Part shown: positions 1-64,000 of the stretch, piece by piece
How the letters are laid out: every line of letters begins with the position of its first letter
Position numbering within the stretch: the first letter of the stretch is position 1
Origin: Solibacillus sp. FSL H8-0523
Lineage (GTDB): Bacteria > Bacillota > Bacilli > Bacillales_A > Planococcaceae
Assembly (NCBI RefSeq): GCF_038051985.1
Contig: NZ_CP150291.1
Location: forward strand, 434,001 to 498,000
Length of the DNA stretch: 64,000 nucleotides
Direction of reading: 5' to 3'
Position numbers and translations under genes: made by a program
The notes under the pieces: generated by a model
The model's database searches: none
Told to the model about the DNA's origin: nothing
Seen by the model: the letters and a program-made list of their open reading frames with translations, nothing else

Positions 1-741
1 GGCGTGCAGCGTATTGCGGAGGCAACACAGCTTTTACATGGGAGCTCAGTTGACGCCTCGGTAACGGCAAATAACGGTGGCGACATTATCGAAAAGGCAC
101 AATCCCAAATGACGATTATTAGCACTTCGACAAACTCTGTAAATAGCTTAGTAAAAAAGCTAGCGCAGCAAACGGAGGAAATTAATAATATTACAAAAGT
201 TATTACGGATATTACCGATCAAACGAATTTACTCGCGTTAAACGCAGCCATTGAAGCAGCTCGAGCAGGTGAGCACGGAAAAGGCTTCGCAGTGGTAGCA
301 GACGAGGTACGTAAATTAGCCGAGCAATCAAAAACATCAGCTACATCGATTGTGAGTTTAACACTTGAAATTAAAGCGGACACAGAAAACGTTGAGCGTG
401 CGGTAAGCGATTCGTTAGTTTCGGTTCAAGACGGCGTAGAAATTATTACCGAAGCGGGCGAATCCTTTACATCCATTGCAAAAGCAGTCAACATTATGTC
501 GACGCAAATTGAAGAGATTTCCGCAACGTCTGAGCAAATTTCGGCAAGTGCAGAACAGGTATCTGCCTCGGTGAACGAAATCGCAAATGGTGCAGGTGAG
601 GCGAGTGGTAATTTAACCATGATTTCTGCGGCGGTAGAAGAGCAAACCGCAACGATGCAACAAATTAGTGATGTGGCGGTCACATTAAGTGAACGTGCAC
701 AAGATTTACAGCATGAAATCCATCAGTTTAAAGTGAAATAA
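1..741 (+). CDS. Methyl-accepting chemotaxis protein, C-terminal part (5' end outside window)
   Basis: The reading frame is open from base 1, so the true start lies upstream. The 246 visible residues are the cytoplasmic signalling coiled coil of a chemoreceptor. The hairpin tip [16 protein letters not shown], followed by [17 protein letters not shown], is the CheA/CheW-contacting region conserved across the family. Long Ala/Glu/Ser-rich heptads on both sides are the methylation helices. Sensor, membrane and HAMP parts are not visible, so the ligand is unknown. A strong terminator follows directly. Confidence 0.95.
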
Positions 742-790
742 GAAAGAAGCTAGTTAGCGTATTTTTGGCTAACTAGCTTCTTTCACTTTT
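742..790 (+). terminator. Rho-independent terminator after the chemoreceptor gene
   Basis: A 17-bp perfect stem (742-758 with 768-784) starts one base after the stop codon and is followed by ACTTTTT. Confidence 0.9.
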
Positions 791-825
791 TAATAGATAA
801 TAAAGTTTAAAGTTTCACCAATTGA

Positions 826-855
826 GGCTAAAAGGGCGCGAATACGCTTTTCTTA
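826..855. repeat. Fragment of palindromic repeat family B
   Basis: GGCTAAAAGGGCGCGAATAC followed by GCTTTTCTTA matches, with a few changes, the reverse complement of the left end of the full element at 59551-59661 and the fragment at 18217-18245. Its right end overlaps the stop codon of gerQ, so in gerQ orientation it forms the immediate 3' flank. Confidence 0.6.
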
Positions 856-1185
856 AGGCGTTTGGGTAAAGTACGCAAGTTCTTCGTCAAATTCAGCATA
901 ATCAAAATAAACCATCGGGAACAAAAAGCGGTGGTTTGTTTTTAATTCGCTTAAAATCACGTGATCACGTCCAGCTGCTTCTACAACACCTCTTACAGCA
1001 CGCGTATTACTACCTGCTACCGCATTATCAAACGAAAAATAAAAGGTACCTGGTTTGCCGCGATTGAGTCGTAAAATATTTTCAATATACGATTCTTCAC
1101 GTGGAAATGAAGCACCGGGTATACCTGAAGTCGTTGGGATACCAGATGTCATTTGGGGCATCGGTTGAGTCCAATAATAAGTCAA
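853..1185 (-). CDS. gerQ: Spore coat protein GerQ (YwdL)
   Basis: GerQ is a spore coat protein needed for germination and for retention of the cortex hydrolase CwlJ. The C-terminal two thirds carries the family signature: SYIENILRLNRGK, then RGVVEAAGRDHVILSE and MVYFDYAEFDEE. A TTG start at 1185 is preferred because GAAAGGA lies 10 bases upstream, giving 110 residues; an ATG at 1215 would add ten residues but its only purine-rich box is about 19 bases away. Bacillus GerQ is about 180 residues with an N-terminal lysine cluster used by transglutaminase. Here the N-terminus is short and has no lysine before the conserved domain. Recognition is firm; the start is less so. Confidence 0.85.
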   Translation of the reverse strand: MTYYWTQPMPQMTSGIPTTSGIPGASFPREESYIENILRLNRGKPGTFYFSFDNAVAGSNTRAVRGVVEAAGRDHVILSELKTNHRFLFPMVYFDYAEFDEELAYFTQTP

Positions 1186-1471
1186 AATCAATTCCGTCCT
1201 TTCATGTAAAATCATGTCGAGGCAGGTTCTTGAGGTCCTCCTCGTTTTCGATTTAGTATATGCAATCGCCCGAAAGAAAGATACACGAAAACGGATGACT
1301 GTAAATGAACGATCAAACGATTAAAAATAGGATGAATGATTTTAATTTATTAGAATATACTAACGGATAATAATAAAAATTATGTACTATCTTATAAAAA
1401 ATGGGTAAAGATACAGTGCATAATAATTGAGATGTTGCCTCGTGGAAATGAAAACTCGGGGAGTGAATGTG

Positions 1472-1642
1472 ATGAAAGTTGGTATCTGGTTTAGCATGAT
1501 ACTCGCTGCATTCTTGGCGTTTGCCATCGCCACATTTTATGGGGAACCAAGGCATTGGTATTTGCTTGTGCTATTAGTAGTCGTGGGTCTTTACATTAAT
1601 ACCATTATCATGATTTTAAAACTACAGGATGATCACACGTAA
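1472..1642 (+). CDS. Small two-helix membrane protein (56 aa), unknown function
   Basis: Start chosen at ATG 1472 because GGGGAG lies about nine bases upstream; the reading frame is open further upstream without a better ribosome site. The product is almost entirely two hydrophobic segments (about residues 4-20 and 27-47) with a short loop GEPRHWY and a charged tail LQDDHT. It resembles the next small gene at 1762 in layout (loop ending in W-Y/F-x-x, a hydrophobic stretch with V-V-x-G, then K and an acidic tail), so the two look like diverged tandem paralogues. Function not recognised. Confidence 0.6.
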   Translation: MKVGIWFSMILAAFLAFAIATFYGEPRHWYLLVLLVVVGLYINTIIMILKLQDDHT

Positions 1643-1645
1643 AGG

Positions 1646-1672
1646 GATGAGTTAGGTTAACTCATCTTTTTT
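1646..1672 (+). terminator. Rho-independent terminator
   Basis: GATGAGTTA-gg-TTAACTCATC type stem directly followed by six T. Confidence 0.9.
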
Positions 1673-1761
1673 CGACTTTTGCTCGAAAACATAACTTTAA
1701 TAGATATTACTTTTCAATAATTTATAATGGAAATCATTAAAAATGAAGGAAGGGAAGTTGT

Positions 1762-1977
1762 GTGGAACGACGTAAAGTTCAATGGAGTCTTGCACTCGTT
1801 ATTGTTCTTTGTGCTGCTGTCGCAATGGTCATTGGAAAATTATTGAACCCGTTTACACCGTGGTTTTTCTATATTGTATTAGTGGTGATCGGCTTTTTCG
1901 TGCATACAGTTATTTTAATTATAAAGACGGATGACGAGCAAAAAGCAACGGATACAGAGCTAAAAAAACGAGCGTGA
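1762..1977 (+). CDS. Small two-helix membrane protein (71 aa), paralogue of the preceding gene
   Basis: GTG start at 1762 with GGAAGG about eight bases upstream. Two membrane helices (about residues 8-26 and 33-55) are separated by LLNPFTPWFF and followed by a charged tail rich in D, E and K. Alignment by eye with the gene at 1472 gives matching positions in the second helix and the acidic end. It has its own terminator, so the two genes are probably separate units. No known family recognised. Confidence 0.6.
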   Translation: MERRKVQWSLALVIVLCAAVAMVIGKLLNPFTPWFFYIVLVVIGFFVHTVILIIKTDDEQKATDTELKKRA

Positions 1978-1999
1978 TGACTGACATCACGCTCGTTTT
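1969..1999. terminator. Bidirectional terminator between small gene and hemQ
   Basis: Stem CGAGCGTGATG / CATCACGCTCG (1969-1979, 1985-1995) with TTTT on the right and an A-run on the left. It can serve both the + strand small gene and hemQ coming from the right. Confidence 0.85.
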
Positions 2000-2046
2000 G
2001 TATTTGTTAAGGAAATTATAGATTATCGCATGGAGCGCTTTTGTTT

Positions 2047-2784
2047 CTAAATGGCTAATAATTTTTCAAGTTTTTCTGTATCTAATAAGTTCCCGACTAG
2101 GAACTCACCGAACTCACCGTAGCGAGCAGATACTTCGTCAAAGCGCATTTCGTACACGATTTTTTTGAATTGCAGCATATCATCAGCGAATAATGTTACG
2201 CCCCACTCGTGGTCGTCTAAACCAACTGAACCTGTGATGATTTGCTTGATTTTGCCTGCGTAGCTGCGGCCAATTAGTCCATGGGCATGCATCAGCTTAC
2301 GGCGCTCATCCATTGACAGCATGTACCAGTTGTCGTTGCCGTCACGTTTTTTGTCCATTGGATAGAAGCAAACGTATTTTGATTTTGGTAATTCAGGATA
2401 CAGGCGCGCACGGATATGCGGGTTTTGGTATGGATCTTCGTCTGATTTTCCTGCTAAGTAGTTTGATAATTCAACTACAGATACGTAAGAATACGTTGGA
2501 ATTGTAAAGTCTGCAATCGCAAGCTTTGCAAAGCGTGTTTCAATCTCGCTTAATTCTTCTGGTGTTTCACGTAACGTCATCACCATGAAGTCAGCCTTTT
2601 GACCAATAATTGAGTAAAAAGCGTTTGAGCCTGTATCTTTATTTAAATCCTCTAAAAATGCGATAAATTCTTTCGTTGCGGCTTCGCGTTCTTCAGCAGA
2701 AACTAATTTCCAGCTTGCCCAATCGATTGAGCGGAATTCATGTAACGCGTACCAACCATCTAATGTGATTGCTGCTTCATTCAT
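2047..2784 (-). CDS. hemQ: Coproheme decarboxylase HemQ (ChdC)
   Basis: HemQ oxidatively decarboxylates Fe-coproporphyrin III to heme b, the last step of the coproporphyrin-dependent heme route used by Gram-positive bacteria. The 245-residue length is normal for the chlorite-dismutase-like family. YPMDKKR (Tyr141) holds the expected radical tyrosine, and His168 in AHGLIGRSY is the likely proximal heme ligand. The fold-defining stretch [13 protein letters not shown] follows. It is transcribed divergently from lipL, the same neighbourhood as Bacillus ywfI-ywfL. Confidence 0.95.
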
Positions 2785-2885
2785 ATGTAAACACTCCTTA
2801 TATTTGAAAATGATTCACAATTAGTTTAGCACAAAAGAGGTGGAAATAATCATTTCAACACTTTAAAAAAAGTGATTTCACCAAT

Positions 2886-2913
2886 TTGACATGACTTCAA
2901 ATTGCGGTATGCT
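2886..2913 (+). promoter_or_regulatory. Sigma-A type promoter for lipL
   Basis: TTGACA (2886-2891) and TATGCT (2908-2913) are separated by 16 bases, about 35 bases before the chosen lipL start and inside the divergent hemQ-lipL gap. Confidence 0.65.
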
Positions 2914-2946
2914 AAAGTGAGAAAAATGAACAGTAGGAGTAACGAT

Positions 2947-3774
2947 ATGAACGAAATTTTACAAAAAACAACATGGCGCTTCGTCGACCAATCGATTAGT
3001 GCTAATAAACGTTCACCGCTTGAATCCTTCGCGATGGACGATACATTATGCCATTTAGTTGGGCAAGAAATGAGCGATGCCACAATCCGTACATGGGTGC
3101 ATCATGATGCCGTTGTTCTTGGCATTCAAGATCACCGTTTACCTTATATAGAGGAAGGCATGGCTACGTTACGCGCAAATGGGTACGAACCAATTGTCCG
3201 CAATTCAGGTGGCTTAGCGGTTGTGTTAGATCACGGTGTATTAAATATCTCGATTGTCGTAGGCGAACAAATCCCCCTTAGCATAAATGCAGCATTTGAT
3301 GTCATGGTTGATTTTATTCGCGCGTTATTCCCGAAAGTGGCACATAAAATTGAAGCCTATGAAGTTGTTGGCTCGTATTGCCCGGGCTCGTATGATTTAA
3401 GCATTGACGGTAAGAAGTTTGCCGGTATTTCACAGCGTCGCATGAAAAACGGTATCGCGGTGCAAATTTATGTATGCGTAGAAGGTAGCGGCAGTGAACG
3501 TGCCGAGCTTATTCGTGATTTTTATGCGGCAGGCTTACAAGGGGAGGAAACGAAATTCCAATACCCAGTCATTACGCCGCATGTCATGGCTTCACTACAA
3601 GAATTAACAGGAGAAATAGTCAGTGTACAAGAAGTGAACGAGCGTATTCGTCAGCAATTAGCGGAATGGAACGGTATGTTACGAGAGAACCCACTGCAAC
3701 AACATGAAACAGATTTATATACGTTTTACTTAGAGCGCGTGTTAAAGCGTAATGAATCGATGCTTACAAAGTAA
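2947..3774 (+). CDS. lipL: Octanoyl-[GcvH]:protein N-octanoyltransferase LipL
   Basis: LipL moves octanoyl groups from GcvH to E2 subunits of 2-oxoacid dehydrogenases in the lipoyl-relay pathway; it is a biotin/lipoate ligase fold amidotransferase. ATG 2947 is preferred (GTAGGAG seven bases upstream), giving 275 residues. Cys145 in VGSYCPGSYDL is the expected acyl-carrying cysteine, and RNSGGLAVVLDHGVLN and KKFAGISQRR are the conserved substrate-pocket motifs. Its position between hemQ and rsfA matches Bacillus ywfL. The closely related LipM would be an alternative, but the context favours LipL. Confidence 0.9.
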   Translation: MNEILQKTTWRFVDQSISANKRSPLESFAMDDTLCHLVGQEMSDATIRTWVHHDAVVLGIQDHRLPYIEEGMATLRANGYEPIVRNSGGLAVVLDHGVLNISIVVGEQIPLSINAAFDVMVDFIRALFPKVAHKIEAYEVVGSYCPGSYDLSIDGKKFAGISQRRMKNGIAVQIYVCVEGSGSERAELIRDFYAAGLQGEETKFQYPVITPHVMASLQELTGEIVSVQEVNERIRQQLAEWNGMLRENPLQQHETDLYTFYLERVLKRNESMLTK

Positions 3775-3804
3775 AAAAACGACGTGCATTATGGATGCAC
3801 GTCG
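3773..3804. terminator. Terminator shared by convergent lipL and rsfA
   Basis: Stem CGACGTGCAT / ATGCACGTCG with an A7 run on its left side, so the U-run favours the minus-strand gene rsfA. The hairpin overlaps the rsfA stop codon. Confidence 0.75.
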
Positions 3805-4430
3805 CCTGTATCATGAATCGCAGTTTGCGAGATTAAATTCCCGTTTTTCTCCATTTTAAAAGTTGGTGTCTCAAGTTCCTCGTCTTCAAATGCGACAAGG
3901 CGTCGTGCGCGGTTCATAATCGACACGAACTGCTCGTAATCTTCTTTAATGGCTTTGTTTTCTTTTTGTAAAGCATGTAATTGTTGCTCAAGCTGATGCT
4001 TTTGTTCTGTTAATAATGTTGTCAGCTTGCGCCATTTTAACACGTCCTGTTCACTAGAGTTATTGTGTTGTAGGCGTACTAAGTAGGCAATGACAATATC
4101 GAGTGACAGGGCCGATAATGGAATCGACATCGGTTGTTCTTCATTAGATGGTAGTAAATAAAGTGGTGTTGTCCGGCGTTTGGTCGCCTGATTCATTAAG
4201 CGCATACGTTCTTTTCGTTCTTTTTTTGCTTGTGCTAAATCTTCCTCATAAATGCGGCGCACCACGGCATTCCAGCGAAATCCGCAAGCCGCTGCGGTAC
4301 GGTTTAGTAAATCGCCCGCCTCCTCAAAAGCATTTAGCTGTGTACTGCCTTCTTTGACATGGCGAATGACCGCCTCAGCGAGCAGTGCATCATTTTCTTC
4401 TACCCAAGCATCTTGTCTAGCTTTTGTCAT
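3789..4430 (-). CDS. rsfA: RsfA-family prespore transcriptional regulator
   Basis: RsfA tunes sigma-F dependent gene expression in the forespore of Bacillus. The N-terminus holds the Myb/SANT-like domain typical of the RsfA/YlbO family (RQDAWVEENDALLAE, then a segment ending CGFRWNAVVRR). The middle of the protein is a Gln/Lys/Glu-rich coiled coil (about residues 125-165). GGGGGA sits six bases before the ATG. At 213 residues it is shorter than Bacillus RsfA (about 258). Gene order next to lipL supports the orthology. Confidence 0.85.
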   Translation of the reverse strand: MTKARQDAWVEENDALLAEAVIRHVKEGSTQLNAFEEAGDLLNRTAAACGFRWNAVVRRIYEEDLAQAKKERKERMRLMNQATKRRTTPLYLLPSNEEQPMSIPLSALSLDIVIAYLVRLQHNNSSEQDVLKWRKLTTLLTEQKHQLEQQLHALQKENKAIKEDYEQFVSIMNRARRLVAFEDEELETPTFKMEKNGNLISQTAIHDTGDVHP

Positions 4431-4606
4431 AAAAATCCCCCTTAAGTTGTTGTAAATCTATCATGTCCAAAGCGTGAAATATTTATTCACTGTATCGTAA
4501 ATTGTTGCTAGAATCTGCGCATGTCATACAACTATCAGACCTTTGACGGAAATACTAGGATATGACTTGAAGGAAGTGCACATCATAAGCTACAATAGCA
4601 GGTAGG

Positions 4607-4725
4607 TTAAATTGATTCAGCTTGATTGAATCAATTTAAGCCCCGGCGGATGTCACAGATTTTTTAGAGGAGTTTTCAAATGAACTTGAAAAATCTGGAC
4701 AAGAGTTAGCTGAGGCGTAATTGAT
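4607..4725 (+). ncRNA. Candidate structured leader element D, copy 1 (upstream of DUF1450 gene)
   Basis: The element opens with a perfect 13-bp hairpin (TTAAATTGATTCA at 4607-4619 with 4627-4639), then GCCCCGGCGGATGTCACAG. A second hairpin follows, in which TGTCaCAGATTTTT pairs with AAAAATCTGgACA, and it ends in GAGGCGTAATTGATA. The same order of parts, with CGGCrGATGTyACrGATT and GGCGTAATTGATA conserved, occurs at 36341-36476. A plausible promoter (TTGAAG, 18 bases, TACAAT at 4591-4596) would start transcription at the first base of the element, and the downstream start codon is 27 bases after its end. A cis-acting leader RNA is inferred; a mobile repeat is the alternative. Confidence 0.5.
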
Positions 4726-4752
4726 ACTAGATAAGAAAGAGGTGTTGACACT

Positions 4753-4977
4753 ATGGCAAACTTATTCCACGTTTGCGATGAATGTCAGGCCGTTAATTTA
4801 AAGACGTTAATTCCCAAATTACGAGAAATTGATCCAGAAGCAACGATTGAAATTGGCTGTCATTCATATTGTGGTCCCGGCCGCAAAAAAACATTTACAT
4901 TCGTAAACAACCGTCCCGTAGCCGCGTTAACTGAAGAGGAGTTAATGGTAAAGGTGTTAGACAAACTAAAAAAGTAA
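4753..4977 (+). CDS. DUF1450 (YuzB-like) small cysteine protein
   Basis: A 74-residue cytosolic protein with CDEC near the N-terminus and [18 protein letters not shown] in the middle. The GC-x-x-x-CG core is typical of the DUF1450/YuzB family, thought to be thioredoxin-like or metal/Fe-S related. Biochemical role unknown. GAGGTG precedes the start. The gene is directly downstream of leader element D copy 1 and has its own terminator, so it is a single-gene unit. Confidence 0.75.
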
Positions 4978-4983
4978 TTACGT

Positions 4984-5019
4984 AAAATCGCGCGTCACGT
5001 ATGTAGACACGCGATTTTT
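4984..5019 (+). terminator. Rho-independent terminator after the DUF1450 gene
   Basis: AAAATCGCGcGTC pairs with GACaCGCGATTTT, followed by T and G. Confidence 0.8.
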
Positions 5020-5080
5020 GCCTTTACAATTCTTTTTTAGAGCTAACTTCATTATAATGAAGCAAAAGGAGGTCGGTTTT

Positions 5081-6385
5081 ATGACTACATATGGGCAAAT
5101 GAAAATGCAGGAAGAAAAAGTGTTTAAAGATCCCGTCCACCGCTATGTACATGTGCGTGACCAAGTGATTTGGGATTTAGTGAAGACGCGTGAATTTCAA
5201 CGTTTGCGCCGCATTAAACAGCTCGGTACAACTTACTTAGTATTCCACGGAGCAGAGCATAGCCGCTTTAGCCATTCACTCGGTGTATACGAAATTGTGC
5301 GTCGTATTATTGATGATGTGTTTAAAGGACGCCCGGAATGGGATGAATCAGAGCGCTTACTCGTTTTATGTGCGGCACTGTTGCACGATTTAGGACACGG
5401 ACCGTTTTCGCATGCATTTGAAAATGTATTTGAAACCGACCACGAAGAATTTACCCGTCGTATTTTATTAGAAGATACGGAGGTTAATGCGGTGTTGAGT
5501 CGTGTGGCACCCGATTTCCCGGAAAAAGTAGCACAGGTCATTGAAAAGACCTATCCAAACGAGTTGGTCGTGAGCCTGATTTCCAGTCAAATTGATGCGG
5601 ATCGTATGGATTACTTACAGCGTGATGCCTATTATACGGGCGTTAGCTACGGCCATTTTGATATGGAGCGCATTATGCGTGTGATGCGTCCACGTAAAAA
5701 TGGCGTTGTCATTAAAGAAAGTGGGATGCACGCGGTAGAGCACTATATTATGAGCCGCTACCAAATGTACCTACAAATCTACCTCCACCCTGTATCTCGT
5801 AGCGCGGAAGTCATCCTCAATAATATTTTAAAACGAGTAAAGGTGCTATGGGCAGCGGGCTATCAATTTAAAGTACAGCCAAAGCCGTTTGAGTCGTTTT
5901 TTGAAAATAACGTGACGTTAGAAGATTATATTGCACTTGATGAAAGCATTATGCTGGCGTATTTCCAATTTTGGATGAATGAAGACGATGCAATTTTACG
6001 TGATTTAAGCCGCCGTTTTGTGAACCGTCGCCTTTTCCAATATCAAAATTTAAATCCGTTTGATCAGCCCGATGTCAATTCGGAATTACGCCGTTTATTT
6101 ACAGAAGCAGGATACGACCCGGATTATTATTTTGTGCATGATTCGACGTCTGATTTACCTTATGATTTTTATCGACCAGGTATCGAAGGGACGAAGAAGC
6201 CCATCTTTTTATTGATGCAAGACGGGGAACAATCCGAATTATCGGAGCATAGTCAAATCGTAGAAGCCATTGCAGGGCGTATTAAAGTCGATCATAAAGT
6301 GTATTATCCAGAGGAATTATTTGAGGATAAGAGCGTTCCACAAATCTTACGTGATGAAATTCGACAATTACTAAAACATATATAA
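5081..6385 (+). CDS. ywfO: HD-domain phosphohydrolase YwfO
   Basis: Member of the dNTP triphosphohydrolase-like HD superfamily; Bacillus YwfO is the named relative. ATG 5081 is used because AAAGGAGGTC ends six bases upstream; the frame remains open 21 codons further with no ribosome site. The 434-residue product begins with the typical DPVHRYV and RLRRIKQLG motifs, then GAEHSRFSHSLGV and the metal-binding ALLHDLGHGPFSHAFE, with the last metal ligand in SSQIDADRMDYLQRDAY. All expected HD residues are present, so it should be active on a nucleotide substrate not determinable here. Confidence 0.9.
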   Translation: MTTYGQMKMQEEKVFKDPVHRYVHVRDQVIWDLVKTREFQRLRRIKQLGTTYLVFHGAEHSRFSHSLGVYEIVRRIIDDVFKGRPEWDESERLLVLCAALLHDLGHGPFSHAFENVFETDHEEFTRRILLEDTEVNAVLSRVAPDFPEKVAQVIEKTYPNELVVSLISSQIDADRMDYLQRDAYYTGVSYGHFDMERIMRVMRPRKNGVVIKESGMHAVEHYIMSRYQMYLQIYLHPVSRSAEVILNNILKRVKVLWAAGYQFKVQPKPFESFFENNVTLEDYIALDESIMLAYFQFWMNEDDAILRDLSRRFVNRRLFQYQNLNPFDQPDVNSELRRLFTEAGYDPDYYFVHDSTSDLPYDFYRPGIEGTKKPIFLLMQDGEQSELSEHSQIVEAIAGRIKVDHKVYYPEELFEDKSVPQILRDEIRQLLKHI

Positions 6386-6387
6386 TG

Positions 6388-6427
6388 AGAAAAAGGACTT
6401 ATCACCAATGAGGAGTGATAAGTCCTT
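6388..6427 (+). terminator. Rho-independent terminator after ywfO
   Basis: AAAAGGACTTATCAC pairs perfectly with GTGATAAGTCCTTTT across a 10-base loop. Confidence 0.9.
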
Positions 6428-6641
6428 TTCGCATTCAAATTTTGATTATTGGGAGATTTATCGACTAGACGAGTTCACAGTTGAGAGATAAGAACCATTC
6501 TACAATTACTAGCTCGTCTTTTACACGCTATTTTGGAAGTTGGATAAATAACATGCAATCAGGGTAAAACTTAATTAGAAGTAACGTAACTTGTCCTACC
6601 TCAATTAAATTGCGCTATACAGCGTTTTAGGAGAGATGTTT

Positions 6642-6851
6642 ATGACAAAAATGAAAATGGCACTATTACCAGCACTGCTTGTTTTACAAATGATTGTTGT
6701 TCCGGTTGAAAGTCAGGTAGCTGCAAATACACAAGATATAGCAGACTCCTTAAAACCAATAACTCTTGGTTTTAACTTAGGGATGTTGTTAGTCGGTATA
6801 ATTATTCTCATTACAGGATTTTTATTATTTAAAATACAGAGCCGTAAATAA
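6642..6851 (+). CDS. Small exported or membrane protein (69 aa), unknown
   Basis: Start at ATG 6642 is set by AGGAG eight bases upstream (another ATG two codons earlier is too close to that site). A hydrophobic N-terminus (about residues 7-22) looks like a signal or anchor. A short polar stretch QVAANTQDIADSLKP follows, then a membrane helix (about residues 42-63) ending in basic KIQSRK. Both termini therefore likely bracket a small outside loop. No family recognised; codon use is like its neighbours. Confidence 0.5.
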   Translation: MTKMKMALLPALLVLQMIVVPVESQVAANTQDIADSLKPITLGFNLGMLLVGIIILITGFLLFKIQSRK

Positions 6852-6916
6852 GCACATAGAATAATGGCAACATTAATAAGTTTATTTTTCATAAATTGAC
6901 TTCCGTCTACAAAATA

Positions 6917-6944
6917 AAAAGAGAACCATGTCTGATTCTCTTTT
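6917..6944 (-). terminator. Terminator of the tautomerase gene
   Basis: On the minus strand, AAAGAGAATC / GGTTCTCTTT type stem followed by TTTTTATTTT. Confidence 0.75.
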
Positions 6945-6965
6945 ACCCAAAATGTTTAAATTGTA

Positions 6966-7151
6966 TTACTTGTCGCTATAACGCACGCCAGCTGTTGCGT
7001 AATGGCCTTTTGACATCTCTTCAATAATAATAGATACGTTTTCGATTGGTGCGTTCACTGTTTTTGAAACAGCTTGTGTAACTTCTTCTACAAGCGCGCG
7101 CTTTTGTTCATCCGTGCGGCCTTCGATCATTTTGATTGTAACGATTGGCAT
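6966..7151 (-). CDS. 4-oxalocrotonate tautomerase-family enzyme (YwhB-like)
   Basis: A 61-residue 4-OT type tautomerase. Pro2, exposed after Met removal, is the catalytic base in this family (MPIVTIKMIEGR), and Arg12 in EGRTDEQK is the usual substrate-binding arginine. The natural substrate is unknown; the Bacillus relative YwhB sits in the same neighbourhood next to ywhD. Transcribed divergently from ywhD across a 65-bp gap. Confidence 0.85.
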   Translation of the reverse strand: MPIVTIKMIEGRTDEQKRALVEEVTQAVSKTVNAPIENVSIIIEEMSKGHYATAGVRYSDK

Positions 7152-7216
7152 AAAGTCGCCTCCTAAGTAAAATATAGTGTATAGTAATTATAATAGCTTA
7201 TTTGGAGGTATTTACA

Positions 7217-7729
7217 ATGGCGAATAATGAAAATTCAAAACCAAAAATGGGATTTACAATCATAAAAAACGATCCAACTGATGGACATAAAGGCTTTGGC
7301 ATTGGCTCACTTTCTTTAGAGAATGTGTCACCAGTCATTTTGGATGTCGCAGAAAAAACAGCGGTCGTAGATATCGGCGCAATGCATGCGAAAAGTGAAG
7401 TCGAGCGCGGTATTAAATTTACCGTGAACCGTGAAGATTCTGAAGGTGGTAAAGACTACTGGCTTGTATGGGTAACGATTGATCATAAAGAATCTGGTGC
7501 CTATTTTGCGGGCGTAACAGCTTGTGAAATGGTCGTAAACCGTGAAAAACGTCGTGGCTATAAAATTTTAGCAGATCATGTCAATCGAATGGATAAATCA
7601 ATGAAGCGTAAAATTATCGTTGATCATATGGACGCTGCTTCGAAAAAAACATTAGCCGACTTTTTAAAAGGTCATGATGAGACAATGTGGTTAAACAGCG
7701 ACGAACAGTTACGTAACGATTTAGCATAG
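7217..7729 (+). CDS. ywhD: YwhD family protein
   Basis: A 170-residue conserved cytosolic protein of the YwhD family. ATG 7217 is preferred (TTGGAGG eight bases upstream); the frame also starts with an ATG five codons earlier, before the ribosome site. Motifs such as KGFGIGSLSLENVSPVI and KDYWLVWVTIDHKE are characteristic by my recollection of the family. No catalytic function is known. The order ywhB-ywhD-pbpG is conserved with Bacillus. Confidence 0.8.
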   Translation: MANNENSKPKMGFTIIKNDPTDGHKGFGIGSLSLENVSPVILDVAEKTAVVDIGAMHAKSEVERGIKFTVNREDSEGGKDYWLVWVTIDHKESGAYFAGVTACEMVVNREKRRGYKILADHVNRMDKSMKRKIIVDHMDAASKKTLADFLKGHDETMWLNSDEQLRNDLA

Positions 7730-8102
7730 TGTTTATTTGTTAAAAAAAGGGTGTTTTATTGAGGCGTTACATTTAATGTGCAGTCAATTACTTTTTTAGG
7801 AAAATGAATTAAATCCTTGAACAATATGTGACAGTTCTGGCACAAAGAAAATCCGTGGTTGAAACTGCTTCCAAAAGAAAGTAAACTGAACTTAAAGCTT
7901 GCAAAATAGTAGGCTAGGACACGTGGAAAATGAATAGTGATGAGGATTATGCGGCATTTGCAATTTCCCAAGCCGGATGCCCCATGATTCTCATCCTTTC
8001 GTTGACCACAATAGAAAAGCTCTTTCGTTTTACGGACTTGAACCGGAAACGAAAGAGCTTTTTTATTTCTTCTTATTTGGATAATAAATAATATGATGTT
8101 TT
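7730..8102. other. Gene-poor gap between ywhD and pbpG
   Basis: No credible gene seen. A minus-strand reading frame of 118 codons covers 7756-8112 but has no ribosome site, overlaps a strong terminator and reads as low-quality protein. The stretch may be a decayed gene; no family was recognised in any frame. Its right end is the terminator at 8015-8064. Confidence 0.5.
8015..8064. terminator. Bidirectional terminator between ywhD and pbpG
   Basis: AAAAGCTCTTTCGTTT pairs with AAACGAAAGAGCTTTT over a 16-base loop, with a T-run on the right and AAAA on the left; probably the main terminator for pbpG on the minus strand too. Confidence 0.85.
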
Positions 8103-10175
8103 TTATTCCCAAAAACTTTTGAGGGCTTCAAACGGGTTGCCTTCCCAGAAGTTGCCCCACGTATCGGTGTTGAAAAATTCAAACGATGAACAAGATTCAG
8201 TCGGCACATCCATCGCTTTTAAATAAACAACACGCTCACTGCCACAAGCTTTATTGGCTAGTTTGCCACTTTTAATATCGATTGCTACGGGCTCAACGCC
8301 ATTTGGAAGCGTAAATGCTTCGTTTGCCTTGCCATCAAGTGCAGCTTCCATAAAATCAATCCATACTTGCTTCGAAGCCGCCATATCTGCTTGGACCGAT
8401 AACGTTTTGCCCTGATCATAGCCATTCCAAACGCCAGCTGTTAGGCTCGGTGTAAAGCCAAGCATCCATTGGTCTGAATTCGTTGTCCCTGATTTTGCCG
8501 CGTACGTATGCGTCATACGTGAACGCAGAGACAGTCCGGTTGCAGGGGAGTAATCGCTAAAAATCGGGTCAAATAGTCCGGTCATCATATGCGTTAATAC
8601 AGCCGCATCTTCTTTTGTAATGACCTGTTCTTTTTCAGGTGCTTTATATTCGTAAACAACCTTGCCTTTTGCATCGGTAATCGAGAGAACGGTTGTCGCC
8701 TGGCGTTTTTCGCCACCAGCAGCAAGTATGTTGTAGGCATTTGTTAAATCATAAAGCGAATTTTCCTGTGTACCGAGCGCTACAGCTGGATTGTCCTTCT
8801 CGGAATAAGTAAGGCCAAAGCGTTTTTGTACATCGCGGAATGCCCGGTAGCCAATATCCTCTAGTGTTTTTACCGCGTAGACATTATCTGAAATGGCGAG
8901 CGCCTGTGCCATTGATAATTCGTGATCGGCGTATTTTTTATTAATGTTTTGCGGTGTATACGTGGCACGACCGCTATCATACGTAAATGTCGTTTGACCT
9001 ACGTCTAGAAACGTCATCGGATTATAGCCTTTTTCAAGCGCTGCTGCGTATAAAATCGGCTTAATTGCAGAACCAGGTTGACGATTGCCGAGCGCCACAC
9101 GGTTAAATGAGCTCGTGCTATAATCGCGTCCACCGACAAGTGCTGTCACGTAACCTGTATCAGCATCCATACTAACAAAACCAACCTGTAATTCGCTATT
9201 AGGCATGTTTTTTTCGATGGCCTGTTCAGCTAAACGTTGGTGAGCTTGGCTTAATGTCGTTTGAATCGTCCAGCCACCCTCACTAATGTTTAAATTTTTC
9301 GCGGCTAAAATCGCACTCGCTTCATCCCAAACAACATCTAAAAAGTAAGGGGCAATCGATTTTGTCGCAATCCATTCGTCACTTTTTAAAATCACTTGTT
9401 CTCCCTCGGCACGCGTTTTTTCCTCAGCGGTAATTTTACCTTGCTCACCCATTAAACGCAGAATCACGTGCTGACGGTTTGTCGCTTTTTCTAGGTTATT
9501 AAGCGGCGAATAATACGTCGGCCCCTTAGGCACACCAGCAAGCATCGATGCTTCTGATAACGTTAAATCCTTCGAAGACTTGCCGAAAAAGTAACGGCTT
9601 GCTGCTTCCACCCCGTACATGCCATGCCCGTAATACACGGTATTTAAGTAACCTTCTAAAATTTCCTCTTTTGAGTAAAATAACTCTAAACGATATGCAT
9701 AAAGCATTTCATTAATTTTTCGAGTCCATGTTTTTTCATGTGTTAAATAGAGATTACGTGCGTATTGCTGGGTCAATGTGCTAGCACCCTGTACTTTACT
9801 ACCAGCTTTAATGTCTGCTAACACAGCACCTGCAATACGTGAATAGTCGAAGCCACCGTGGCTAAAGAAGTCCTTATCTTCTACCGCAATTGTCGCATCG
9901 ATTAAATAAGGTGAAATATCCTTATATTCAGTCCAGTAACGACGCTCTTCGGTGAAATAATCCCCGATTTGGTGGTTGTCGCTATCTAAAAAAATCGATG
10001 CTTTGGGCACGGTAAGTGGCGGTGCTCCAGCAACTTGTGCATATATACGCAATGAAAGGAGGGTGACAGCGACAAAACATAAAAAGGCGATGGCAGTAAG
10101 ACCAATTTTTTTGCCAAATTTTTTACGATTCTGCTTTTTTTGATATTGCTGTCTGTTCAACTCATTCCACCTCAT
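8103..10175 (-). CDS. pbpG: Class A penicillin-binding protein (PbpG/YwhE-like)
   Basis: Bifunctional cell-wall synthase of 690 residues, the size of Bacillus PbpG. A basic cytoplasmic tail and one membrane helix (about residues 22-44) lead into the GT51 glycosyltransferase: catalytic Glu99 in VEDKDFFSHGG and QGASTLTQQYARNLYL. The transpeptidase has all three motifs: SAIK (Ser369 nucleophile, Lys372), SDN (429-431) and KSGTTNSDQW (561-570). It polymerises and crosslinks peptidoglycan outside the membrane; Bacillus PbpG is spore-associated. It follows ywhD as in Bacillus, but speE, normally next, is absent. Confidence 0.93.
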   Translation of the reverse strand: MRWNELNRQQYQKKQNRKKFGKKIGLTAIAFLCFVAVTLLSLRIYAQVAGAPPLTVPKASIFLDSDNHQIGDYFTEERRYWTEYKDISPYLIDATIAVEDKDFFSHGGFDYSRIAGAVLADIKAGSKVQGASTLTQQYARNLYLTHEKTWTRKINEMLYAYRLELFYSKEEILEGYLNTVYYGHGMYGVEAASRYFFGKSSKDLTLSEASMLAGVPKGPTYYSPLNNLEKATNRQHVILRLMGEQGKITAEEKTRAEGEQVILKSDEWIATKSIAPYFLDVVWDEASAILAAKNLNISEGGWTIQTTLSQAHQRLAEQAIEKNMPNSELQVGFVSMDADTGYVTALVGGRDYSTSSFNRVALGNRQPGSAIKPILYAAALEKGYNPMTFLDVGQTTFTYDSGRATYTPQNINKKYADHELSMAQALAISDNVYAVKTLEDIGYRAFRDVQKRFGLTYSEKDNPAVALGTQENSLYDLTNAYNILAAGGEKRQATTVLSITDAKGKVVYEYKAPEKEQVITKEDAAVLTHMMTGLFDPIFSDYSPATGLSLRSRMTHTYAAKSGTTNSDQWMLGFTPSLTAGVWNGYDQGKTLSVQADMAASKQVWIDFMEAALDGKANEAFTLPNGVEPVAIDIKSGKLANKACGSERVVYLKAMDVPTESCSSFEFFNTDTWGNFWEGNPFEALKSFWE

Positions 10176-10239
10176 TTATAAAGTATTTGGCGTGCAATAA
10201 AAATTTCATCATTAATGGATAAAAATCACAGAAATTCTC

Positions 10240-10267
10240 TTGCACTTTTAGTGAAAACAACTATACT
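10240..10267 (+). promoter_or_regulatory. Candidate promoter for speB
   Basis: TTGCAC (10240-10245) and TATACT (10262-10267) with a 16-base spacer, followed by a small hairpin CACTTTttAAAGTG near the expected transcript start. It implies a leader of about 190 bases before speB. Confidence 0.45.
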
Positions 10268-10358
10268 TTGTCGTAGCACTTTTTAAAGTGTCGAATCATG
10301 TCAGTTGCACTTAATTATACGAAAATAGCGAACGAAAGTTTCATTTGATGAATTTAGT

Positions 10359-10460
10359 ATGAGCAAATTCAGTGCAACCTATGCAAACTTAATGAAAGAT
10401 GAACGACATAAAAGGCAAATGACAACTCCAATACATAGAAAGCTTGGTGGGTATAAATGA
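10359..10460 (+). CDS. Possible 33-codon upstream ORF overlapping speB start
   Basis: ATG 10359 opens a frame of 33 codons ending in TGA at 10458-10460, overlapping the speB ATG in the coupling arrangement ATGA. The predicted peptide is rich in Lys, Arg and His in its second half (MKDERHKRQ, then HRKLGGYK). No clear Shine-Dalgarno precedes either ATG (10359 or internal 10392), so translation is doubtful. The speB ribosome site GGTGGG lies inside it. Confidence 0.25.
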   Translation: MSKFSATYANLMKDERHKRQMTTPIHRKLGGYK

Positions 10461-11329
10461 GATTTGACGAGACGTATGCAGGGAATATGTTTATTAAAAG
10501 CAATCAAAATTACGAGGAAAGTAAGGCAGTGCTTTACGGAATGCCAATGGACTGGACAGTAAGCTACCGTCCGGGTCAACGTTTTGGCCCAGCACGTGTT
10601 CGTGAAGTATCAATCGGCTTAGAAGAATATAGCTTCTATTTAGATCGTGAATTAGGCGATGTTCCTTTTTTTGATGCGGGTGATATTCCACTACCATTCG
10701 GTAACGCGGAAAAATCATTAGCGGAAATTAAAACATTTGTCCGTAAGGTGCTAGCAGATGGCAAAGTACCAATTGGTTTAGGCGGGGAGCACTTAGTGTC
10801 TTTACCGGTAATGGAAGCAGTGTATGAAAAGTATCCAGATTTAGCCGTGATCCACTTTGATGCCCATACCGATTTACGTACAGATTACGAAGGGGAACAG
10901 TACTCACACGCAACACCAATTCGTAAAATTGCCGATACAATCGGACCACAAAACGTTTACTCATTCGGTATTCGTTCAGGCTTAAAAGAAGAATTACAAT
11001 GGGCAAAAGAAAACGGCATGCACATCTCATTATTTGAAGTGTTCGAGCCATTAAAAGAAATTTTACCTACATTAAAAGGTCGTCCAGTATACGTAACAAT
11101 TGATATTGACGTATTAGACCCAGCACACGCACCAGGTACAGGTACAGTGGATGCAGGCGGGATTACACCAAAAGAGCTGTTAGCGTCAATCCATGAAATT
11201 GCACGTTCACAAGTGGATGTTGTGGGCTTTGACTTAGTAGAAGTAGCCCCAGTATATGATCACTCAGATATTACCGTGAACACAGCAGCGAAGTTAATTC
11301 GTGAAATGATTCTTGGTTGGGTGAAATAA
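10457..11329 (+). CDS. speB: Agmatinase SpeB
   Basis: Hydrolyses agmatine to putrescine and urea in polyamine synthesis. The length, 290 residues, is the same as Bacillus SpeB. The binuclear manganese site is complete: GLGGEHLVSLP, HFDAHTDLR and TIDIDVLDPAHAPGTG. In Bacillus it is the second gene of speE-speB after pbpG; here spermidine synthase speE is missing between pbpG and speB, so the putrescine-to-spermidine step must be encoded elsewhere or be absent. Confidence 0.95.
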   Translation: MRFDETYAGNMFIKSNQNYEESKAVLYGMPMDWTVSYRPGQRFGPARVREVSIGLEEYSFYLDRELGDVPFFDAGDIPLPFGNAEKSLAEIKTFVRKVLADGKVPIGLGGEHLVSLPVMEAVYEKYPDLAVIHFDAHTDLRTDYEGEQYSHATPIRKIADTIGPQNVYSFGIRSGLKEELQWAKENGMHISLFEVFEPLKEILPTLKGRPVYVTIDIDVLDPAHAPGTGTVDAGGITPKELLASIHEIARSQVDVVGFDLVEVAPVYDHSDITVNTAAKLIREMILGWVK

Positions 11330-11333
11330 AAAT

Positions 11334-11364
11334 AACGCATGACGATTTACTCGTCATGCGTTTT
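11334..11364. terminator. Terminator after speB
   Basis: AACGCATGACG pairs with CGTCATGCGTT around a 7-base loop, followed by TTATT; convergent with the GGDEF-family gene at 11372. Confidence 0.85.
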
Positions 11365-11371
11365 ATTATGC

Positions 11372-12442
11372 TTATTTTTTCAATTGATTATCATGACAAA
11401 TAAACGTAGAGGACTGTCTTTTGGCATTTGCTAGTGCACGGTATGCCGCGTTTAATAAGGGCGACAAGGCAGCATAGTGGTCAGAAGAACAAATCCCAAT
11501 TGCCGACGTAATTTGTAAGGTAGGGTCTTGCTTAAATACTAAATTTTTAATAGCATAATTTATTTGATTCGCTATTAAAATGGCTTCAGCAGGTGCTGTA
11601 TCGACAAGCACAATATAAAATTCATCACTATCAATTCTGCTGATATAGGTATCTTTAGGTAATTGCAGTTGAATTGTTTCGGCAATTTTAGAAAAGAATT
11701 CATCGCCCGCCTCGTAGCCATATTGATGATTAATCGCGCTAAATTTCCGTAAATCTAAATGCAGTAACTCAAATGAAATTTTAGCTTGAATGAGCCACGT
11801 TAACTTGAGCTCTGTTGCAATGTGGTTTGGTAGTTGCGTGAGTAAATCCATTTGCTTTAAGCGATAAATTTGCTTAATTTGTTTATCGCGGTGATCAAGC
11901 TGTAATAAAATTTGGCGCAGTAAATAAAAAATCACAGATGAACAGATAAAATAAAGGATTAAAAAATAGATACTTTCCATTGAACAACGGTAATAAATAA
12001 GTAACAACGAAATATGCTCAAATGTTATGATAAAAAAATAGATTGGTATATTGCGGTACGTGATCGGATGTTTGCGACTGACAAATGTAAGCGCAATTGT
12101 ATTAATAAATACGTTGAGCATCATAATAAATGCCAGTGTAGACGTGTACATGAGTAAATAACGACCACTAACAATAATCATACCCGTAATAAAAAGCGCC
12201 CATGGTCCACCCAGTAAGCCACTAAAAACAATGAAAATATTACGGTTATGGATTAATACGCCATTTGCAAACGGTGTCGTAATGACCGTTAAAATAAGAG
12301 CTGCTACGCCAAATGTAATACCAACAAGCACGATCTTATATTTTTTTATGAATGGTTTATGTTCATATTGGATAAATGCCCAGTAAATTAATAGTGTAAA
12401 ACTAAACAAAATAGCAAAATTACTAATAAATTCTAAAAACAT
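11372..12442 (-). CDS. Membrane GGDEF-family protein with degenerate active site
   Basis: A 356-residue protein: five or six membrane helices (residues 5-180) of the sensor type containing GLLGGPWALFITGMI, a coiled linker, then a GGDEF fold (about 195-345). The signature is DSDEF (residues 271-275) instead of GGDEF, so loss of cyclase activity is likely; such domains often bind GTP or act as partners. It lies 31 bp downstream of a paralogue with an intact motif, probably in one operon. GAGGAAA precedes the ATG. The signal sensed is unknown. Confidence 0.8.
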   Translation of the reverse strand: MFLEFISNFAILFSFTLLIYWAFIQYEHKPFIKKYKIVLVGITFGVAALILTVITTPFANGVLIHNRNIFIVFSGLLGGPWALFITGMIIVSGRYLLMYTSTLAFIMMLNVFINTIALTFVSRKHPITYRNIPIYFFIITFEHISLLLIYYRCSMESIYFLILYFICSSVIFYLLRQILLQLDHRDKQIKQIYRLKQMDLLTQLPNHIATELKLTWLIQAKISFELLHLDLRKFSAINHQYGYEAGDEFFSKIAETIQLQLPKDTYISRIDSDEFYIVLVDTAPAEAILIANQINYAIKNLVFKQDPTLQITSAIGICSSDHYAALSPLLNAAYRALANAKRQSSTFICHDNQLKK

Positions 12443-12473
12443 ATGATTTCCTCTTCGTATAAAGTGATAGCCA

Positions 12474-13556
12474 TTATTTTAAGTTACTCGCATGGAAATA
12501 GGAAGAAATTGAATTGGCCTTGGCATGTTGCTGGGCCAAAATTAACTTTTTCGTTAACGTATGCATATCCTCACCGTTCGTTGGATAGGAACAAAGGCCA
12601 ACTGACACGGAAATACGGATTTCGGTATTTTTTGGGCCGACAAAACTATGCTGCGCAATGGCTTGAATGAACTGATTTGCTTCGACAATTGCGACAGCCG
12701 GTGCGACATTTTTTAGAACAACCAAAAATTCCTCGCCGCCGATGCGTCCAATAATGACATCATTTTTTTGAGCGTAATCGCAAAATAATAGTCCCAATTG
12801 CTTGATGATCGCATCTCCTACTGGAAAGCCATATAAAGAATTTACTAAGCGAAAATCTTTGATATCAATGAGCAACATTGTAAAATCGATCTTTTTAGTA
12901 ATTAAATTTTCAATGTGAGGTTGAATGGCAAAGTTATTAGACAATTTTGTTTGATAGTCGATGTATTGTAAATAATGCGTTTCCTGAACGGTATCGTTGG
13001 AGCGCTTGACTTGATGAATGACGAAATAAATAAAATAAAACGTAAAAACAGTGAAAATCGTGTATACCATTAAATAGAAAAATCCGATTTTATGGATTGT
13101 TAAACCGATAAACAGCACAATGATTCCATCGACTAATGCCGCCCAAAAATAAATGAAAATCGATTGCCTTGTGAGTTCATATTTAATAGTAAATAAAAAA
13201 AGCACAATGGTCAGAGCGGTGAAATTGAGATTGAGTAAATATGTAACGGTTGTTAAATTGTCTAAAAACAAACGCCCAATACCCATAATAAGCCCACTAA
13301 TTAATAAGGAAATGGGTCCACCAAGCAGCCCACTAAATAACACTAAAATAATGCGGCTATTCACCATAAAACCACTCATCAGTTCCAGCCCTACAATTGT
13401 AAAAATAAGTCCAGAAAACCCAAATTTCAATCCAACGATATAAGGCTTTGTTCGTTCAATAAAAGCCCCTTGCTTAAAATGATGTAAAAAGGGCCAGTAA
13501 ATCAACAATGTAAAGGTAAATAAAATTGAAAAAAATGATAGTAATTGTATAAACAT
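12474..13556 (-). CDS. Membrane diguanylate cyclase (GGEEF)
   Basis: A 360-residue protein starting at ATG 13556, chosen because AAGGAG lies seven bases upstream (an in-frame ATG six codons earlier sits before it). The N-terminal half is a multi-helix membrane sensor with FSGLLGGPISLLISGL, matching the downstream paralogue. The C-terminal domain has RIGGEEF (motif at residues 273-277) and the conserved DIKDFRLVNSLYGFPVGD. Expected to make cyclic di-GMP from two GTP. No RxxD inhibitory site is seen at the usual position upstream of GGEEF. Confidence 0.85.
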   Translation of the reverse strand: MFIQLLSFFSILFTFTLLIYWPFLHHFKQGAFIERTKPYIVGLKFGFSGLIFTIVGLELMSGFMVNSRIILVLFSGLLGGPISLLISGLIMGIGRLFLDNLTTVTYLLNLNFTALTIVLFLFTIKYELTRQSIFIYFWAALVDGIIVLFIGLTIHKIGFFYLMVYTIFTVFTFYFIYFVIHQVKRSNDTVQETHYLQYIDYQTKLSNNFAIQPHIENLITKKIDFTMLLIDIKDFRLVNSLYGFPVGDAIIKQLGLLFCDYAQKNDVIIGRIGGEEFLVVLKNVAPAVAIVEANQFIQAIAQHSFVGPKNTEIRISVSVGLCSYPTNGEDMHTLTKKLILAQQHAKANSISSYFHASNLK

Positions 13557-13684
13557 GGTAGACTCCTTTATCAAACATCATCTCAAATTTTAGGAAGGGC
13601 TGACTATTTGTTTCGCACAATTAAGGGGGATTTAGTTGAAATCAGATTAATTGTAAGAGTAAGCGCAAAGATTTGGTTTCTATC

Positions 13685-13714
13685 TTGCTTAAAACAAGCG
13701 TTTTCGCCTATAAT
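13685..13714 (+). promoter_or_regulatory. Candidate promoter for ywiB-argS
   Basis: TTGCTT (13685-13690), 18-base spacer, TATAAT (13709-13714), about 40 bases upstream of the ywiB start. Confidence 0.5.
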
Positions 13715-13753
13715 AAAAAGGTTATAGAAATAAATATATGGGAGCTGACTGCT

Positions 13754-14191
13754 GTGGCGAACGAGAATGGGAAAACAGTCAAAATTAAGCTAGTTTCCTC
13801 AATCATTCCAACCGAGGGCGAGCTTGAACAATACGAAATGTGGCTTGAAGGTAGCTGTATTGAAAAGGGCGAAAGTCATTATTTACGCTACGAGGAAGTT
13901 CAGGAAGATTTACACATCCAAACGACTGTAAAATTACATCCAGAACAAGGGTTTATTCACCGCAAGGGTGGCGTCAATATGCGACTGCCGTTAACGCCTG
14001 GTATGCGCGGCAATGGCCATTATGAAAGTCCATTCGGCTCGTTACCAATCATTACCGATACGCAACAGTTAGCGATCGAAGTACAAAACAACGAAAAAGT
14101 ATCAGGGCGTTTTACTACGCAATATGATCTTATTATAGGCGGCAATTCGGTTGGCCGTTACACGTTAGATATTCAATTTATGGAGGTATAG
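13754..14191 (+). CDS. ywiB: DUF1934 beta-barrel protein YwiB
   Basis: GTG 13754 is chosen because GGGAG lies eight to ten bases upstream, giving 145 residues; codons upstream in frame lack a ribosome site. The protein has the lipocalin-like DUF1934 pattern, including [18 protein letters not shown] and [18 protein letters not shown]. Biochemical role unknown. It is directly upstream of argS (start two bases after the stop), an arrangement conserved in Bacillus and suggesting translational coupling. Confidence 0.8.
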
Positions 14192-14193
14192 TG

Positions 14194-15861
14194 ATGAACG
14201 CAGTAGAACAATTACAGCAATCGATTAAAGCAGCATTAGCAGCAGCTATCGAAAAAGCGGGCTTAGTAGAAGCTGGTACACAAGTAAATATTCACTTAGA
14301 AACACCGAAAGACAAAACAAACGGGGACTTCGCAACAAACGTCGCGATGCAATTAACAAAATTAGCGAAAAAGCCACCTCGTGCAATCGCTGAAGCTATC
14401 TTAGAAAACTTAGAAACAGAAGGCACGGATATCGAGAAAATCGACATCGCAGGCCCTGGTTTCATGAATATTACAGTACGTAAAGACTTCTTAGCGAGCA
14501 TTGTTAAAGGAGCAGTTGAGCAAGGTGAAAACTACGGTCGTACTACTGCAGGTGCTGGTGAAAAAGTACAAGTAGAGTTCGTATCAGCAAACCCAACTGG
14601 TGACTTACATTTAGGACACGCGCGCGGTGCATCTGTAGGAGATTCATTATGTAACGTTATGGATTTCGCTGGTTACGACGTATCTCGTGAATACTATATT
14701 AACGATGCGGGTAACCAAATCAACAACTTATCATACTCATTAGAAGCACGTTATAAGCAAGCATTAGGCATGGACGCGGAAATGCCAGAAGGCGGCTACC
14801 ACGGCCCAGACATTATCGGCATCGCTGGTAAATTAGCAGAAGAATTCGGCGCATCAATTTTAGATAAAACAGAAGAAGAGCGTTTTAAGTTCTTCCGTGC
14901 GCACGGTCTTAAATTAGAATTAGCAAAATTACAAAATGACCTTAAAAACTTCCGCGTTGAATTTGACGTTTGGTATTCAGAAACTTCTTTATATGAAAAC
15001 GGCAAAATCGAAGTAGCATTAGATAAGCTAAAAGCAAACGGTCACGTATTTGAAGAAGAGGGCGCGACTTGGTTCCGCTCAACAACTTACGGCGACGACA
15101 AAGACCGCGTACTAATTAAAAACGACGGTTCATTCACATACTTAACACCTGATATCGCATACCACGAAGATAAATTACACCGTGGTTTTGATAAGCTAAT
15201 CAACATTTGGGGTGCTGACCATCACGGTTATATTCCACGTATGAAAGCGGCAATCGAAGCACTTGGCTATGACCGCGGTACGTTAGAAGTAGACATTATC
15301 CAAATGGTACAGCTGTACAAAAACGGTGAGAAATTCAAAATGTCAAAACGTACAGGTAATGCTGTCACAATGCGTGAATTAGTAGAAGAAGTAGGCTTAG
15401 ATGCCGTACGTTACTTCTTCGTAAAAACTGCCGGCGATTCTCACATGGACTTCGACTTAGATTTAGCTGTTTCACAATCGAACGAAAACCCAGTGTATTA
15501 CGCACAATACGCACATGCACGTATTGCTTCAATTTTACGTTCAGCAGCAGAGCAAGGTTTTGAGGCTTCACTTGAAAACTTAAGCCTGTTAACTGCAGAA
15601 AAAGAAGAAGATGTACTGAAAAAAGTAGGCGCATTCCCACAAATCGTGGCGGACGCAGCGAAATACCGCACACCGCACCGTATCGCGAACTACATTCAAG
15701 ACGTAGCAGCTGCATTCCACAGCTTCTATAACGCTGAAAAAGTATTAAACCTAGACAACAAAGAGCTAACAGAAGCTCGTCTTGCATTAATCACAGCGGT
15801 AAAAACAACACTAGCCAATGCATTAAAATTAATCGGTGTATCTGCACCTGAAAAAATGTAA
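14194..15861 (+). CDS. argS: Arginyl-tRNA synthetase
   Basis: Charges tRNA-Arg. 555 residues from ATG 14194 (GGAGG seven bases upstream; a GTG one codon earlier is possible). The class I signature HLGHARGA is near residue 131, and KMSKRTGN is the KMSKS loop. The N-terminal Add1 domain and the C-terminal anticodon-binding helical domain are both present, so the gene is complete. Ends in a strong terminator. Confidence 0.97.
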
Positions 15862-15872
15862 TTGTTAAAATT

Positions 15873-15918
15873 AATCCCCGTATTATTTGTTTTAGACAAA
15901 TAATACGGGGATTTTTTT
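15873..15918 (+). terminator. Rho-independent terminator after argS
   Basis: Near-perfect 18-bp stem (AATCCCCGTATTATTTGT with its complement) around TTTAG, followed by seven T. Confidence 0.95.
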
Positions 15919-16007
15919 ATGCGTTTAATTCGTTGCTATCACACAATTGGAAACCCTTTCAATAATTTTAAAAAGTCAATCCGACAAAAAAACTAGGAAA
16001 TAAACCA

Positions 16008-16036
16008 TTGACTTACGAATATTCTGAAAGTATTAT
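16008..16036 (+). promoter_or_regulatory. Sigma-A promoter with internal palindrome, upstream of the flavoenzyme/ABC operon
   Basis: TTGACT (16008-16013), exactly 17 bases, TATTAT (16031-16036). The spacer contains the palindrome GAATATTC (16017-16024), a possible operator. A second imperfect palindrome, ATTGGAAACCCTTTCAAT, lies about 50 bases upstream. Regulator unknown. Confidence 0.6.
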
Positions 16037-16086
16037 TGTGATTAACAATAAAACTTAGTTGTTAACTAGGGATTAGGCGGTGCTTT

Positions 16087-17265
16087 ATGAGTAAGCAATT
16101 ATTTATTCAAACAGAAAAACAGCGTGACTGGTTAAAGAAGATAGAAACGCTAGAGCAAAACTTTAAAGAGCAGGCACAGCAAATCGACGAAGCGTCTGTG
16201 TTTCCATTTGAAAATTTTAAAAAGCTACGAGAAATTGGTTATACAAAAATTACATTGCCAAAGGAATTTGGCGGCGAAGGTTTTTCGCTTTATGACACGA
16301 TTCTCTTACATGAAACAGTAGCAAGTTATTGTGGAAGTACAGGGCTAGCTGCCTCATGGACAATTCAAAATGTGGGAGAGATTTTTGAAAACCAGTACTG
16401 GGATGAAGAAACATTAGCTTGGTTTGGTGAAGAAGTGAAAAATGGGGCAACAGTAAACCGCGCAGTAAGTGAGTTTGCGATGGGCAGCCCCGTTCGTGGA
16501 GGAAGACCGGCAACTTCCGCAAAGCGTGAAGGTGACAGCTATCTGATTAACGGCCGTAAAAATTATACGAGTGGTGCTCCTGATTTAGATTACTTTTTAG
16601 TAGCAGCCTGGATAGAGGATGATGATCACCTCGGCTTTTTCTTAGTACCGAAAACAGCAACCGGTGTATCGGTTGAAAATACGTGGGATGTTGCATCCAT
16701 GCGCGGAACAGGTAGTGATGATTTAGTATTGCAAAATGTTCGTGTAGCGGCATCTTCTTTAGTTGAAATTCCGAGTTATTCTACAGGTTTCAAATTGAAT
16801 GGCTGGCTCTTACTCATTCCAGCGACGTATCTAGGAATTGCGCAAGCCGCACGTGATTATGCCGTCAAATTTGCGACAGAGCATTCACCAAATAGTATTC
16901 AAGGAACCATTGCAGATTTACCAAACGTACAAACGTTAATCGGCGAAATGGATTTGGCTCTGACAAATGCCCGCTTTACGATTTATGGTGTAGCGGAGCT
17001 TTATAAAGATCCAAAGAAAAAATCAACCATTATTAATGAAGTCAATATTGCCAAACATGTTGTAACAAATATGGCCATTGAAGTCGTGGATAAAGCGATG
17101 CGCTTAGTTGGCGCAAAAAGTTTACAACGTTCCAATCCATTACAGCGCTATTATCGCGATGTGCGTGCAGGGCTACATAACCCGCCGATGGACGACATTA
17201 CCATTAAGCGCTTAGCAGAAACAGCGATTCAAAATCAATTACAAAAGAAAGAGGTAATCGTATGA
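16087..17265 (+). CDS. Acyl-CoA-dehydrogenase-like flavoenzyme (DszC/SfnB-type monooxygenase candidate)
   Basis: A 392-residue protein with the acyl-CoA dehydrogenase fold: N-terminal helices, a beta domain around KNYTSGAPDLDYFLVAAW and ASMRGTGSDDLVLQNV, and a C-terminal helical bundle. RYYRDVRAGLHNPPMDD near the end is typical of the flavin-dependent monooxygenase branch rather than of beta-oxidation enzymes. It overlaps the next gene by four bases (ATGA), so it is translationally coupled to an amino-acid ABC importer. This suggests it oxygenates the imported compound, perhaps a sulfur- or nitrogen-containing one; the substrate is inference. Confidence 0.7.
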   Translation: MSKQLFIQTEKQRDWLKKIETLEQNFKEQAQQIDEASVFPFENFKKLREIGYTKITLPKEFGGEGFSLYDTILLHETVASYCGSTGLAASWTIQNVGEIFENQYWDEETLAWFGEEVKNGATVNRAVSEFAMGSPVRGGRPATSAKREGDSYLINGRKNYTSGAPDLDYFLVAAWIEDDDHLGFFLVPKTATGVSVENTWDVASMRGTGSDDLVLQNVRVAASSLVEIPSYSTGFKLNGWLLLIPATYLGIAQAARDYAVKFATEHSPNSIQGTIADLPNVQTLIGEMDLALTNARFTIYGVAELYKDPKKKSTIINEVNIAKHVVTNMAIEVVDKAMRLVGAKSLQRSNPLQRYYRDVRAGLHNPPMDDITIKRLAETAIQNQLQKKEVIV

Positions 17266-18128
17266 AATTCAAACAAATTTTAAAGTTAGCGACAATTGGA
17301 ATCACGGCTTCAGCGTTATTGGCAGCATGTGGGGATGAGCCACAATCAGGCGCAGCCGCACCAACAAGTAAAGACGGGGTAACGGTTGTGAAGGTCGCGT
17401 ATGACCAAGCAAGTAAACCGATGACGTATTTAGATGAAAATGGGAACGCAACAGGCTATGACGTAGAAGTGATGAAGTTAGTAGACGAAGCATTACCTGA
17501 ATATGAGTTTGACTATGTAGGCACGACAAGTGATGACTTATTAATCGGTGTGGAGCAGGGCAAATATCATGCAGGTGTAAAAAATGCATTCTGGACAGAA
17601 GAACGTACACAAAAGTACATTTTCCCACAAGAATTTTTAGGGTTAAGTAGTGCTGGTTTAGTACTGAAAAAAGAAAATGAACACATTAAAAACTTAAGTG
17701 ATTTTGCATCGGCAGGCTATACATTAGCACCAATTGCGGCAAACAATGCGCAGTATACAGTGATTGCAGAATACAACGAAGCCAATCCAGATAATCAAGT
17801 GAAATTAAAAGCAGGTGAAGATTTCACCGTAGATGTGGTGCAATGGGTAAATGAAGGGCGCGTAGATGGTGGGGTTCAAATAGAAGGTGCATTTACAGGG
17901 CAAGTGTTAACAGAAGGCGGCCCTTACCATAACTTAAAGGATGAAGTCGTTTATAACGAATTTGCGGTGATTAAAACATGGCCGCTATTTAATAAAAAAC
18001 AGCAAGAATTTGCAGATGCTTACGATAAAGCAATCGAAGAAATTAAGAACACAGATGCTTTACGCGAGTTAAGTAAAGAATTTTACGGTAAAGACTTATT
18101 TGAAGTATTAGATTCAGTAAATCGCTAA
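17262..18128 (+). CDS. Amino-acid-type ABC transporter substrate-binding lipoprotein
   Basis: A 288-residue extracellular binding protein with a lipoprotein signal (ALLAACGDEP, Cys22 lipid site). It has the bilobed solute-binding family 3 pattern: VKVAYDQASKPMTYLDENG, GYDVEVMKLVDEALPEYEF, and an ENTRY-like hinge further on. The family binds polar amino acids or amino-acid derivatives such as cystine. A start codon overlapping the flavoenzyme stop and AGAGG upstream show operon membership. A terminator-like hairpin follows before the permease genes. Confidence 0.85.
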   Translation: MKFKQILKLATIGITASALLAACGDEPQSGAAAPTSKDGVTVVKVAYDQASKPMTYLDENGNATGYDVEVMKLVDEALPEYEFDYVGTTSDDLLIGVEQGKYHAGVKNAFWTEERTQKYIFPQEFLGLSSAGLVLKKENEHIKNLSDFASAGYTLAPIAANNAQYTVIAEYNEANPDNQVKLKAGEDFTVDVVQWVNEGRVDGGVQIEGAFTGQVLTEGGPYHNLKDEVVYNEFAVIKTWPLFNKKQQEFADAYDKAIEEIKNTDALRELSKEFYGKDLFEVLDSVNR

Positions 18129-18136
18129 ACGGCCGG

Positions 18137-18170
18137 AGCTGCTTAAGTACTTTTCTTAAGTAGCTTTTTT
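18137..18170 (+). terminator. Internal terminator/attenuator between binding protein and permease
   Basis: AGCTgCTTAAG pairs with CTTAAGtAGCT (10 of 11 bp), followed by six T. Located inside an apparent operon, so it should raise binding protein over permease transcripts. Confidence 0.75.
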
Positions 18171-18216
18171 AAAAGATAAGAAACTATAAAATTTTCAGTA
18201 TTGCAACAGTGTCGGG

Positions 18217-18245
18217 GCTAAAAGGGCACTTTAGCGCTTTTCTTA
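18217..18245. repeat. Fragment of palindromic repeat family B inside the ABC operon
   Basis: GGCTAAAAGGGCACTTTAGC followed by GCTTTTCTTA equals the reverse complement of the left end of the full element at 59551-59661 with one internal change. It ends about 10 bases before the ribosome site of the permease gene. Confidence 0.65.
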
Positions 18246-18265
18246 TATAAAAGGGTGGGGAACGG

Positions 18266-18976
18266 ATGGAAAAGTATTTTGATGTGTCGTACATTTGGTC
18301 GGCATTGCCGGATTTATTGCCGTATTTATGGGTTACATTATATATCGCCGCTTTTTCGGTCATAGGTGGCTCGTTATTAGGTTTCGTACTCGCAGCAGCA
18401 AAGTTAAGCAATAATCAATTGTTACGTGCTTTAGCAAATGGCTATACGACGATTATCCGTTGTACGCCATCGATTGTCTTACTGTTTTTAGTGTATTACG
18501 GAATTCCAGCCTTTTCAGAAGGACTATTCGGCATTTACCTACAAAACGTTTCAACGGGTGTATTCGTTGTTGTTACCTTCAGCTTACAATTTGCTGCGAT
18601 GATGTCAGAAGTGATTCGTTCCTCGTATTTAGCAATCGATCGTGGACAATTTGAAGCGGCGGTAAGTGTTGGGTTGACCCCGTTTCAAGCGTATCGCCGT
18701 ATTATTTTCCCGCAGGCACTTGTGGTAGCACTGCCGAACTTTGGCAATGGCTTAATTTCGGTGCTTCAAGAAGGGGCACTTGCATACACAATTGGCTTTA
18801 TTGATGTGGTTGGTAAGGCGAATTTAATCATTGCGAACAATTACGGCACACATACACTCGAAATTTATCTCGCATTAGCCGTGATTTATTGGGTCATCTC
18901 GATTTCAATTGAAAAGAGTTTTAGTCTACTAGAAAAAGCATTTACTAAAGGAAAGCAACCAATTAAAACGACGTAG
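18266..18976 (+). CDS. Amino-acid ABC transporter permease 1
   Basis: A 236-residue HisM/HisQ-type permease with about five membrane helices. The cytoplasmic EAA loop is FEAAVSVGLTPFQAYRRIIFPQA, the contact to the ATPase. GGTGGGG lies before the ATG. Together with the next permease it forms a heterodimeric channel, the common arrangement for cystine and polar amino-acid importers. Confidence 0.88.
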   Translation: MEKYFDVSYIWSALPDLLPYLWVTLYIAAFSVIGGSLLGFVLAAAKLSNNQLLRALANGYTTIIRCTPSIVLLFLVYYGIPAFSEGLFGIYLQNVSTGVFVVVTFSLQFAAMMSEVIRSSYLAIDRGQFEAAVSVGLTPFQAYRRIIFPQALVVALPNFGNGLISVLQEGALAYTIGFIDVVGKANLIIANNYGTHTLEIYLALAVIYWVISISIEKSFSLLEKAFTKGKQPIKTT

Positions 18977-18988
18977 GAGGTGCGCACG

Positions 18989-19699
18989 ATGGACATGATT
19001 AACTGGCAGTTTTTATTTAATACATTTTTTGTGGCATTAAGTGGCGTGCCGATTGCGTTGCTCGTAACGGTTGTTTCACTTTTCATTGCGGTTCCACTAG
19101 GCTTTTTATTAGCACTGGCACGTGTCTATGAGATACCAGTCATTAATTTCTTTGCCAAAATTTACATTTCATTTGTCCGCGGCACACCAGTGATTATTCA
19201 AATTTTTATTTTATATGCAACGATTCCATTACTATTAAATGGCCTGTTTGAAAAATATAACATCGATTATCCGATCTATGATGTGAATCCGCTCTGGTAT
19301 GCGTTTATTATTTTCTCATTTAACACAGCGGCAGTTTTAATCGAAGTATTTCGTTCGGCACTGCAAACAGTTCCAAAAGGGCAAATTGAAGCAGCACAAT
19401 CGGTTGGTTTAACGACAGCGCAAGCGTATCGCCGCATCATTATTCCGCAAGCCCTTGTATCAGCCATGCCAAATCTTTGTACCGCGACCATTAATTTAAT
19501 CAAAGCAACGTCACTTGGGTATGCGATTTCGTTACAGGAAATCACGTTAAAAGCAAAGGTAGAAGCAAACTTCGGTTATAACTATTTAGAGGCGTATATT
19601 GATATTTTTCTTGTCTATTTAATTGTATGTATGACCGTAGAGTATTTATTTAAATGGTCTGAAAAACGCTTAAGTCGTTACAAATTGGCTACGGTATAA
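18989..19699 (+). CDS. Amino-acid ABC transporter permease 2
   Basis: ATG 18989 is chosen because GGAGG ends eight bases upstream (an in-frame GTG at 18980 overlaps that site). 236 residues with about five membrane helices and the EAA motif IEAAQSVGLTTAQAYRRIII. FVRGTPVIIQIFILYATIP is characteristic of the HisQ/HisM group. Separated from the first permease by 12 bases. Confidence 0.88.
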   Translation: MDMINWQFLFNTFFVALSGVPIALLVTVVSLFIAVPLGFLLALARVYEIPVINFFAKIYISFVRGTPVIIQIFILYATIPLLLNGLFEKYNIDYPIYDVNPLWYAFIIFSFNTAAVLIEVFRSALQTVPKGQIEAAQSVGLTTAQAYRRIIIPQALVSAMPNLCTATINLIKATSLGYAISLQEITLKAKVEANFGYNYLEAYIDIFLVYLIVCMTVEYLFKWSEKRLSRYKLATV

Positions 19700-19711
19700 G
19701 GAGGATAAACC

Positions 19712-20467
19712 ATGTTAGATATTCAAAATGTGCATAAAACATTTGGTAAAAACGAAATATTAAAGGGCGTTAATTTAACGATTGCAAAAGGCGATGTTGT
19801 GGTAGTCCTGGGTCCAAGTGGGTCAGGGAAAACGACGCTTCTACGCTGCATTAACTTTTTAGAGCGCGCGGATGAAGGAACGGCGAATTTTGACGACATT
19901 GAAGTCGATTTACACAAGGCGTCGAAAAAGGACATTTTAGCAATCCGCAAAAAAACAGCATTCGTTTTTCAAAATTACAACTTATTTAATAATAAAACCG
20001 CACTTGAAAATGTCGCGGAAGGACTCATCATTGGGCGTGGTATGAAAAAAGAAGCAGCCTATACCATTTCTAAACAAGCGCTGGATAAAGTAGGCCTAAC
20101 GGAAAAATATGATTCGTACCCAAGTCAATTATCGGGTGGCCAGCAACAGCGAGTAGGCATTGCGCGCGCAGTCGCATTAAATCCAGACATCATCTTATTT
20201 GATGAACCGACATCCGCGCTAGATCCAGAGCTCGTTGGAGAAGTGCTTGGAGTGATGAAGGATATTGCGAAGGAAGGCACGACAATGCTCGTTGTCACAC
20301 ATGAAATGTCCTTTGCAAAAGACGTAGCAAATCGCGTCATCTTCATGGATGGTGGAAATGTCATCGAAGAAGGTTCGCCACATGAAATTTTTGTACAGCC
20401 AAAAGAAGAACGCACGAAGCAGTTTTTACGCCGCGTAATACCAGACGATTATACGTACCATATTTGA
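19712..20467 (+). CDS. Amino-acid ABC transporter ATP-binding protein
   Basis: A 251-residue ATPase of the GlnQ/HisP class. Walker [11 protein letters not shown]-loop [18 protein letters not shown], signature [14 protein letters not shown], Walker [16 protein letters not shown], and switch His in [14 protein letters not shown] are all intact. AAGGAGG precedes the ATG. Last gene of the five-gene unit that begins with the flavoenzyme at 16087. Confidence 0.93.
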
Positions 20468-20552
20468 TCGATTTGGTAGAATTATCTGAAAATTTAATCG
20501 TACCTGCATACAAAAATGCTTTTTTCCGCTATAATAAAAGATATCAATTTCA

Positions 20553-20724
20553 TATGGATTGTAAAGGTTCTTATTTCACAAGTAAGAAGTAAAAGGGAAA
20601 TCGGTTCAAATCCGATGCGGTCCCGCCACTGTAAATGCGAGTTTTTAGCATAAAGCCACTGTTCACACGGGAAGGCGCTACAAAACGTTTCAGCATAAGC
20701 CAGGAGACCTGCCTTTATAATGCC
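20553..20724 (+). ncRNA. Cobalamin riboswitch
   Basis: Carries the B12-box landmarks in order: a P1/P2 region with AAAGGTTCTTATTTCAC, then AAAAGGGAAATCGGTTCAAA and TCCGATGCGGTCCCGCCACT with GTAAATGCGA, and finally the conserved AAGCCAGGAGACCTGCCT. It lies upstream of btuF with a terminator in between, so adenosylcobalamin (or a related cobalamin) is expected to switch off B12 import. A -10 box TATAAT at 20530-20535 is suitably placed. Confidence 0.95.
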
Positions 20725-20794
20725 CAACGAGTAACCTACGAGGATAGGATGTGGCGGATAAATTCTTTTTACATTGAATGTTATTTGCATGCAC

Positions 20795-20832
20795 AAAGCT
20801 TCCTTCTCTCTATGAGTGGGAGGCTTTTTCTT
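20795..20832 (+). terminator. Expression-platform terminator of the cobalamin riboswitch
   Basis: AAAGCTTCC pairs with GGAGGCTTT (one G-U), followed by TTCTTTT, 76 bases before btuF. Confidence 0.75.
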
Positions 20833-20908
20833 TTGTGAAATAATAACTAAAAAGAGCCTATGAAACAAGAAGCATCAGGTTTTTATAATCTAAGGAGGCA
20901 ATTTCAAC

Positions 20909-21859
20909 ATGAAAAAATGGCAGGTACTTTCTTCAGCAGCATTATTAACGTTAACATTAGCAGCATGCGGTGCGGAGGAAGAAGCAGCAGACAAATCGAC
21001 AGCAACAAATAGCGCAGAAACGACAGAAACAGCGCAATTTCCACTTACACAAACAGACGCACTAGGCAAAGAGATTACAATCGAAAAAGCACCAGAGCGT
21101 ATTATTTCACTCATTCCATCAAATACAGAAATTTTATTTGGCTTAGGCATAGATGAGCAAATTATTGCGGTAAATGATAACGACAATTATCCAGAAGCAG
21201 CACTTGCGAAAGAAAAAGTCGGTGGCATGGAGTTTAACCTAGAGCAAATCATCGCCCTACAGCCAGACTTAGTATTAGCGCATGAATCTAACTTATATAG
21301 TTTTAACGAAGAAGCGATTGCTCAGCTTGAAGCGATTGGTATTACGGTATTTGTCGTAAAAGATGCCAAAACATTTGAAGAAACGTATACAACGATTGAA
21401 AAAATTGGCCAGATGACAAATAAAGTACAACAAGCAGCCGATATGATCACTTCGATTAAAACGGGCATCGATGAAATTGAGGTCAAAGTGGCGGACCTGG
21501 AAGAAAAATCAGTATTTATTGTCGTGGGGACAGCACCAGATCTTTATGCAGCAGGTCAGGAAACATTTATTAATGAAATGCTTGAAGTGTTAGACGTAGA
21601 AAATGCGGTACCAGAACTAGGATGGCCAATGTACAGCACAGAGCAATTCGTAGCAAGTAACCCGGATGCAATTTTAGTGACCTATGAAAGCGACATCGAA
21701 GCGATTCAAACAAATGACGCGTATTCCGAAATGGATGCGGTGAAAAATGACCAAGTGAAGCTAGTTGACGGAGATACGACAAGTCGTCAAGGCCCACGTA
21801 TTGTGGAAGGTATTGAATCATTAGCGGAAGCCATTTATCCAGAGGCATTTAATGAGTAA
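20909..21859 (+). CDS. btuF: Cobalamin ABC transporter substrate-binding lipoprotein BtuF
   Basis: A 316-residue extracellular binding protein: lipoprotein signal LTLTLAACGAEEE, an acidic low-complexity linker, then the periplasmic-binding family 2 fold with APERIISLIPSNTEILFGLG and LQPDLVLAHES. The class binds corrinoids or siderophores; the cobalamin riboswitch upstream and the CbiZ fusion downstream make B12 the ligand. It overlaps btuC by eight bases. Confidence 0.9.
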   Translation: MKKWQVLSSAALLTLTLAACGAEEEAADKSTATNSAETTETAQFPLTQTDALGKEITIEKAPERIISLIPSNTEILFGLGIDEQIIAVNDNDNYPEAALAKEKVGGMEFNLEQIIALQPDLVLAHESNLYSFNEEAIAQLEAIGITVFVVKDAKTFEETYTTIEKIGQMTNKVQQAADMITSIKTGIDEIEVKVADLEEKSVFIVVGTAPDLYAAGQETFINEMLEVLDVENAVPELGWPMYSTEQFVASNPDAILVTYESDIEAIQTNDAYSEMDAVKNDQVKLVDGDTTSRQGPRIVEGIESLAEAIYPEAFNE

Positions 21860-22850
21860 AAAATATTCAATCGCGTATATAGCGTCGATTGGATTGCTTT
21901 TAAGTAGCATATGGATTGGCATTTCGTTTGGCTCGGTTCATATTCCACTGTCTACATTATGGGATCAAACAACAGACCCCGTCGCCTATAGTATTTTATG
22001 GAAAATTCGGATGCCGCGCGTCGTTCTCGCAGCACTGATTGGCGCATCTCTCGCCATTGCGGGGGCTGCGTTCCAAGGGCTACTGAAAAACCCATTAGCC
22101 GACCCGTATACACTCGGCGTCTCTTCAGGAGCTTCGGTAGGGGCGGTCATGACGATCTTTTTAGGTATTTCCTTACCAGTACTCGGTGCTTTTACGTTAC
22201 CCGTTTTTAGTATGCTCGGTGCAGCAATTACAATGGTTGTTGTATTAGCATTTGCAAGACTCGTCGACCGTACAATGAAAATGGAAACACTTATTTTAAC
22301 GGGGATTATTTTCAGCTCGTTTTTAGGTGCGTGTATTTCATTAATGGTCGCATTAACGGGCGAGCAGCTACGCGAAATTATCGGCTGGCTGCTTGGCAGT
22401 GTATCAATGCGCGGATGGCCATATGTGCGCATGGTGTTACCGTTTATGATCATCGGTGCTGTGATTATTTGGTTAAATCGCCGTGAGTTAAACGCCATGA
22501 TTTACGGGGAAGAACGTGCACAGTATTTAGGGGTAAACGTGAAGCGCAGTAAATATATGATTTTAGCAGGTGGCTCCATTTTAACCGGCGCTGCAGTGGC
22601 GGCATCCGGAACAATTGGCTTTGTCGGCTTAGTCATTCCACATATGATTCGCATTTTAATCGGTGCTGATCATCGTCATTTACTGAGTTTGTCGTTTTTA
22701 AATGGCGCGAGCTTACTCGTTATTTGTGATTTAGTGTCGCGTACGATTATTGCACCTATCGAATTGCCGATTGGTGTCATCACGTCCTTTATTGGCGCAC
22801 CAGTATTTGCGTATATTTTCTTTAAGCAACGTAGAAAGGGTGTCGCATAA
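21852..22850 (+). CDS. btuC: Cobalamin ABC transporter permease BtuC
   Basis: A 332-residue FecCD-family permease with about ten membrane helices. Family motifs include RMPRVVLAALIGASLAIAG, GLLKNPLADPYTLGVSSGAS and the ATPase-contact region GFVGLVIPHMIRILIGADHR. It starts within the end of btuF and its stop overlaps the ATG of the next gene, so translation is coupled throughout. Confidence 0.93.
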   Translation: MSKKYSIAYIASIGLLLSSIWIGISFGSVHIPLSTLWDQTTDPVAYSILWKIRMPRVVLAALIGASLAIAGAAFQGLLKNPLADPYTLGVSSGASVGAVMTIFLGISLPVLGAFTLPVFSMLGAAITMVVVLAFARLVDRTMKMETLILTGIIFSSFLGACISLMVALTGEQLREIIGWLLGSVSMRGWPYVRMVLPFMIIGAVIIWLNRRELNAMIYGEERAQYLGVNVKRSKYMILAGGSILTGAAVAASGTIGFVGLVIPHMIRILIGADHRHLLSLSFLNGASLLVICDLVSRTIIAPIELPIGVITSFIGAPVFAYIFFKQRRKGVA

Positions 22851-24307
22851 TGTTACAAGTAAACGGCTTAAGTGGTGGCTATAACGGCAAAAGCATTGTG
22901 AAAAACGTGACGTTCCACGTGAAAAAAGGTCGAATTTTGGGAATACTAGGTCCAAACGGTAGCGGTAAATCGACATTATTAAAAATGATTAGCGGAATAC
23001 TTCATCCGACTGCTGGAGAAGTATTGATTGAACAACAACCGATCAAAAGTTATGATATGAAGCAACTCGCGAAAAAGATGGCCGTACTGCCGCAGTTAAA
23101 TGCCAGTACATTTTCAAATCGTGTATATGATGCGGTTTCACTCGGTCGTTATCCACATCAAACGGGCTTTTTCTCAAGCTGGTCAGAGCATGATGAACAG
23201 ATGGTGCAGCAGGCGATGGACAGCACGGGGGTTTCGCAGTATAAAGAGCATTATTTAGAATTTTTATCAGGCGGGGAACAGCAGCGTGTATTTATCGCAC
23301 AAGCACTCGCGCAAAATTCTGAGCTACTGCTGTTAGACGAACCGACCAATCACCTAGACATCGCGCATCAAAAACAAATTTTAGATATGATACGCTTACA
23401 AGTGGAGCAGAATGGGTTAACGGTTGTGTCGATTTTCCATGATATTAACTTAGCCTCCCTGTACTGTGATGAGCTGCTGTTACTGGAAGATGGTGAGGTA
23501 CGTGCATATGGTTACCCGCATGAGGTCATTATGCAGGAGCAAATTGCCAATGTGTACAAGGCGCGTATTGCGACGTATCCGCACCCTGAATTACCAAAGC
23601 CGCAAATTACGATGTTACCGACAAATGAATTAGAGCGTAACGAAACACAGATCGACATAGCCAATTTTACGATGACAACAGATTATGTACAGTACAAGGC
23701 CGAAGCACCATTGAAAGCTATTTCGTCTGCGGTGCATAATGCAGGTATTGGCTGGTACGACACGTTTTTAAATCGTTCGATTGCGCCAGATTATGATATT
23801 TATAGCGTGAAAGAGGAAACGTACGATTTTTTAGTGAACAACAACTTTGCACCAACGAGTACCGTTGTCATGATGACCGCGGTTGCCACGAAATGTGCTG
23901 CCATTCAAACCTTTACACATGCTGAACTTGAAATTGTGATTATGGTCACAGCAGGGGTTGGAAACGGTGTTGACGTGACGAAAACGTATTTACGTGATGA
24001 ACAACCACATGTCGGCACAATTAATACCTGGGTTTTCATTAATGGAAAGCTGACAGATGAAGCATTTATCCAAGCAATGATTACTGCTACAGAAGCCAAA
24101 ACAAAGGCATTAGCTGATCAACAGGTGACGGATGCCTTTACCGGCACGATTGCGACAAGCACGGCAACAGACAGCTTGCTTATTGCAGCGACCCAGCACG
24201 GACCACAGATGCAATATGCCGGACCGATTACGGATATCGGGAAATTAATTGGGCGCGGTGTTTTTGAAACGACCATTGCGGCTATAAAAAAGTATAAAGA
24301 AATGTAA
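22850..24307 (+). CDS. btuD: Fused cobalamin ABC ATPase (BtuD) and adenosylcobinamide amidohydrolase (CbiZ)
   Basis: Residues 1-230 form an ABC ATPase: GPNGSGKSTLLKMI, LSGGEQQRVFIAQALA, LLLLDEPTNHLDIAHQ. About residues 265-485 are a CbiZ domain, with ISSAVHNAGIGWYDTFLNR, VMMTAVATKCAAIQ, VTAGVGNGVDVTKTY and a final GKLIGRGVFETT. CbiZ cleaves the aminopropanol side chain of adenosylcobinamide to give adenosylcobyric acid, which permits salvage of foreign corrinoids. The Bacillus YvrA protein has a similar fusion, so this layout is not unique. A CbiZ domain implies remodelling of imported corrinoids. Confidence 0.92.
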   Translation: MLQVNGLSGGYNGKSIVKNVTFHVKKGRILGILGPNGSGKSTLLKMISGILHPTAGEVLIEQQPIKSYDMKQLAKKMAVLPQLNASTFSNRVYDAVSLGRYPHQTGFFSSWSEHDEQMVQQAMDSTGVSQYKEHYLEFLSGGEQQRVFIAQALAQNSELLLLDEPTNHLDIAHQKQILDMIRLQVEQNGLTVVSIFHDINLASLYCDELLLLEDGEVRAYGYPHEVIMQEQIANVYKARIATYPHPELPKPQITMLPTNELERNETQIDIANFTMTTDYVQYKAEAPLKAISSAVHNAGIGWYDTFLNRSIAPDYDIYSVKEETYDFLVNNNFAPTSTVVMMTAVATKCAAIQTFTHAELEIVIMVTAGVGNGVDVTKTYLRDEQPHVGTINTWVFINGKLTDEAFIQAMITATEAKTKALADQQVTDAFTGTIATSTATDSLLIAATQHGPQMQYAGPITDIGKLIGRGVFETTIAAIKKYKEM

Positions 24308-24344
24308 GTTGTTAGAAGTAATGAAAACTGAAAGGGTGAAGACG

Positions 24345-24905
24345 ATGAAATTATATACAAAGCAAGGCGACACGGGGAAAACAAGCATTATAGGAGGGCG
24401 TGTCGATAAAGACCATTTACGTGTTGAGGCATATGGAACGATTGACGAATTAAATTCATTTATCGGAAAAGCCATTTGTGAGTTAGACGTAGAAAAATTC
24501 CAAGATGTTATTAAAGATTTAACAGCCATTCAGCATGAGTTATTTGATGGCGGTGGCGACTTAGCAAATGTGATGAAAGAGCGTCATTACAAGCTAACAG
24601 AAGACCCAATTGCTATTTTAGAACAGCGAATTGATGCCTTATCAGAAGAAGCACCACCGTTAGAGCGCTTCATTTTACCAGGTGGCGCTCCGGCTGCTGC
24701 TACATTACACATCGCGCGTACAGTAGCGCGCCGTGCAGAGCGTCAAACGGTTTCGTTAATGAAGGAAATTGAAGACGTTTCACCAGTTGTTCAAAAATAT
24801 TTAAACCGCTTATCGGACTACTTATTTGCTGTAGCACGTGTTGTGAATCATCGCTTAGCAATTAAGGATATTGAGTATATCCGTAGCGCGCAAGTTTTTA
24901 AATAA
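24345..24905 (+). CDS. Corrinoid adenosyltransferase, PduO type
   Basis: Transfers adenosyl from ATP to cob(I)alamin, making coenzyme B12. ATG 24345 follows GGGTGA; the frame opens 12 codons earlier without a site. In 186 residues the ATP-binding N-terminus TKQGDTGKTSIIGG, VEAYGTIDELNSFIG, and the C-terminal RTVARRAERQTV with YLNRLSDYLFAVARVVN are all family signatures. Last gene of the riboswitch operon; it would activate the cofactor needed by IcmF 8 kb downstream. Confidence 0.95.
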   Translation: MKLYTKQGDTGKTSIIGGRVDKDHLRVEAYGTIDELNSFIGKAICELDVEKFQDVIKDLTAIQHELFDGGGDLANVMKERHYKLTEDPIAILEQRIDALSEEAPPLERFILPGGAPAAATLHIARTVARRAERQTVSLMKEIEDVSPVVQKYLNRLSDYLFAVARVVNHRLAIKDIEYIRSAQVFK

Positions 24906-24908
24906 CAT

Positions 24909-24955
24909 AAAAATGCTAGCTAGTACAATGAAAATTGTCGAGCTAGCATTTTTTT
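24909..24955 (+). terminator. Terminator of the B12 operon
   Basis: AAAAATGCTAGCT...AGCTAGCATTTTTTT with an inner ACAAT/ATTGT extension. Confidence 0.95.
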
Positions 24956-24994
24956 ATTTTATTATTTAATTTTCAGAATTAATGACAAATTTTG

Positions 24995-25023
24995 TTGACT
25001 GAATGCTCATTCATAATTACAAT
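24995..25023 (+). promoter_or_regulatory. fadF promoter with embedded TetR-type operator
   Basis: TTGACT (24995-25000), 17 bases, TACAAT (25018-25023). The palindrome TGAATGCTCATTCA (25000-25013) occupies the spacer. It resembles the FadR operators of Bacillus fatty-acid genes, though with a two-base rather than four-base centre. A TetR-family regulator is encoded at 32021 in the same cluster. Confidence 0.7.
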
Positions 25024-25113
25024 GAACTTATAGATTAATATGGAAATATAGTTTGTCATATGGGAATACATGACAAATGGTTTTAGAATCATCGTTTTCT
25101 AGGGGGGAAAGGT

Positions 25114-27417
25114 ATGAATACACTATTAATCATTAACTGGATTGCGACTGCTGCGGTTGTTGCTTATGCGCTTGGATTATTTACGTACTTATTAAAAACT
25201 CGTTACAACTACGTGCAATTAGGTCGCAAGGAAGAATTCAATATTAAAATGTCAGACCGCATTAACGACATCGTAGAAAAAGTATTTGGCCAATCGAAAT
25301 TATTGAAAGATAAAAAGATGGGTCTTGTACACGTACTATTTTTCTATGGATTCTTAATGGTACAGCTAGGTGCAATTGATTTAATTTGGAAAGGGATTGC
25401 ACCGGGGTCACATCTTCCGCTAGGCGGGCTGTATCCGATGTTTACGTTTACACAGGAAATTGTTGTGTTAACGATTTTAATTGCGGTCGCGGTCGCGTTT
25501 TACCGTCGTTATTTAGAGAAGTTAGCGCGTTTAAAGCAAGGCTTTAAAAATGGATTAGTTTATTTATTCCTATCTGTATTAATGTTTGCGACATTGTTCG
25601 GAAATGGTTTTTATTTAATTTGGCAAGATCACGGCTTAACTGGTTCAGAGCCAGTCGCTTCAGCAATTGCTTGGGCATTCCAGTGGATGAGCCCGACTGT
25701 AGCAGCAATCGGATTCTTTATTATGTGGTGGGCGCATCTGTTAGCGCTACTAGCATTCCTTGTGTATCTTCCACAAGGCAAGCACTTCCACTTAATTACG
25801 TCGATTTTAAATGTATACTTCAACCGTCAAGATCGTATCGGCACATTACGTCCGATTGATTTCGCGGCGTTAGAAGAGGCAGAAGACGAAGAAAGTATGC
25901 CACCAATGGGCGTAGGGAAAATTCAAGATTTCACGCAAAAACAAATGCTCGACCTATATTCTTGTGTAGAATGTGGTCGTTGTACGAATATGTGTCCAGC
26001 AACAGGAACAGGGAAGATGCTGTCACCGATGGACTTAATCGTGAAATTACGTGACCACTTAACATTCACAGGCGCGGTCGAAACAAAGCAAAAGCCGTGG
26101 GTACCGTTCCAATTCTTTAACAAAACACAAGGGAACCAACTGGCGATGGCTGCTGGTGCTGAAGGTGCAGTAATCGATAATATCTACAGCCCGTCATTAA
26201 TTGGGGATATCATTACAGAAGAAGAAATTTGGGCTTGTACAACTTGCCGTAACTGTGAAGACCAATGTCCAGTAATGAATGAGCATGTCGACAAAATTAT
26301 CGATTTACGTCGTTACTTAACAATGACGGAAGGTAAGGTAAATGCGGATGCACAGCGCGCGATGACAAATATCGAGCGTCAAGGAAATCCATGGGGCTTA
26401 AACCGTAAAGAAAAAGAAAACTGGCGCGAGCTAGATGAGACGGTGTATGTACCAACCGTAAAAGAGCTAAAAAAATCAGGCGAAGAAATGGAATACTTAT
26501 TCTGGGTTGGCTCAATGGGTGCATTTGATAACCGTTCACAAAAAATCGCGTTAGCATTCGCACGCTTAATGAACAAAGCTGGCGTGAAGTTTGCGATTTT
26601 AGGCAACAAGGAAAAGAACTCAGGGGATACACCACGTCGTTTAGGGAATGAATTCTTATTCCAGGAAATCGCTGGGGAAAATATTTCAGAGTTCGAGAAA
26701 AATAATGTCACAAAAATTGTGACAATCGATCCGCACGCGTACAACATTTTCAAAAATGAGTACCAAGATTTTGGCTGGAGCGGGGAAGTACTGCACCATA
26801 CCGAATTACTATACGATTTAGTAGAGCAAGGTCGCTTAACGATGGATCACCGCGTAGATGAAACAATCGTTTTCCACGATTCATGTTACTTAGGTCGTTA
26901 CAATGATGTCTACGATCCACCACGTGAGATTTTAAAAGGCATCCCAGGCGTGAAGCTTGTCGAGATGGCGCGTAACCGCGAAGAAGGTATGTGCTGTGGT
27001 GCCGGTGGTGGTTTAATGTGGATGGAAGAGCATGTCGGAAATCGTATTAACGTAGCGCGTACAGAGCAAGCAATCGCGACGCAAGCTTCAGTTATTTCTT
27101 CAGGCTGTCCTTACTGCTTAACAATGCTATCAGATGGTACGAAGGCGAAGGAAGTAGAAGAAACGATTGGCACGTACGATATCGCAGAGCTATTAGAGCG
27201 CGCGGTATTCGGTACACCACAACCAGCATCGCAAGAAGTGCTAGAAGAGGTAATTGAAGAAGTCGCTGCACCTGCTGAAGTAACAGTAGAAGCAGAGAAA
27301 GAAGTGCAACCAGAAGCTGTAGCAGAGGAAGTAGCAACAGTAAAGGAGCCAGCAGTAAAAACAACGAAACAAATTGTTGTTGAAACAGAAAAAGAATCAC
27401 AAAGCGAAGAAAAGTGA
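25114..27417 (+). CDS. fadF: Membrane Fe-S oxidoreductase FadF (EtfD-like electron acceptor for acyl-CoA oxidation)
   Basis: A 767-residue protein. About six membrane helices (residues 4-225) resemble a gamma subunit of nitrate reductase/HdrE. Two 4Fe-4S clusters follow (CVECGRCTNMCP near 284, CTTCRNCEDQCP near 375), then two CCG domains (HDSCYLGRYND, MCCGAGGGLMWMEE, SGCPYCLTML) as in HdrD. It is expected to pass electrons from ETF to menaquinone. The last 70 residues are an acidic Glu/Val/Ala/Pro-rich tail not needed by the family and probably disordered. GGGGGGAAAGG precedes the ATG. Confidence 0.9.
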   Translation: MNTLLIINWIATAAVVAYALGLFTYLLKTRYNYVQLGRKEEFNIKMSDRINDIVEKVFGQSKLLKDKKMGLVHVLFFYGFLMVQLGAIDLIWKGIAPGSHLPLGGLYPMFTFTQEIVVLTILIAVAVAFYRRYLEKLARLKQGFKNGLVYLFLSVLMFATLFGNGFYLIWQDHGLTGSEPVASAIAWAFQWMSPTVAAIGFFIMWWAHLLALLAFLVYLPQGKHFHLITSILNVYFNRQDRIGTLRPIDFAALEEAEDEESMPPMGVGKIQDFTQKQMLDLYSCVECGRCTNMCPATGTGKMLSPMDLIVKLRDHLTFTGAVETKQKPWVPFQFFNKTQGNQLAMAAGAEGAVIDNIYSPSLIGDIITEEEIWACTTCRNCEDQCPVMNEHVDKIIDLRRYLTMTEGKVNADAQRAMTNIERQGNPWGLNRKEKENWRELDETVYVPTVKELKKSGEEMEYLFWVGSMGAFDNRSQKIALAFARLMNKAGVKFAILGNKEKNSGDTPRRLGNEFLFQEIAGENISEFEKNNVTKIVTIDPHAYNIFKNEYQDFGWSGEVLHHTELLYDLVEQGRLTMDHRVDETIVFHDSCYLGRYNDVYDPPREILKGIPGVKLVEMARNREEGMCCGAGGGLMWMEEHVGNRINVARTEQAIATQASVISSGCPYCLTMLSDGTKAKEVEETIGTYDIAELLERAVFGTPQPASQEVLEEVIEEVAAPAEVTVEAEKEVQPEAVAEEVATVKEPAVKTTKQIVVETEKESQSEEK

Positions 27418-27507
27418 ATTTAATGAGCATAAAGTTTTAAGTTCAGTATATTCAAATAATTTTGTTGCGAAATAAAAAAGGATTTAATACAATGAAATTA
27501 GTTAAAA

Positions 27508-27537
27508 AATGAGAGTATTATATGCTCTCATTTTTTT
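27508..27537 (+). terminator. Terminator after fadF
   Basis: AAATGAGAG pairs with CTCTCATTT, then TTTT; separates fadF from the thiolase operon. Confidence 0.85.
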
Positions 27538-27549
27538 AAAACATGAAAT

Positions 27550-27563
27550 TGAGCGAGCGTTCA
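27550..27563 (+). promoter_or_regulatory. Second TetR-type operator candidate, upstream of thiolase
   Basis: TGAGCGAGCGTTCA fits the same TGAryGnnCryTCA pattern as the fadF operator at 25000-25013. It overlaps a possible -35 (TTGAGC); the -10 is weak. Confidence 0.5.
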
Positions 27564-27641
27564 GTCGAATGTTAAACAATGGGATTATGAGAAGGGTTTT
27601 TACAAAAAAAGATCGATATTTCAAACAAAGGGGTGTATGGA

Positions 27642-28832
27642 TTGTCGAGAACAGTTATTTTAGACGGAGCACGAACGCCATTCGGAAAATTTGGTGGCGC
27701 GTTAAGTTCACTGACTGCTAGTGATTTAGGTGGCATTGCCATTAAAGAAGCATTAACAAAAGCAAATGTCGAAGCGCAAGCTGTTGGCGAAGTGATTATT
27801 GGCACGGTATTACAGGCAGGGCAAGGCCAAATTCCGTCACGCCAAGCTGCAACAAAAGCAGGCATTCCGTGGTCAGTAAAAACCGAAACAATTAATAAGG
27901 TATGTGCATCAGGCATGCGCAGTGTCACACTTGCCGATCAACTAATTCGTTTAGGGGACGAACAGGTCATTGTTGCAGGGGGCATGGAATCGATGTCAAA
28001 CGCACCGTACTATATGCCAAAAGGGCGCTTTGGTTTACGGATGGGTGATGCCAGTTTAGTAGACGGCATGATTTATGACGGATTATCTTGCGCGTTTCAT
28101 CCGAAGCAAGTACATATGGGCACTTACGGCAATGGCACAGCAGAAAAGTTTAGCGTAACGCGTGATGAACAGGATGCCTGGGCAGTACGCAGTCACGAAA
28201 AAGCAATTGCAGCCATTGAAGCAGGAAAGTTCGCAGAGGAAATTGTCGCGGTGGAAATTCCACAGCGTAAAGGGGAGCCAATCGTTGTAAACGAAGACGA
28301 AGCACCACGAGCGGGCACAACATTGGAAACGCTTGCAAAACTGAAGTCCGCGTTTAGTGCGGACGGTACCATTACAGCAGGAAACGCACCGGGGATAAAT
28401 GACGGGGCCTGTGCACTTGTATTGATGAACGAAGACAAGGCACGTGAAGAAAATCGTCCAGTACTGGCAACGATTTTAGGTCATGCCGAAGTGGGGGTTG
28501 CACCAGAAGATTTCCCACAAACACCAGGGCTTGTCATTAATGAATTATTAAAGAAAACGGGAAAATCACTTGAAGAAATCGATGTAATCGAAATTAACGA
28601 AGCGTTTGCAGCAGTAGCACTTGTCAGCAATCAAATTGCCGGACTGGATCCACAGAAAGTCAATGTTAACGGTGGCGCCGTAGCACTTGGTCACCCGATT
28701 GGTGCAAGTGGGGCGCGTATTATTTTAACACTTGCTTACGAATTAAAACGTCGCGGCGGCGGCTTAGGTATTGCAGCCATCTGCTCAGGTGGCGGTCAAG
28801 GGGATGCGGTAATAATCGAAGTATCAAACTAA
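27642..28832 (+). CDS. Acetyl-CoA C-acetyltransferase (thiolase)
   Basis: TTG 27642 is chosen because AAAGGGG lies about eight bases upstream and the product then begins SRTVILDGARTPFGKFGG, the usual thiolase N-terminus (396 residues). Cys nucleophile in NKVCASGMRSVTLA, GHPIGASGARI and the C-terminal CSGGGQGDA are intact. It interconverts acetoacetyl-CoA or longer 3-ketoacyl-CoA and acetyl-CoA; neighbours suggest the degradative direction. The MmgA/FadA type is closest by context. Confidence 0.93.
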   Translation: MSRTVILDGARTPFGKFGGALSSLTASDLGGIAIKEALTKANVEAQAVGEVIIGTVLQAGQGQIPSRQAATKAGIPWSVKTETINKVCASGMRSVTLADQLIRLGDEQVIVAGGMESMSNAPYYMPKGRFGLRMGDASLVDGMIYDGLSCAFHPKQVHMGTYGNGTAEKFSVTRDEQDAWAVRSHEKAIAAIEAGKFAEEIVAVEIPQRKGEPIVVNEDEAPRAGTTLETLAKLKSAFSADGTITAGNAPGINDGACALVLMNEDKAREENRPVLATILGHAEVGVAPEDFPQTPGLVINELLKKTGKSLEEIDVIEINEAFAAVALVSNQIAGLDPQKVNVNGGAVALGHPIGASGARIILTLAYELKRRGGGLGIAAICSGGGQGDAVIIEVSN

Positions 28833-28844
28833 GGGGATGAAGGA

Positions 28845-29696
28845 ATGAACATTGAAAAAGTGATGGTCATTGGTGCAGGGCAAATGGGGTCAGGCATTGC
28901 TCAAGTGTGTGCACAAGCAGGATTTACGGTTATTTTGAACGATATGAAAGACGAGTTTTTCGAACGAGGTCTAGCGACGATTACGAAAAATTTAACGCGA
29001 GATGTTGAAAAAGGGCGTAAAACAGAGGAAGAAAAGGCACAAGTGTTGGCGCGTATTACAAAATCAACGTCAATTGATGATGCCAAACATGTAGATATCG
29101 TCATTGAAGCAGCTGTTGAAAATATGGAAATTAAACAATCGATTTTCAAGCAGCTTGACGCGATTGCACCAGCCCATACGATTTTAGCAACAAATACATC
29201 AAGCTTACCCATTACTGAAATTGCGGCTGTAACAAACCGTCCAGAACAAGTAATCGGTATGCACTTCATGAATCCAGTACCAGTCATGCAACTTGTTGAA
29301 ATAATTCGCGGGTTAGCAACAGCGGATGAAGTATACGAAGCGGTTGCCGCGATGACAAAGCAAATCGGCAAAACAGGCGTTGAAGTAAATGATTTCCCAG
29401 GCTTTATTTCAAACCGTATTTTACTGCCAATGATCAACGAAGCAATTTATGCGCTGTATGAAGGTGTGGCAACAAAAGAGGCCATTGATGATGTCATGAA
29501 GATGGGCATGAACCATCCGATGGGGCCGTTAACGCTTGCTGATTTTATTGGCCTTGATACATGCTTATCGATTATGGAAATTTTACATGAAGGTCTTGGT
29601 GATAGTAAGTACCGCCCATGTCCACTACTACGTAAATACGTGGCGGCTGGCTGGTTAGGGAAAAAATCTGGACGTGGCTTCTATGTCTACGAATGA
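28845..29696 (+). CDS. 3-hydroxybutyryl-CoA dehydrogenase (MmgB/Hbd type)
   Basis: A 283-residue short 3-hydroxyacyl-CoA dehydrogenase. Rossmann motif [19 protein letters not shown] binds NAD; catalytic His-Glu pair in [29 protein letters not shown] and [15 protein letters not shown] follow. It oxidises 3-hydroxyacyl-CoA to the thiolase substrate. AAGGGGATGAAGGA precedes the ATG. Confidence 0.93.
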
Positions 29697-29707
29697 GGTG
29701 AGCTTCC

Positions 29708-30844
29708 GTGAACTTACAATTTACCGATGAACAGCTGATGATGCGGAATATGGTTCGGGATTTTGCACAAACAGAAATCGCGCCGTTTATCGAGCAAATG
29801 GAACAAGGAGAGTTCCCACGCCACTTGCTAAAAAAAATGGGCGAGCTTGGCTTAATGGGGATTACCGCACCTGCTGAATACGGCGGCGCTGAAATGGATT
29901 TTACATCATATATCTTAGCGATTCATGAGCTATCTAAGGTAAGCGCGGTGATGGGGGTTATTTTATCAGTGCATACATCGGTAGGGACCAATCCCATTTT
30001 GTATTTCGGTAGTGATGCACAAAAAGAGAAGTATGTACCAAAGCTAGCTGCCGGTGAATACATAGGCGCGTTCTGTTTAACAGAAACAGGTGCAGGTAGT
30101 GATGCCGGTTCACTGAAAACGCGTGCTGTACGTGACGGTGCGGATTATGTGTTAGACGGGTCGAAGGTGTTCATCACCAATGGTGGAGAAGCAGATGTGT
30201 ACATCGTGTTTGCTTCAACGAATCCAGAAACCGGAACACGTGGTATTTCCGCATTTATCGTAGAAAAGGATACACCGGGTTTTATCGTTGGAAAAGACGA
30301 AAAAAAGATGGGGCTTCACGGCTCACGTACGGTGCAGCTGACATTTGAAAATATGCGTATTCCGGCCGAAAACTTGCTTGGTGAAGAAGGGCAAGGCTTT
30401 AAAATTGCGATGGCCAACTTAGATGTCGGGCGTATCGGGATTGCTGCACAAAGCTTAGGAATTGCAGAGGCGGCGCTTGAAGCCGCGACAGATTATGCAA
30501 AAGAGCGCGAGCAATTTGGCAAACCAATCGCACAGCAACAAGCAGTCGGTTTTAAATTAGCAGACATGGCAACAGCCGTTGAAGCATCAAAGTTACTCGT
30601 GTACAGTGCGGCACATTTACGTAGTGAAGGGTACCCATGTGGCAAGGAAGCATCGATGGCGAAGCTTTTCGCGTCACAAACGGCAATGGATACAGCAATC
30701 GAAGCGGTTCAAATATTCGGTGGTTACGGCTATACCGAGGACTACCCAGTAGAGCGCTATTTCCGCGACGCCAAGGTGACACAAATTTACGAGGGAACGA
30801 GCGAAATCCAGCGCATTGTCATTAGTAAGCATGTGCTTGGGTGA
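29708..30844 (+). CDS. Acyl-CoA dehydrogenase (first of two)
   Basis: A 378-residue flavoprotein that makes the alpha-beta double bond of acyl-CoA and passes electrons to ETF. GTG start with GAGGTGAG upstream. Motifs: CLTETGAGSDAGSLKT, VFITNGGEADVYIVFA, and QIYEGTSEIQRIVISKHVLG. The catalytic base Glu is in the usual place (IYEGTSE). Chain-length preference cannot be read from sequence; context suits short or branched chains. Confidence 0.92.
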   Translation: MNLQFTDEQLMMRNMVRDFAQTEIAPFIEQMEQGEFPRHLLKKMGELGLMGITAPAEYGGAEMDFTSYILAIHELSKVSAVMGVILSVHTSVGTNPILYFGSDAQKEKYVPKLAAGEYIGAFCLTETGAGSDAGSLKTRAVRDGADYVLDGSKVFITNGGEADVYIVFASTNPETGTRGISAFIVEKDTPGFIVGKDEKKMGLHGSRTVQLTFENMRIPAENLLGEEGQGFKIAMANLDVGRIGIAAQSLGIAEAALEAATDYAKEREQFGKPIAQQQAVGFKLADMATAVEASKLLVYSAAHLRSEGYPCGKEASMAKLFASQTAMDTAIEAVQIFGGYGYTEDYPVERYFRDAKVTQIYEGTSEIQRIVISKHVLG

Positions 30845-30880
30845 CGTAAAAATATAAACAAACAAAGGGGTTATGGGAAA

Positions 30881-32017
30881 ATGAACTTTCAATTATCAGA
30901 AGAACACCAACAATTACGTGAAATGATTCGCGACTTTGCGATTAACGAAGTAGCACCAACAGCGGAACACCGCGATGAGCACGAGGAATTTGACCGTGGG
31001 ATTTTCGACAAAATGGCGGAGCTTGGCTTAACAGGTATTCCATGGCCAGAAGAGTACGGCGGAGCAGGTTTTGACTACTTAGCATACTGTATCGCAGTAG
31101 AAGAATTATCACGCGTATGTGCATCAACAGGGGTAACATTATCGGCACATACATCACTTGCGGGCTGGCCGATTTATAAATACGGCAACGAAGAGCAAAA
31201 GCAAAAATACTTACGCCCAATGGCAGAAGGTAAAAAAATCGGCGCCTACGGTTTAACAGAGCCAGCTTCAGGGTCTGATGCGGGCGGTATGAAAACATAC
31301 GCGGTTAAAGACGGGGATGACTACATCTTAAATGGTTCTAAAATCTTCATTACAAACGGCGGGATTGCTGATATTTATGTTGTATTTGCTGTCACAGATC
31401 CGAATGCAAGAAACAGCACAACGGCATTTATCGTGGAAGCATCGACACCAGGTTTCTCTGTTGGGAAGAAAGAAAGAAAACTAGGCATTCGTTCATCACC
31501 AACAACAGAAATCATTTTCGACAACTGCCGCATTTCAAAAGAAAATGTACTTGGTGAAGAAGGCCAAGGCTTTGTGATTGCAATGAAAACATTAGATGGT
31601 GGCCGTAACGGAATTGCTGCACAAGCAGTAGGGATCGCACAAGGCGCATTAGATGCAGCGGTTGATTATGCAAAAGAGCGTGTACAATTCGGTAAGCCAA
31701 TTACTGCAAATCAAGGTGTATCCTTCAAATTAGCGGATATGGCGACAGAAATCGAAGCATCTCGTTTATTGACGTACCAAGCAGCATGGTTAGAATCAAA
31801 TGATTTACCATACGGAAAAGCATCAGCTATGGCAAAGCTACTTGCTGGGGATACAGCGATGAAGGTAACGACAGAAGCTGTTCAAGTATTCGGTGGCTAC
31901 GGCTACACGAAAGACTATCCAGTAGAGCGCTACATGCGTGATGCAAAAATTACGCAAATTTACGAAGGCACACAAGAGATCCAACGCCTAGTTATTTCGC
32001 GTATGATTACAAAATAA
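30881..32017 (+). CDS. Acyl-CoA dehydrogenase (second)
   Basis: A 378-residue paralogue of the preceding enzyme with the same length and motifs ([48 protein letters not shown]). The two differ at many positions, so they likely handle different acyl chains, for example straight versus branched. AAAGGGG sits about eleven bases before the ATG. The regulator gene begins four bases after its stop codon. Confidence 0.92.
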
Positions 32018-32020
32018 TGT

Positions 32021-32659
32021 ATGGCAACTAACGATAAGTTGCATGTGATCTCGTCAATAAAAGATGAAAATAAAATACTCGAGCGTCGTCAGCAAATTGT
32101 GAATGCCGGGGTGAAGCTCTTTAAAGAAAAAGGCTTTCACCGTGCCACAACACGTGAGCTCGCAAAAGCAGCAGGATTTAGCATCGGCACCTTATATGAA
32201 TACATTCGAACGAAGGAAGATGTGCTGTTTTTAGTGTGCGACGATATTTTTAATGAAGTAACAAAATGCTTATCGCAATTTCCGGCTGATAATGGCACGA
32301 TTACAGCACTTGAGGAAGCAATCCAGCAATATTATTTATTGATTGATACAATGCCTGAAGAATTTACGATTATGTACCAAGAAACGAAGTCGCTTCCAAA
32401 AGAGGCGATGCACTACATTTTGGATAAAGAACTAGAGATGGTGGCAATTTTCGAACGCATGCTAAAGGGCTGTGTAGAAGCAGGTAATTTAACGTTATCA
32501 GATGACGCGATCTATTTAGCGGCCAATCAAATTGTTGTTCAAGGGCAAAGTTGGGCATTTCGTAAATGGGCACTAAAAAAACGTTACACAATTGAAGATT
32601 ATATAAAATTGCAAACAACGATGTTTTTACAAGGCATTATGCAGTTTGAAGAACATTAA
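32021..32659 (+). CDS. TetR/AcrR-family regulator of the fatty-acid cluster
   Basis: A 212-residue regulator. N-terminal HTH: RRQQIVNAGVKLFKEKGFH, TTRELAKAAGFSIGTLYEYI. The ligand domain is TetR_C type, similar in role to Bacillus FadR, which senses long-chain acyl-CoA. No Shine-Dalgarno is visible; the ATG is four bases after the acyl-CoA dehydrogenase stop, so translation probably depends on reinitiation. Candidate operators are at 25000 and 27550. Confidence 0.85.
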   Translation: MATNDKLHVISSIKDENKILERRQQIVNAGVKLFKEKGFHRATTRELAKAAGFSIGTLYEYIRTKEDVLFLVCDDIFNEVTKCLSQFPADNGTITALEEAIQQYYLLIDTMPEEFTIMYQETKSLPKEAMHYILDKELEMVAIFERMLKGCVEAGNLTLSDDAIYLAANQIVVQGQSWAFRKWALKKRYTIEDYIKLQTTMFLQGIMQFEEH

Positions 32660-32660
32660 G

Positions 32661-32712
32661 AAAACTGCCATGTAGAGCGCGAGAAAAACGGAGCTTTATG
32701 TGGCAGTTTTTC
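32661..32712 (+). terminator. Terminator after the TetR gene
   Basis: AAAACTGCCA (32661-32670) pairs with TGGCAGTTTT (32701-32710), with an inner GAGC/GCTT-like extension, then T. Confidence 0.85.
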
Positions 32713-32745
32713 ATTATTCTGAGATAACAAAGGGGTTAATACAAC

Positions 32746-35700
32746 ATGGGGAAAATCGAAGCATACAAACCAAAAAACTACGTCCGTTTCGTAACGGCAT
32801 CAAGCTTGTTTGATGGGCACGACGCATCTGTTAATATTATGCGCCGTATTTTACAGTCAAGCGGCGCGGAAGTTATTCACTTAGGGCATAATCGTTCGGT
32901 GGAAGAAGTAGTAAACGCCGCGATTCAAGAGGATGCGCAAGGGGTGGCGGTATCTTCTTATCAAGGCGGTCATATGGAGTACTTTAAATATATGTATGAC
33001 CTTCTGCGTGAAAAAGGCGCACCGCATATTAAAATTTACGGCGGTGGTGGTGGGGTAATCCTACCGCGTGAAATTAAAGAGCTTCATCAATACGGTATTG
33101 CAGGGATTTTCTCGCCGGAGGATGGCCGACAAATGGGCTTACAAGGCATGATTAATAGAAAGCTAGAGGGCGCGGATTATTCAACATTACAGGGAAATTA
33201 CAACGAGCTTGTTGAAAAATTAACAACAAACACGCCTGAGATTTTGGCAAATTTAATTACAGCGGCTGAAAAAGGCGGCACGGAAGAAATCGACGCTATG
33301 TTAGAACTGGCGCGCACAAAATCAAAAAATACACCGATTTTAGGGATTACAGGTACAGGGGGAGCGGGTAAATCATCCTTAACCGATGAATTGATTCGCC
33401 GTTTCCTACAAGAGTTCCCAGATAAAAAAATCGCGATTTTATCAGTTGACCCAACAAAGCAAAAAACAGGCGGCGCACTGCTTGGTGACCGTATTCGTAT
33501 GAACGCCATTTTCAATAATCGTGTGTATATGCGAAGTCTGGCTACACGCGGCTCTCGTACAGAATTATCAAGCTCAATTGGCGATGTATTGGATGTCGTA
33601 CGCGCAGCAGGTTTTGACTTAATCGTCGTTGAAACAAGTGGGATTGGTCAAGGTGACGCAGAAATCACCAATTATACAGACCTGTCGATGTATGTGATGA
33701 CAAGTGAATTTGGTGCGCCAACACAGCTAGAAAAAATCGATATGATTGATTACGCCGATTTAATTGCCATCAACAAATTTGAACGTAAAGGATCAGAAGA
33801 TGCACTGCGCCAAGTACAAAAGCAATTCCAACGCTCACGTGAACTATGGGATGACGCAATCGATACAATGCCAGTGTTCGGTACGATTGCCTCACAATTT
33901 AATGATTTAGGTACGAATTCATTATTCGCAGCACTTGTAGCGAAAATTAATGAAAAGTTCGGCTTGGATTGGCAAACATCTTATGAGCAATTTGTAAAAA
34001 CGCAAAAGCAAAATATCGTCATTCCGAATGACCGTCGTTATTATTTACGTGAACTGTCAGAAACGGTACGTAATTATCATAAGCAAGCTGAGCAGCAAGC
34101 GATCCTTGCAACGAAATGGTATCAGCTTGAAGGAACAAAGCTGCAATTAGCAGAGACAGAAAACGCATTAATCGCCTCACTAGATGCATTAATTGAAGGC
34201 GTACAAAACGAACTAACAAACGAATCAAAACGTATTCTAACAAATTGGCAAACACTGAAAGAGGCGTACGCCGGTGATGAGTTCATTACAAAAGTACGCG
34301 ATAAAGAAATTAAAACGACTTTACGCACAGAATCACTGTCTGGCTTAAAAATTCCAAGAGTTGCACTGCCAAGCTTTAAAGATTACGGCGATATTTTACG
34401 TTGGGTATACAAAGAAAATGTACCAGGCGAGTTCCCGTATACAGCAGGCGTTTTCCCGTTCAAGCGTGAAGGTGAAGATCCGAAGCGTCAATTTGCGGGC
34501 GAAGGTACACCAGAGCGTACAAACAAACGCTTCCACTACTTATCAAAAGACGATGATGCAAAACGCCTTTCAACGGCATTTGACTCCGTAACATTATACG
34601 GTGAAGACCCACATACACGTCCCGATATTTACGGGAAAGTAGGGGAGTCTGGTGTAAGTATTTGTACGCTAGACGATATGAAAAAGCTGTATGCAGGCTT
34701 TGATTTATGTGCACCGTCTACGTCTGTGTCAATGACGATTAACGGACCAGCACCAATCATTCTCGCAATGTTTATGAATACGGCCATTGACCAACAAGTA
34801 CAAAAGCGTGAAGCAGAACTTGGTCGTACGTTAACGGTAGAAGAATTTACTGAAACACGTGAACAGACGTTACAAGTTGTGCGCGGTACGGTGCAGGCCG
34901 ATATTTTAAAAGAAGATCAAGGACAAAATACATGTATTTTCTCTACCGAATTTGCATTACGTATGATGGGTGATATTCAACAGTATTTCATCGATCATAA
35001 AGTACGTAACTACTATTCTGTGTCGATTTCGGGCTACCACATCGCAGAAGCTGGGGCGAACCCGATTTCACAATTAGCCTTTACACTGGCAAATGGCTTT
35101 ACGTACGTGGAATATTACTTAAGCCGCGGAATGAATATCGATGACTTTGCGCCGAACTTAAGCTTCTTCTTCTCAAATGGCTTAGACCCAGAGTACACAG
35201 TGATTGGTCGTGTGGCACGCCGTATTTGGGCCGTTGTTATGCGCGATAAGTATGGTGCGAATGAACGTTCACAAAAGTTGAAATACCATATTCAAACATC
35301 CGGCCGTTCTTTACACGCACAGGAAATTGATTTCAATGATATTCGTACAACATTGCAGGCGTTAATGGCACTTCAAGATAACTGTAACTCACTGCACACA
35401 AATGCCTATGACGAAGCAATTACAACACCAACGGAAGAATCCGTGAGACGCGCGATGGCGATTCAAATGATTATTACAAAAGAGCACGGCCTATCGAAAA
35501 ACGAAAACCCATTACAAGGGGCGTTCATTATTGAAGAATTAACGCAACTCGTAGAGCAAGCAGTGTTAGAAGAATTCGACCGTATTAATGATCGTGGTGG
35601 GGTACTAGGTGCCATGGAAACGCAGTATCAGCGCGGTAAAATTCAAGAAGAATCGATGTACTATGAGCACTTGAAGCATTCAGGTGAACTACCAATCATC

Positions 35701-35988
35701 GGCGTGAACACGTATTTAAATCCAAATCCAGCGTCAGATGAAGCGATTAACAATATGGAAATTGCACGTGCATCAACAGACGAAAAGGATTTACAAATTG
35801 CGAATCTAGAGAGCTTTAAACAGCGTCACATTTCATCGAATGAAGCCGCAATTGAGGCGTTAAAGCAAGTGGCAAAAACAAACGGTAATATTTTCGAACA
35901 GCTCATGGAAACAGTAAAGGTTGCGAGCCTAGGTCAAATTACAAACGCATTATATGAAGTTGGCGGACAATATCGCCGAAACATGTAA
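32746..35988 (+). CDS. icmF: Fused isobutyryl-CoA mutase IcmF (B12 domain, G-protein chaperone and mutase)
   Basis: A 1080-residue protein in the IcmF order. The adenosylcobalamin-binding domain comes first: DGHDASV with His25 as lower axial ligand, then SSYQGGH and [13 protein letters not shown] MeaB-like GTPase follows (P-loop [10 protein letters not shown] at 203-212, then [14 protein letters not shown]), and the mutase barrel is at the C-terminus. AGVFPFKR and NPISQLAF carry the Phe and Gln that, from published work on IcmF versus pivalyl-CoA mutase, favour isobutyryl/butyryl-CoA. It links valine or branched-chain breakdown to straight-chain acyl-CoA. Own ribosome site AAAGGGG. Confidence 0.95.
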
Positions 35989-36137
35989 ACAAAAAATGCT
36001 ACTTTAGTCGTCATAAATTCTTTTAGCATTAAAATTTTGCAAAAAATATAAAAATCGCGGTTTGAAAGTCCACGTTTGTTAAAATTTTCGTTATACTAAG
36101 TAATACGAAAAAATTTACAGAAAGAAGGTACGGCATA

Positions 36138-36296
36138 GTGCGACAATACTTACATTATATTTTAATTCTAGTTTGCCTTGTGGGGACCTTCTTTTTATAT
36201 AACAAACAACTAGCCGCGATACCGCTACTTCTGTTATCATTAATTTTGTTTTACGTTGCGTACAAAAAAGCAACAAATTTAAAAAACAAGAAATGA
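36138..36296 (+). CDS. Small membrane protein (52 aa), unknown
   Basis: GTG 36138 with GAAGG about nine bases upstream opens a 52-codon frame. The product is two hydrophobic helices (about 5-20 and 27-42) separated by YNKQLAAIP and ending in a strongly basic tail YKKATNLKNKK. It lies alone between icmF and the rpoE leader element. The pattern of a two-helix hairpin with a basic end is coherent for a real small protein, but no family is recognised. Confidence 0.55.
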   Translation: MRQYLHYILILVCLVGTFFLYNKQLAAIPLLLLSLILFYVAYKKATNLKNKK

Positions 36297-36340
36297 AACT
36301 AGCATAGTAGTAGCATGTTTGTATATAATGGGTATTATGC

Positions 36341-36476
36341 TTAACTTTATTTCAGTCGGTGAGTAATCACCAACTGAATAAAGTTAAGGTCTTCGGCAGA
36401 TGTTACGGATTCGAAGAGAAGTTCTTTTCGAGCGAAAAGTCGAATCCGAACGCAATTACGCCGGGGCGTAATTGAT
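36341..36476 (+). ncRNA. Candidate structured leader element D, copy 2 (upstream of rpoE)
   Basis: The first hairpin is long: TTAACTTTATT-CAGT with GGTGA/TCACC at its tip and ACTGAATAAAGTTAA as the return strand. Then CTTCGGCAGATGTTACGGAT leads into a second hairpin (CGGATTCG / CGAATCCG with CTTTTCG/CGAAAAG inside) and a third (CAATTACGCC / GGCGTAATTG), ending GATA. It starts about 11 bases after a TATAAT at 36324-36329, and its end is 27 bases before the upstream candidate start of rpoE. Same layout as 4607-4725. Confidence 0.5.
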
Positions 36477-36503
36477 AAACAAACATGTGATAAAGGAAAG
36501 GAC

Positions 36504-37061
36504 GTGCACGATTTGAACTTTCGTGGCTTAACAGATGAGCAATTAGCAGAAGAGTCGTTAATCGACTTAGCATATGCACTTTTAGAAGATACAAAACAAG
36601 CAATGCCTTTAAACGATCTATTAAAAGAGATCCAAAAATTAAACGGTATTTCAGATGAGGACCTAAAGTCTCGTTTAGTACAATTCTATACAGACTTAAA
36701 CGTAGAAGGCCGTTTCTTATTAAACCATGAGAATGGTTGGGGCTTACGTGAATGGTACAAAGTTGAAACAATCGAAGAAGAAACTGCACCAACAATTAAA
36801 TCTCGTAAAAAGAAAGCAAAAGTTGCTGACGAAGACGAAGAGTTAGTTGAACTGGATGAAGAAGATGTATTATTCGAAGAAGACTACGATGAATTCGTAG
36901 AAGAAGATGATGCAGATGACGCTGAAGAAGATATCGATTTCGTTGAAGAAGAAATCGAAGACATCGATGCAGACATCGACGAAGAATTAATCGAAGAAGA
37001 AGACGGCTTCATTATTGAAGAAGACGAAGAAGAAGAAATCGAAGACGAAGATTTAAAATAA
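36504..37061 (+). CDS. rpoE: DNA-directed RNA polymerase delta subunit
   Basis: Delta (RpoE) of Firmicute RNA polymerase speeds recycling and competes nucleic acid off the core. Residues 1-90 form the folded HARE-HTH domain (LVQFYTDLNVEGRFLLNHEN, GWGLREWY). After a basic patch KSRKKKAK the rest is an almost pure Asp/Glu tail, as expected. The start is either GTG 36504 or TTG 36513; AAAGGAAAGGA suits both, and TTG gives a start closer to the Bacillus protein. Preceded by leader element D copy 2. Confidence 0.93.
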   Translation: MHDLNFRGLTDEQLAEESLIDLAYALLEDTKQAMPLNDLLKEIQKLNGISDEDLKSRLVQFYTDLNVEGRFLLNHENGWGLREWYKVETIEEETAPTIKSRKKKAKVADEDEELVELDEEDVLFEEDYDEFVEEDDADDAEEDIDFVEEEIEDIDADIDEELIEEEDGFIIEEDEEEEIEDEDLK

Positions 37062-37090
37062 GTACCCCTTGAATTTTTCATTCAAAGTAC

Positions 37091-37117
37091 TTGACTTCTA
37101 TTTCACTTCCGTATAAT
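37091..37117 (+). promoter_or_regulatory. pyrG promoter
   Basis: TTGACT (37091-37096) and TATAAT (37112-37117) with a short 15-base spacer; the likely start is the G-run at 37127. The short spacer is a caveat. Confidence 0.65.
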
Positions 37118-37126
37118 CTTTAAATT

Positions 37127-37199
37127 GGGCTCCTTTAAAAAGGAGATTGACCGTATATCTTATACGCTCCCCCTGCAATTGCAGGAGGAGCGTTTTTTT
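37127..37199 (+). promoter_or_regulatory. pyrG: pyrG leader with attenuator (GGGC start)
   Basis: The presumed transcript begins GGGCTCC, then a terminator lies at 37165-37199 whose 5' strand reads CGCTCCCCC. In Bacillus subtilis pyrG, low CTP causes repeated G addition at a GGGC start, and the poly-G pairs with the C/U-rich terminator strand to prevent termination. Both required parts are here. The mechanism is known for Bacillus; its operation here is inferred. Confidence 0.75.
37165..37199 (+). terminator. pyrG leader terminator
   Basis: CGCTCCcCCTGCAATTGCAGGaGGAGCG stem (37165-37192), followed by seven T. Confidence 0.95.
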
Positions 37200-37290
37200 A
37201 TTTTATAGCACATCTATTTGGAAAAACATTCATTTGCATAGGCAACGAATGTTTTTCTAATTTGTTTAGTAACGAGGAGGAGTATGTAGA

Positions 37291-38895
37291 ATGACAAAGT
37301 ATATTTTCGTAACGGGTGGCGTCGTTTCATCACTTGGTAAAGGGATCGTCGCAGCATCATTAGGCCGTTTATTAAAAAACCGTGGATTAGAAGTAACAAT
37401 CCAAAAATTTGACCCATATTTAAACATCGATCCAGGTACAATGAGCCCGTACCAACATGGTGAAGTGTTCGTAACAGATGATGGCGCAGAAGCAGATTTA
37501 GACTTAGGTCACTATGAGCGTTTCATCGACATTAACCTTGGGAAACACTCAACGGTAACTTCTGGTAAGGTGTACCAAGCAGTACTAAACAAAGAGCGTC
37601 GTGGCGATTACAACGGTGGTACAGTTCAAGTAATTCCACACGTAACAAATGAAATTAAAGACCGCGTACAACGTGCAGGTCGCGAAACTTCTGCTGACGT
37701 AGTTATCACGGAAATCGGTGGTACGGTAGGGGACTTTGAATCACTTTCATTCTTAGAAGCGATTCGTCAAATGCGCCGTGACTTAGGTCATGACAACGTA
37801 ATGTACATCCACTGTACGTTAATGCCTTACATTAAAGCAGCAGGCGAAATGAAAACAAAACCAACACAACACTCAGTAAAAGAGTTGCGTTCGTTAGGTA
37901 TTCAGCCAAATATCATCGTGTTACGTACAGAACAACCTGTACCTCAAGACATGAAAGAAAAAATCGCGTTATTCTGTGACGTACGTGCTTCAGATATTAT
38001 TGAATCTCGTGATGCAGAGCACTTATATGAAGTACCACTTAACTTACATGCACAAGGCTTCGACCAAATCGTACTTGACCATTTCGGCATCAAAGCACCA
38101 AAAGCAGATATGGAAGATTGGAAAGAGCTTGTAGAGTTGGTAAAACATTTAGAACACAAAACACGTATTGCATTAGTTGGTAAATATGTAGAGCTACAAG
38201 ATGCTTATATCTCAGTAGTAGAAGCATTAAAACACGCAGGTTATGTGTACAATTCAGATATCGAAATCGAATGGATTAATGCAGAGCACGTAACAGCAGA
38301 AAATGTGGACGAGCTATTAAGCCATGTAGACGGTATTTTAGTACCTGGTGGCTTCGGTGACCGTGGTGTTGAAGGAAAAATCGAAGCAACGCGCTATGCA
38401 CGTGAAAACGACGTACCATTCTTCGGTATTTGCTTAGGTATGCAAATGGCAACAGTAGAATTTGCGCGTAACGTATTAAACTTAGAGGGCGCACACTCTA
38501 CAGAATTAAATAAAGATACGAAGTACCCAATCATCGACTTCTTACCAGATCAATCAGAAGATACAGATTTAGGCGGTACATTACGTCTTGGTTTATATCC
38601 ATGTAAATTAAAAGAAGGTTCAGTTGCACGCGCTGCATATAACGGCGAAGCGTTAGTATACGAGCGTCACCGTCACCGTTATGAGTTCAATAACGAATTC
38701 CGTGAAGCAATGGAAGCAGCAGGTATGGTATTCTCAGGTACTTCTCCTGACAATAAGCTAGTTGAAATCATTGAATTACCAGAGAAAAAATTCTTCGTGG
38801 CAGGCCAATTCCACCCAGAATTAATCTCACGCCCACAACGCCCACAACCACTATTCCGTGAATTCGTAGGCGCGGCTTTCAATAACCGTAAATAA
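37291..38895 (+). CDS. pyrG: CTP synthase
   Basis: Makes CTP from UTP, glutamine and ATP. 534 residues, the family norm. The synthase domain begins [19 protein letters not shown]; the C-terminal class I glutaminase has [19 protein letters not shown] with the nucleophile cysteine and [11 protein letters not shown] with the catalytic His-Glu. GAGGAGG lies before the ATG. It follows rpoE as in Bacillus but with its own regulated promoter. Confidence 0.98.
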
Positions 38896-38905
38896 TAGAA
38901 AAACG

Positions 38906-38949
38906 AAAAACGGATTTAGAAAACGATAGGTTTTCTAAATCCGCTTTTT
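38906..38949 (+). terminator. Terminator after pyrG
   Basis: CGGATTTAGAAAAC pairs with GTTTTCTAAATCCG, flanked by A and T runs. Confidence 0.9.
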
Positions 38950-38982
38950 ACTGTTGCGGTTTCTAATAAAATTTTACTGTAG

Positions 38983-39145
38983 TGATTGGTGGGCTACGGC
39001 AAGACAGCGATTAAGCCACGTGATACGTGTCTTTATCACTGCCTTTATTGCCGTTTGCGAGGCCCACCAATCATAAACTTTTGTCTTCGTAATAAAGTGA
39101 AGTGAAAAACACAAAACTAAGCCGCTTGCGATATCGCGAGGCGGC
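38983..39145 (+). repeat. Dispersed palindromic repeat A, copy 1
   Basis: 163 bp. The outer stem TGATTGGTGGGC / GCCCACCAATCA encloses GGCAA/TTGCC and a CACGTgatACGTG hairpin. A 40-base linker then leads to a second hairpin GCCGC-ttGCGATATCGCga-GGCGGC. Copies at 46796-46958 (same strand, same length) and 60066-60220 (opposite strand). Sits in the 300-bp gap between convergent pyrG and ywjG. Confidence 0.85.
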
Positions 39146-39198
39146 AGATTGTGAAAAAGTTATTTTGTCATCCTCTAATTATGGTAATGCCCCTATTT

Positions 39199-39759
39199 TT
39201 AAGCAAATGGTGAAGCGGTTTCCTCTTCGTCATCCTCATCACCAGCAACCATTTCATCAAATTCCATTTTTATCGCTTCGTAAATGTATAACGCCGCCAT
39301 AATATGTGGGAAAACGATGCGCTCACCAAGCTTAGTTGGATGTGGTAAAATACCACCACGCATTTTTAATGAAATATATGTGTAGGCTAAATCGCTTAAT
39401 TCATTGTCATCTGATGCGACTTCGCTTGCAACAGCTGAAAATGGAATGAACTCTTTATGGAGCTTTCGTGCTAACAGAAGTGCCTGTTCGTCAGATGCCT
39501 GACGCGTAAAAATTATGACGCGGTCGGCGGGCATTAATTCAATTGCCTCATCGTAGCGTGCAAATTTTGCAAAAGGCTGTACGCCTTGCTCTGCTTGAAT
39601 CGCAATTGCTTCCAGTTCACCAAATGTTGCAAAATACACGGTTCCTTGACCAATTGCTGCTTGTGCAAGTAAGCGCGCTGTTTCTTCAATAGCCTCTTCT
39701 TCGGATTGCCCGATACGTTGAAAAAGGCCCGTTAGTTGTGTTGTTAAAATTTTTGACAT
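39199..39759 (-). CDS. ywjG: DUF2529 (SIS-like) protein YwjG
   Basis: A 186-residue protein of the YwjG/DUF2529 family, located between pyrG and spo0F as in Bacillus. The fold looks like a sugar-isomerase-type Rossmann domain: VYFATFGELEAIAIQAEQG, DRVIIFTRQASDEQALLLA and RGGILPHPTKLGERIVFPH. The C-terminus is an acidic tail (GDEDDEEETA). No enzymatic function established. Transcribed away from spo0F. Confidence 0.85.
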   Translation of the reverse strand: MSKILTTQLTGLFQRIGQSEEEAIEETARLLAQAAIGQGTVYFATFGELEAIAIQAEQGVQPFAKFARYDEAIELMPADRVIIFTRQASDEQALLLARKLHKEFIPFSAVASEVASDDNELSDLAYTYISLKMRGGILPHPTKLGERIVFPHIMAALYIYEAIKMEFDEMVAGDEDDEEETASPFA

Positions 39760-39830
39760 AGTTCCACCTCAAAACTATTATAAAATCCAAGGTAGAAAAA
39801 AGCAAAACACGCAAAATTTAGCTTGCTAAA

Positions 39831-39859
39831 GAAGGAATTTATAATTAATAATAGAAATA
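39831..39859 (+). promoter_or_regulatory. Sigma-H-like promoter of spo0F
   Basis: GAAGGAATT (39831-39839) fits the sigma-H -35 RnAGGAwWW fully. After 11 bases ATAGAAATA (39851-39859) fits the -10 RnnGAATww with one mismatch. Bacillus spo0F also uses sigma-H. Confidence 0.6.
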
Positions 39860-39895
39860 TATTACTTACACATCAACTTAATAAGGGGAATGAAT

Positions 39896-40267
39896 TTGAA
39901 GGAAATATTAATTGTGGATGATCAGCCCGGTATTCGATTGCTATTAAATGAGGTATTTAAAAAAGAAGGGTTTCACACACATTTAGCTGCAAACGGCTTT
40001 GATGCGTTGAAAATTGCAGAAACAACGACACTTGATTGTGCATTATTAGATATGAAAATTCCGGGAATGGACGGATTGGAGATTTTGGAACGCTTAAAAG
40101 CAATCCAGCCAACTATCCCCGTTGTCATGATGACTGCTTATGTTGAGCAGCATATGATTGACAGTGCTACAGAATTGGGAGTCGCAAAATATTTTACAAA
40201 GCCTTTTAATATTTTTGAGATGCGGGATGAAGTGAAAAAAATATTAGCGATTCCAGAAAAAATATAG
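39896..40267 (+). CDS. spo0F: Sporulation phosphorelay response regulator Spo0F
   Basis: Single-domain receiver that relays phosphate from sensor kinases to Spo0B. TTG 39896 is preferred because AAGGGGA lies seven bases upstream; an ATG at 39890 directly abuts that site. The acidic pocket (VDDQPGIR), phospho-Asp in LLDMKIPGMDG (Asp54 in ATG numbering), Thr in MMTAYVEQ and Lys in YFTKPFNIFE are intact. Nearly the same length as the 124-residue Bacillus protein and without an output domain. Confidence 0.95.
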   Translation: MKEILIVDDQPGIRLLLNEVFKKEGFHTHLAANGFDALKIAETTTLDCALLDMKIPGMDGLEILERLKAIQPTIPVVMMTAYVEQHMIDSATELGVAKYFTKPFNIFEMRDEVKKILAIPEKI

Positions 40268-40282
40268 TGAAAAACACGTCGG

Positions 40283-40310
40283 CAGGCAGTAGCGCATACT
40301 GTCTGTTTTT
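40283..40310 (+). terminator. Terminator after spo0F
   Basis: CAGGCAGTAgcgcaTACTGTCTG with one G-U pair, then TTTTT. Confidence 0.85.
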
Positions 40311-40458
40311 GTTATGATTAATCTGAATGTTTTTTGTCAAAACATCACCAATTTAACGTGAGATATGGCAGAAAATACGGTACTTCATAAAGCATATGAT
40401 GCAATTTATGTTTTTCTAGTAGCAAATCATCTAACTATCTTCGAGGAGGATTTTAATA

Positions 40459-41313
40459 ATGGCATTAGTTTCAATGAAAGAAATGTTAATTAAAGCAAAG
40501 GCAGAAGGTTATGCAGTTGGTCAATTCAACATTAACAACTTAGAATGGACACAAGCGATTTTAGCGGCAGCACAAGAAGAAAATTCACCAGTTATTTTAG
40601 GTGTTTCTGAAGGCGCAGGAAAATACATGGGCGGTTTCTACACAGTTGTAAAAATTGTTGAAGGTTTAATGCAAGACATGAACATCACAGTTCCTGTTGC
40701 AATTCACTTAGACCACGGTTCAAGCTTTGATAAATGTAAAGCAGCAATCGATGCTGGATTCACTTCAGTAATGATCGACGCTTCTCACCACTCATTCGAA
40801 GAAAACGTAGCTATTACAAAAGAAGTTGTAGCATATGCGCACGCTAAGGGTGTATCAGTTGAAGCAGAATTAGGCACAGTTGGTGGGGAAGAAGACGGCG
40901 TAATCGGTGGTATTATGTACGCAAATCCTCAAGAATGTAAAGCGTTAGTAGAAGCAACAAATATTGATTGCTTAGCGCCTGCACTTGGCTCTGTACACGG
41001 TCCATACAAAGGTGAACCGAATTTAGGTTTCACTGAAATGGAAGAAATCTCAACATTAACAGACTTACCTTTAGTATTACACGGCGGTACGGGAATTCCA
41101 ACAAAAGATATCCAACGTTCAGTTTCTTTAGGTACGGCAAAAATTAACGTAAACACAGAAAATCAAATCGCGGCTTCAAAAGTAATCCGTGAGTTTTTAG
41201 ATAATGACAAGAAAACGTACGATCCACGTAAATTCTTAGGTCCAGCTCGTGAAGCGATTAAAACAACAGTAATTGGCAAAATGCGCGAATTCGGTAGCTC
41301 ACAAAAGGCGTAA
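40459..41313 (+). CDS. fbaA: Class II fructose-1,6-bisphosphate aldolase
   Basis: Zinc-dependent aldolase of glycolysis/gluconeogenesis, 284 residues. Catalytic and metal regions: [43 protein letters not shown] and [18 protein letters not shown] precedes the ATG. Gene order spo0F-fbaA-transaldolase-murA is conserved in Bacilli. Confidence 0.97.
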
Positions 41314-41333
41314 TTTATTTGGATACATGATGC

Positions 41334-41360
41334 AAAAGTGCCCTACTCTGGAGCACTTTT
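41334..41360 (+). terminator. Terminator-like hairpin after fbaA
   Basis: AAAAGTGC...GCACTTTT with an 11-base loop and CTTCG downstream; the T-run is inside the stem end. Confidence 0.65.
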
Positions 41361-41467
41361 CTTCGTGAACAGTTGTTTTCAAAAAAGCATCTCGTTCACA
41401 TGTGGGCGGGATGCGTTTTCGTAAATGAAAGCAGAAAATAGAAATCATTTTTTTCGGAGGGTCTAAC

Positions 41468-42118
41468 ATGAAATTTTTTATTGATACAGCAAACTTTGAC
41501 GAAATCAAAGAAGCATATAACTGGGGTATTTTATCAGGCGTTACAACAAACCCATCATTAGTAGCAAAAGAAGAAGGCGTGAACTTCCACGATCGCCTAC
41601 GCGAAATTGCAGAATTAGTAAACGGTTCGGTTTCTGGTGAGGTTATTTCTTTAGATGCAGAAGGGATGATTCGTGAAGGGGAAGAGCTAGCAGCCATTCA
41701 TCCAAACATCACGGTAAAATTACCAATGACTCCAGCTGGTCTAACAGCTTGCCGTCACTTTGCAAACAAAGGCATCAAAACAAATGTCACATTAATTTTC
41801 TCGGCAAACCAAGCGTTAATGGCCGCGCGTGCAGGTGCTACATACGTATCACCATTCATCGGTCGTTTAGACGATATCGGTCAAGACGGATCAGAATTAA
41901 TTTCTACAATTGCTGAAATGTTTGCCATTCACGGCATTGAAACAGAAATTATCGCTGCTTCAATCCGTCATCCGCAACATATTCAAGCAGCAGCTTTAGC
42001 AGGTGCACATATTTCAACAACACCTTATAAAGTATTACAACAATTGTTCAAACATCCATTAACAGACAAGGGAATCGAAGGATTTTTAGCGGATTGGGCA
42101 AAGCGTGAAGGGAAATAA
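41468..42118 (+). CDS. tal: Transaldolase (short TalC/FSA-like class)
   Basis: A 216-residue transaldolase of the small subfamily, related to fructose-6-phosphate aldolase; Bacillus YwjH is the counterpart. Schiff-base Lys84 in [13 protein letters not shown]; the opening [28 protein letters not shown] and ASIRHPQHI are family signatures. CGGAGGG lies before the ATG. Acts in the non-oxidative pentose phosphate pathway. Confidence 0.93.
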
Positions 42119-42132
42119 TAATATTAACCTAT

Positions 42133-42236
42133 ATATAGCATTTTGAATTATTTATTGTTTGAAGTGGAAGTGGTGAAGCGACAGAAGCGCAAAGGTATTG
42201 CTTCTGCGTCCACTTCAACGGAAAACAATGCTATAT
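42133..42236. repeat. Long three-tier palindrome between transaldolase and murA
   Basis: ATATAGCATT (42133-42142) pairs with AATGCTATAT (42227-42236). Inside, TTGAAGTGGA (42159-42168) pairs with TCCACTTCAA (42209-42218), and CAGAAGC (42182-42188) with GCTTCTG (42200-42206). No T-run on either side, so it is not an ordinary terminator. No second copy seen in the window. Confidence 0.7.
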
Positions 42237-42271
42237 AATTTGTCCAATTGTAAAGTAAGGGAGAACTCAAA

Positions 42272-43549
42272 ATGGATGTTTATAAAATTCGAGGCGGTAA
42301 TCGCCTACAAGGTAAAGTAACAGTTAGTGGGGCAAAAAATAGTGCCGTCGCTTTAATTCCTGCATCGATTTTGGCAGGTTCTTCCGTTACGATTGGCGGA
42401 ATTCCTGAAATTTCAGATGCATGGACGTTAAAAGCATTATTAGAAGAAATCGGCGGCGAAGTAACATTTGAAAACGGCAAAATGACGATTGATCCATCAA
42501 AAATGGTCGCGATGCCTCTGCCAAATGGCAACGTAAAAAAGCTGCGTGCCTCTTATTACATGATGGGTGCGATGCTAGGTCGTTTCAAAAAGGCTGTTAT
42601 CGGTTTACCAGGCGGCTGTTTTTTAGGCCCACGTCCAATCGATCAGCATATTAAAGGCTTTGAAGCTTTAGGTGCTAAGGTAACAAATGAGCACGGTGCG
42701 ATTTATTTACGTGCGGATGAATTAATCGGCGCGAAAATTTATTTAGATGTGGCAAGTGTTGGTGCAACAATCAACATTATGCTTGCAGCCGTACGTGCAA
42801 AAGGAAAAACAGTAATCGAAAACGCAGCAAAAGAGCCAGAAATTATCGATGTTGCAACATTGTTAACGAATATGGGCGCAAAAATTAAAGGTGCCGGAAC
42901 AAGCGTCATTCGTATTGAAGGCGTTGATGAGTTAACAGGTACAAAGCATACGATTATTCCAGATCGCATCGAGGCGGCAACCTTTATGGTGATGGCTGCA
43001 GCAATCGGTGATGGGGTAGAAATCGATAATGTCATTCCATTACATTTAGAATCGGTTACATCGAAGCTACGTGAAATGGGCGTGAAAATTGAGGAGAACG
43101 AAGAGAGCATTTACATTCCAAAGCAAGAAAATTTCCGTGCCGTAGATGTAAAAACGCTCGTGTATCCTGGTATTCCAACAGACGTACAGCAGCCACTGTC
43201 GGTATTAATGACACAAGCGGAAGGTACATCGATGGTGACAGATACCATTTATTCTGCTCGCTTTAAGCATATTGATGAGCTTCGTCGTATGAGTGCGAAG
43301 GCTCGTGTTGAAGGCAATACCGCAATTATTCAAGGTCCAGTAGCATTAGAAGGTTCAAAAGTAACGGCAACCGATTTGCGTGCAGGCGCCGCGCTTGTAC
43401 TTGCGGGGTTAATTGCAAAAGGTGAAACAGAAATTCACGATATTTATCACATTGAGCGCGGCTATAGTGAGCTAATTGAAAAGTTATGTGCACTGGGCGC
43501 CGACATTCGAAAAGAATCAATCGTGGCAAATACGAATAATAAGGCGTAA
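42272..43549 (+). CDS. murA: UDP-N-acetylglucosamine 1-carboxyvinyltransferase (MurA-type, MurAB/MurZ position)
   Basis: First committed step of peptidoglycan synthesis: enolpyruvyl transfer from PEP to UDP-GlcNAc. 425 residues. Lys22-Asn23 ([10 protein letters not shown]) and Cys115 ([16 protein letters not shown]), the fosfomycin target, are intact. Gram-positive genomes usually have two MurA genes; this one occupies the position of the second paralogue in Bacillus, between transaldolase and glpX. Confidence 0.95.
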
Positions 43550-43636
43550 AATAACGGATGTAAGTTTTCATATTAATTCATACAGCGAATAGTCTGTAAG
43601 TTTCGGCTTAACCGAATAATCAGGAGGCAATAGAAA

Positions 43637-44602
43637 ATGGAACGTAGTTTATCAATGGAAGTAGTTCGTGTAACAGAAGCAGCAGCAATTGCATCAGCAA
43701 AATGGATGGGGCGCGGACTTAAAAACGAAGCAGACGACGCAGCAACAACAGCGATGCGCGTTATGTTTGATACAATCCCAATGCATGCAACAGTTGTAAT
43801 TGGTGAAGGTGAAATGGATGAAGCACCAATGCTATACATCGGTGAAGAATTAGGACTTCGTAACGGCGGACCGGAAGTTGATATTGCAGTCGATCCATTA
43901 GAAGGTACAAATATCGTTGCAAAAGGTACAAACGGCGCCATGACAGTTCTTGCAATCGCAGACCGTGGTAACCTATTAAACGCACCGGATATGTACATGG
44001 AGAAAATTGCTGTAGGCCCAGAAGCAGCAGGTAAAGTTGATATTAATGCCTCTGTAACATATAACTTATTACAAGTAGCAAAAGCGAAAAACAAAGACAT
44101 TTCTGACGTAGTAGCAACATTACTTGACCGTCCACGTCACCAAGCGATCGTTGATGAAATTCGCGAAGCAGGTGCACGTATTAAATTTATTCAAGACGGT
44201 GATGTTGGTGCAGCGATTAACACAGCATTTGACGAAACTGGTATTGATATTATGTTCGGTATGGGTGGCGCTCCAGAAGGCGTTATTTCAGCTGTTGCTT
44301 TAAAATGCTTAGGTGGCGATTTCCAAGCGAAATTAGTACCAGAAGATGAAGAACAGTTAGAACGATGCAAAAAAATGGGTATCGACGTAGACAAAGTACT
44401 TATGATGGATGACTTGGTTAAAGGTGATGACGCGATTTTTGCAGCAACAGCTGTAACCGATTCAGAGCTTTTACGTGGTGTTCAGTACAAAGGTTCTTAC
44501 GCGTTAACACATTCAGTTGTTATGCGCGCGAAATCAGGTACAGTTCGTTTCATCGAAGGCCGTCACAGTATTGCGAAAAAACCAAGATACGGTCAAAAAT
44601 AA
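43637..44602 (+). CDS. glpX: Class II fructose-1,6-bisphosphatase GlpX
   Basis: Gluconeogenic phosphatase, 321 residues. Metal and substrate motifs: [32 protein letters not shown] and [21 protein letters not shown] lies before the ATG. With fbaA upstream it forms a compact set of sugar-phosphate enzymes. Confidence 0.96.
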
Positions 44603-44678
44603 CTCCTAACTTTTTGAAGTTAAAACCTCTGTGTAATTGATAAAGAAAATAACTATTTTCATATCATTTACGTTATTA

Positions 44679-44711
44679 TATAATTAGTGCCCGGTAAATT
44701 TTTGCCGGGCA
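44679..44711 (+). promoter_or_regulatory. rho promoter -10 with hairpin at the presumed 5' end
   Basis: TATAAT at 44679-44684 is followed four bases later by TGCCCGGtaaatttttgCCGGGCA (44688-44711). There is no T-run after the stem, so a 5'-terminal stabilising hairpin is more likely than a terminator. Confidence 0.45.
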
Positions 44712-44817
44712 TCTTCAAATAAAGTAAGTATACCTTCTTCTTATAAACCCTTACGTTCTACAATTCATGAGTTACTACCCGAGAATAGAAAATTTTAAAT
44801 AAGACTGGAGAAAATAT

Positions 44818-46101
44818 ATGACAGCATTAACAATTGCTCAATTAGAAAGCATGACGTTAAAGGAATTATATGCTTTAGCGAAGCAATATAAATTAACTAA
44901 TGCTAGCAAGTTAAATAAAAAGGAACTGATTTTTGCGATTTTAAAATCACGTTCTGAACAAGAAGGCTTCTTCTTCATGGAAGGCGTTCTTGAAATCATT
45001 CCGACAGATGGTTTCGGCTTCTTACGTCCGATTAACTATTCGCCATCAAAGGAAGATATTTATATCTCAGCATCACAAATCCGTCGTTTTGATTTACGTA
45101 ACGGGGATAAAGTTTCAGGGAAAGTGCGTCCACCAAAAGAAAATGAGCGTTATTACGGCTTGTTACAAGTGGATGCTGTAAATGGTGAAGACCCTGAAGT
45201 GGCAAAAGAGCGTGTGCATTTCCCTGCATTAACGCCACTTTACCCAGATCGCCATATGAAATTAGAAACAACGTCATCAGCTATTTCGACACGTATTATG
45301 GATTTAGTAGCACCAGTTGGTTTTGGACAGCGTGGTTTAATTGTTGCCCCGCCAAAAGCAGGTAAAACATCGCTATTAAAAGAAATCGCCAATTCAATTA
45401 CAACGAACTATCCAGAAGCAGAATTAATCGTGCTATTAATCGATGAGCGTCCTGAAGAGGTAACGGACATTGAGCGTTCAGTAAAGGCAGATGTTGTATC
45501 ATCAACATTTGACCAAGTGCCAGAAAACCATGTAAAAGTGGCAGAAATAGTATTAGAGCGTGCGCGTCGTTTAGTCGAGCATAAACGTGATGTAATTATT
45601 TTAATGGATTCAATTACGCGTCTTGCACGTGCCTATAACTTAGTCATTCCACCAAGTGGCCGTACACTTTCAGGTGGTATTGACCCAGCTGCATTCCACC
45701 GCCCAAAACGTTTCTTCGGTTCTGCACGTAACATCGAAGACGGCGGTAGTTTAACGATTTTAGCAACAGCACTTGTGGATACAGGTAGTCGTATGGATGA
45801 AGTCATTTACGAGGAATTTAAAGGGACAGGTAACTTAGAGCTACACCTAGACCGTAATTTAGCAGAACGTCGTATTTTCCCAGCGATGGATATTCGTCGC
45901 TCAGGTACGCGTAAAGAAGAATTACTTATTCCAAAAGAGCAGCTAGAAAAATTATGGGCAATCCGTAAAACATTCAGCGATTCTTCAGACTTTGCCGAGA
46001 AGTTCTTACGTAAATTACGTCCAACGAAATCAAACGAAGAGTTCTTCGCGAAACTTGATGCAGATATGAAAAAAGCAACGAACGGTAAAGGGTTACTATA
46101 A
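44818..46101 (+). CDS. rho: Transcription termination factor Rho
   Basis: Hexameric RNA-dependent ATPase, 427 residues. N-terminal SAP-like Rho_N ([18 protein letters not shown]), cold-shock RNA-binding domain ([17 protein letters not shown]), Walker [16 protein letters not shown], Walker [18 protein letters not shown], and R-loop/Q-loop regions to [18 protein letters not shown]. Complete. CTGGAG precedes the ATG. Confidence 0.97.
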
Positions 46102-46102
46102 T

Positions 46103-46206
46103 AGAAGTGCCCTTCAACTATGTTAAGCATTGAGGGGCTTGACGCAAAAGTAAATGCGTTCCCACTTTTGCAGAAATGACCGAGAAGTTGGCGCTTTAAC
46201 GTAGAT
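46103..46206. repeat. Two hairpins plus a repeat-B right-end fragment after rho
   Basis: AAGTGCCCtTCAA / TTGAgGGGCTT forms a first hairpin right after the rho stop, and GCAAAAGT / ACTTTTGC (46144-46151, 46164-46171) a second. The tail CGAGAAGTTGGCGCTTTAAC (46181-46200) matches the right end of repeat B at 59639-59658. The first hairpin may act as rho's 3' end. Confidence 0.55.
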
Positions 46207-46228
46207 ACAAAAATTTAAAATAAAATAG

Positions 46229-46257
46229 TTGCAACTACAAAACAATCTTGCTATAAT
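46229..46257 (+). promoter_or_regulatory. rpmE promoter
   Basis: TTGCAA (46229-46234), 17-base spacer, TATAAT (46252-46257). Confidence 0.7.
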
Positions 46258-46263
46258 TCTTTA

Positions 46264-46391
46264 GGTATGTAACGTGTACATATATAGCTGACCTTTAAAC
46301 ATTGTCTAGGCAATGATATATTCGGGCTATGTAAGGTGCAGTTCGAAAATACTCTGTTCCGGATGGTTCAGGGCGAGAGGAGAAAACGAAT
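46264..46391 (+). ncRNA. Candidate structured leader of rpmE
   Basis: A 128-base leader follows the promoter. CTGACCTT (46288-46295) pairs with AAGGTgCAG (46333-46341); inside it CATTG/CAATG (46300-46304, 46311-46315) makes a hairpin. Ribosomal protein genes are commonly controlled by such leaders bound by their own product; a direct role for L31 here is inferred. Confidence 0.45.
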
Positions 46392-46592
46392 ATGAAACAA
46401 GGTATCCACCCAGATTACAAAACTGCAACAGTTTCTTGCTCTTGCGGTAACACTTTTGAAACGGGTTCAGTAAAAGAAAAAATCGTGATCGAGTTCTGTA
46501 ACGAATGTCACCCATTCTACACAGGTCGTCAAAAGTTTGCTTCTGCTGACGGTCGTGTTGATAAATTCAACAAAAAATACGGTATCAAGTAA
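46392..46592 (+). CDS. rpmE: 50S ribosomal protein L31 (zinc-binding C+ form)
   Basis: 66 residues. The zinc cysteines of the C+ type are present: [10 protein letters not shown] and [16 protein letters not shown]. Such forms are replaced by a cysteine-free L31 under zinc shortage in Bacillus. GAGAGGAG lies before the ATG. Confidence 0.97.
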
Positions 46593-46599
46593 TATCGTG

Positions 46600-46632
46600 A
46601 CCCATTTCCACATTTGTGGAGATGGGTTTTTT
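46600..46632 (+). terminator. Terminator after rpmE
   Basis: ACCCATtTCCAC / GTGGAgATGGGT with a 4-base loop, then TTTTTT. Confidence 0.92.
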
Positions 46633-46703
46633 ATTTTTGAAAACGGTACGATTGCGAATAGACGAAACGCTTAAAAATAGCTAAGATAGAAGAAGTGAAA
46701 ATG

Positions 46704-46732
46704 AACCTTGAGTGTTGTACTCAAGGTTTTTT
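46704..46732 (+). terminator. Orphan terminator-like hairpin
   Basis: AACCTTGAGTgttgtACTCAAGGTT, a perfect 10-bp stem, followed by TTTT. It lies 70 bases after the rpmE terminator with no gene between, so it may end a small RNA or back up the first. Confidence 0.75.
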
Positions 46733-46795
46733 CTCGGAAAGAATTTGGTGTGTCACCAGTTTTAGGGGCTGTTCTCGTATAAGGTTTTCCTTGTT

Positions 46796-46958
46796 TGATT
46801 GGCGTGCTACGGCAAGACCGCGACAAAGCCACGTGATACGTGTCTTTATCACTGTCTTTGTTGCCGTTTGCGAGGACCGCCAATCATAAACTTTTGCCCT
46901 CGTTATAAAGTAAAGTGAAGAACACCAAATTAAGCCGCTTGCGCTAGCGCGAGGCGGC
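46796..46958 (+). repeat. Dispersed palindromic repeat A, copy 2
   Basis: 163 bp, same orientation and length as copy 1. Outer stem TGATTGGCG / CGCCAATCA: relative to copy 1, a T-A pair is replaced by C-G, a compensatory change. Core AAGCCACGTGATACGTGTCT and the final GCCGC-ttGCGCTAGCGCga-GGCGGC hairpin are kept, and the latter also shows paired changes (GATATC to CTAG centre). Confidence 0.85.
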
Positions 46959-47010
46959 GGAGAGCGGAAATGATCGGCTGAGCTTCTTGGTAGCGGTCTG
47001 TTATAAAGAA

Positions 47011-47051
47011 ACGCTATTTTTACAAAATTTCACTTTATACCAAAATAGCGT
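47011..47051. repeat. Inverted repeat upstream of tdk
   Basis: ACGCTATTTT (47011-47020) and AAAATAGCGT (47042-47051), a perfect 10-bp stem with a 21-base AT-rich loop. Confidence 0.6.
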
Positions 47052-47215
47052 GCCGCGAAGGGTGAGCCACAAACAAATTCGCTTCAACGGACTTGGGGAT
47101 AAAACCACTTTGCTCCAACGCGTTTACAACCGTAGCGCAGCAGAACCGATTCCCTAACTTATGACGGTGAACCAATAATCTTCCGAAAAACGTACGAAAT
47201 GGGGTTTAGATAATA

Positions 47216-47788
47216 ATGGCACAATTATTTTACAAGCATGGTGCGATGAATAGTGGGAAATCGATTGAGATTTTAAAAGTAGCGCATAACTACGAAGAAC
47301 AAAATAAACCGGTCTTAATTTTTACATCGGGCATTGATACACGAGATGAAGTAGGGGTTGTTTCGAGTCGTATTGGATTACGTCGACCTGCAACCGCAAT
47401 ATTTGAAGATACAAACCTTTATGAAATTGTGAAAAACCACAATGAACATCTGTATTGTGTACTAGTAGATGAAGTGCAGTTTTTAACAAAGGAGCACGTT
47501 CTTCAACTTACTCAAATTGTGGATGAACTGAACATTCCGGTCATGGGCTTTGGTTTAAAAAATGATTTCCAAAACGAATTGTTCGAAGGCAGTCGCTACA
47601 TGTTGATTTATGCGGATAAAATCGAAGAGATGAAGACGATTTGCTGGTTCTGTCACAAAAAAGCGACAATGAATATACGCGTGGATGAACATAAAAAACC
47701 CGTGCGAGCAGGTGATCAAATTCAAATTGGGGGTAATGATAATTATTACCCAGTATGCCGTAAATGCCACACAAACCCACCGCTCTAA
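47216..47788 (+). CDS. tdk: Thymidine kinase
   Basis: Type II (zinc) thymidine kinase for thymidine salvage, 190 residues. Walker [24 protein letters not shown] with the catalytic Glu region, lasso motif [14 protein letters not shown], and zinc cysteines CWFC and CRKC. Neighbours rpmE and prfA match Bacillus. Confidence 0.96.
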
Positions 47789-47937
47789 TTTTCAAGCACA
47801 GAACTTAAGAAAGTTTCAGCATATAGGTAGCAACAAGCGCAGAATTTCTTTATACTAGTATAGGTGCATTTTATGAAGATTCAAGCGATAGAATCGGTTT
47901 AATATAAATATAAAAATTATCTCTAGAGGTGAAATAC

Positions 47938-49008
47938 ATGTTTGATCGTTTACAGGCGGTTGAAGACCGTTACGAAAGATTAAATGAATTACTAAGTGAT
48001 CCAGATATCGTTAGTGATTCAAACAAGTTACGTGAATATTCAAAAGAGCAATCGGATATCCAAGAAATGGTAGAAGTTTACCGCGAATACAAATCAGTAA
48101 AAGAGCAGTTCGCAGATACACGTGAATTAATGGAAGCGGAAAAAGATCCAGAGATGCTAGAAATGATGAAGGAAGAGTTTAATGATTTAAACAAACAAAT
48201 TCCTGTATACGAAGAGCGTCTACGTATTTTATTAATTCCAAAAGACCCGAATGATTCGAAAAACGTAATTATGGAGGTTCGTGGTGCTGCCGGTGGTGAC
48301 GAAGCGAACATCTTTGCGGGCGACTTATACCGTATGTACTCTCGCTATGCGGAAACACAAGGCTGGAAAATTGAAATTATGGAAGCTACGCCAAACCCAT
48401 CAGGTGGTTATAAGGAAATTATCTTTATGATTAATGGGCAAGGGGCTTACTCAAAATTCAAATACGAAAGTGGCGCACACCGCGTACAACGTATTCCAGC
48501 AACTGAATCACAAGGTCGAATTCATACATCAACAGCAACAGTAGCATGTCTTCCAGAGATGCATGTAGAAGATGTAGAAATTCATGAAAAAGATATCCGT
48601 GTCGATACATTCGCCTCTTCAGGTGCGGGTGGTCAATCGGTAAATACAACGATGTCAGCTGTTCGTATGGTCCATTTACCAACAGGTGTTGTTGTATCGA
48701 TGCAAGATGAGCGTTCACAAATTAAAAACCGTGAAAAAGCGATGAAAATCTTAGTCGCGCGTGTAGCGGAAAAAAACCGTGCAGAAGCACAAGCAGAAAT
48801 CGATTCGACACGTAAGTCTGCTGTCGGAACAGGCGACCGTTCTGAACGTATTCGTACGTATAACTATCCACAAAACCGTGTAACAGATCACCGTATTGGT
48901 TTAACGATTCAAAAATTAGACCAAATCGTTGAAGGTAAAATGGATGAAATTATCGATGCACTTATTTTAGATGAGCAAGCAACACGTCTTGCTGGTCTGA
49001 ACGACTAA
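47938..49008 (+). CDS. prfA: Peptide chain release factor 1
   Basis: Recognises UAA/UAG. ATG 47938 is set by AGAGG eight bases upstream, giving 356 residues. The GGQ loop is in [17 protein letters not shown] and the stop-recognition PAT-type loop is in the [19 protein letters not shown] stretch. Its stop overlaps the prmC start by one base (TAATG), coupling it to its own modifying enzyme. Confidence 0.97.
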
Positions 49009-49862
49009 TGAATAAAACCATTTTTGAGGCCCTTAATTGGGCTTCTTCTTTTTTAGAGGACAATGGTCGCGAAGGAAATGCAGCACGACTGCTACTTCAG
49101 CATATTTTGCAAACAAATTATTCTGGACTCATGATGAAAATGCACGATCCAATCACGGAGCAACAGCACGAGCAATTGGAGCGGTTTTTAGATGCGCATA
49201 GTAAAGGGCGTCCTGTGCAATACATTACGGGTGTGGAAGAGTTTTATGGGCGTACATTTGAGGTCGATGAATCGGTATTAATTCCACGTCCTGAAACAGA
49301 GGAATTAATCGTCGGTACAATGGAACGAATGAATACGTTATTTCACAAAAATGATTTAACACTTGTGGATATCGGAACAGGTAGTGGGGCAATTGCGATT
49401 ACGATGAAAAAGGAATGCCCGCAACTTACTGTAACTGCAACAGACCTGTCAGCTGTCGCCTTAAAAACAGCGCAGAAAAATGCAGCAAATCTGCAGGCAG
49501 ATATCACATTTTTAGAAGGCGACTTAACAGCACCTATCGCACAAAAAAAGTGGGATGTCGTGCTATCAAACCCACCCTATATCGCACTTGCCGATTTGCC
49601 GACAATGTCAGATATCGTCGTAGCGCATGAGCCGCATAGTGCACTCTTTGCGGAAGAAGAGGGACTTATTTTATATCGTAAGTTAGCAGAACAATTACCT
49701 GCCTTGATGAATAAGCCTGGTCTTATTGGTCTTGAAATCGGTTATACACAAGGTCAAGCAGTCGCGAGGTATTTCCAAAAGCACTTCCCACAAGCTGAAG
49801 TTTCAGTCGTGAAAGATATTAATGGCAAAGATCGTATGGTATTTTGTGAAATCAGTGAATAA
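49008..49862 (+). CDS. prmC: Release factor glutamine methyltransferase PrmC
   Basis: Methylates the GGQ glutamine of release factors. 284 residues: N-terminal helical domain, SAM-binding LVDIGTGSGAIAITM and the catalytic VLSNPPYIALADL (NPPY). Placement overlapping prfA is the usual one. Confidence 0.96.
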   Translation: MNKTIFEALNWASSFLEDNGREGNAARLLLQHILQTNYSGLMMKMHDPITEQQHEQLERFLDAHSKGRPVQYITGVEEFYGRTFEVDESVLIPRPETEELIVGTMERMNTLFHKNDLTLVDIGTGSGAIAITMKKECPQLTVTATDLSAVALKTAQKNAANLQADITFLEGDLTAPIAQKKWDVVLSNPPYIALADLPTMSDIVVAHEPHSALFAEEEGLILYRKLAEQLPALMNKPGLIGLEIGYTQGQAVARYFQKHFPQAEVSVVKDINGKDRMVFCEISE

Positions 49863-49872
49863 AATCTTCTAA

Positions 49873-49899
49873 CCTTGCAAACAATGAGTTGCAAGGAGG
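49873..49899 (+). promoter_or_regulatory. Hairpin covering the spoIIR Shine-Dalgarno
   Basis: CCTTGCAA (49873-49880) pairs perfectly with TTGCAAGG (49889-49896); the second strand includes the AAGG of the ribosome site AAGGAGG (49893-49899). The prmC stop codon is only 11 bases upstream. Confidence 0.65.
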
Positions 49900-49906
49900 A
49901 ATGAAG

Positions 49907-50506
49907 ATGTTACATGATTACGAGATTTCAACAAAGCCAATCTGGTGGATTGCGAGTCTAAAGTTACTTGCTATCACATTTGTTTTATATAGTGCGTTTC
50001 TTATTGTGCCGACATTTGTAGAGGGTGTACAGGCGGATCGCGGGCAGTTAAGTGACGACTTTAAAGTACGCGTTATAGCAAATAGCTCGTCACAACAAGA
50101 TCAGCTGATCAAACAGCAAGTTGTGGAAAACATGCTAGAACAGATGGCAAGTTTGGATACCGTTACACCAGATATCCACAGTGTAGAGGGCATTTTTCAC
50201 GAAATTCAGAAAACTTACCCACAATTAACATTACGCTATGAATTTGGGGATAACTTAATCCCGCCTAAATGGCAATTTAATACATTTTATCCACAAAACT
50301 ATTACCATTCTTTAACGATTGTTATTGGACAAGGGCGCGGGGAAAACTGGTTTTGTGCAGTGTTTCCAACGCTTTGCTTACCTAAAGAGCAAACAGAAAT
50401 AAAACGTCCACCATCGTATCTTTCAGAATGGTGGCATAAAAAGAAAACGAAAAATAATCCACAAATTTCAGAAAATTACCCACAGAAAATTGTGAATGAG
50501 TTGTAA
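49907..50506 (+). CDS. spoIIR: Stage II sporulation protein R
   Basis: Forespore signal protein that crosses into the intermembrane space and triggers SpoIIGA processing of pro-sigma-E. ATG 49907 gives 199 residues with AGGAGG seven bases upstream (another ATG at 49901 is too close). One N-terminal membrane/signal helix (about residues 15-38) precedes the conserved FKVRVIANSSSQQDQLIKQQ and the NWFCAVFPTLC motif. The basic/Pro-rich tail is variable. Confidence 0.93.
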   Translation: MLHDYEISTKPIWWIASLKLLAITFVLYSAFLIVPTFVEGVQADRGQLSDDFKVRVIANSSSQQDQLIKQQVVENMLEQMASLDTVTPDIHSVEGIFHEIQKTYPQLTLRYEFGDNLIPPKWQFNTFYPQNYYHSLTIVIGQGRGENWFCAVFPTLCLPKEQTEIKRPPSYLSEWWHKKKTKNNPQISENYPQKIVNEL

Positions 50507-50552
50507 ATTGTGGATAGTGAATGTGGAAAGCTAGTAGAAAGGAGATTAAAAG

Positions 50553-51587
50553 ATGGAGACAGTATTACTAACTGTGGATGATTTTGTGGATAATTCAGAA
50601 AATTATACACAAGCTGTGCATTTATTAAATGATGGACAAGTGGTCGCTTTTCCAACGGAGACTGTTTATGGTTTAGGGGCAGTAGCGACAGATGAACAAG
50701 CCGTTAAAAAAATCTTTGCAGCGAAAGGTCGTCCTTCTGATAATCCACTGATTGTCCACATTGGCACAATAGAAGAAGTGAACCGGTATGTTGTGGATAT
50801 CCCTGAAATCGCCAAAAAATGTATGGCTGCCTTTTGGCCGGGGCCACTAACACTCGTGATGCATGTAAAACCAAATGTACTCGCAGAAAGTGTAACACCA
50901 GGTATGCAAACGGTAGGACTGCGTATGCCAGATCACCCCGTTGCGTTAAAGTTATTACAAACATTAAAAAAACCACTCGCTGCACCGAGCGCGAATCGTA
51001 GTGGCAAGCCGAGTCCAACAAAGGCTAGTCATGTATTTGAAGATTTACAAGGGATTATTCCATGTATTTTAGATGGTGGCATGACAGGTATTGGTGTGGA
51101 ATCAACGGTACTTGATGTAACGTTAGCGCAGCCGGTTATTTTACGTCCAGGTGGTGTTACGAAAGAAATGCTTGAAGAAGTGATTGGCCCTGTACTGGAA
51201 CCGAACTTTGAGCAACAAAAAATCGAAGCAACACCAAAAGCACCAGGCATGAAATATACACACTACGCACCAAACGCACCGGTGTATTTAATAGAACAAG
51301 ATTTGCAAATAATGCAGCAAGCTGTACAAACGCTGCAGCAGCAACAACATAAAGTAGCGGTACTTGCGCCTGAGAATTTTGCAGCAGTAAATGCTGATTA
51401 TTATTTTTCATTTGGTCATGAATATGAGCTAGAGCAAATGAGTGCTAACTTATATGATGCGCTGCGTGCATGTGACAAAACCGATGCAACGATTATTTTA
51501 GCAACGACTACCGAGCGAAAAGGTGTCGGTACGGCTATTATGAATCGTCTTGAAAAAGCAGCAGGCGGGAACTGGTATCAATATTAA
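50553..51587 (+). CDS. tsaC: L-threonylcarbamoyladenylate synthase (YwlC/Sua5)
   Basis: Makes the activated intermediate for t6A37 tRNA modification from threonine, bicarbonate and ATP. 344 residues: the YrdC domain (FPTETVYGLGA, KGRPSDNPLIVHI, RMPDHPVALKLL, LAAPSANRSGKPSPT) plus the C-terminal Sua5 domain (about 220-344), with PGMKYTHYAPNAPVYLIE between them. AAGGAG lies before the ATG. Confidence 0.95.
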   Translation: METVLLTVDDFVDNSENYTQAVHLLNDGQVVAFPTETVYGLGAVATDEQAVKKIFAAKGRPSDNPLIVHIGTIEEVNRYVVDIPEIAKKCMAAFWPGPLTLVMHVKPNVLAESVTPGMQTVGLRMPDHPVALKLLQTLKKPLAAPSANRSGKPSPTKASHVFEDLQGIIPCILDGGMTGIGVESTVLDVTLAQPVILRPGGVTKEMLEEVIGPVLEPNFEQQKIEATPKAPGMKYTHYAPNAPVYLIEQDLQIMQQAVQTLQQQQHKVAVLAPENFAAVNADYYFSFGHEYELEQMSANLYDALRACDKTDATIILATTTERKGVGTAIMNRLEKAAGGNWYQY

Positions 51588-51595
51588 GTGATGAG

Positions 51596-51638
51596 AATCC
51601 ATATTTTACACAAATACTGTGTAGAGTATGGATTTTTT
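51596..51638 (+). terminator. Terminator after tsaC
   Basis: AATCCATA...ACACA/TGTGT...TATGGATTTTTT, a two-part stem ending in six T. Confidence 0.85.
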
Positions 51639-51701
51639 GTTAAGGTAAACGCATAACGTATAGGAGGACAAAAGTAAAATAACCAAAGAAAGAAGGGCAA
51701 T

Positions 51702-52196
51702 ATGCAGGAAATTGTGGCAGGCATAGTGATGTCATTTGATGTAGTAGCACTGTTTTTAGTAGCGAACAATGTAAAATATAAATGGCTGCTCGCATGTTGG
51801 ACAGCCTGTTTACATATGGTTTTTCCGTTAATTGGCTTTTACTTTGGAGAATGGCTCGGCGAAGTGTTAGTACAATGGTCTAATGGTATTTCTGTGTTAT
51901 TATTATTTTTCATAGGCTTACAATTGCTATTGTCGAGAAAAAATGAAGATTTTCCAGCAAAAACTTTGCCTATTATCGCAATATTTGCGAGTTTTGATAC
52001 CTTTTCAGTTAGCCTATCTTTTGGTATGCTAAAGTTAGAAAAATATCTTTTTATTATAAGTGCAGGATTTTCTACGTTGGTATTGTCATATATTGCCCTC
52101 GTCATTGCGCAAAAAAATACAATTTTCAAAAATGACTTGTTAAAAAGAATGGCAGGATTATTATTAATCATTATGAGTATTTTACTACTGGAATAA
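51702..52196 (+). CDS. MntP-like membrane protein (YwlD position)
   Basis: A 164-residue protein with about six membrane helices. Two internally repeated motifs, MSFDVVALFL near the start and ASFDTFSVSLSFGM in the middle, resemble the Asp-containing SxDA motifs of MntP/YtaF manganese exporters, but the first is diverged (FDVVA instead of MDAF). Position between tsaC and ywlE matches Bacillus ywlD (MntP). Manganese efflux is likely by context; substrate not certain because of the altered motif. Confidence 0.65.
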   Translation: MQEIVAGIVMSFDVVALFLVANNVKYKWLLACWTACLHMVFPLIGFYFGEWLGEVLVQWSNGISVLLLFFIGLQLLLSRKNEDFPAKTLPIIAIFASFDTFSVSLSFGMLKLEKYLFIISAGFSTLVLSYIALVIAQKNTIFKNDLLKRMAGLLLIIMSILLLE

Positions 52197-52209
52197 GGAA
52201 TGGTACGAG

Positions 52210-52650
52210 ATGAATATTTACTTTATTTGTACGGGCAATACTTGCAGAAGTCCAATGGCAGCAATGATTTTAAAGAATAAAAACATCGAAAATCTAGAGG
52301 TGCGTTCTGCTGGTATTTATGCACAGCAGGGAAGCGCAATGTCACAAAATGCACAGGTTGTGTTAAATCAAAATAATATAGAACATCATCATCAATCATC
52401 GCTCTTTAATGAACAAGATGCACAGTGGGCAGACCTTATTTTAACGATGACCACAGCGCATAAGGAAATGGTTTTACGTTTAGTCGATGATGTAGGTCAT
52501 AAAACATTTACATTAAATGAATATGTGGGAATGGATGTACAGGATATTCAAGACCCCTATGGTGGCAATGTCTTTGTCTATGAACAGACGTTTGAACAAT
52601 TAAATGCAGCAATTGAAAAATTAGCGAAAAAAATACGAACGGAGGAATAA
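52210..52650 (+). CDS. ywlE: Low-molecular-weight phosphatase YwlE (protein arginine phosphatase)
   Basis: 146 residues. The P-loop [13 protein letters not shown] has catalytic Cys7 and Arg13, and Thr11, the residue that in Bacillus YwlE selects phosphoarginine over phosphotyrosine. General acid in IQDPYGGN. It would counteract a McsB-type arginine kinase. Only 13 bases after the MntP-like gene. Confidence 0.93.
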
Positions 52651-52657
52651 ATATAAC

Positions 52658-53947
52658 ATGGAGACAAAGAAAAAAATCTTTACGCTACGACGTAAGCTCG
52701 TATTGTTCGTGGGGATTTTGGCGGCAATTACGTATACAGCAAGTTTTATCTTTATAGAATATATTCAACCAATGTTTTTCCCTGAAACAAGCCCGATTCT
52801 TTATCAAATTTTTACATATGCGTTAGGGGTTCTCTGGTCATGCATACTCGCTGCAATTTTTAGTTTAATCATTGTTCGTCCATTACAACGTTTAGAAAAC
52901 AGTGCGAATCAAGTAGCAGAGGGTAAGATTGGTAAGGATGTCGATATGCCAAAAACAAACGACGAAATTCGTACAGTTGGGGAAGCATTCCAAGCGATGG
53001 TTGTGAACTTACGCAAAATGGTAAACGGAATTGAAGAAAACTATAAATCAACAGATGCGACAATTGAAGCGTTATCCGAGCAAAGTAGCTCCGTATCTAA
53101 AAATGCGGTTGCGATTTCAATGAATATTTCACACATTTCATCAGGTGCGGATTCTTCGGCAATGGCGATTCAAGAAACAGCCGAAGCGCTTGAAGAAGTA
53201 CGTGAATTAGCGACAGAAGTAAACAATAAAGCCTTAGAATCAGCGAATCGTTCAAACGAAATTTTAACGAATTTATCATCTACAACGCAAGCCATTAATG
53301 GAGTTGTACTGAGCATCCAAAAAATTGCGTCTGACAATGAACATGCGTTAGGTAATATTCGTGAGCTTGAAAAAAATGCCGGGCAAATTGAGCGTATTAT
53401 CGGCCTAGTAGGGGATATTGCAGGACAAACCAACTTACTTGCACTGAATGCCTCCATTGAAGCAGCACGTGCAGGGGAACATGGCAAAGGCTTTGCGGTC
53501 GTTGCTGAAGAAGTCCGCGGCTTAGCAGACGAGAGTGCAAATGCAGTAAAAGGCATTACCGAACTAGTCAAAACGATGCAGCAAAATGTAAACGTTGTCG
53601 TTTCACAAATGCACGAACAAGTTACATTTGCTGTTAGCGAGTCTTCACGCGTATCTGAAACAACGACGGCAGTAGAAGGTATGTCAAAAGCTGTACATCA
53701 AATGGCTGATGACGTTGTTCAAATTTCGCAATTAGTTGGTCAGCAAATGCAAAATATTGAACGTACATCGCGCCAATCACAAGAAGTAGCGGCTATCGCC
53801 GAGCAAACTTCGGCAAGCGCACAGGAAGTGAATGCTGCATCAAATGAACAGTCGTATGCCATCAAACAAGTAGAAGCATTAGCGACAGATTTACAAAAGC
53901 AATCAGCTGAGCTATATAAAATGATTCAGCAGTTCGATCGTAGCTAA
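52658..53947 (+). CDS. Methyl-accepting chemotaxis protein with minimal extracellular region
   Basis: 429 residues. Two membrane helices (about 12-31 and 46-68) flank only about 14 outside residues. A HAMP domain (about 69-121) follows, then the signalling coiled coil with [18 protein letters not shown]. With no sensor domain it must sense through the membrane, HAMP or cytoplasm (for example energy state or temperature) or via partners. Inserted between ywlE and rpiB, which are adjacent in Bacillus. GGAGG is 12 bases from the ATG, a rather long spacing. Confidence 0.9.
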
Positions 53948-53963
53948 ATAAATAGAAACTTGA

Positions 53964-53997
53964 GCATTGCATCTTTTTGGAGGATGCAATGCTTTTT
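53964..53997 (+). terminator. Terminator after the chemoreceptor gene
   Basis: GCATTGCATC / GATGCAATGC (perfect 10 bp, 9-base loop), then TTTTT. Confidence 0.92.
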
Positions 53998-54187
53998 CAC
54001 GTATATTAAAGCACAAGATAGAATCAAATATACGTAAAAAACTAACGATTATAGCGAAGTGCGCTCAAATATTCGTGTTTTATACTAAAAATTCAAAATC
54101 ATTGCACAAAACACGTGTCATTCTGATGTAATAAATGGTACACTGTTGGTGAATATAAAAGAATAAACATTAGGGAGGAAACCCTCT

Positions 54188-54634
54188 ATGAAAATTGCCA
54201 TTTCTTCAGATCATGGCGGCAATAATTTACGTAAAGAAATTATGGCGCTATTAGATGAATTAGCGATCAGTTATGAAGACTTCGGTCCACAATCAAACGA
54301 TTCAGTTGACTATCCAGACTATGCACGCCCAGTTGCAGAACGAGTAGCATCAGGTGAATTTGACAAAGGGATTTTAATTTGCGGAACAGGGATTGGTATT
54401 TCAATCGCTGCCAACAAATTTAAAGGCATTCGTTGTGCATTAGTACACGATACATTCTCAGCAAAAGCAACACGTAACCATAATGACTCAAACATTTTAG
54501 CAATGGGTGAGCGCGTAATTGGCGCAGGTCTTGCACGTGAAATCGTAACAACTTGGTTACATGCAGAATTCGAAGGCGGTCGTCACGTACGTCGCGTTGA
54601 AAAAATCTCTGAAATCGAAGAACAACAACAGTAG
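54188..54634 (+). CDS. rpiB: Ribose-5-phosphate isomerase B
   Basis: 148 residues, RpiB/LacAB family. MKIAISSDHGGNNLRKEI and the catalytic cysteine in GILICGTGIGISIAANK are intact, and HNDSNILAMGERVIG follows. Interconverts ribose- and ribulose-5-phosphate. GGGAGG precedes the ATG. Followed closely by ywlG and glyA as in Bacillus. Confidence 0.95.
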   Translation: MKIAISSDHGGNNLRKEIMALLDELAISYEDFGPQSNDSVDYPDYARPVAERVASGEFDKGILICGTGIGISIAANKFKGIRCALVHDTFSAKATRNHNDSNILAMGERVIGAGLAREIVTTWLHAEFEGGRHVRRVEKISEIEEQQQ

Positions 54635-54642
54635 GTGACCAA

Positions 54643-55188
54643 ATGACAAACTTACACGATGTTCAGCATCAGTTGGCTAGTGCCCTACATGAATTCGAGC
54701 AGCAAGTGAAGTTTACCGAAAATCAGTTATTTGTTGTCGGCTGTTCAACGTCCGAAATCATCGGCGAAAAAATCGGAACAGCTGGTGCACTCGATGTGGC
54801 GCAAACACTCTATGAAGTGTTGTTAAAATTTGCACACAAACATAAGATGTATTTAGTTTTCCAAGGCTGTGAGCACATTAACCGTGCGCTTACATTAGAA
54901 GCAGCAGCCGCTAAACAGTACCATTTAGAGCCTGTTTCCGTCGTACCTGTACGAACAGCAGGTGGCTCGATGTCTGCTTACGCCTATACACAAATGAACG
55001 AACCGGTTGTCGTAGAAGCCCTGAATGCTCATGCGGGTATTGATCTTGGCCAAACACTAATCGGCATGCATTTAAAACATGTTGCCGTACCAATTCGTAC
55101 ATCAGTAAAGTATGTCGGAGAGGCAGTCATTACATTAGCTACAACACGTCCAAAGCTTATCGGTGGCGAACGTGCGCAATATAAGTAA
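54643..55188 (+). CDS. ywlG: UPF0340 protein YwlG
   Basis: 181 residues, UPF0340 family. Conserved VVGCSTSEIIGEKIGTAG, FQGCEHINRALTLE and HAGIDLGQTLIGMHLKHV. Function unknown; always near rpiB/glyA in Bacilli by my recollection. Start eight bases after the rpiB stop with AGGTGA. Confidence 0.88.
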   Translation: MTNLHDVQHQLASALHEFEQQVKFTENQLFVVGCSTSEIIGEKIGTAGALDVAQTLYEVLLKFAHKHKMYLVFQGCEHINRALTLEAAAAKQYHLEPVSVVPVRTAGGSMSAYAYTQMNEPVVVEALNAHAGIDLGQTLIGMHLKHVAVPIRTSVKYVGEAVITLATTRPKLIGGERAQYK

Positions 55189-55265
55189 CGTTACGTTACT
55201 ACATATCATTTTGAATTGGAAACTTCGAAATTCGTTCGAAACAAAATTTAGGAGGATTTAGACAA

Positions 55266-56510
55266 ATGGCATTTGAAAAATTAGCAGGACAAGACAAGGC
55301 AATCTTAGACGCAATTTTATTAGAGAAAAAGCGTCAAAACACAAACATCGAGTTAATCGCATCAGAAAACTTCGTATCAGAAGCAGTGATGGAAGCGCAA
55401 GGCTCTTACCTTACAAATAAATATGCAGAAGGTTACCCAGGTAAACGTTACTACGGTGGCTGCGAGCATGTAGATGTAGTAGAAGATATCGCGCGTGATC
55501 GTGCAAAAGAATTATTCGGTGCAGCTTATGTAAACGTACAACCACACTCAGGTGCACAAGCTAACATGGCTGTATACCACACAATTTTACAACCAGGCGA
55601 CACAGTACTTGGGATGAACCTTTCACACGGTGGTCACTTAACACACGGTTCTCCAGTAAACTTCTCTGGTATTTTATATAACTTCGTTGAGTACGGTGTA
55701 ACAGCAGATACAAACGTAATCGACTATGAAGATGTTCGTCAAAAAGCATTAGAATCAAAACCAAAACTAATCGTTGCAGGTGCATCAGCTTATCCGCGTG
55801 CAATCGACTTCGCGAAATTCCGTGAAATTGCGGATGAAGTAGGTGCGTACTTCATGGTAGATATGGCACACATTGCAGGTTTAGTCGCGACTGGTGAGCA
55901 TATGAGCCCAGTACCATACGCTGACTTTGTTACAACAACAACGCACAAAACATTACGCGGTCCTCGTGGCGGTATGATTTTATCAAAAGACGAAAAATGG
56001 GAAAAAGAATTAAATAAATCAGTATTCCCAGGAATTCAAGGTGGCCCATTAATGCACGTAATCGCTGCAAAAGCAGTAGCATTTGGCGAAGCATTACAAC
56101 CTGAATTCAAAGAGTATGCCAAACAAATTAAGTTAAACGCAGTAGCATTAGCGGCAAGCTTACAAGAAGAAGGCGTTGAAATCGTATCAGGTGGTACAGA
56201 CAACCACTTATTACTATTAAATGTAAAATCTTTAGGCTTAACTGGTAAAGTAGCAGAGCACGTACTTGATGAAGTGGCGATTACTACAAACAAAAACACA
56301 ATCCCTTACGATACAGAAAAACCATTCGTAACATCGGGTGTTCGCGTTGGTACAGCAGCGATTACTTCTCGCGGCTTCAAAGAAGAGGATGCAATCGAAG
56401 TGGGTAAAATCATGGCATTAGTGCTAAAAAACCCAGAAGATGCAGCCGTAAAAGCGCAAGCTCGTGAGCGTGTAGAAGCGTTAACAGCAAAATATCCTTT
56501 ATACGCATAA
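55266..56510 (+). CDS. glyA: Serine hydroxymethyltransferase
   Basis: Interconverts serine and glycine with tetrahydrofolate. 414 residues. PLP lysine in [45 protein letters not shown] and [11 protein letters not shown] are family motifs. AGGAGG lies about 10 bases before the ATG. Ends in a terminator. Confidence 0.98.
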
Positions 56511-56525
56511 TCTAGTAATATTACG

Positions 56526-56570
56526 AAAACCTCTTTATAACCTGAATAGGGCATAAGGAGGTTTTTTTTT
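56526..56570 (+). terminator. Terminator after glyA
   Basis: AAAACCTC...GAGGTTTT with inner pairing, then a run of T. Confidence 0.88.
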
Positions 56571-56721
56571 ATTGTAATGTGACAATATTTAGTTCTAAAA
56601 TACTTGTATTTTTGGATTATATTACTTATTTATGTTGAAATATACATATGATGTCCATTATGATAAATTTGATAGAATTTTTAAGTAATACGCGTAATAA
56701 TAAATAAAAGATGGAGGAACT

Positions 56722-58809
56722 ATGGGAAAAACGATTGTAAACTATATTGAAAGAATAAAAAATATCGGCAATCCACCATTACAAATAACCTTCATCATGA
56801 TTGATGAAACATTTCACATTGTAGATGAAGAGCATTTAGATTCGCACCAAACATTGCAGCAATCGTTACATATATTAGAACATTTTATTCTCCAACCTGC
56901 AGAGCAACAACGATTTCTTCAGATGATCATTAATAAAACAGACGATTCAATGAAAGTCCGATATAAACGTCAAGATCAGTCACCAATCTGTGTTCAAATT
57001 CAGAGTGTCCCCATCCTATTAGAAAAGCAATATTATCTAATTATCTTGACGCCACTGGATTCTAATACGTCGGGTCTATTTACAGCTACGACGAATGATA
57101 TCATTATTTTAGAAACGAGTTTTGAAAATAAAATTCAAAAGATCTGCACAGAAATGGAATGCTTGCACGATGTCATGATGACGTTCACGTATACAAAAAA
57201 AGAGTCTGTGCCACTTATTACTTCTCGCAGCTTTCAAGATTTTGAAACGTCCATGATTACGGAAGAGGAACGTAATCAGCATCTTCAAATGCAAGGAGAA
57301 GGTTTAAAGGATTTAGCGTTACATCAACTGACAAAATACTTTGCACAACAGAATGGCTATGATGAGAGTTATTTCTTGCCTATTTATACGAAAGAGCAAG
57401 AAGCAATCGGTTATTTTCTAATTTACATGAATGCAGAGCGAACGATTGAAATGTTGGACGGACGCTTTCAAGAAAAACTAACGCAGATTGTACAACTTCT
57501 AGATAAAATCTCGATGTATGAACAGCAAATCGAAGCCTTAAAAACGAAAGATCATGTCGTGAATCTGCCAAGCTACGATGAATTTGTTCAGCAATTAAAA
57601 CGATTTAAGCAACAGGGTAAAATTGGCGTTGTCAAAATTATTAAGGCAGGAGAATTTTCAAATGTAGTAGGGCTTTACGGGAGACCAGCAGGAGAAGAGT
57701 TATTAAGGCAGCTTTGGCAGCGTTTATCGAAGGCGTCTGAAGATAGTTTAATTGCCCGTTTTACGAGTTCTGCGCTGATCATGTTTACCCCAATCGATTT
57801 TCAAACATTACTTCATCAGCAAACGAGGCTAAGTGATGATGTGAAGGATTCCTTTTTTATTTTTGATCAGCAAGTACATATAACGTTGAAAGTAGGCATT
57901 GCACCATTTGATGCAAATACAACTGTGCATGATGTTGTTCGCTTTGCCGAGTATGCCTTAGCTAAGGCACGCCAAATTCACGGGGCCCATACGGAATTTT
58001 ATACGTCACGCTATGATGATATATTAGGGCGAGAAATGATGCTATTAAATCATTTGAAAAGTGCCATTCAGAACAAGGAAATTACCGCGTATTTTCAACC
58101 GAAATATGCAGTTTATAACGAAAAAATCGCCAGTGTCGAGGCGTTAGCACGCTGGATTTCGCCAGAGTTTGGCTTTGTCTCACCGGTGGAATTTATTGCA
58201 CTTGCTGAAAATACAGGATTGATTAAAGATTTAGAACTGCATATTCTTGAAACGGTGTTCACGTGGCAGCAACAGCGCCAATATGACGGTAAGCGTATTG
58301 TCCCTGTGGCGGTGAATGTTTCGCCGGATCATTTTTATCATCCGCACTTTATACAAAATTTAAAACACCTACTTACAAAATATTACGCAGATCCGAAGTA
58401 TGTAATTATTGAAGTAACTGAAAATATGGGGCTTTTCGACTTCGAAAGAGCGAATGAAATTATTAATAAGTTACAGACTCTTGGTATTGTGACAAGTATC
58501 GACGACTTTGGTGTTGGTTATTCTTCGCTAAGCTATTTGCAAAAGTTTTCGTTTAATGAGCTGAAAATTGACCGAAGCTTTATTATGAAAATTGATGAGC
58601 TTGCAACGCAGAAAATTGTCAAAGCGATTATTGACATTGCCCATACACTGGAGATGGATGTGATTGCAGAAGGGGTCGAAACAAAAGAACAACTGGAAAT
58701 TTTAAAAGCAATTCGCTGCGATGGCATTCAAGGTTATTATTATTCAAAACCACTCCCAATCGATCAAGCATCTAAGTTAATTGACGTGGAACGTGAAAAA
58801 AGTAAGTGA
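56722..58809 (+). CDS. Degenerate-GGDEF/EAL cyclic di-GMP phosphodiesterase
   Basis: 695 residues, no membrane helix. Residues 1-270 form an unrecognised sensor region, possibly PAS/GAF-like. The GGDEF fold (about 285-435) has FTSSA at the signature (residues 347-351), so no cyclase activity. The EAL domain (about 440-690) keeps all expected catalytic residues: VEALARW (473-475), [49 protein letters not shown]. Predicted hydrolysis of cyclic di-GMP, perhaps tuned by GTP binding to the dead GGDEF. GGAGG precedes the ATG. Confidence 0.9.
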
Positions 58810-58915
58810 ATGTTGCCATCTTTGTGAAGAAAGAAAAAACATCCGTAGAATAGTTTTCGATAATATTCTTTTCTGTTATACTGGTTTAGATAAAAAACAG
58901 TTAGGAGATGTCAAC

Positions 58916-59545
58916 GTGAGCAAAGTATACGTATTTGACCACCCATTAATTCAACACAAGTTAACTTATATTCGAGATAAAGAAACAGGAACAAAAGAAT
59001 TCCGCGAATTAGTTGACGAAGTCGCAACATTAATGGCTTTCGAAATTACACGTGATTTACCATTAGAGGAAATCGAAGTGGAAACTCCGGTTACAAAAGC
59101 GAAAGCAAAAGTCCTATCAGGTAAGAAAATTGCCATCGTGCCAATTTTACGCGCTGGTATCGGGATGGTAGATGGCGTATTAAAATTAATTCCTGCTGCA
59201 AAAGTAGGTCACATCGGTCTTTACCGTGACCCAGAAACATTAAAACCAGTAGAATATTATGCGAAACTTCCAGCAGATGTGGAAGAGCGTGATTTCATCA
59301 TTGTTGACCCAATGTTAGCAACTGGTGGTTCAGCAGTAGAGGCAATCAACTCACTGAAAAAACGTGGCGCAAAAAGCATTAAATTCATGTGCTTAATCGC
59401 AGCTCCAGAGGGTGTAGCAGAAATTCAAAAAATTCACCCTGATGTAGATATTTACATCGCATCTCTAGATGAAAAATTAAATGATCACGGTTATATCGTA
59501 CCTGGCTTAGGTGACGCTGGTGACCGTTTATTCGGTACAAAATAA
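58916..59545 (+). CDS. upp: Uracil phosphoribosyltransferase
   Basis: Salvages uracil to UMP with PRPP. The GTG start at 58916 has TTAGGAGA seven to ten bases upstream, and the 209-residue product begins [15 protein letters not shown] as in the family. [11 protein letters not shown] and the PRPP loop [14 protein letters not shown] are intact, as is the C-terminal [11 protein letters not shown]. Confidence 0.97.
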
Positions 59546-59550
59546 GAACA

Positions 59551-59661
59551 AAAGCGCTAAAGCGCCCTTTTAGCTGCGAAAAGCACTGGAAGAAGGCTCC
59601 TAGCGTGCTTGTCACGCGTAGAGACTTCTGAAGTGCCTCGAGTAGCTGGCGCTTTAACCTA
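59551..59661. repeat. Palindromic repeat family B, full copy
   Basis: Outer stem TAAAGCGCC (59558-59566) / GGCGCTTTA (59648-59656). An intermediate arm follows, AGCACTggAAGAAG with CTTCTgAAGTGC, and a tip GCGTG-cttgt-CACGC (59603-59617). Fragments of its ends occur at 826-855, 18217-18245 and 46181-46206. Confidence 0.75.
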
Positions 59662-59730
59662 GACGTAGACAATACTTCATGCAAAGTTAGTCTATATGCG
59701 ATATTTTATAATTTTTTAATAATAAAAAGA

Positions 59731-59758
59731 ACGCCCGTAAATGTGCGGGCGTTTTTTT
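59731..59758 (+). terminator. Terminator downstream of upp
   Basis: ACGCCCGtaaatgtgCGGGCGT, then six T. It follows the repeat and probably ends the upp transcript. Confidence 0.9.
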
Positions 59759-59785
59759 ATAGAGTAAGTTTTAATATAATCCATT

Positions 59786-59930
59786 GTGCTACGCTGCGGC
59801 GGACGCTTTCCTGGGGGCGTGGCTCCAAAGTTTTTGACAAAAAGCTTTGCGACGAAAGCGATAGCGACAGGAGCAACCTAATTTTCCGCGCACGCTTAAT
59901 TCCCTGGGAGTCGCCGCCTTCGCTCCGCAC
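59786..59930. repeat. Long imperfect palindrome C
   Basis: Left end GTGCTACGCTGCGGCGGAC and right end GTCGCCGCCTTCGCTCCGCA are near complements; inside, GGCTCC pairs with GGAGC and TTTTTGACAAAAA is a small hairpin. The GGACGCTTTCC...GGGAGTCGCCGCC pattern resembles a dispersed repeat I associate with Bacillaceae chromosomes. A 76-codon frame over it is not credible. Confidence 0.65.
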
Positions 59931-60065
59931 AACTCTACTTGAATATAAAGTATACCTCTATAAAAAAATTTAAATAACAAACACTTTTTCTTATAGAACT
60001 ATTACATGTAAAGCGCTGCATTATATGGCAGTACTATAAATAATATTTATGATTAGTCAATATCC

Positions 60066-60220
60066 GCCGCCTCGCGTTAGCGCAACGGCTTGGTTTTGCG
60101 CTCTTAACCTTATGACGATAGCAACATTTTGTATTGGTGGGCCTCGCAAACGGCATTAAAGAACAGTAGTATGGACATGTACCACGTGGCCATAATGCGG
60201 TCATGCCGTAGCCCATCAAT
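60066..60220 (-). repeat. Dispersed palindromic repeat A, copy 3 (inverted)
   Basis: 155 bp, reverse orientation and more diverged than the other two. It begins GCCGCCTCGCGTTAGCGC, keeps TATTGGTGGGCCTCGCAAAC and GCCGTAGCCCATCAAT at the ends of the long stem, and has ACATGTACCACGTGGC at the inner hairpin. Lies between upp and mnaA. Confidence 0.8.
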
Positions 60221-60270
60221 TCAAAGCTTAATTATATACGATGCTAATTTTATTTAAAAGGAGACTCATC

Positions 60271-61386
60271 ATGACAAACAAATATAAAGTAATGACCATT
60301 TTTGGTACACGCCCAGAAGCAATCAAAATGGCGCCGCTTGTGTTAGAGCTAGGGAAGCACACAGACAAAATTGAATCTATCGTTACCGTAACAGCACAGC
60401 ACCGTCAAATGCTTGACCAAGTGCTTGAAACATTCAAGATTACACCAGACTATGATTTAAACATTATGAAGGATCGTCAAACATTAGTTGACGTTGCGAC
60501 AAACGCACTAATCGGTTTAGACCGTGTCATGAAAGAAGCAAAGCCGGATATCGTGTTAGTACATGGCGATACAGCAACAACATTTGTCGGAAGCTTAGCG
60601 GCATTTTACAACCAAATTGCGATTGGGCACGTGGAAGCGGGCTTACGTACTGGTCAAAAATATTCACCGTACCCAGAAGAAATGAACCGTCAACTAACAG
60701 GGGTAATGGCTGACCTACATTTTGCTCCTACAGAACAGTCACGTGAAAACCTATTAAAAGAAAATAAACTTGACGAAGCGATTTTTGTTACAGGAAATAC
60801 GGCAATCGATGCATTAAAAACGACAGTTAGTGAACACTATAGTCACCCAGTACTTGAAAAGATGGGTACGGATCGCATGATTTTACTAACAGCACACCGT
60901 CGTGAAAATCTAGGGGAACCAATGCGCAACATGTTCCGTGCGATTATGCGCTTACTCGCAGAGCATAAAGATGTTCAAGTTGTCTACCCAGTACACATGA
61001 ACCCAGCAGTGCGTGAAGTGGCAAACGAAATTTTAGGGGACAACCCACGCGTTCATTTAATTGAGCCGTTAGAGGTGTTTGATTTCCATAACTTCGCAGC
61101 ACGTTCGTTTATGATTTTAACGGATTCAGGTGGGGTACAAGAGGAAGCGCCGTCACTAGGTAAGCCAGTACTTGTACTACGTGATACAACTGAACGCCCA
61201 GAAGGTATTGCAGCAGGGACATTAAAACTTGCAGGCACGGACGAAGAAGTCATTTATACAATGGCAAAAGAATTATTAACGGATAAAGAAGAGTATGAAA
61301 AAATGGCACACGCATCGAATCCGTACGGTGATGGATTTGCCTCAGAGCGAATTGTAGAAGCATTATTAAAATTCGCTCAAAAATAA
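60271..61386 (+). CDS. mnaA: UDP-N-acetylglucosamine 2-epimerase (non-hydrolysing)
   Basis: Makes UDP-ManNAc for teichoic acid linkage units or other surface glycans. ATG 60271 (AAAAGGAG seven bases upstream; an earlier in-frame ATG lacks a site) gives 371 residues. FGTRPEAIKMAPLVLEL, VHGDTATTFVGSL, GHVEAGLRTGQKYSP and LTDSGGVQEEAPSLGKPVL are the family motifs. In Bacillus subtilis this gene is elsewhere; an upp-epimerase-atp order is my recollection for other Bacilli. Confidence 0.95.
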   Translation: MTNKYKVMTIFGTRPEAIKMAPLVLELGKHTDKIESIVTVTAQHRQMLDQVLETFKITPDYDLNIMKDRQTLVDVATNALIGLDRVMKEAKPDIVLVHGDTATTFVGSLAAFYNQIAIGHVEAGLRTGQKYSPYPEEMNRQLTGVMADLHFAPTEQSRENLLKENKLDEAIFVTGNTAIDALKTTVSEHYSHPVLEKMGTDRMILLTAHRRENLGEPMRNMFRAIMRLLAEHKDVQVVYPVHMNPAVREVANEILGDNPRVHLIEPLEVFDFHNFAARSFMILTDSGGVQEEAPSLGKPVLVLRDTTERPEGIAAGTLKLAGTDEEVIYTMAKELLTDKEEYEKMAHASNPYGDGFASERIVEALLKFAQK

Positions 61387-61649
61387 TACGATTTATTGAA
61401 AAAATGTTTTTTAGGAAAATACTAGATACTAAATTAAATAAAATTTGTTGTCAATAGTTGAATCTGCTATTTTGCTACGAAAAAAAAATTTCAATCACAA
61501 CCAAATAATTGGAAAACAGAAAAAATGCGTAAAATAGCGGATTTTAACGTTAGTGAAAAATAGTGGATAAAAATTATGTATAAGTATACACAAATTTGTC
61601 AACAATTTGACGAGGACTCTAACTGTGTGAAGTTTTTCACCATTAGCAA

Positions 61650-61678
61650 TTGACATCAAAAACCCCCTATTGTATGCT
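61650..61678 (+). promoter_or_regulatory. atp operon promoter
   Basis: TTGACA (61650-61655), exactly 17 bases, TATGCT (61673-61678). It gives a leader of about 310 bases before atpI. Confidence 0.8.
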
Positions 61679-61719
61679 TACAAAGGGTAAGAATGATGAG
61701 GGTTTCGTCTAGTTAAAAG

Positions 61720-61796
61720 ACGTTGAAACACTTGTTATATCAAGTTTCTACTAGATTGACAGTTGAAATTCGGCTCGTCAATTTGCAACGTTTTTT
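61720..61796 (+). ncRNA. Branched structure with U-tract in the atp leader
   Basis: ACGTTG (61720-61725) pairs with CAACGT (61786-61791) and encloses two hairpins: ACTTG/CAAGT (61730-61745) and ATTGAC/GTCAAT (61755-61760, 61777-61782). Six T follow (61791-61796). It could act as an attenuator; energies were not computed. Confidence 0.4.
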
Positions 61797-61845
61797 ATGC
61801 GTCTGGATTAAGTCCGCAAGATTATGAGTCATTTAGAGGTATGAA

Positions 61846-61893
61846 ATGAATGAGAAGTTCGTGATGAAAATTGACGAAGTGATCATTGTTTAG
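61846..61893 (+). CDS. Possible 15-residue leader peptide of the atp operon
   Basis: ATG 61846 has AGAGG six bases upstream and opens MNEKFVMKIDEVIIV followed by TAG. The segment TTAGAGG (61833-61839), which contains its ribosome site, can pair with CCTCTAA (61906-61912) just after the stop, so translation and structure would exclude each other. Confidence 0.35.
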   Translation: MNEKFVMKIDEVIIV

Positions 61894-61997
61894 TACTTGT
61901 AACGGCCTCTAATTTTGTAGTGCATTTACTACAACTTAAATTCACTTAATGGTCGATGAACACTTTCTTTACTCGAAAAAATGTTTCAGGAGATTAA

Positions 61998-62375
61998 TTG
62001 CCAATGCTAGATTTGCATCACACTTTCGCTATGCAGAAAAAGGCGTTCTTTTTTTTGCTTGCTATTTGTGCTTTAGGCTGGGGATTTTCGCCGTATGATT
62101 CGATATTTGCTGGTATTGCCCTGGGTGCGTTCTTTGGTACGTATAACTTTTGGATATTAGTTCGACGTATGGAAAAATTTGACCGTTCCATGAGTGAAGG
62201 GACAAGAGCACCATCTATCGGAATGGCATATCGCTTTTTTTCTGGTGTTGCCGCAGTCGCAATCGCAATATCGTTGCCACAATATTTTCACTTAATAAGC
62301 ACGGTCATTGGGCTCATGATTCCGTACATCTTTGTAGTAATAGAAAGAATCGTACATCTATCGAGACGCCACTAA
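61998..62375 (+). CDS. atpI: ATP synthase protein I
   Basis: A 125-residue membrane protein (four helices) at the head of the atp operon; AtpI assists c-ring assembly or magnesium/ion handling in related bacteria. Start is TTG 61998 (AGGAG five bases upstream) or ATG 62004 (spacing 11). The GAFFGTYNFWILVRRMEKF segment is typical of the Bacillus-type family. Confidence 0.85.
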   Translation: MPMLDLHHTFAMQKKAFFFLLAICALGWGFSPYDSIFAGIALGAFFGTYNFWILVRRMEKFDRSMSEGTRAPSIGMAYRFFSGVAAVAIAISLPQYFHLISTVIGLMIPYIFVVIERIVHLSRRH

Positions 62376-63131
<756 letters not shown>

Positions 63132-63164
63132 TTATAAATTACCGCATTCAATGTAGTGTAGTAG

Positions 63165-63431
<267 letters not shown>

Positions 63432-63449
63432 TCTTTAACAGGCTATTTA

Positions 63450-63489
63450 CAGTGGCGAAGAAGACTTTTCAAAGAGCCCTTCGCCATTG
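63450..63489 (+). promoter_or_regulatory. Intercistronic hairpin between atpE and atpF
   Basis: CAGTGGCGAAG (63450-63460) pairs with CTTCGCCATTG (63479-63489), eleven pairs including one G-U, with an 18-base loop. Followed by CTTTTG only, so it may be a stabiliser or partial terminator. Confidence 0.7.
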
Positions 63490-63595
63490 CTTTTGTATAA
63501 ATAAGGAACATCCTTATTTTTTCGTTTTTTAACATGAAAGTAAAAGTTTTACAAATATAGATTTTTATTTAGCTCTTGAAGGGAGTGAAACAATC

Positions 63596-64000
63596 GTGTT
63601 TTTAGACCATCTTGTATTAGGTGCAGGCGCTACTGGCATCAACTTAGGTGATGCTATCGCTACATTAGTTATTTTCTTAGGTTTAATGGCACTTCTTAAA
63701 AAGTTCGCTTGGGGTCCTTTAATGGGTATCATGCGCGAGCGTGAAGAGTTAGTTGCTAGCGGTATTGATGCTGCTGAAAAAGCTAAGAAAGAAACGCAAG
63801 CACTATTAGAAGAACAAAAGAGCCTTCTTAAAGAAGCTCGTACAGAAGCGCAATCTATTTTAGAAGGCGCTAAAAAGCAAGGCGAAGCATCTCGCGAGGA
63901 AATCGTGTCAGCTGCACGCGCTGAAGCTAACCGTCTAAAAGAATCTGCTGTTCGTGATATCGAAGCAGAGAAAGAAAAAGCAATCGCTGCGGTACGCGAA
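63596..64000 (+). CDS. atpF: ATP synthase F0 subunit b (3' end outside window)
   Basis: GTG start with GGGAG ten bases upstream; open to the last base (135 codons seen). One membrane helix (INLGDAIATLVIFLGLMALL) then the peripheral-stalk coiled coil with KFAWGPLMGIMRERE and long Ala/Glu/Lys heptads. It joins F0 to F1 through delta. Confidence 0.95.
   Translation, partial: MFLDHLVLGAGATGINLGDAIATLVIFLGLMALLKKFAWGPLMGIMREREELVASGIDAAEKAKKETQALLEEQKSLLKEARTEAQSILEGAKKQGEASREEIVSAARAEANRLKESAVRDIEAEKEKAIAAVRE

Follow-up and report, generated by a model that had tools for sequence, protein, structure and literature searches.

A short three-hairpin repeat upstream of a DUF1450 gene and rpoE is very probably a mobile element rather than a conserved leader

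Several described systems are close to the repeat reported here. Transposition in the IS200/IS605 family is characterized by the absence of both target duplication and terminal inverted repeats, by a short target lying 5' of the left end, by hairpins at the ends and by a leading-strand excess (PMC7290912). The BOX elements of Streptococcus pneumoniae (boxA-boxBn-boxC) are described as short, modular, hairpin-rich and intergenic, with optional internal cassettes, terminal inverted repeats, target duplications and a leading-strand excess of 60.8% (PMC3049150). The bcr1 repeat of the Bacillus cereus group is a structured intergenic repeat of reported mobile character (PMC2267715), and REP sequences with their RAYT transposases are high-copy palindromic intergenic repeats.

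The window (the whole stretch of DNA analysed, 64,000 nucleotides) holds two structured sequences, which were found at 4607-4725 and 36341-36476 with the parts that the initial annotation had ascribed to them. Both very probably represent a non-autonomous mobile element, some 80-380 nt in length, whose three-hairpin fold is conserved. Some of its longer copies carry one or two Bacillaceae-1 RNA cassettes, and a peel-and-paste-like enzyme would move it in trans. The features are as follows.

4591..4596, + strand: -10-like TACAAT upstream of copy 1, native, found also in genus genomes without the element
4607..4610, + strand: TTAA left flank of copy 1, the insertion target, which also pairs with the foot of H1; the empty site in G001 and G002 reads GGTTAA/ACTAGAT
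4611..4725, + strand: copy 1 of the element (115 nt), within the DUF1450 5' UTR (filled/empty comparison)
4607..4639, + strand: H1 hairpin of copy 1, 14 bp with a 5-nt loop (folding and H1 covariation)
4651..4700, + strand: H2 stem of copy 1, TGTC-A-CAGATT../AATCTG-GAC (folding and covariation)
4701..4725, + strand: degenerate H3 of copy 1, with its right end AATTGAT
4753..4977, + strand: DUF1450 gene (PF07293; Pfam 32.2 bits, cut-off 30.1)
36324..36329, + strand: -10-like TATAAT of rpoE, native, kept in 16 of 16 genus genomes
36341..36344, + strand: TTAA left flank (target) of copy 2; ATGCTTAT at orthologous empty sites
36345..36476, + strand: copy 2 of the element (132 nt), within the rpoE 5' UTR (filled/empty comparison)
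36341..36387, + strand: H1 hairpin of copy 2 (folding)
36402..36451, + strand: H2 stem of copy 2, GTT-A-CGGATTCG../CGAATCCG-AAC
36453..36476, + strand: H3 of copy 2 (CAATTACGC/GCGTAATTG, 36453-36474) and right end (folding)
36504..37061, + strand: rpoE (HARE-HTH PF05066; 38.1 bits, cut-off 25.9; start codon position uncertain), which we take to be the gene for RNA polymerase delta
37291-38895: CTP synthase gene, adjoining rpoE

The copies share one anatomy of H1, the block CGGCrGATGTyACrGATT, the H2 stem, H3 (clear in copy 2, degenerate in copy 1) and the end AATTGAT. Because empty sites show the initial TTAA to be flank, we take 4611-4725 and 36345-36476 as the extent of the elements proper; the A following the final GAT likewise belongs to the flank. 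The R1 model, of which both copies are themselves part, matches 4631-4726 with 79.6 bits and 36381-36477 with 90.3 bits. The elements had been thought to start right after a -10 box, and such boxes are indeed present, but 14 and 15 nt lie between, and the same boxes stand in genomes without the element (for rpoE also in named relatives, e.g., L029 and L035-L037). Rfam matches in the window were limited to a cobalamin riboswitch and an L31 leader, with none to RF01690 over the gathering score.

The stretch 4607-4725 had an RNA folding energy of -40.0 kcal/mol against a shuffle mean of -22.3 (z -5.9), and 36341-36476 one of -53.9 kcal/mol against a shuffle mean of -28.9 (z -7.2); 0 of 200 shuffles were as good in either case. 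The likeness of the two copies is not due to chance, since two model-free comparisons speak for it: copy 2 has a full-length blastn match elsewhere in its own genome (E 3e-13, 73% identical), and a pattern search of that genome gives 8 occurrences of the degenerate block and 0 of the reversed control pattern. The stems covary, with two-sided changes at 14 pairs in the A3 alignment (4.6 in shuffles) and at 17 pairs in the A4 alignment (6.6 in shuffles); 0 of 500 shuffles reached either value, though these shuffles do not keep relatedness, and the A4 rows (21 of 28 short forms, the two window copies and one G014 copy; 7 forms with unclear H1 omitted) were pre-selected by H1 pairing score and thus lean towards pairing. 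Covariation across copies supports selection on structure, in line with the earlier idea that a kept fold with changed sequence marks a functional RNA, but mobility could equally be served by such selection.

The element is dispersed, and its copy number varies. Where only two copies had been supposed, the own genome alone has 19 at E<=1e-4, and all 16 genus genomes compared carry the element in 3 to at least 150 copies each, a difference of up to 50-fold within one genus. In the family sample, it was detected in 61 of 121 genomes and 13 of 19 genera, and copies occupy both strands. A blastn search of plasmids and phages with one consensus-like copy and a search of viral contigs with one exact 20-base pattern gave no match. 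None of the open-licence papers listed in literature searches describes this repeat, which only weakly suggests that no description exists.

Occupied and empty orthologous sites were both seen, as in mobile interspersed repeats, with sister species empty at the same loci. Of 16 genus genomes, two (G000 and G014) have the element at the DUF1450 site, which is empty in, for instance, G001 and G002; at the rpoE site 8 of 16 have it, with further relics. Junctions are precise, lie mostly just 3' of TAA/TTAA and need no target-site duplication. Twenty-one comparisons of 17 copies were aligned, and the junctions of 18 copies were inspected, 8 of which had extra or unalignable bases and were left unread; none of the ten junctions read against empty sites (nine copies and the DUF1450 site) requires the duplication that is a trait of classical MITEs. 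Four of these ten are exact or within one base on both sides (the DUF1450 site and items 34, 38 and 39), with the DUF1450 junction exact and that of item 39 alternatively readable as a 2-bp TT duplication, and the other six align with small differences. TAA precedes the junction at 7 of the 10 empty sites, which, unlike the A4 rows and the left-flank tally, are free of pre-selection by H1 score; in that tally, 39 of 47 copies have TTAA, a count that leans towards TTAA through the pre-selection. The ends, left CTTNATTCAG(C) and right AATTGAT, are by reading no inverted copies of each other, so terminal inverted repeats are absent.

These sites bear directly on the proposal that the copies are cis-regulatory RNA leaders of one family, responding to some signal and governing DUF1450 and rpoE. 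The stable, covarying fold, the position of both window copies in sense 5' UTRs and the persistence at rpoE, including relics, are all consistent with it. Such a family nevertheless fails on orthology at the DUF1450 site as well as at rpoE, where the element has decayed in G014, G003 and G004, and promoters and genes at both loci are intact in genus genomes that lack it. Elsewhere, copies are found in tandem, convergent and divergent gaps, and the expected enrichment within 60 bases of start codons did not appear: in 47 same-strand tandem gaps, 24 copies end <=60 nt from the next called gene start versus 23.4 expected under uniform placement. On orthologous sites and start-codon distances, we reject the leader reading as very improbable. 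The initial annotation had also considered a mobile palindromic repeat that settles near promoters; its mobile part holds, given the empty sites, copy-number differences and use of both strands, while the preference for promoters does not. Random orientation and distance, or stems without covariation, had been named there as signs against a leader, and the outcome is mixed, as the stems covary, the distance to starts looks random and the orientation is non-random.

That orientation invites another explanation, namely that mobility spreads the element but copies persist mostly where they shield or terminate the 3' ends of mRNAs. Its read direction equals gene direction in 25 of 30 tandem copies, and copies lean towards upstream stop codons and not start codons: in the same 47 tandem gaps, 17 start <=20 nt from the upstream stop codon versus 10.8 expected (distances from our own simple gene caller, coverage 75-78%, with the H1 start approximated where unclear). 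TAA stop codons, however, contain the target and could alone place copies there, and by tandem genes on the lagging strand only 1 of 4 copies was co-directional in the even sample, though 4 of 6 were in the stratified one. Leading-strand orientation was seen in 77 of 108 copies (of 150 listed rows, the ones from three single-contig genomes, with the contig start taken as origin and the terminus as halfway), where gene direction is a confounder; in the G012 stretch, 244 of 338 called genes are on +, and the excess may merely mirror gene orientation. Among 16 non-tandem gaps, 9 copies were leading, with no orientation bias. Overlap of >15 nt with called genes was found for 0 of 46 copies and, in a second sample, 1 of 47, these context counts having dropped 7 of 53 R1 hits (the weakest, E 0.001 or worse) and, in the second sample, 1 of 49 hits and one edge case. 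We regard retention through the transcript as rather doubtful.

The remaining alternatives concern the enzyme. The element could be a PATE, an ends-only IS200/IS605 element that a Y1 TnpA of the host mobilises. Its duplication-free junctions, its fixed short target on the 5' side of the left end and its hairpins at both ends (H1 and H3), without terminal inverted repeats, would suggest this. The leading-strand excess, which an insertion bias to the lagging-strand template would give, points the same way but is confounded with gene direction. Against this reading, profile searches of the genus found neither Y1_Tnp (PF01797) nor TnpB (PF07282) in three of the "burst" genomes (G001, G002 and G008; the fourth, G012, has one Y1_Tnp with an internal stop), and copy number did not follow Y1 (rho -0.23) or TnpB number (rho 0.24). 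Resident Y1/TnpB element ends look, by eye, unlike the repeat ends, and R1 run over 47 Y1/TnpB loci gave a clear copy nearby at only 2. A parent was thus not found through the two profiles, the ends or these loci, and PATE membership seems unlikely. Retrotransposition through RNA, with a reverse transcriptase supplied in trans, would fit the strong structure and the lack of target duplication, but RVT_1 (PF00078) has no match in G001 or G002 and one low-scoring match each in G008 and G012 (46 and 40 bits), with rho -0.36 against copy number; this search revealed no driver, and we consider the route scarcely credible. No Y1 transposase, TnpB or reverse transcriptase, therefore, tracks copy number, and the mobilising enzyme was not found among these. 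Pairing of left- and right-end consensus over 4 x 400 kb, in search of an autonomous long form, gave 78-377 nt; nine pairings were longer but under 8 kb, and the two of these with no further left end in between extend across genes on the opposite strand and have the look of chance neighbours. A likeness of GTTAAGC to integron attC boxes, judged to be chance, was dropped because the insertion boundary misfits.

Longer copies of the element harbour Rfam Bacillaceae-1 RNA (RF01690) in two slots, with matches over the gathering score, and RF01690 count correlates with element count (rho 0.86); RF01690 is thus in part a cassette of this repeat. The element contained all 4 RF01690 matches in one contiguous 140-kb stretch of G012, 2 of the 4 in 140 kb of G002, 6 of the 15 over-cut-off matches in the own genome and 12 of 12 in L270-L309 (loci chosen for carrying the element), and other matches sit in other hosts. 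An orphan Rfam 'sRNA' thus travels, for a good part of its copies in this bacterial family, inside a mobile repeat, so that its copy number, covariation and genomic spread should not be read directly as evidence of an sRNA regulon.

Mechanistically, for the mobile element that we favour, a trans-acting enzyme would recognise the folded ends in single-stranded DNA and cut and join them at TTAA, a 'peel and paste' like that of IS200/IS605, and the covariation would reflect selection for foldable ends by this enzyme and perhaps also on the transcript. The window copies probably landed just downstream of native promoters and would therefore be transcribed with DUF1450 and rpoE, forming the 5' ends of their mRNAs, yet without being conserved regulators; local co-option at rpoE is possible because the element is kept there in 8 of 16 genomes. 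More tentatively, and with more doubt than confidence, the repeat may represent a new class of structured mobile element, folded, duplication-free and TTAA-targeted, with an enzyme of no known family; the orphan Bacillaceae-1 RNA would then be a working part of the mobility system, a cassette that can be exchanged, and not an independent sRNA gene. The filled and empty sites of sister species, together with copy numbers ranging from 3 to at least 150, make a natural system for finding a duplication-free transposition enzyme, and the case is a caution that structures in 5' UTRs may covary without being riboswitches.

Compared with known systems, the element resembles IS200/IS605 PATEs and Y1 transposition in its lack of target duplication, its short target 5' of the left end and its end hairpins (H1 and H3 here), and differs in that no matching TnpA or TnpB was found. 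REP sequences share its high copy number and palindromic, intergenic nature, but our element is longer and three-hairpin, and no Y1-type gene was found in three burst genomes. Its likeness to bcr1 is one of description. The BOX likeness, also one of description, extends to modularity, optional cassettes and the leading-strand excess (here confounded with gene direction), whereas the terminal inverted repeats and target duplications reported for BOX were not seen here. With Bacillaceae-1 RNA, which the window copies lack, the relation is one of containment in some longer copies, the element being the host and the RNA the cassette.

The two structured elements of the window, copy 1 (4607-4725, upstream of a DUF1450 gene) and copy 2 (36341-36476, upstream of rpoE), are ordinary members of a covarying mobile structured repeat. 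The parts that the initial annotation had described were present as stated in both stretches, which fold far better than shuffled sequence (z -5.9 for copy 1 and -7.2 for copy 2; 0 of 200 shuffles folded as well for either), and neither matched a family in an Rfam scan at gathering scores. The element is not limited to two copies as had been proposed: blastn of copy 2 recovered a further full-length copy (E 3e-13) as well as partial copies, and eight instances of the shared block were counted in the window's own genome (three on one strand, five on the other), against none of the reversed control pattern. Other features of the window are:

20548-20730, + strand, cobalamin riboswitch (Rfam, 116 bits)
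46352-46382, + strand, L31 leader (Rfam, 34.7 bits)
38966-39157 and 46779-46970, 192-nt direct repeat, 84% identical, separate from the element

Nine own-genome copies were aligned (A2), and from this alignment we made a covariance model, R1, whose 97 positions cover the element from slightly upstream of the shared block through its right end. The parts of the element are:

Left end: CTTNATTCAG(C)
Hairpin H1: very variable sequence, between the left end and CCyCCGGCGG
CCyCCGGCGG: between H1 and H2
Stem H2: GTY-A-CRGATT .. AATCYG-RAC
Hairpin H3: AATTACGCC/GGCGTAATT
Right end: AATTGAT

In 53 R1 hits, whose alignment is fitted to the model, 92.3% of cells pair and 14 of 21 pairs carry one or more two-sided compensatory changes (4.6 on average in shuffles). 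When 24 full short forms, pre-selected by H1 pairing score and so leaning towards pairing, were aligned with MAFFT over their whole length with H1, 17 of 37 pairs had such a change (6.6 on average in shuffles), with 96.3% of cells pairing and 41.5-47.5% when partners were shifted by one column. None of 500 shuffles, which do not keep relatedness, reached the observed covariation in either test. With these caveats of row selection and relatedness, covariation in both alignments bears out the earlier suggestion of different sequence with the same fold.

In the own genome, R1 identified 19 copies with E<=1e-4 plus weaker remnants, and all 16 genus genomes had copies (G000 being the own genome; 3, 7, 8, 13, 13, 13, 15, 18, 18, 19, 19, 19, 93, 98, 149, and at least 150, from the best 150 candidates scored per genome). 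Across the family, with the best 34 candidates scored per genome, the element was detected in 61 of the 121 genomes sampled, 12 of these 61 belonging to the genus, and in 13 of 19 genera, and most of 15 copies inspected from other genera kept the same ends. A clear copy was present in two of 80 pyrG loci taken from records of named Bacilli:

Lysinibacillus sphaericus OT4b.31, pyrG-locus copy, E 3e-16
L. mangiferihumi, pyrG-locus copy, E 7e-6

Mobility was assessed by comparing filled and empty sites in 400 kb each from G012, G008, G002, and G000; G012 and G008, sister genomes in the set of 16, gave many filled/empty pairs. Of 17 copies inspected, nine had readable junctions (items 33, 34, 39, 38, 19, 23, 36, 32, and 24) and the other eight had extra or unalignable bases; the DUF1450 site brought the junctions read to ten. 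At four (DUF1450, items 34, 38, and 39) both sides matched exactly or with a one-base difference, and six aligned with small differences. No junction of the ten required a target duplication, item 39 being readable also with a 2-bp one. The empty-site base before the junction was A in all ten, and the last three bases were TAA in seven (CAA, GAA, and TTA in the others); by eye, several copies appear directly 3' of a stop codon TAA.

Orthologous DUF1450 and rpoE loci were taken from all 16 genus genomes. The DUF1450 site was filled only in G000 and G014, and in G001/G002 the empty site reads GGTTAA directly followed by ACTAGATGAG, matching the two flanks of the filled site joined together; G012 carries a copy at another position, some 120 nt further upstream. 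At rpoE, R1 matched in eight genomes at E<1e-8 and in G014 at 7e-4, G003 and G004 held only an H1-like remnant (by eye), and G001, G002, G009, G012, and G013 had no element; the rpoE -10 box was present with or without it, both in the genus and in named relatives beyond it. In a tree built on these loci, the G000/G014 group contains G001 and G002, so at both sites the element was either lost there almost precisely (by reading, with 0 and 1 extra base at the two sites) or a single base was targeted repeatedly. The similarity of copy 1 to its counterpart in G014 is no greater than that to three copies from G002. Whether by loss or repeated hits, a site-precise process is implied.

The proposed enrichment within 60 nt upstream of start codons did not appear: 24 copies against 23.4 expected in 47 same-strand tandem gaps of two samples (genes called with our own simple caller). 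In the same gaps, placement was skewed towards the stop codon of the upstream gene (KS p 3e-5), with 17 copies starting within 20 nt of it against 10.8 expected. Among 46 kept copies of the four 400-kb stretches, 30 lay in tandem, 10 in convergent, and six in divergent gaps, and no overlap with a called gene exceeded 15 nt; in the second sample, one of 47 copies overlapped one slightly. Tandem copies followed gene direction in 25 cases and opposed it in five (p 3e-4), that is, 24 to 2 between leading-strand genes and 1 to 3 between lagging-strand genes (contig start assumed as origin, terminus halfway). The second sample, half of it chosen for lagging orientation, held 19 forward-leading, nine reverse-lagging, four forward-lagging, and two reverse-leading tandem copies. 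Nine copies in the 16 non-tandem gaps had leading orientation, as did 77 of 108 listed strong copies, the latter a fraction similar to that of called genes on that strand (G012 stretch: 244 of 338). Either replication or transcription may set this bias. By eye, one copy (L117, G000:C1:2946132-2946227) lies between an apparent T-box terminator and the downstream gene start, and at two loci outside the genus (L391, L394) a copy lies apparently inside an ORF reading like a NUDIX hydrolase.

More notable than the window copies is that Bacillaceae-1 RNA (RF01690) travels inside the element. When ten own loci were searched against Rfam at a lax threshold, RF01690 was found in five longer copies (58-70 bits), and there are two positions for it, immediately 5' of the core (slot 1) and within the loop of H2 (slot 2). 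Across 40 loci selected because they carry the element, all 12 matches lay within it, nine in slot 1 and three in slot 2, two of the latter on the opposite strand. The H2-loop cassette was matched opposite to its host element at L305, L296, and L201; such matches may reflect movement or inversion of the cassette itself, or simply the scoring of both strands by the model. RF01690 was inside the element in 4/4 cases within one uninterrupted 140-kb stretch of G012 and 2/4 in 140 kb of G002 (seven stretches, partly picked for carrying copies). In the own genome 6 of 15 over-cut-off matches were inside, so the majority there sits in other hosts, which look unlike the element. At nine own-genome loci (L139, L140, L144, L146, L148-L152) RF01690 has surroundings of a different architecture, in several cases including a nearby hairpin that resembles a terminator; these may be further modular repeat families. 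Across the 16 genomes RF01690 and R1 counts were correlated (Spearman 0.86, p 1.6e-5), and in the four high-copy genomes the RF01690 counts were 100, 89, 99, and 104. Table 1 of PMC2864571 gives the family as an RNA, not cis-regulatory, in Bacillaceae, and a later paper, PMC4333381, proposes CsrA binding for the reverse complement, calling the strand uncertain; our literature searches by family name listed no paper connecting it with a mobile repeat.

The enzyme that moves the element was sought among Y1_Tnp, TnpB, and reverse transcriptases. IS200/IS605 elements, as described in PMC7290912, make no duplication, use a short, fixed target lying 5' to the left end, bear a hairpin at each end, and transpose as single strands; the element shares this insertion habit, suggesting that it works like them. 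Membership itself fails where tested (Y1_Tnp, TnpB, copy number, resident ends). By profile search of the 16 genomes, Y1_Tnp is present in nine (with an internal stop in G012) and TnpB in six, both are absent from the high-copy G001, G002, and G008, and the number of neither tracks copy number; the ends of resident Y1/TnpB elements differ from those of the repeat. TnpB has 19 matches in G012, many in elements with common ends, and 0-4 in each of the other 15 genomes. Reverse transcriptases fit no better as the driver, and screening of 1.6 Mb revealed no long form with an ORF; possibly the mobilising enzyme was lost or is very divergent. Searches of open-licence papers listed no description of the repeat. 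Overall, it is a real, covarying, mobile structured repeat that, while falling short of the full definition of either, is closest in architecture to the pneumococcal BOX element and in mechanism to an IS200/IS605 ends-only element.
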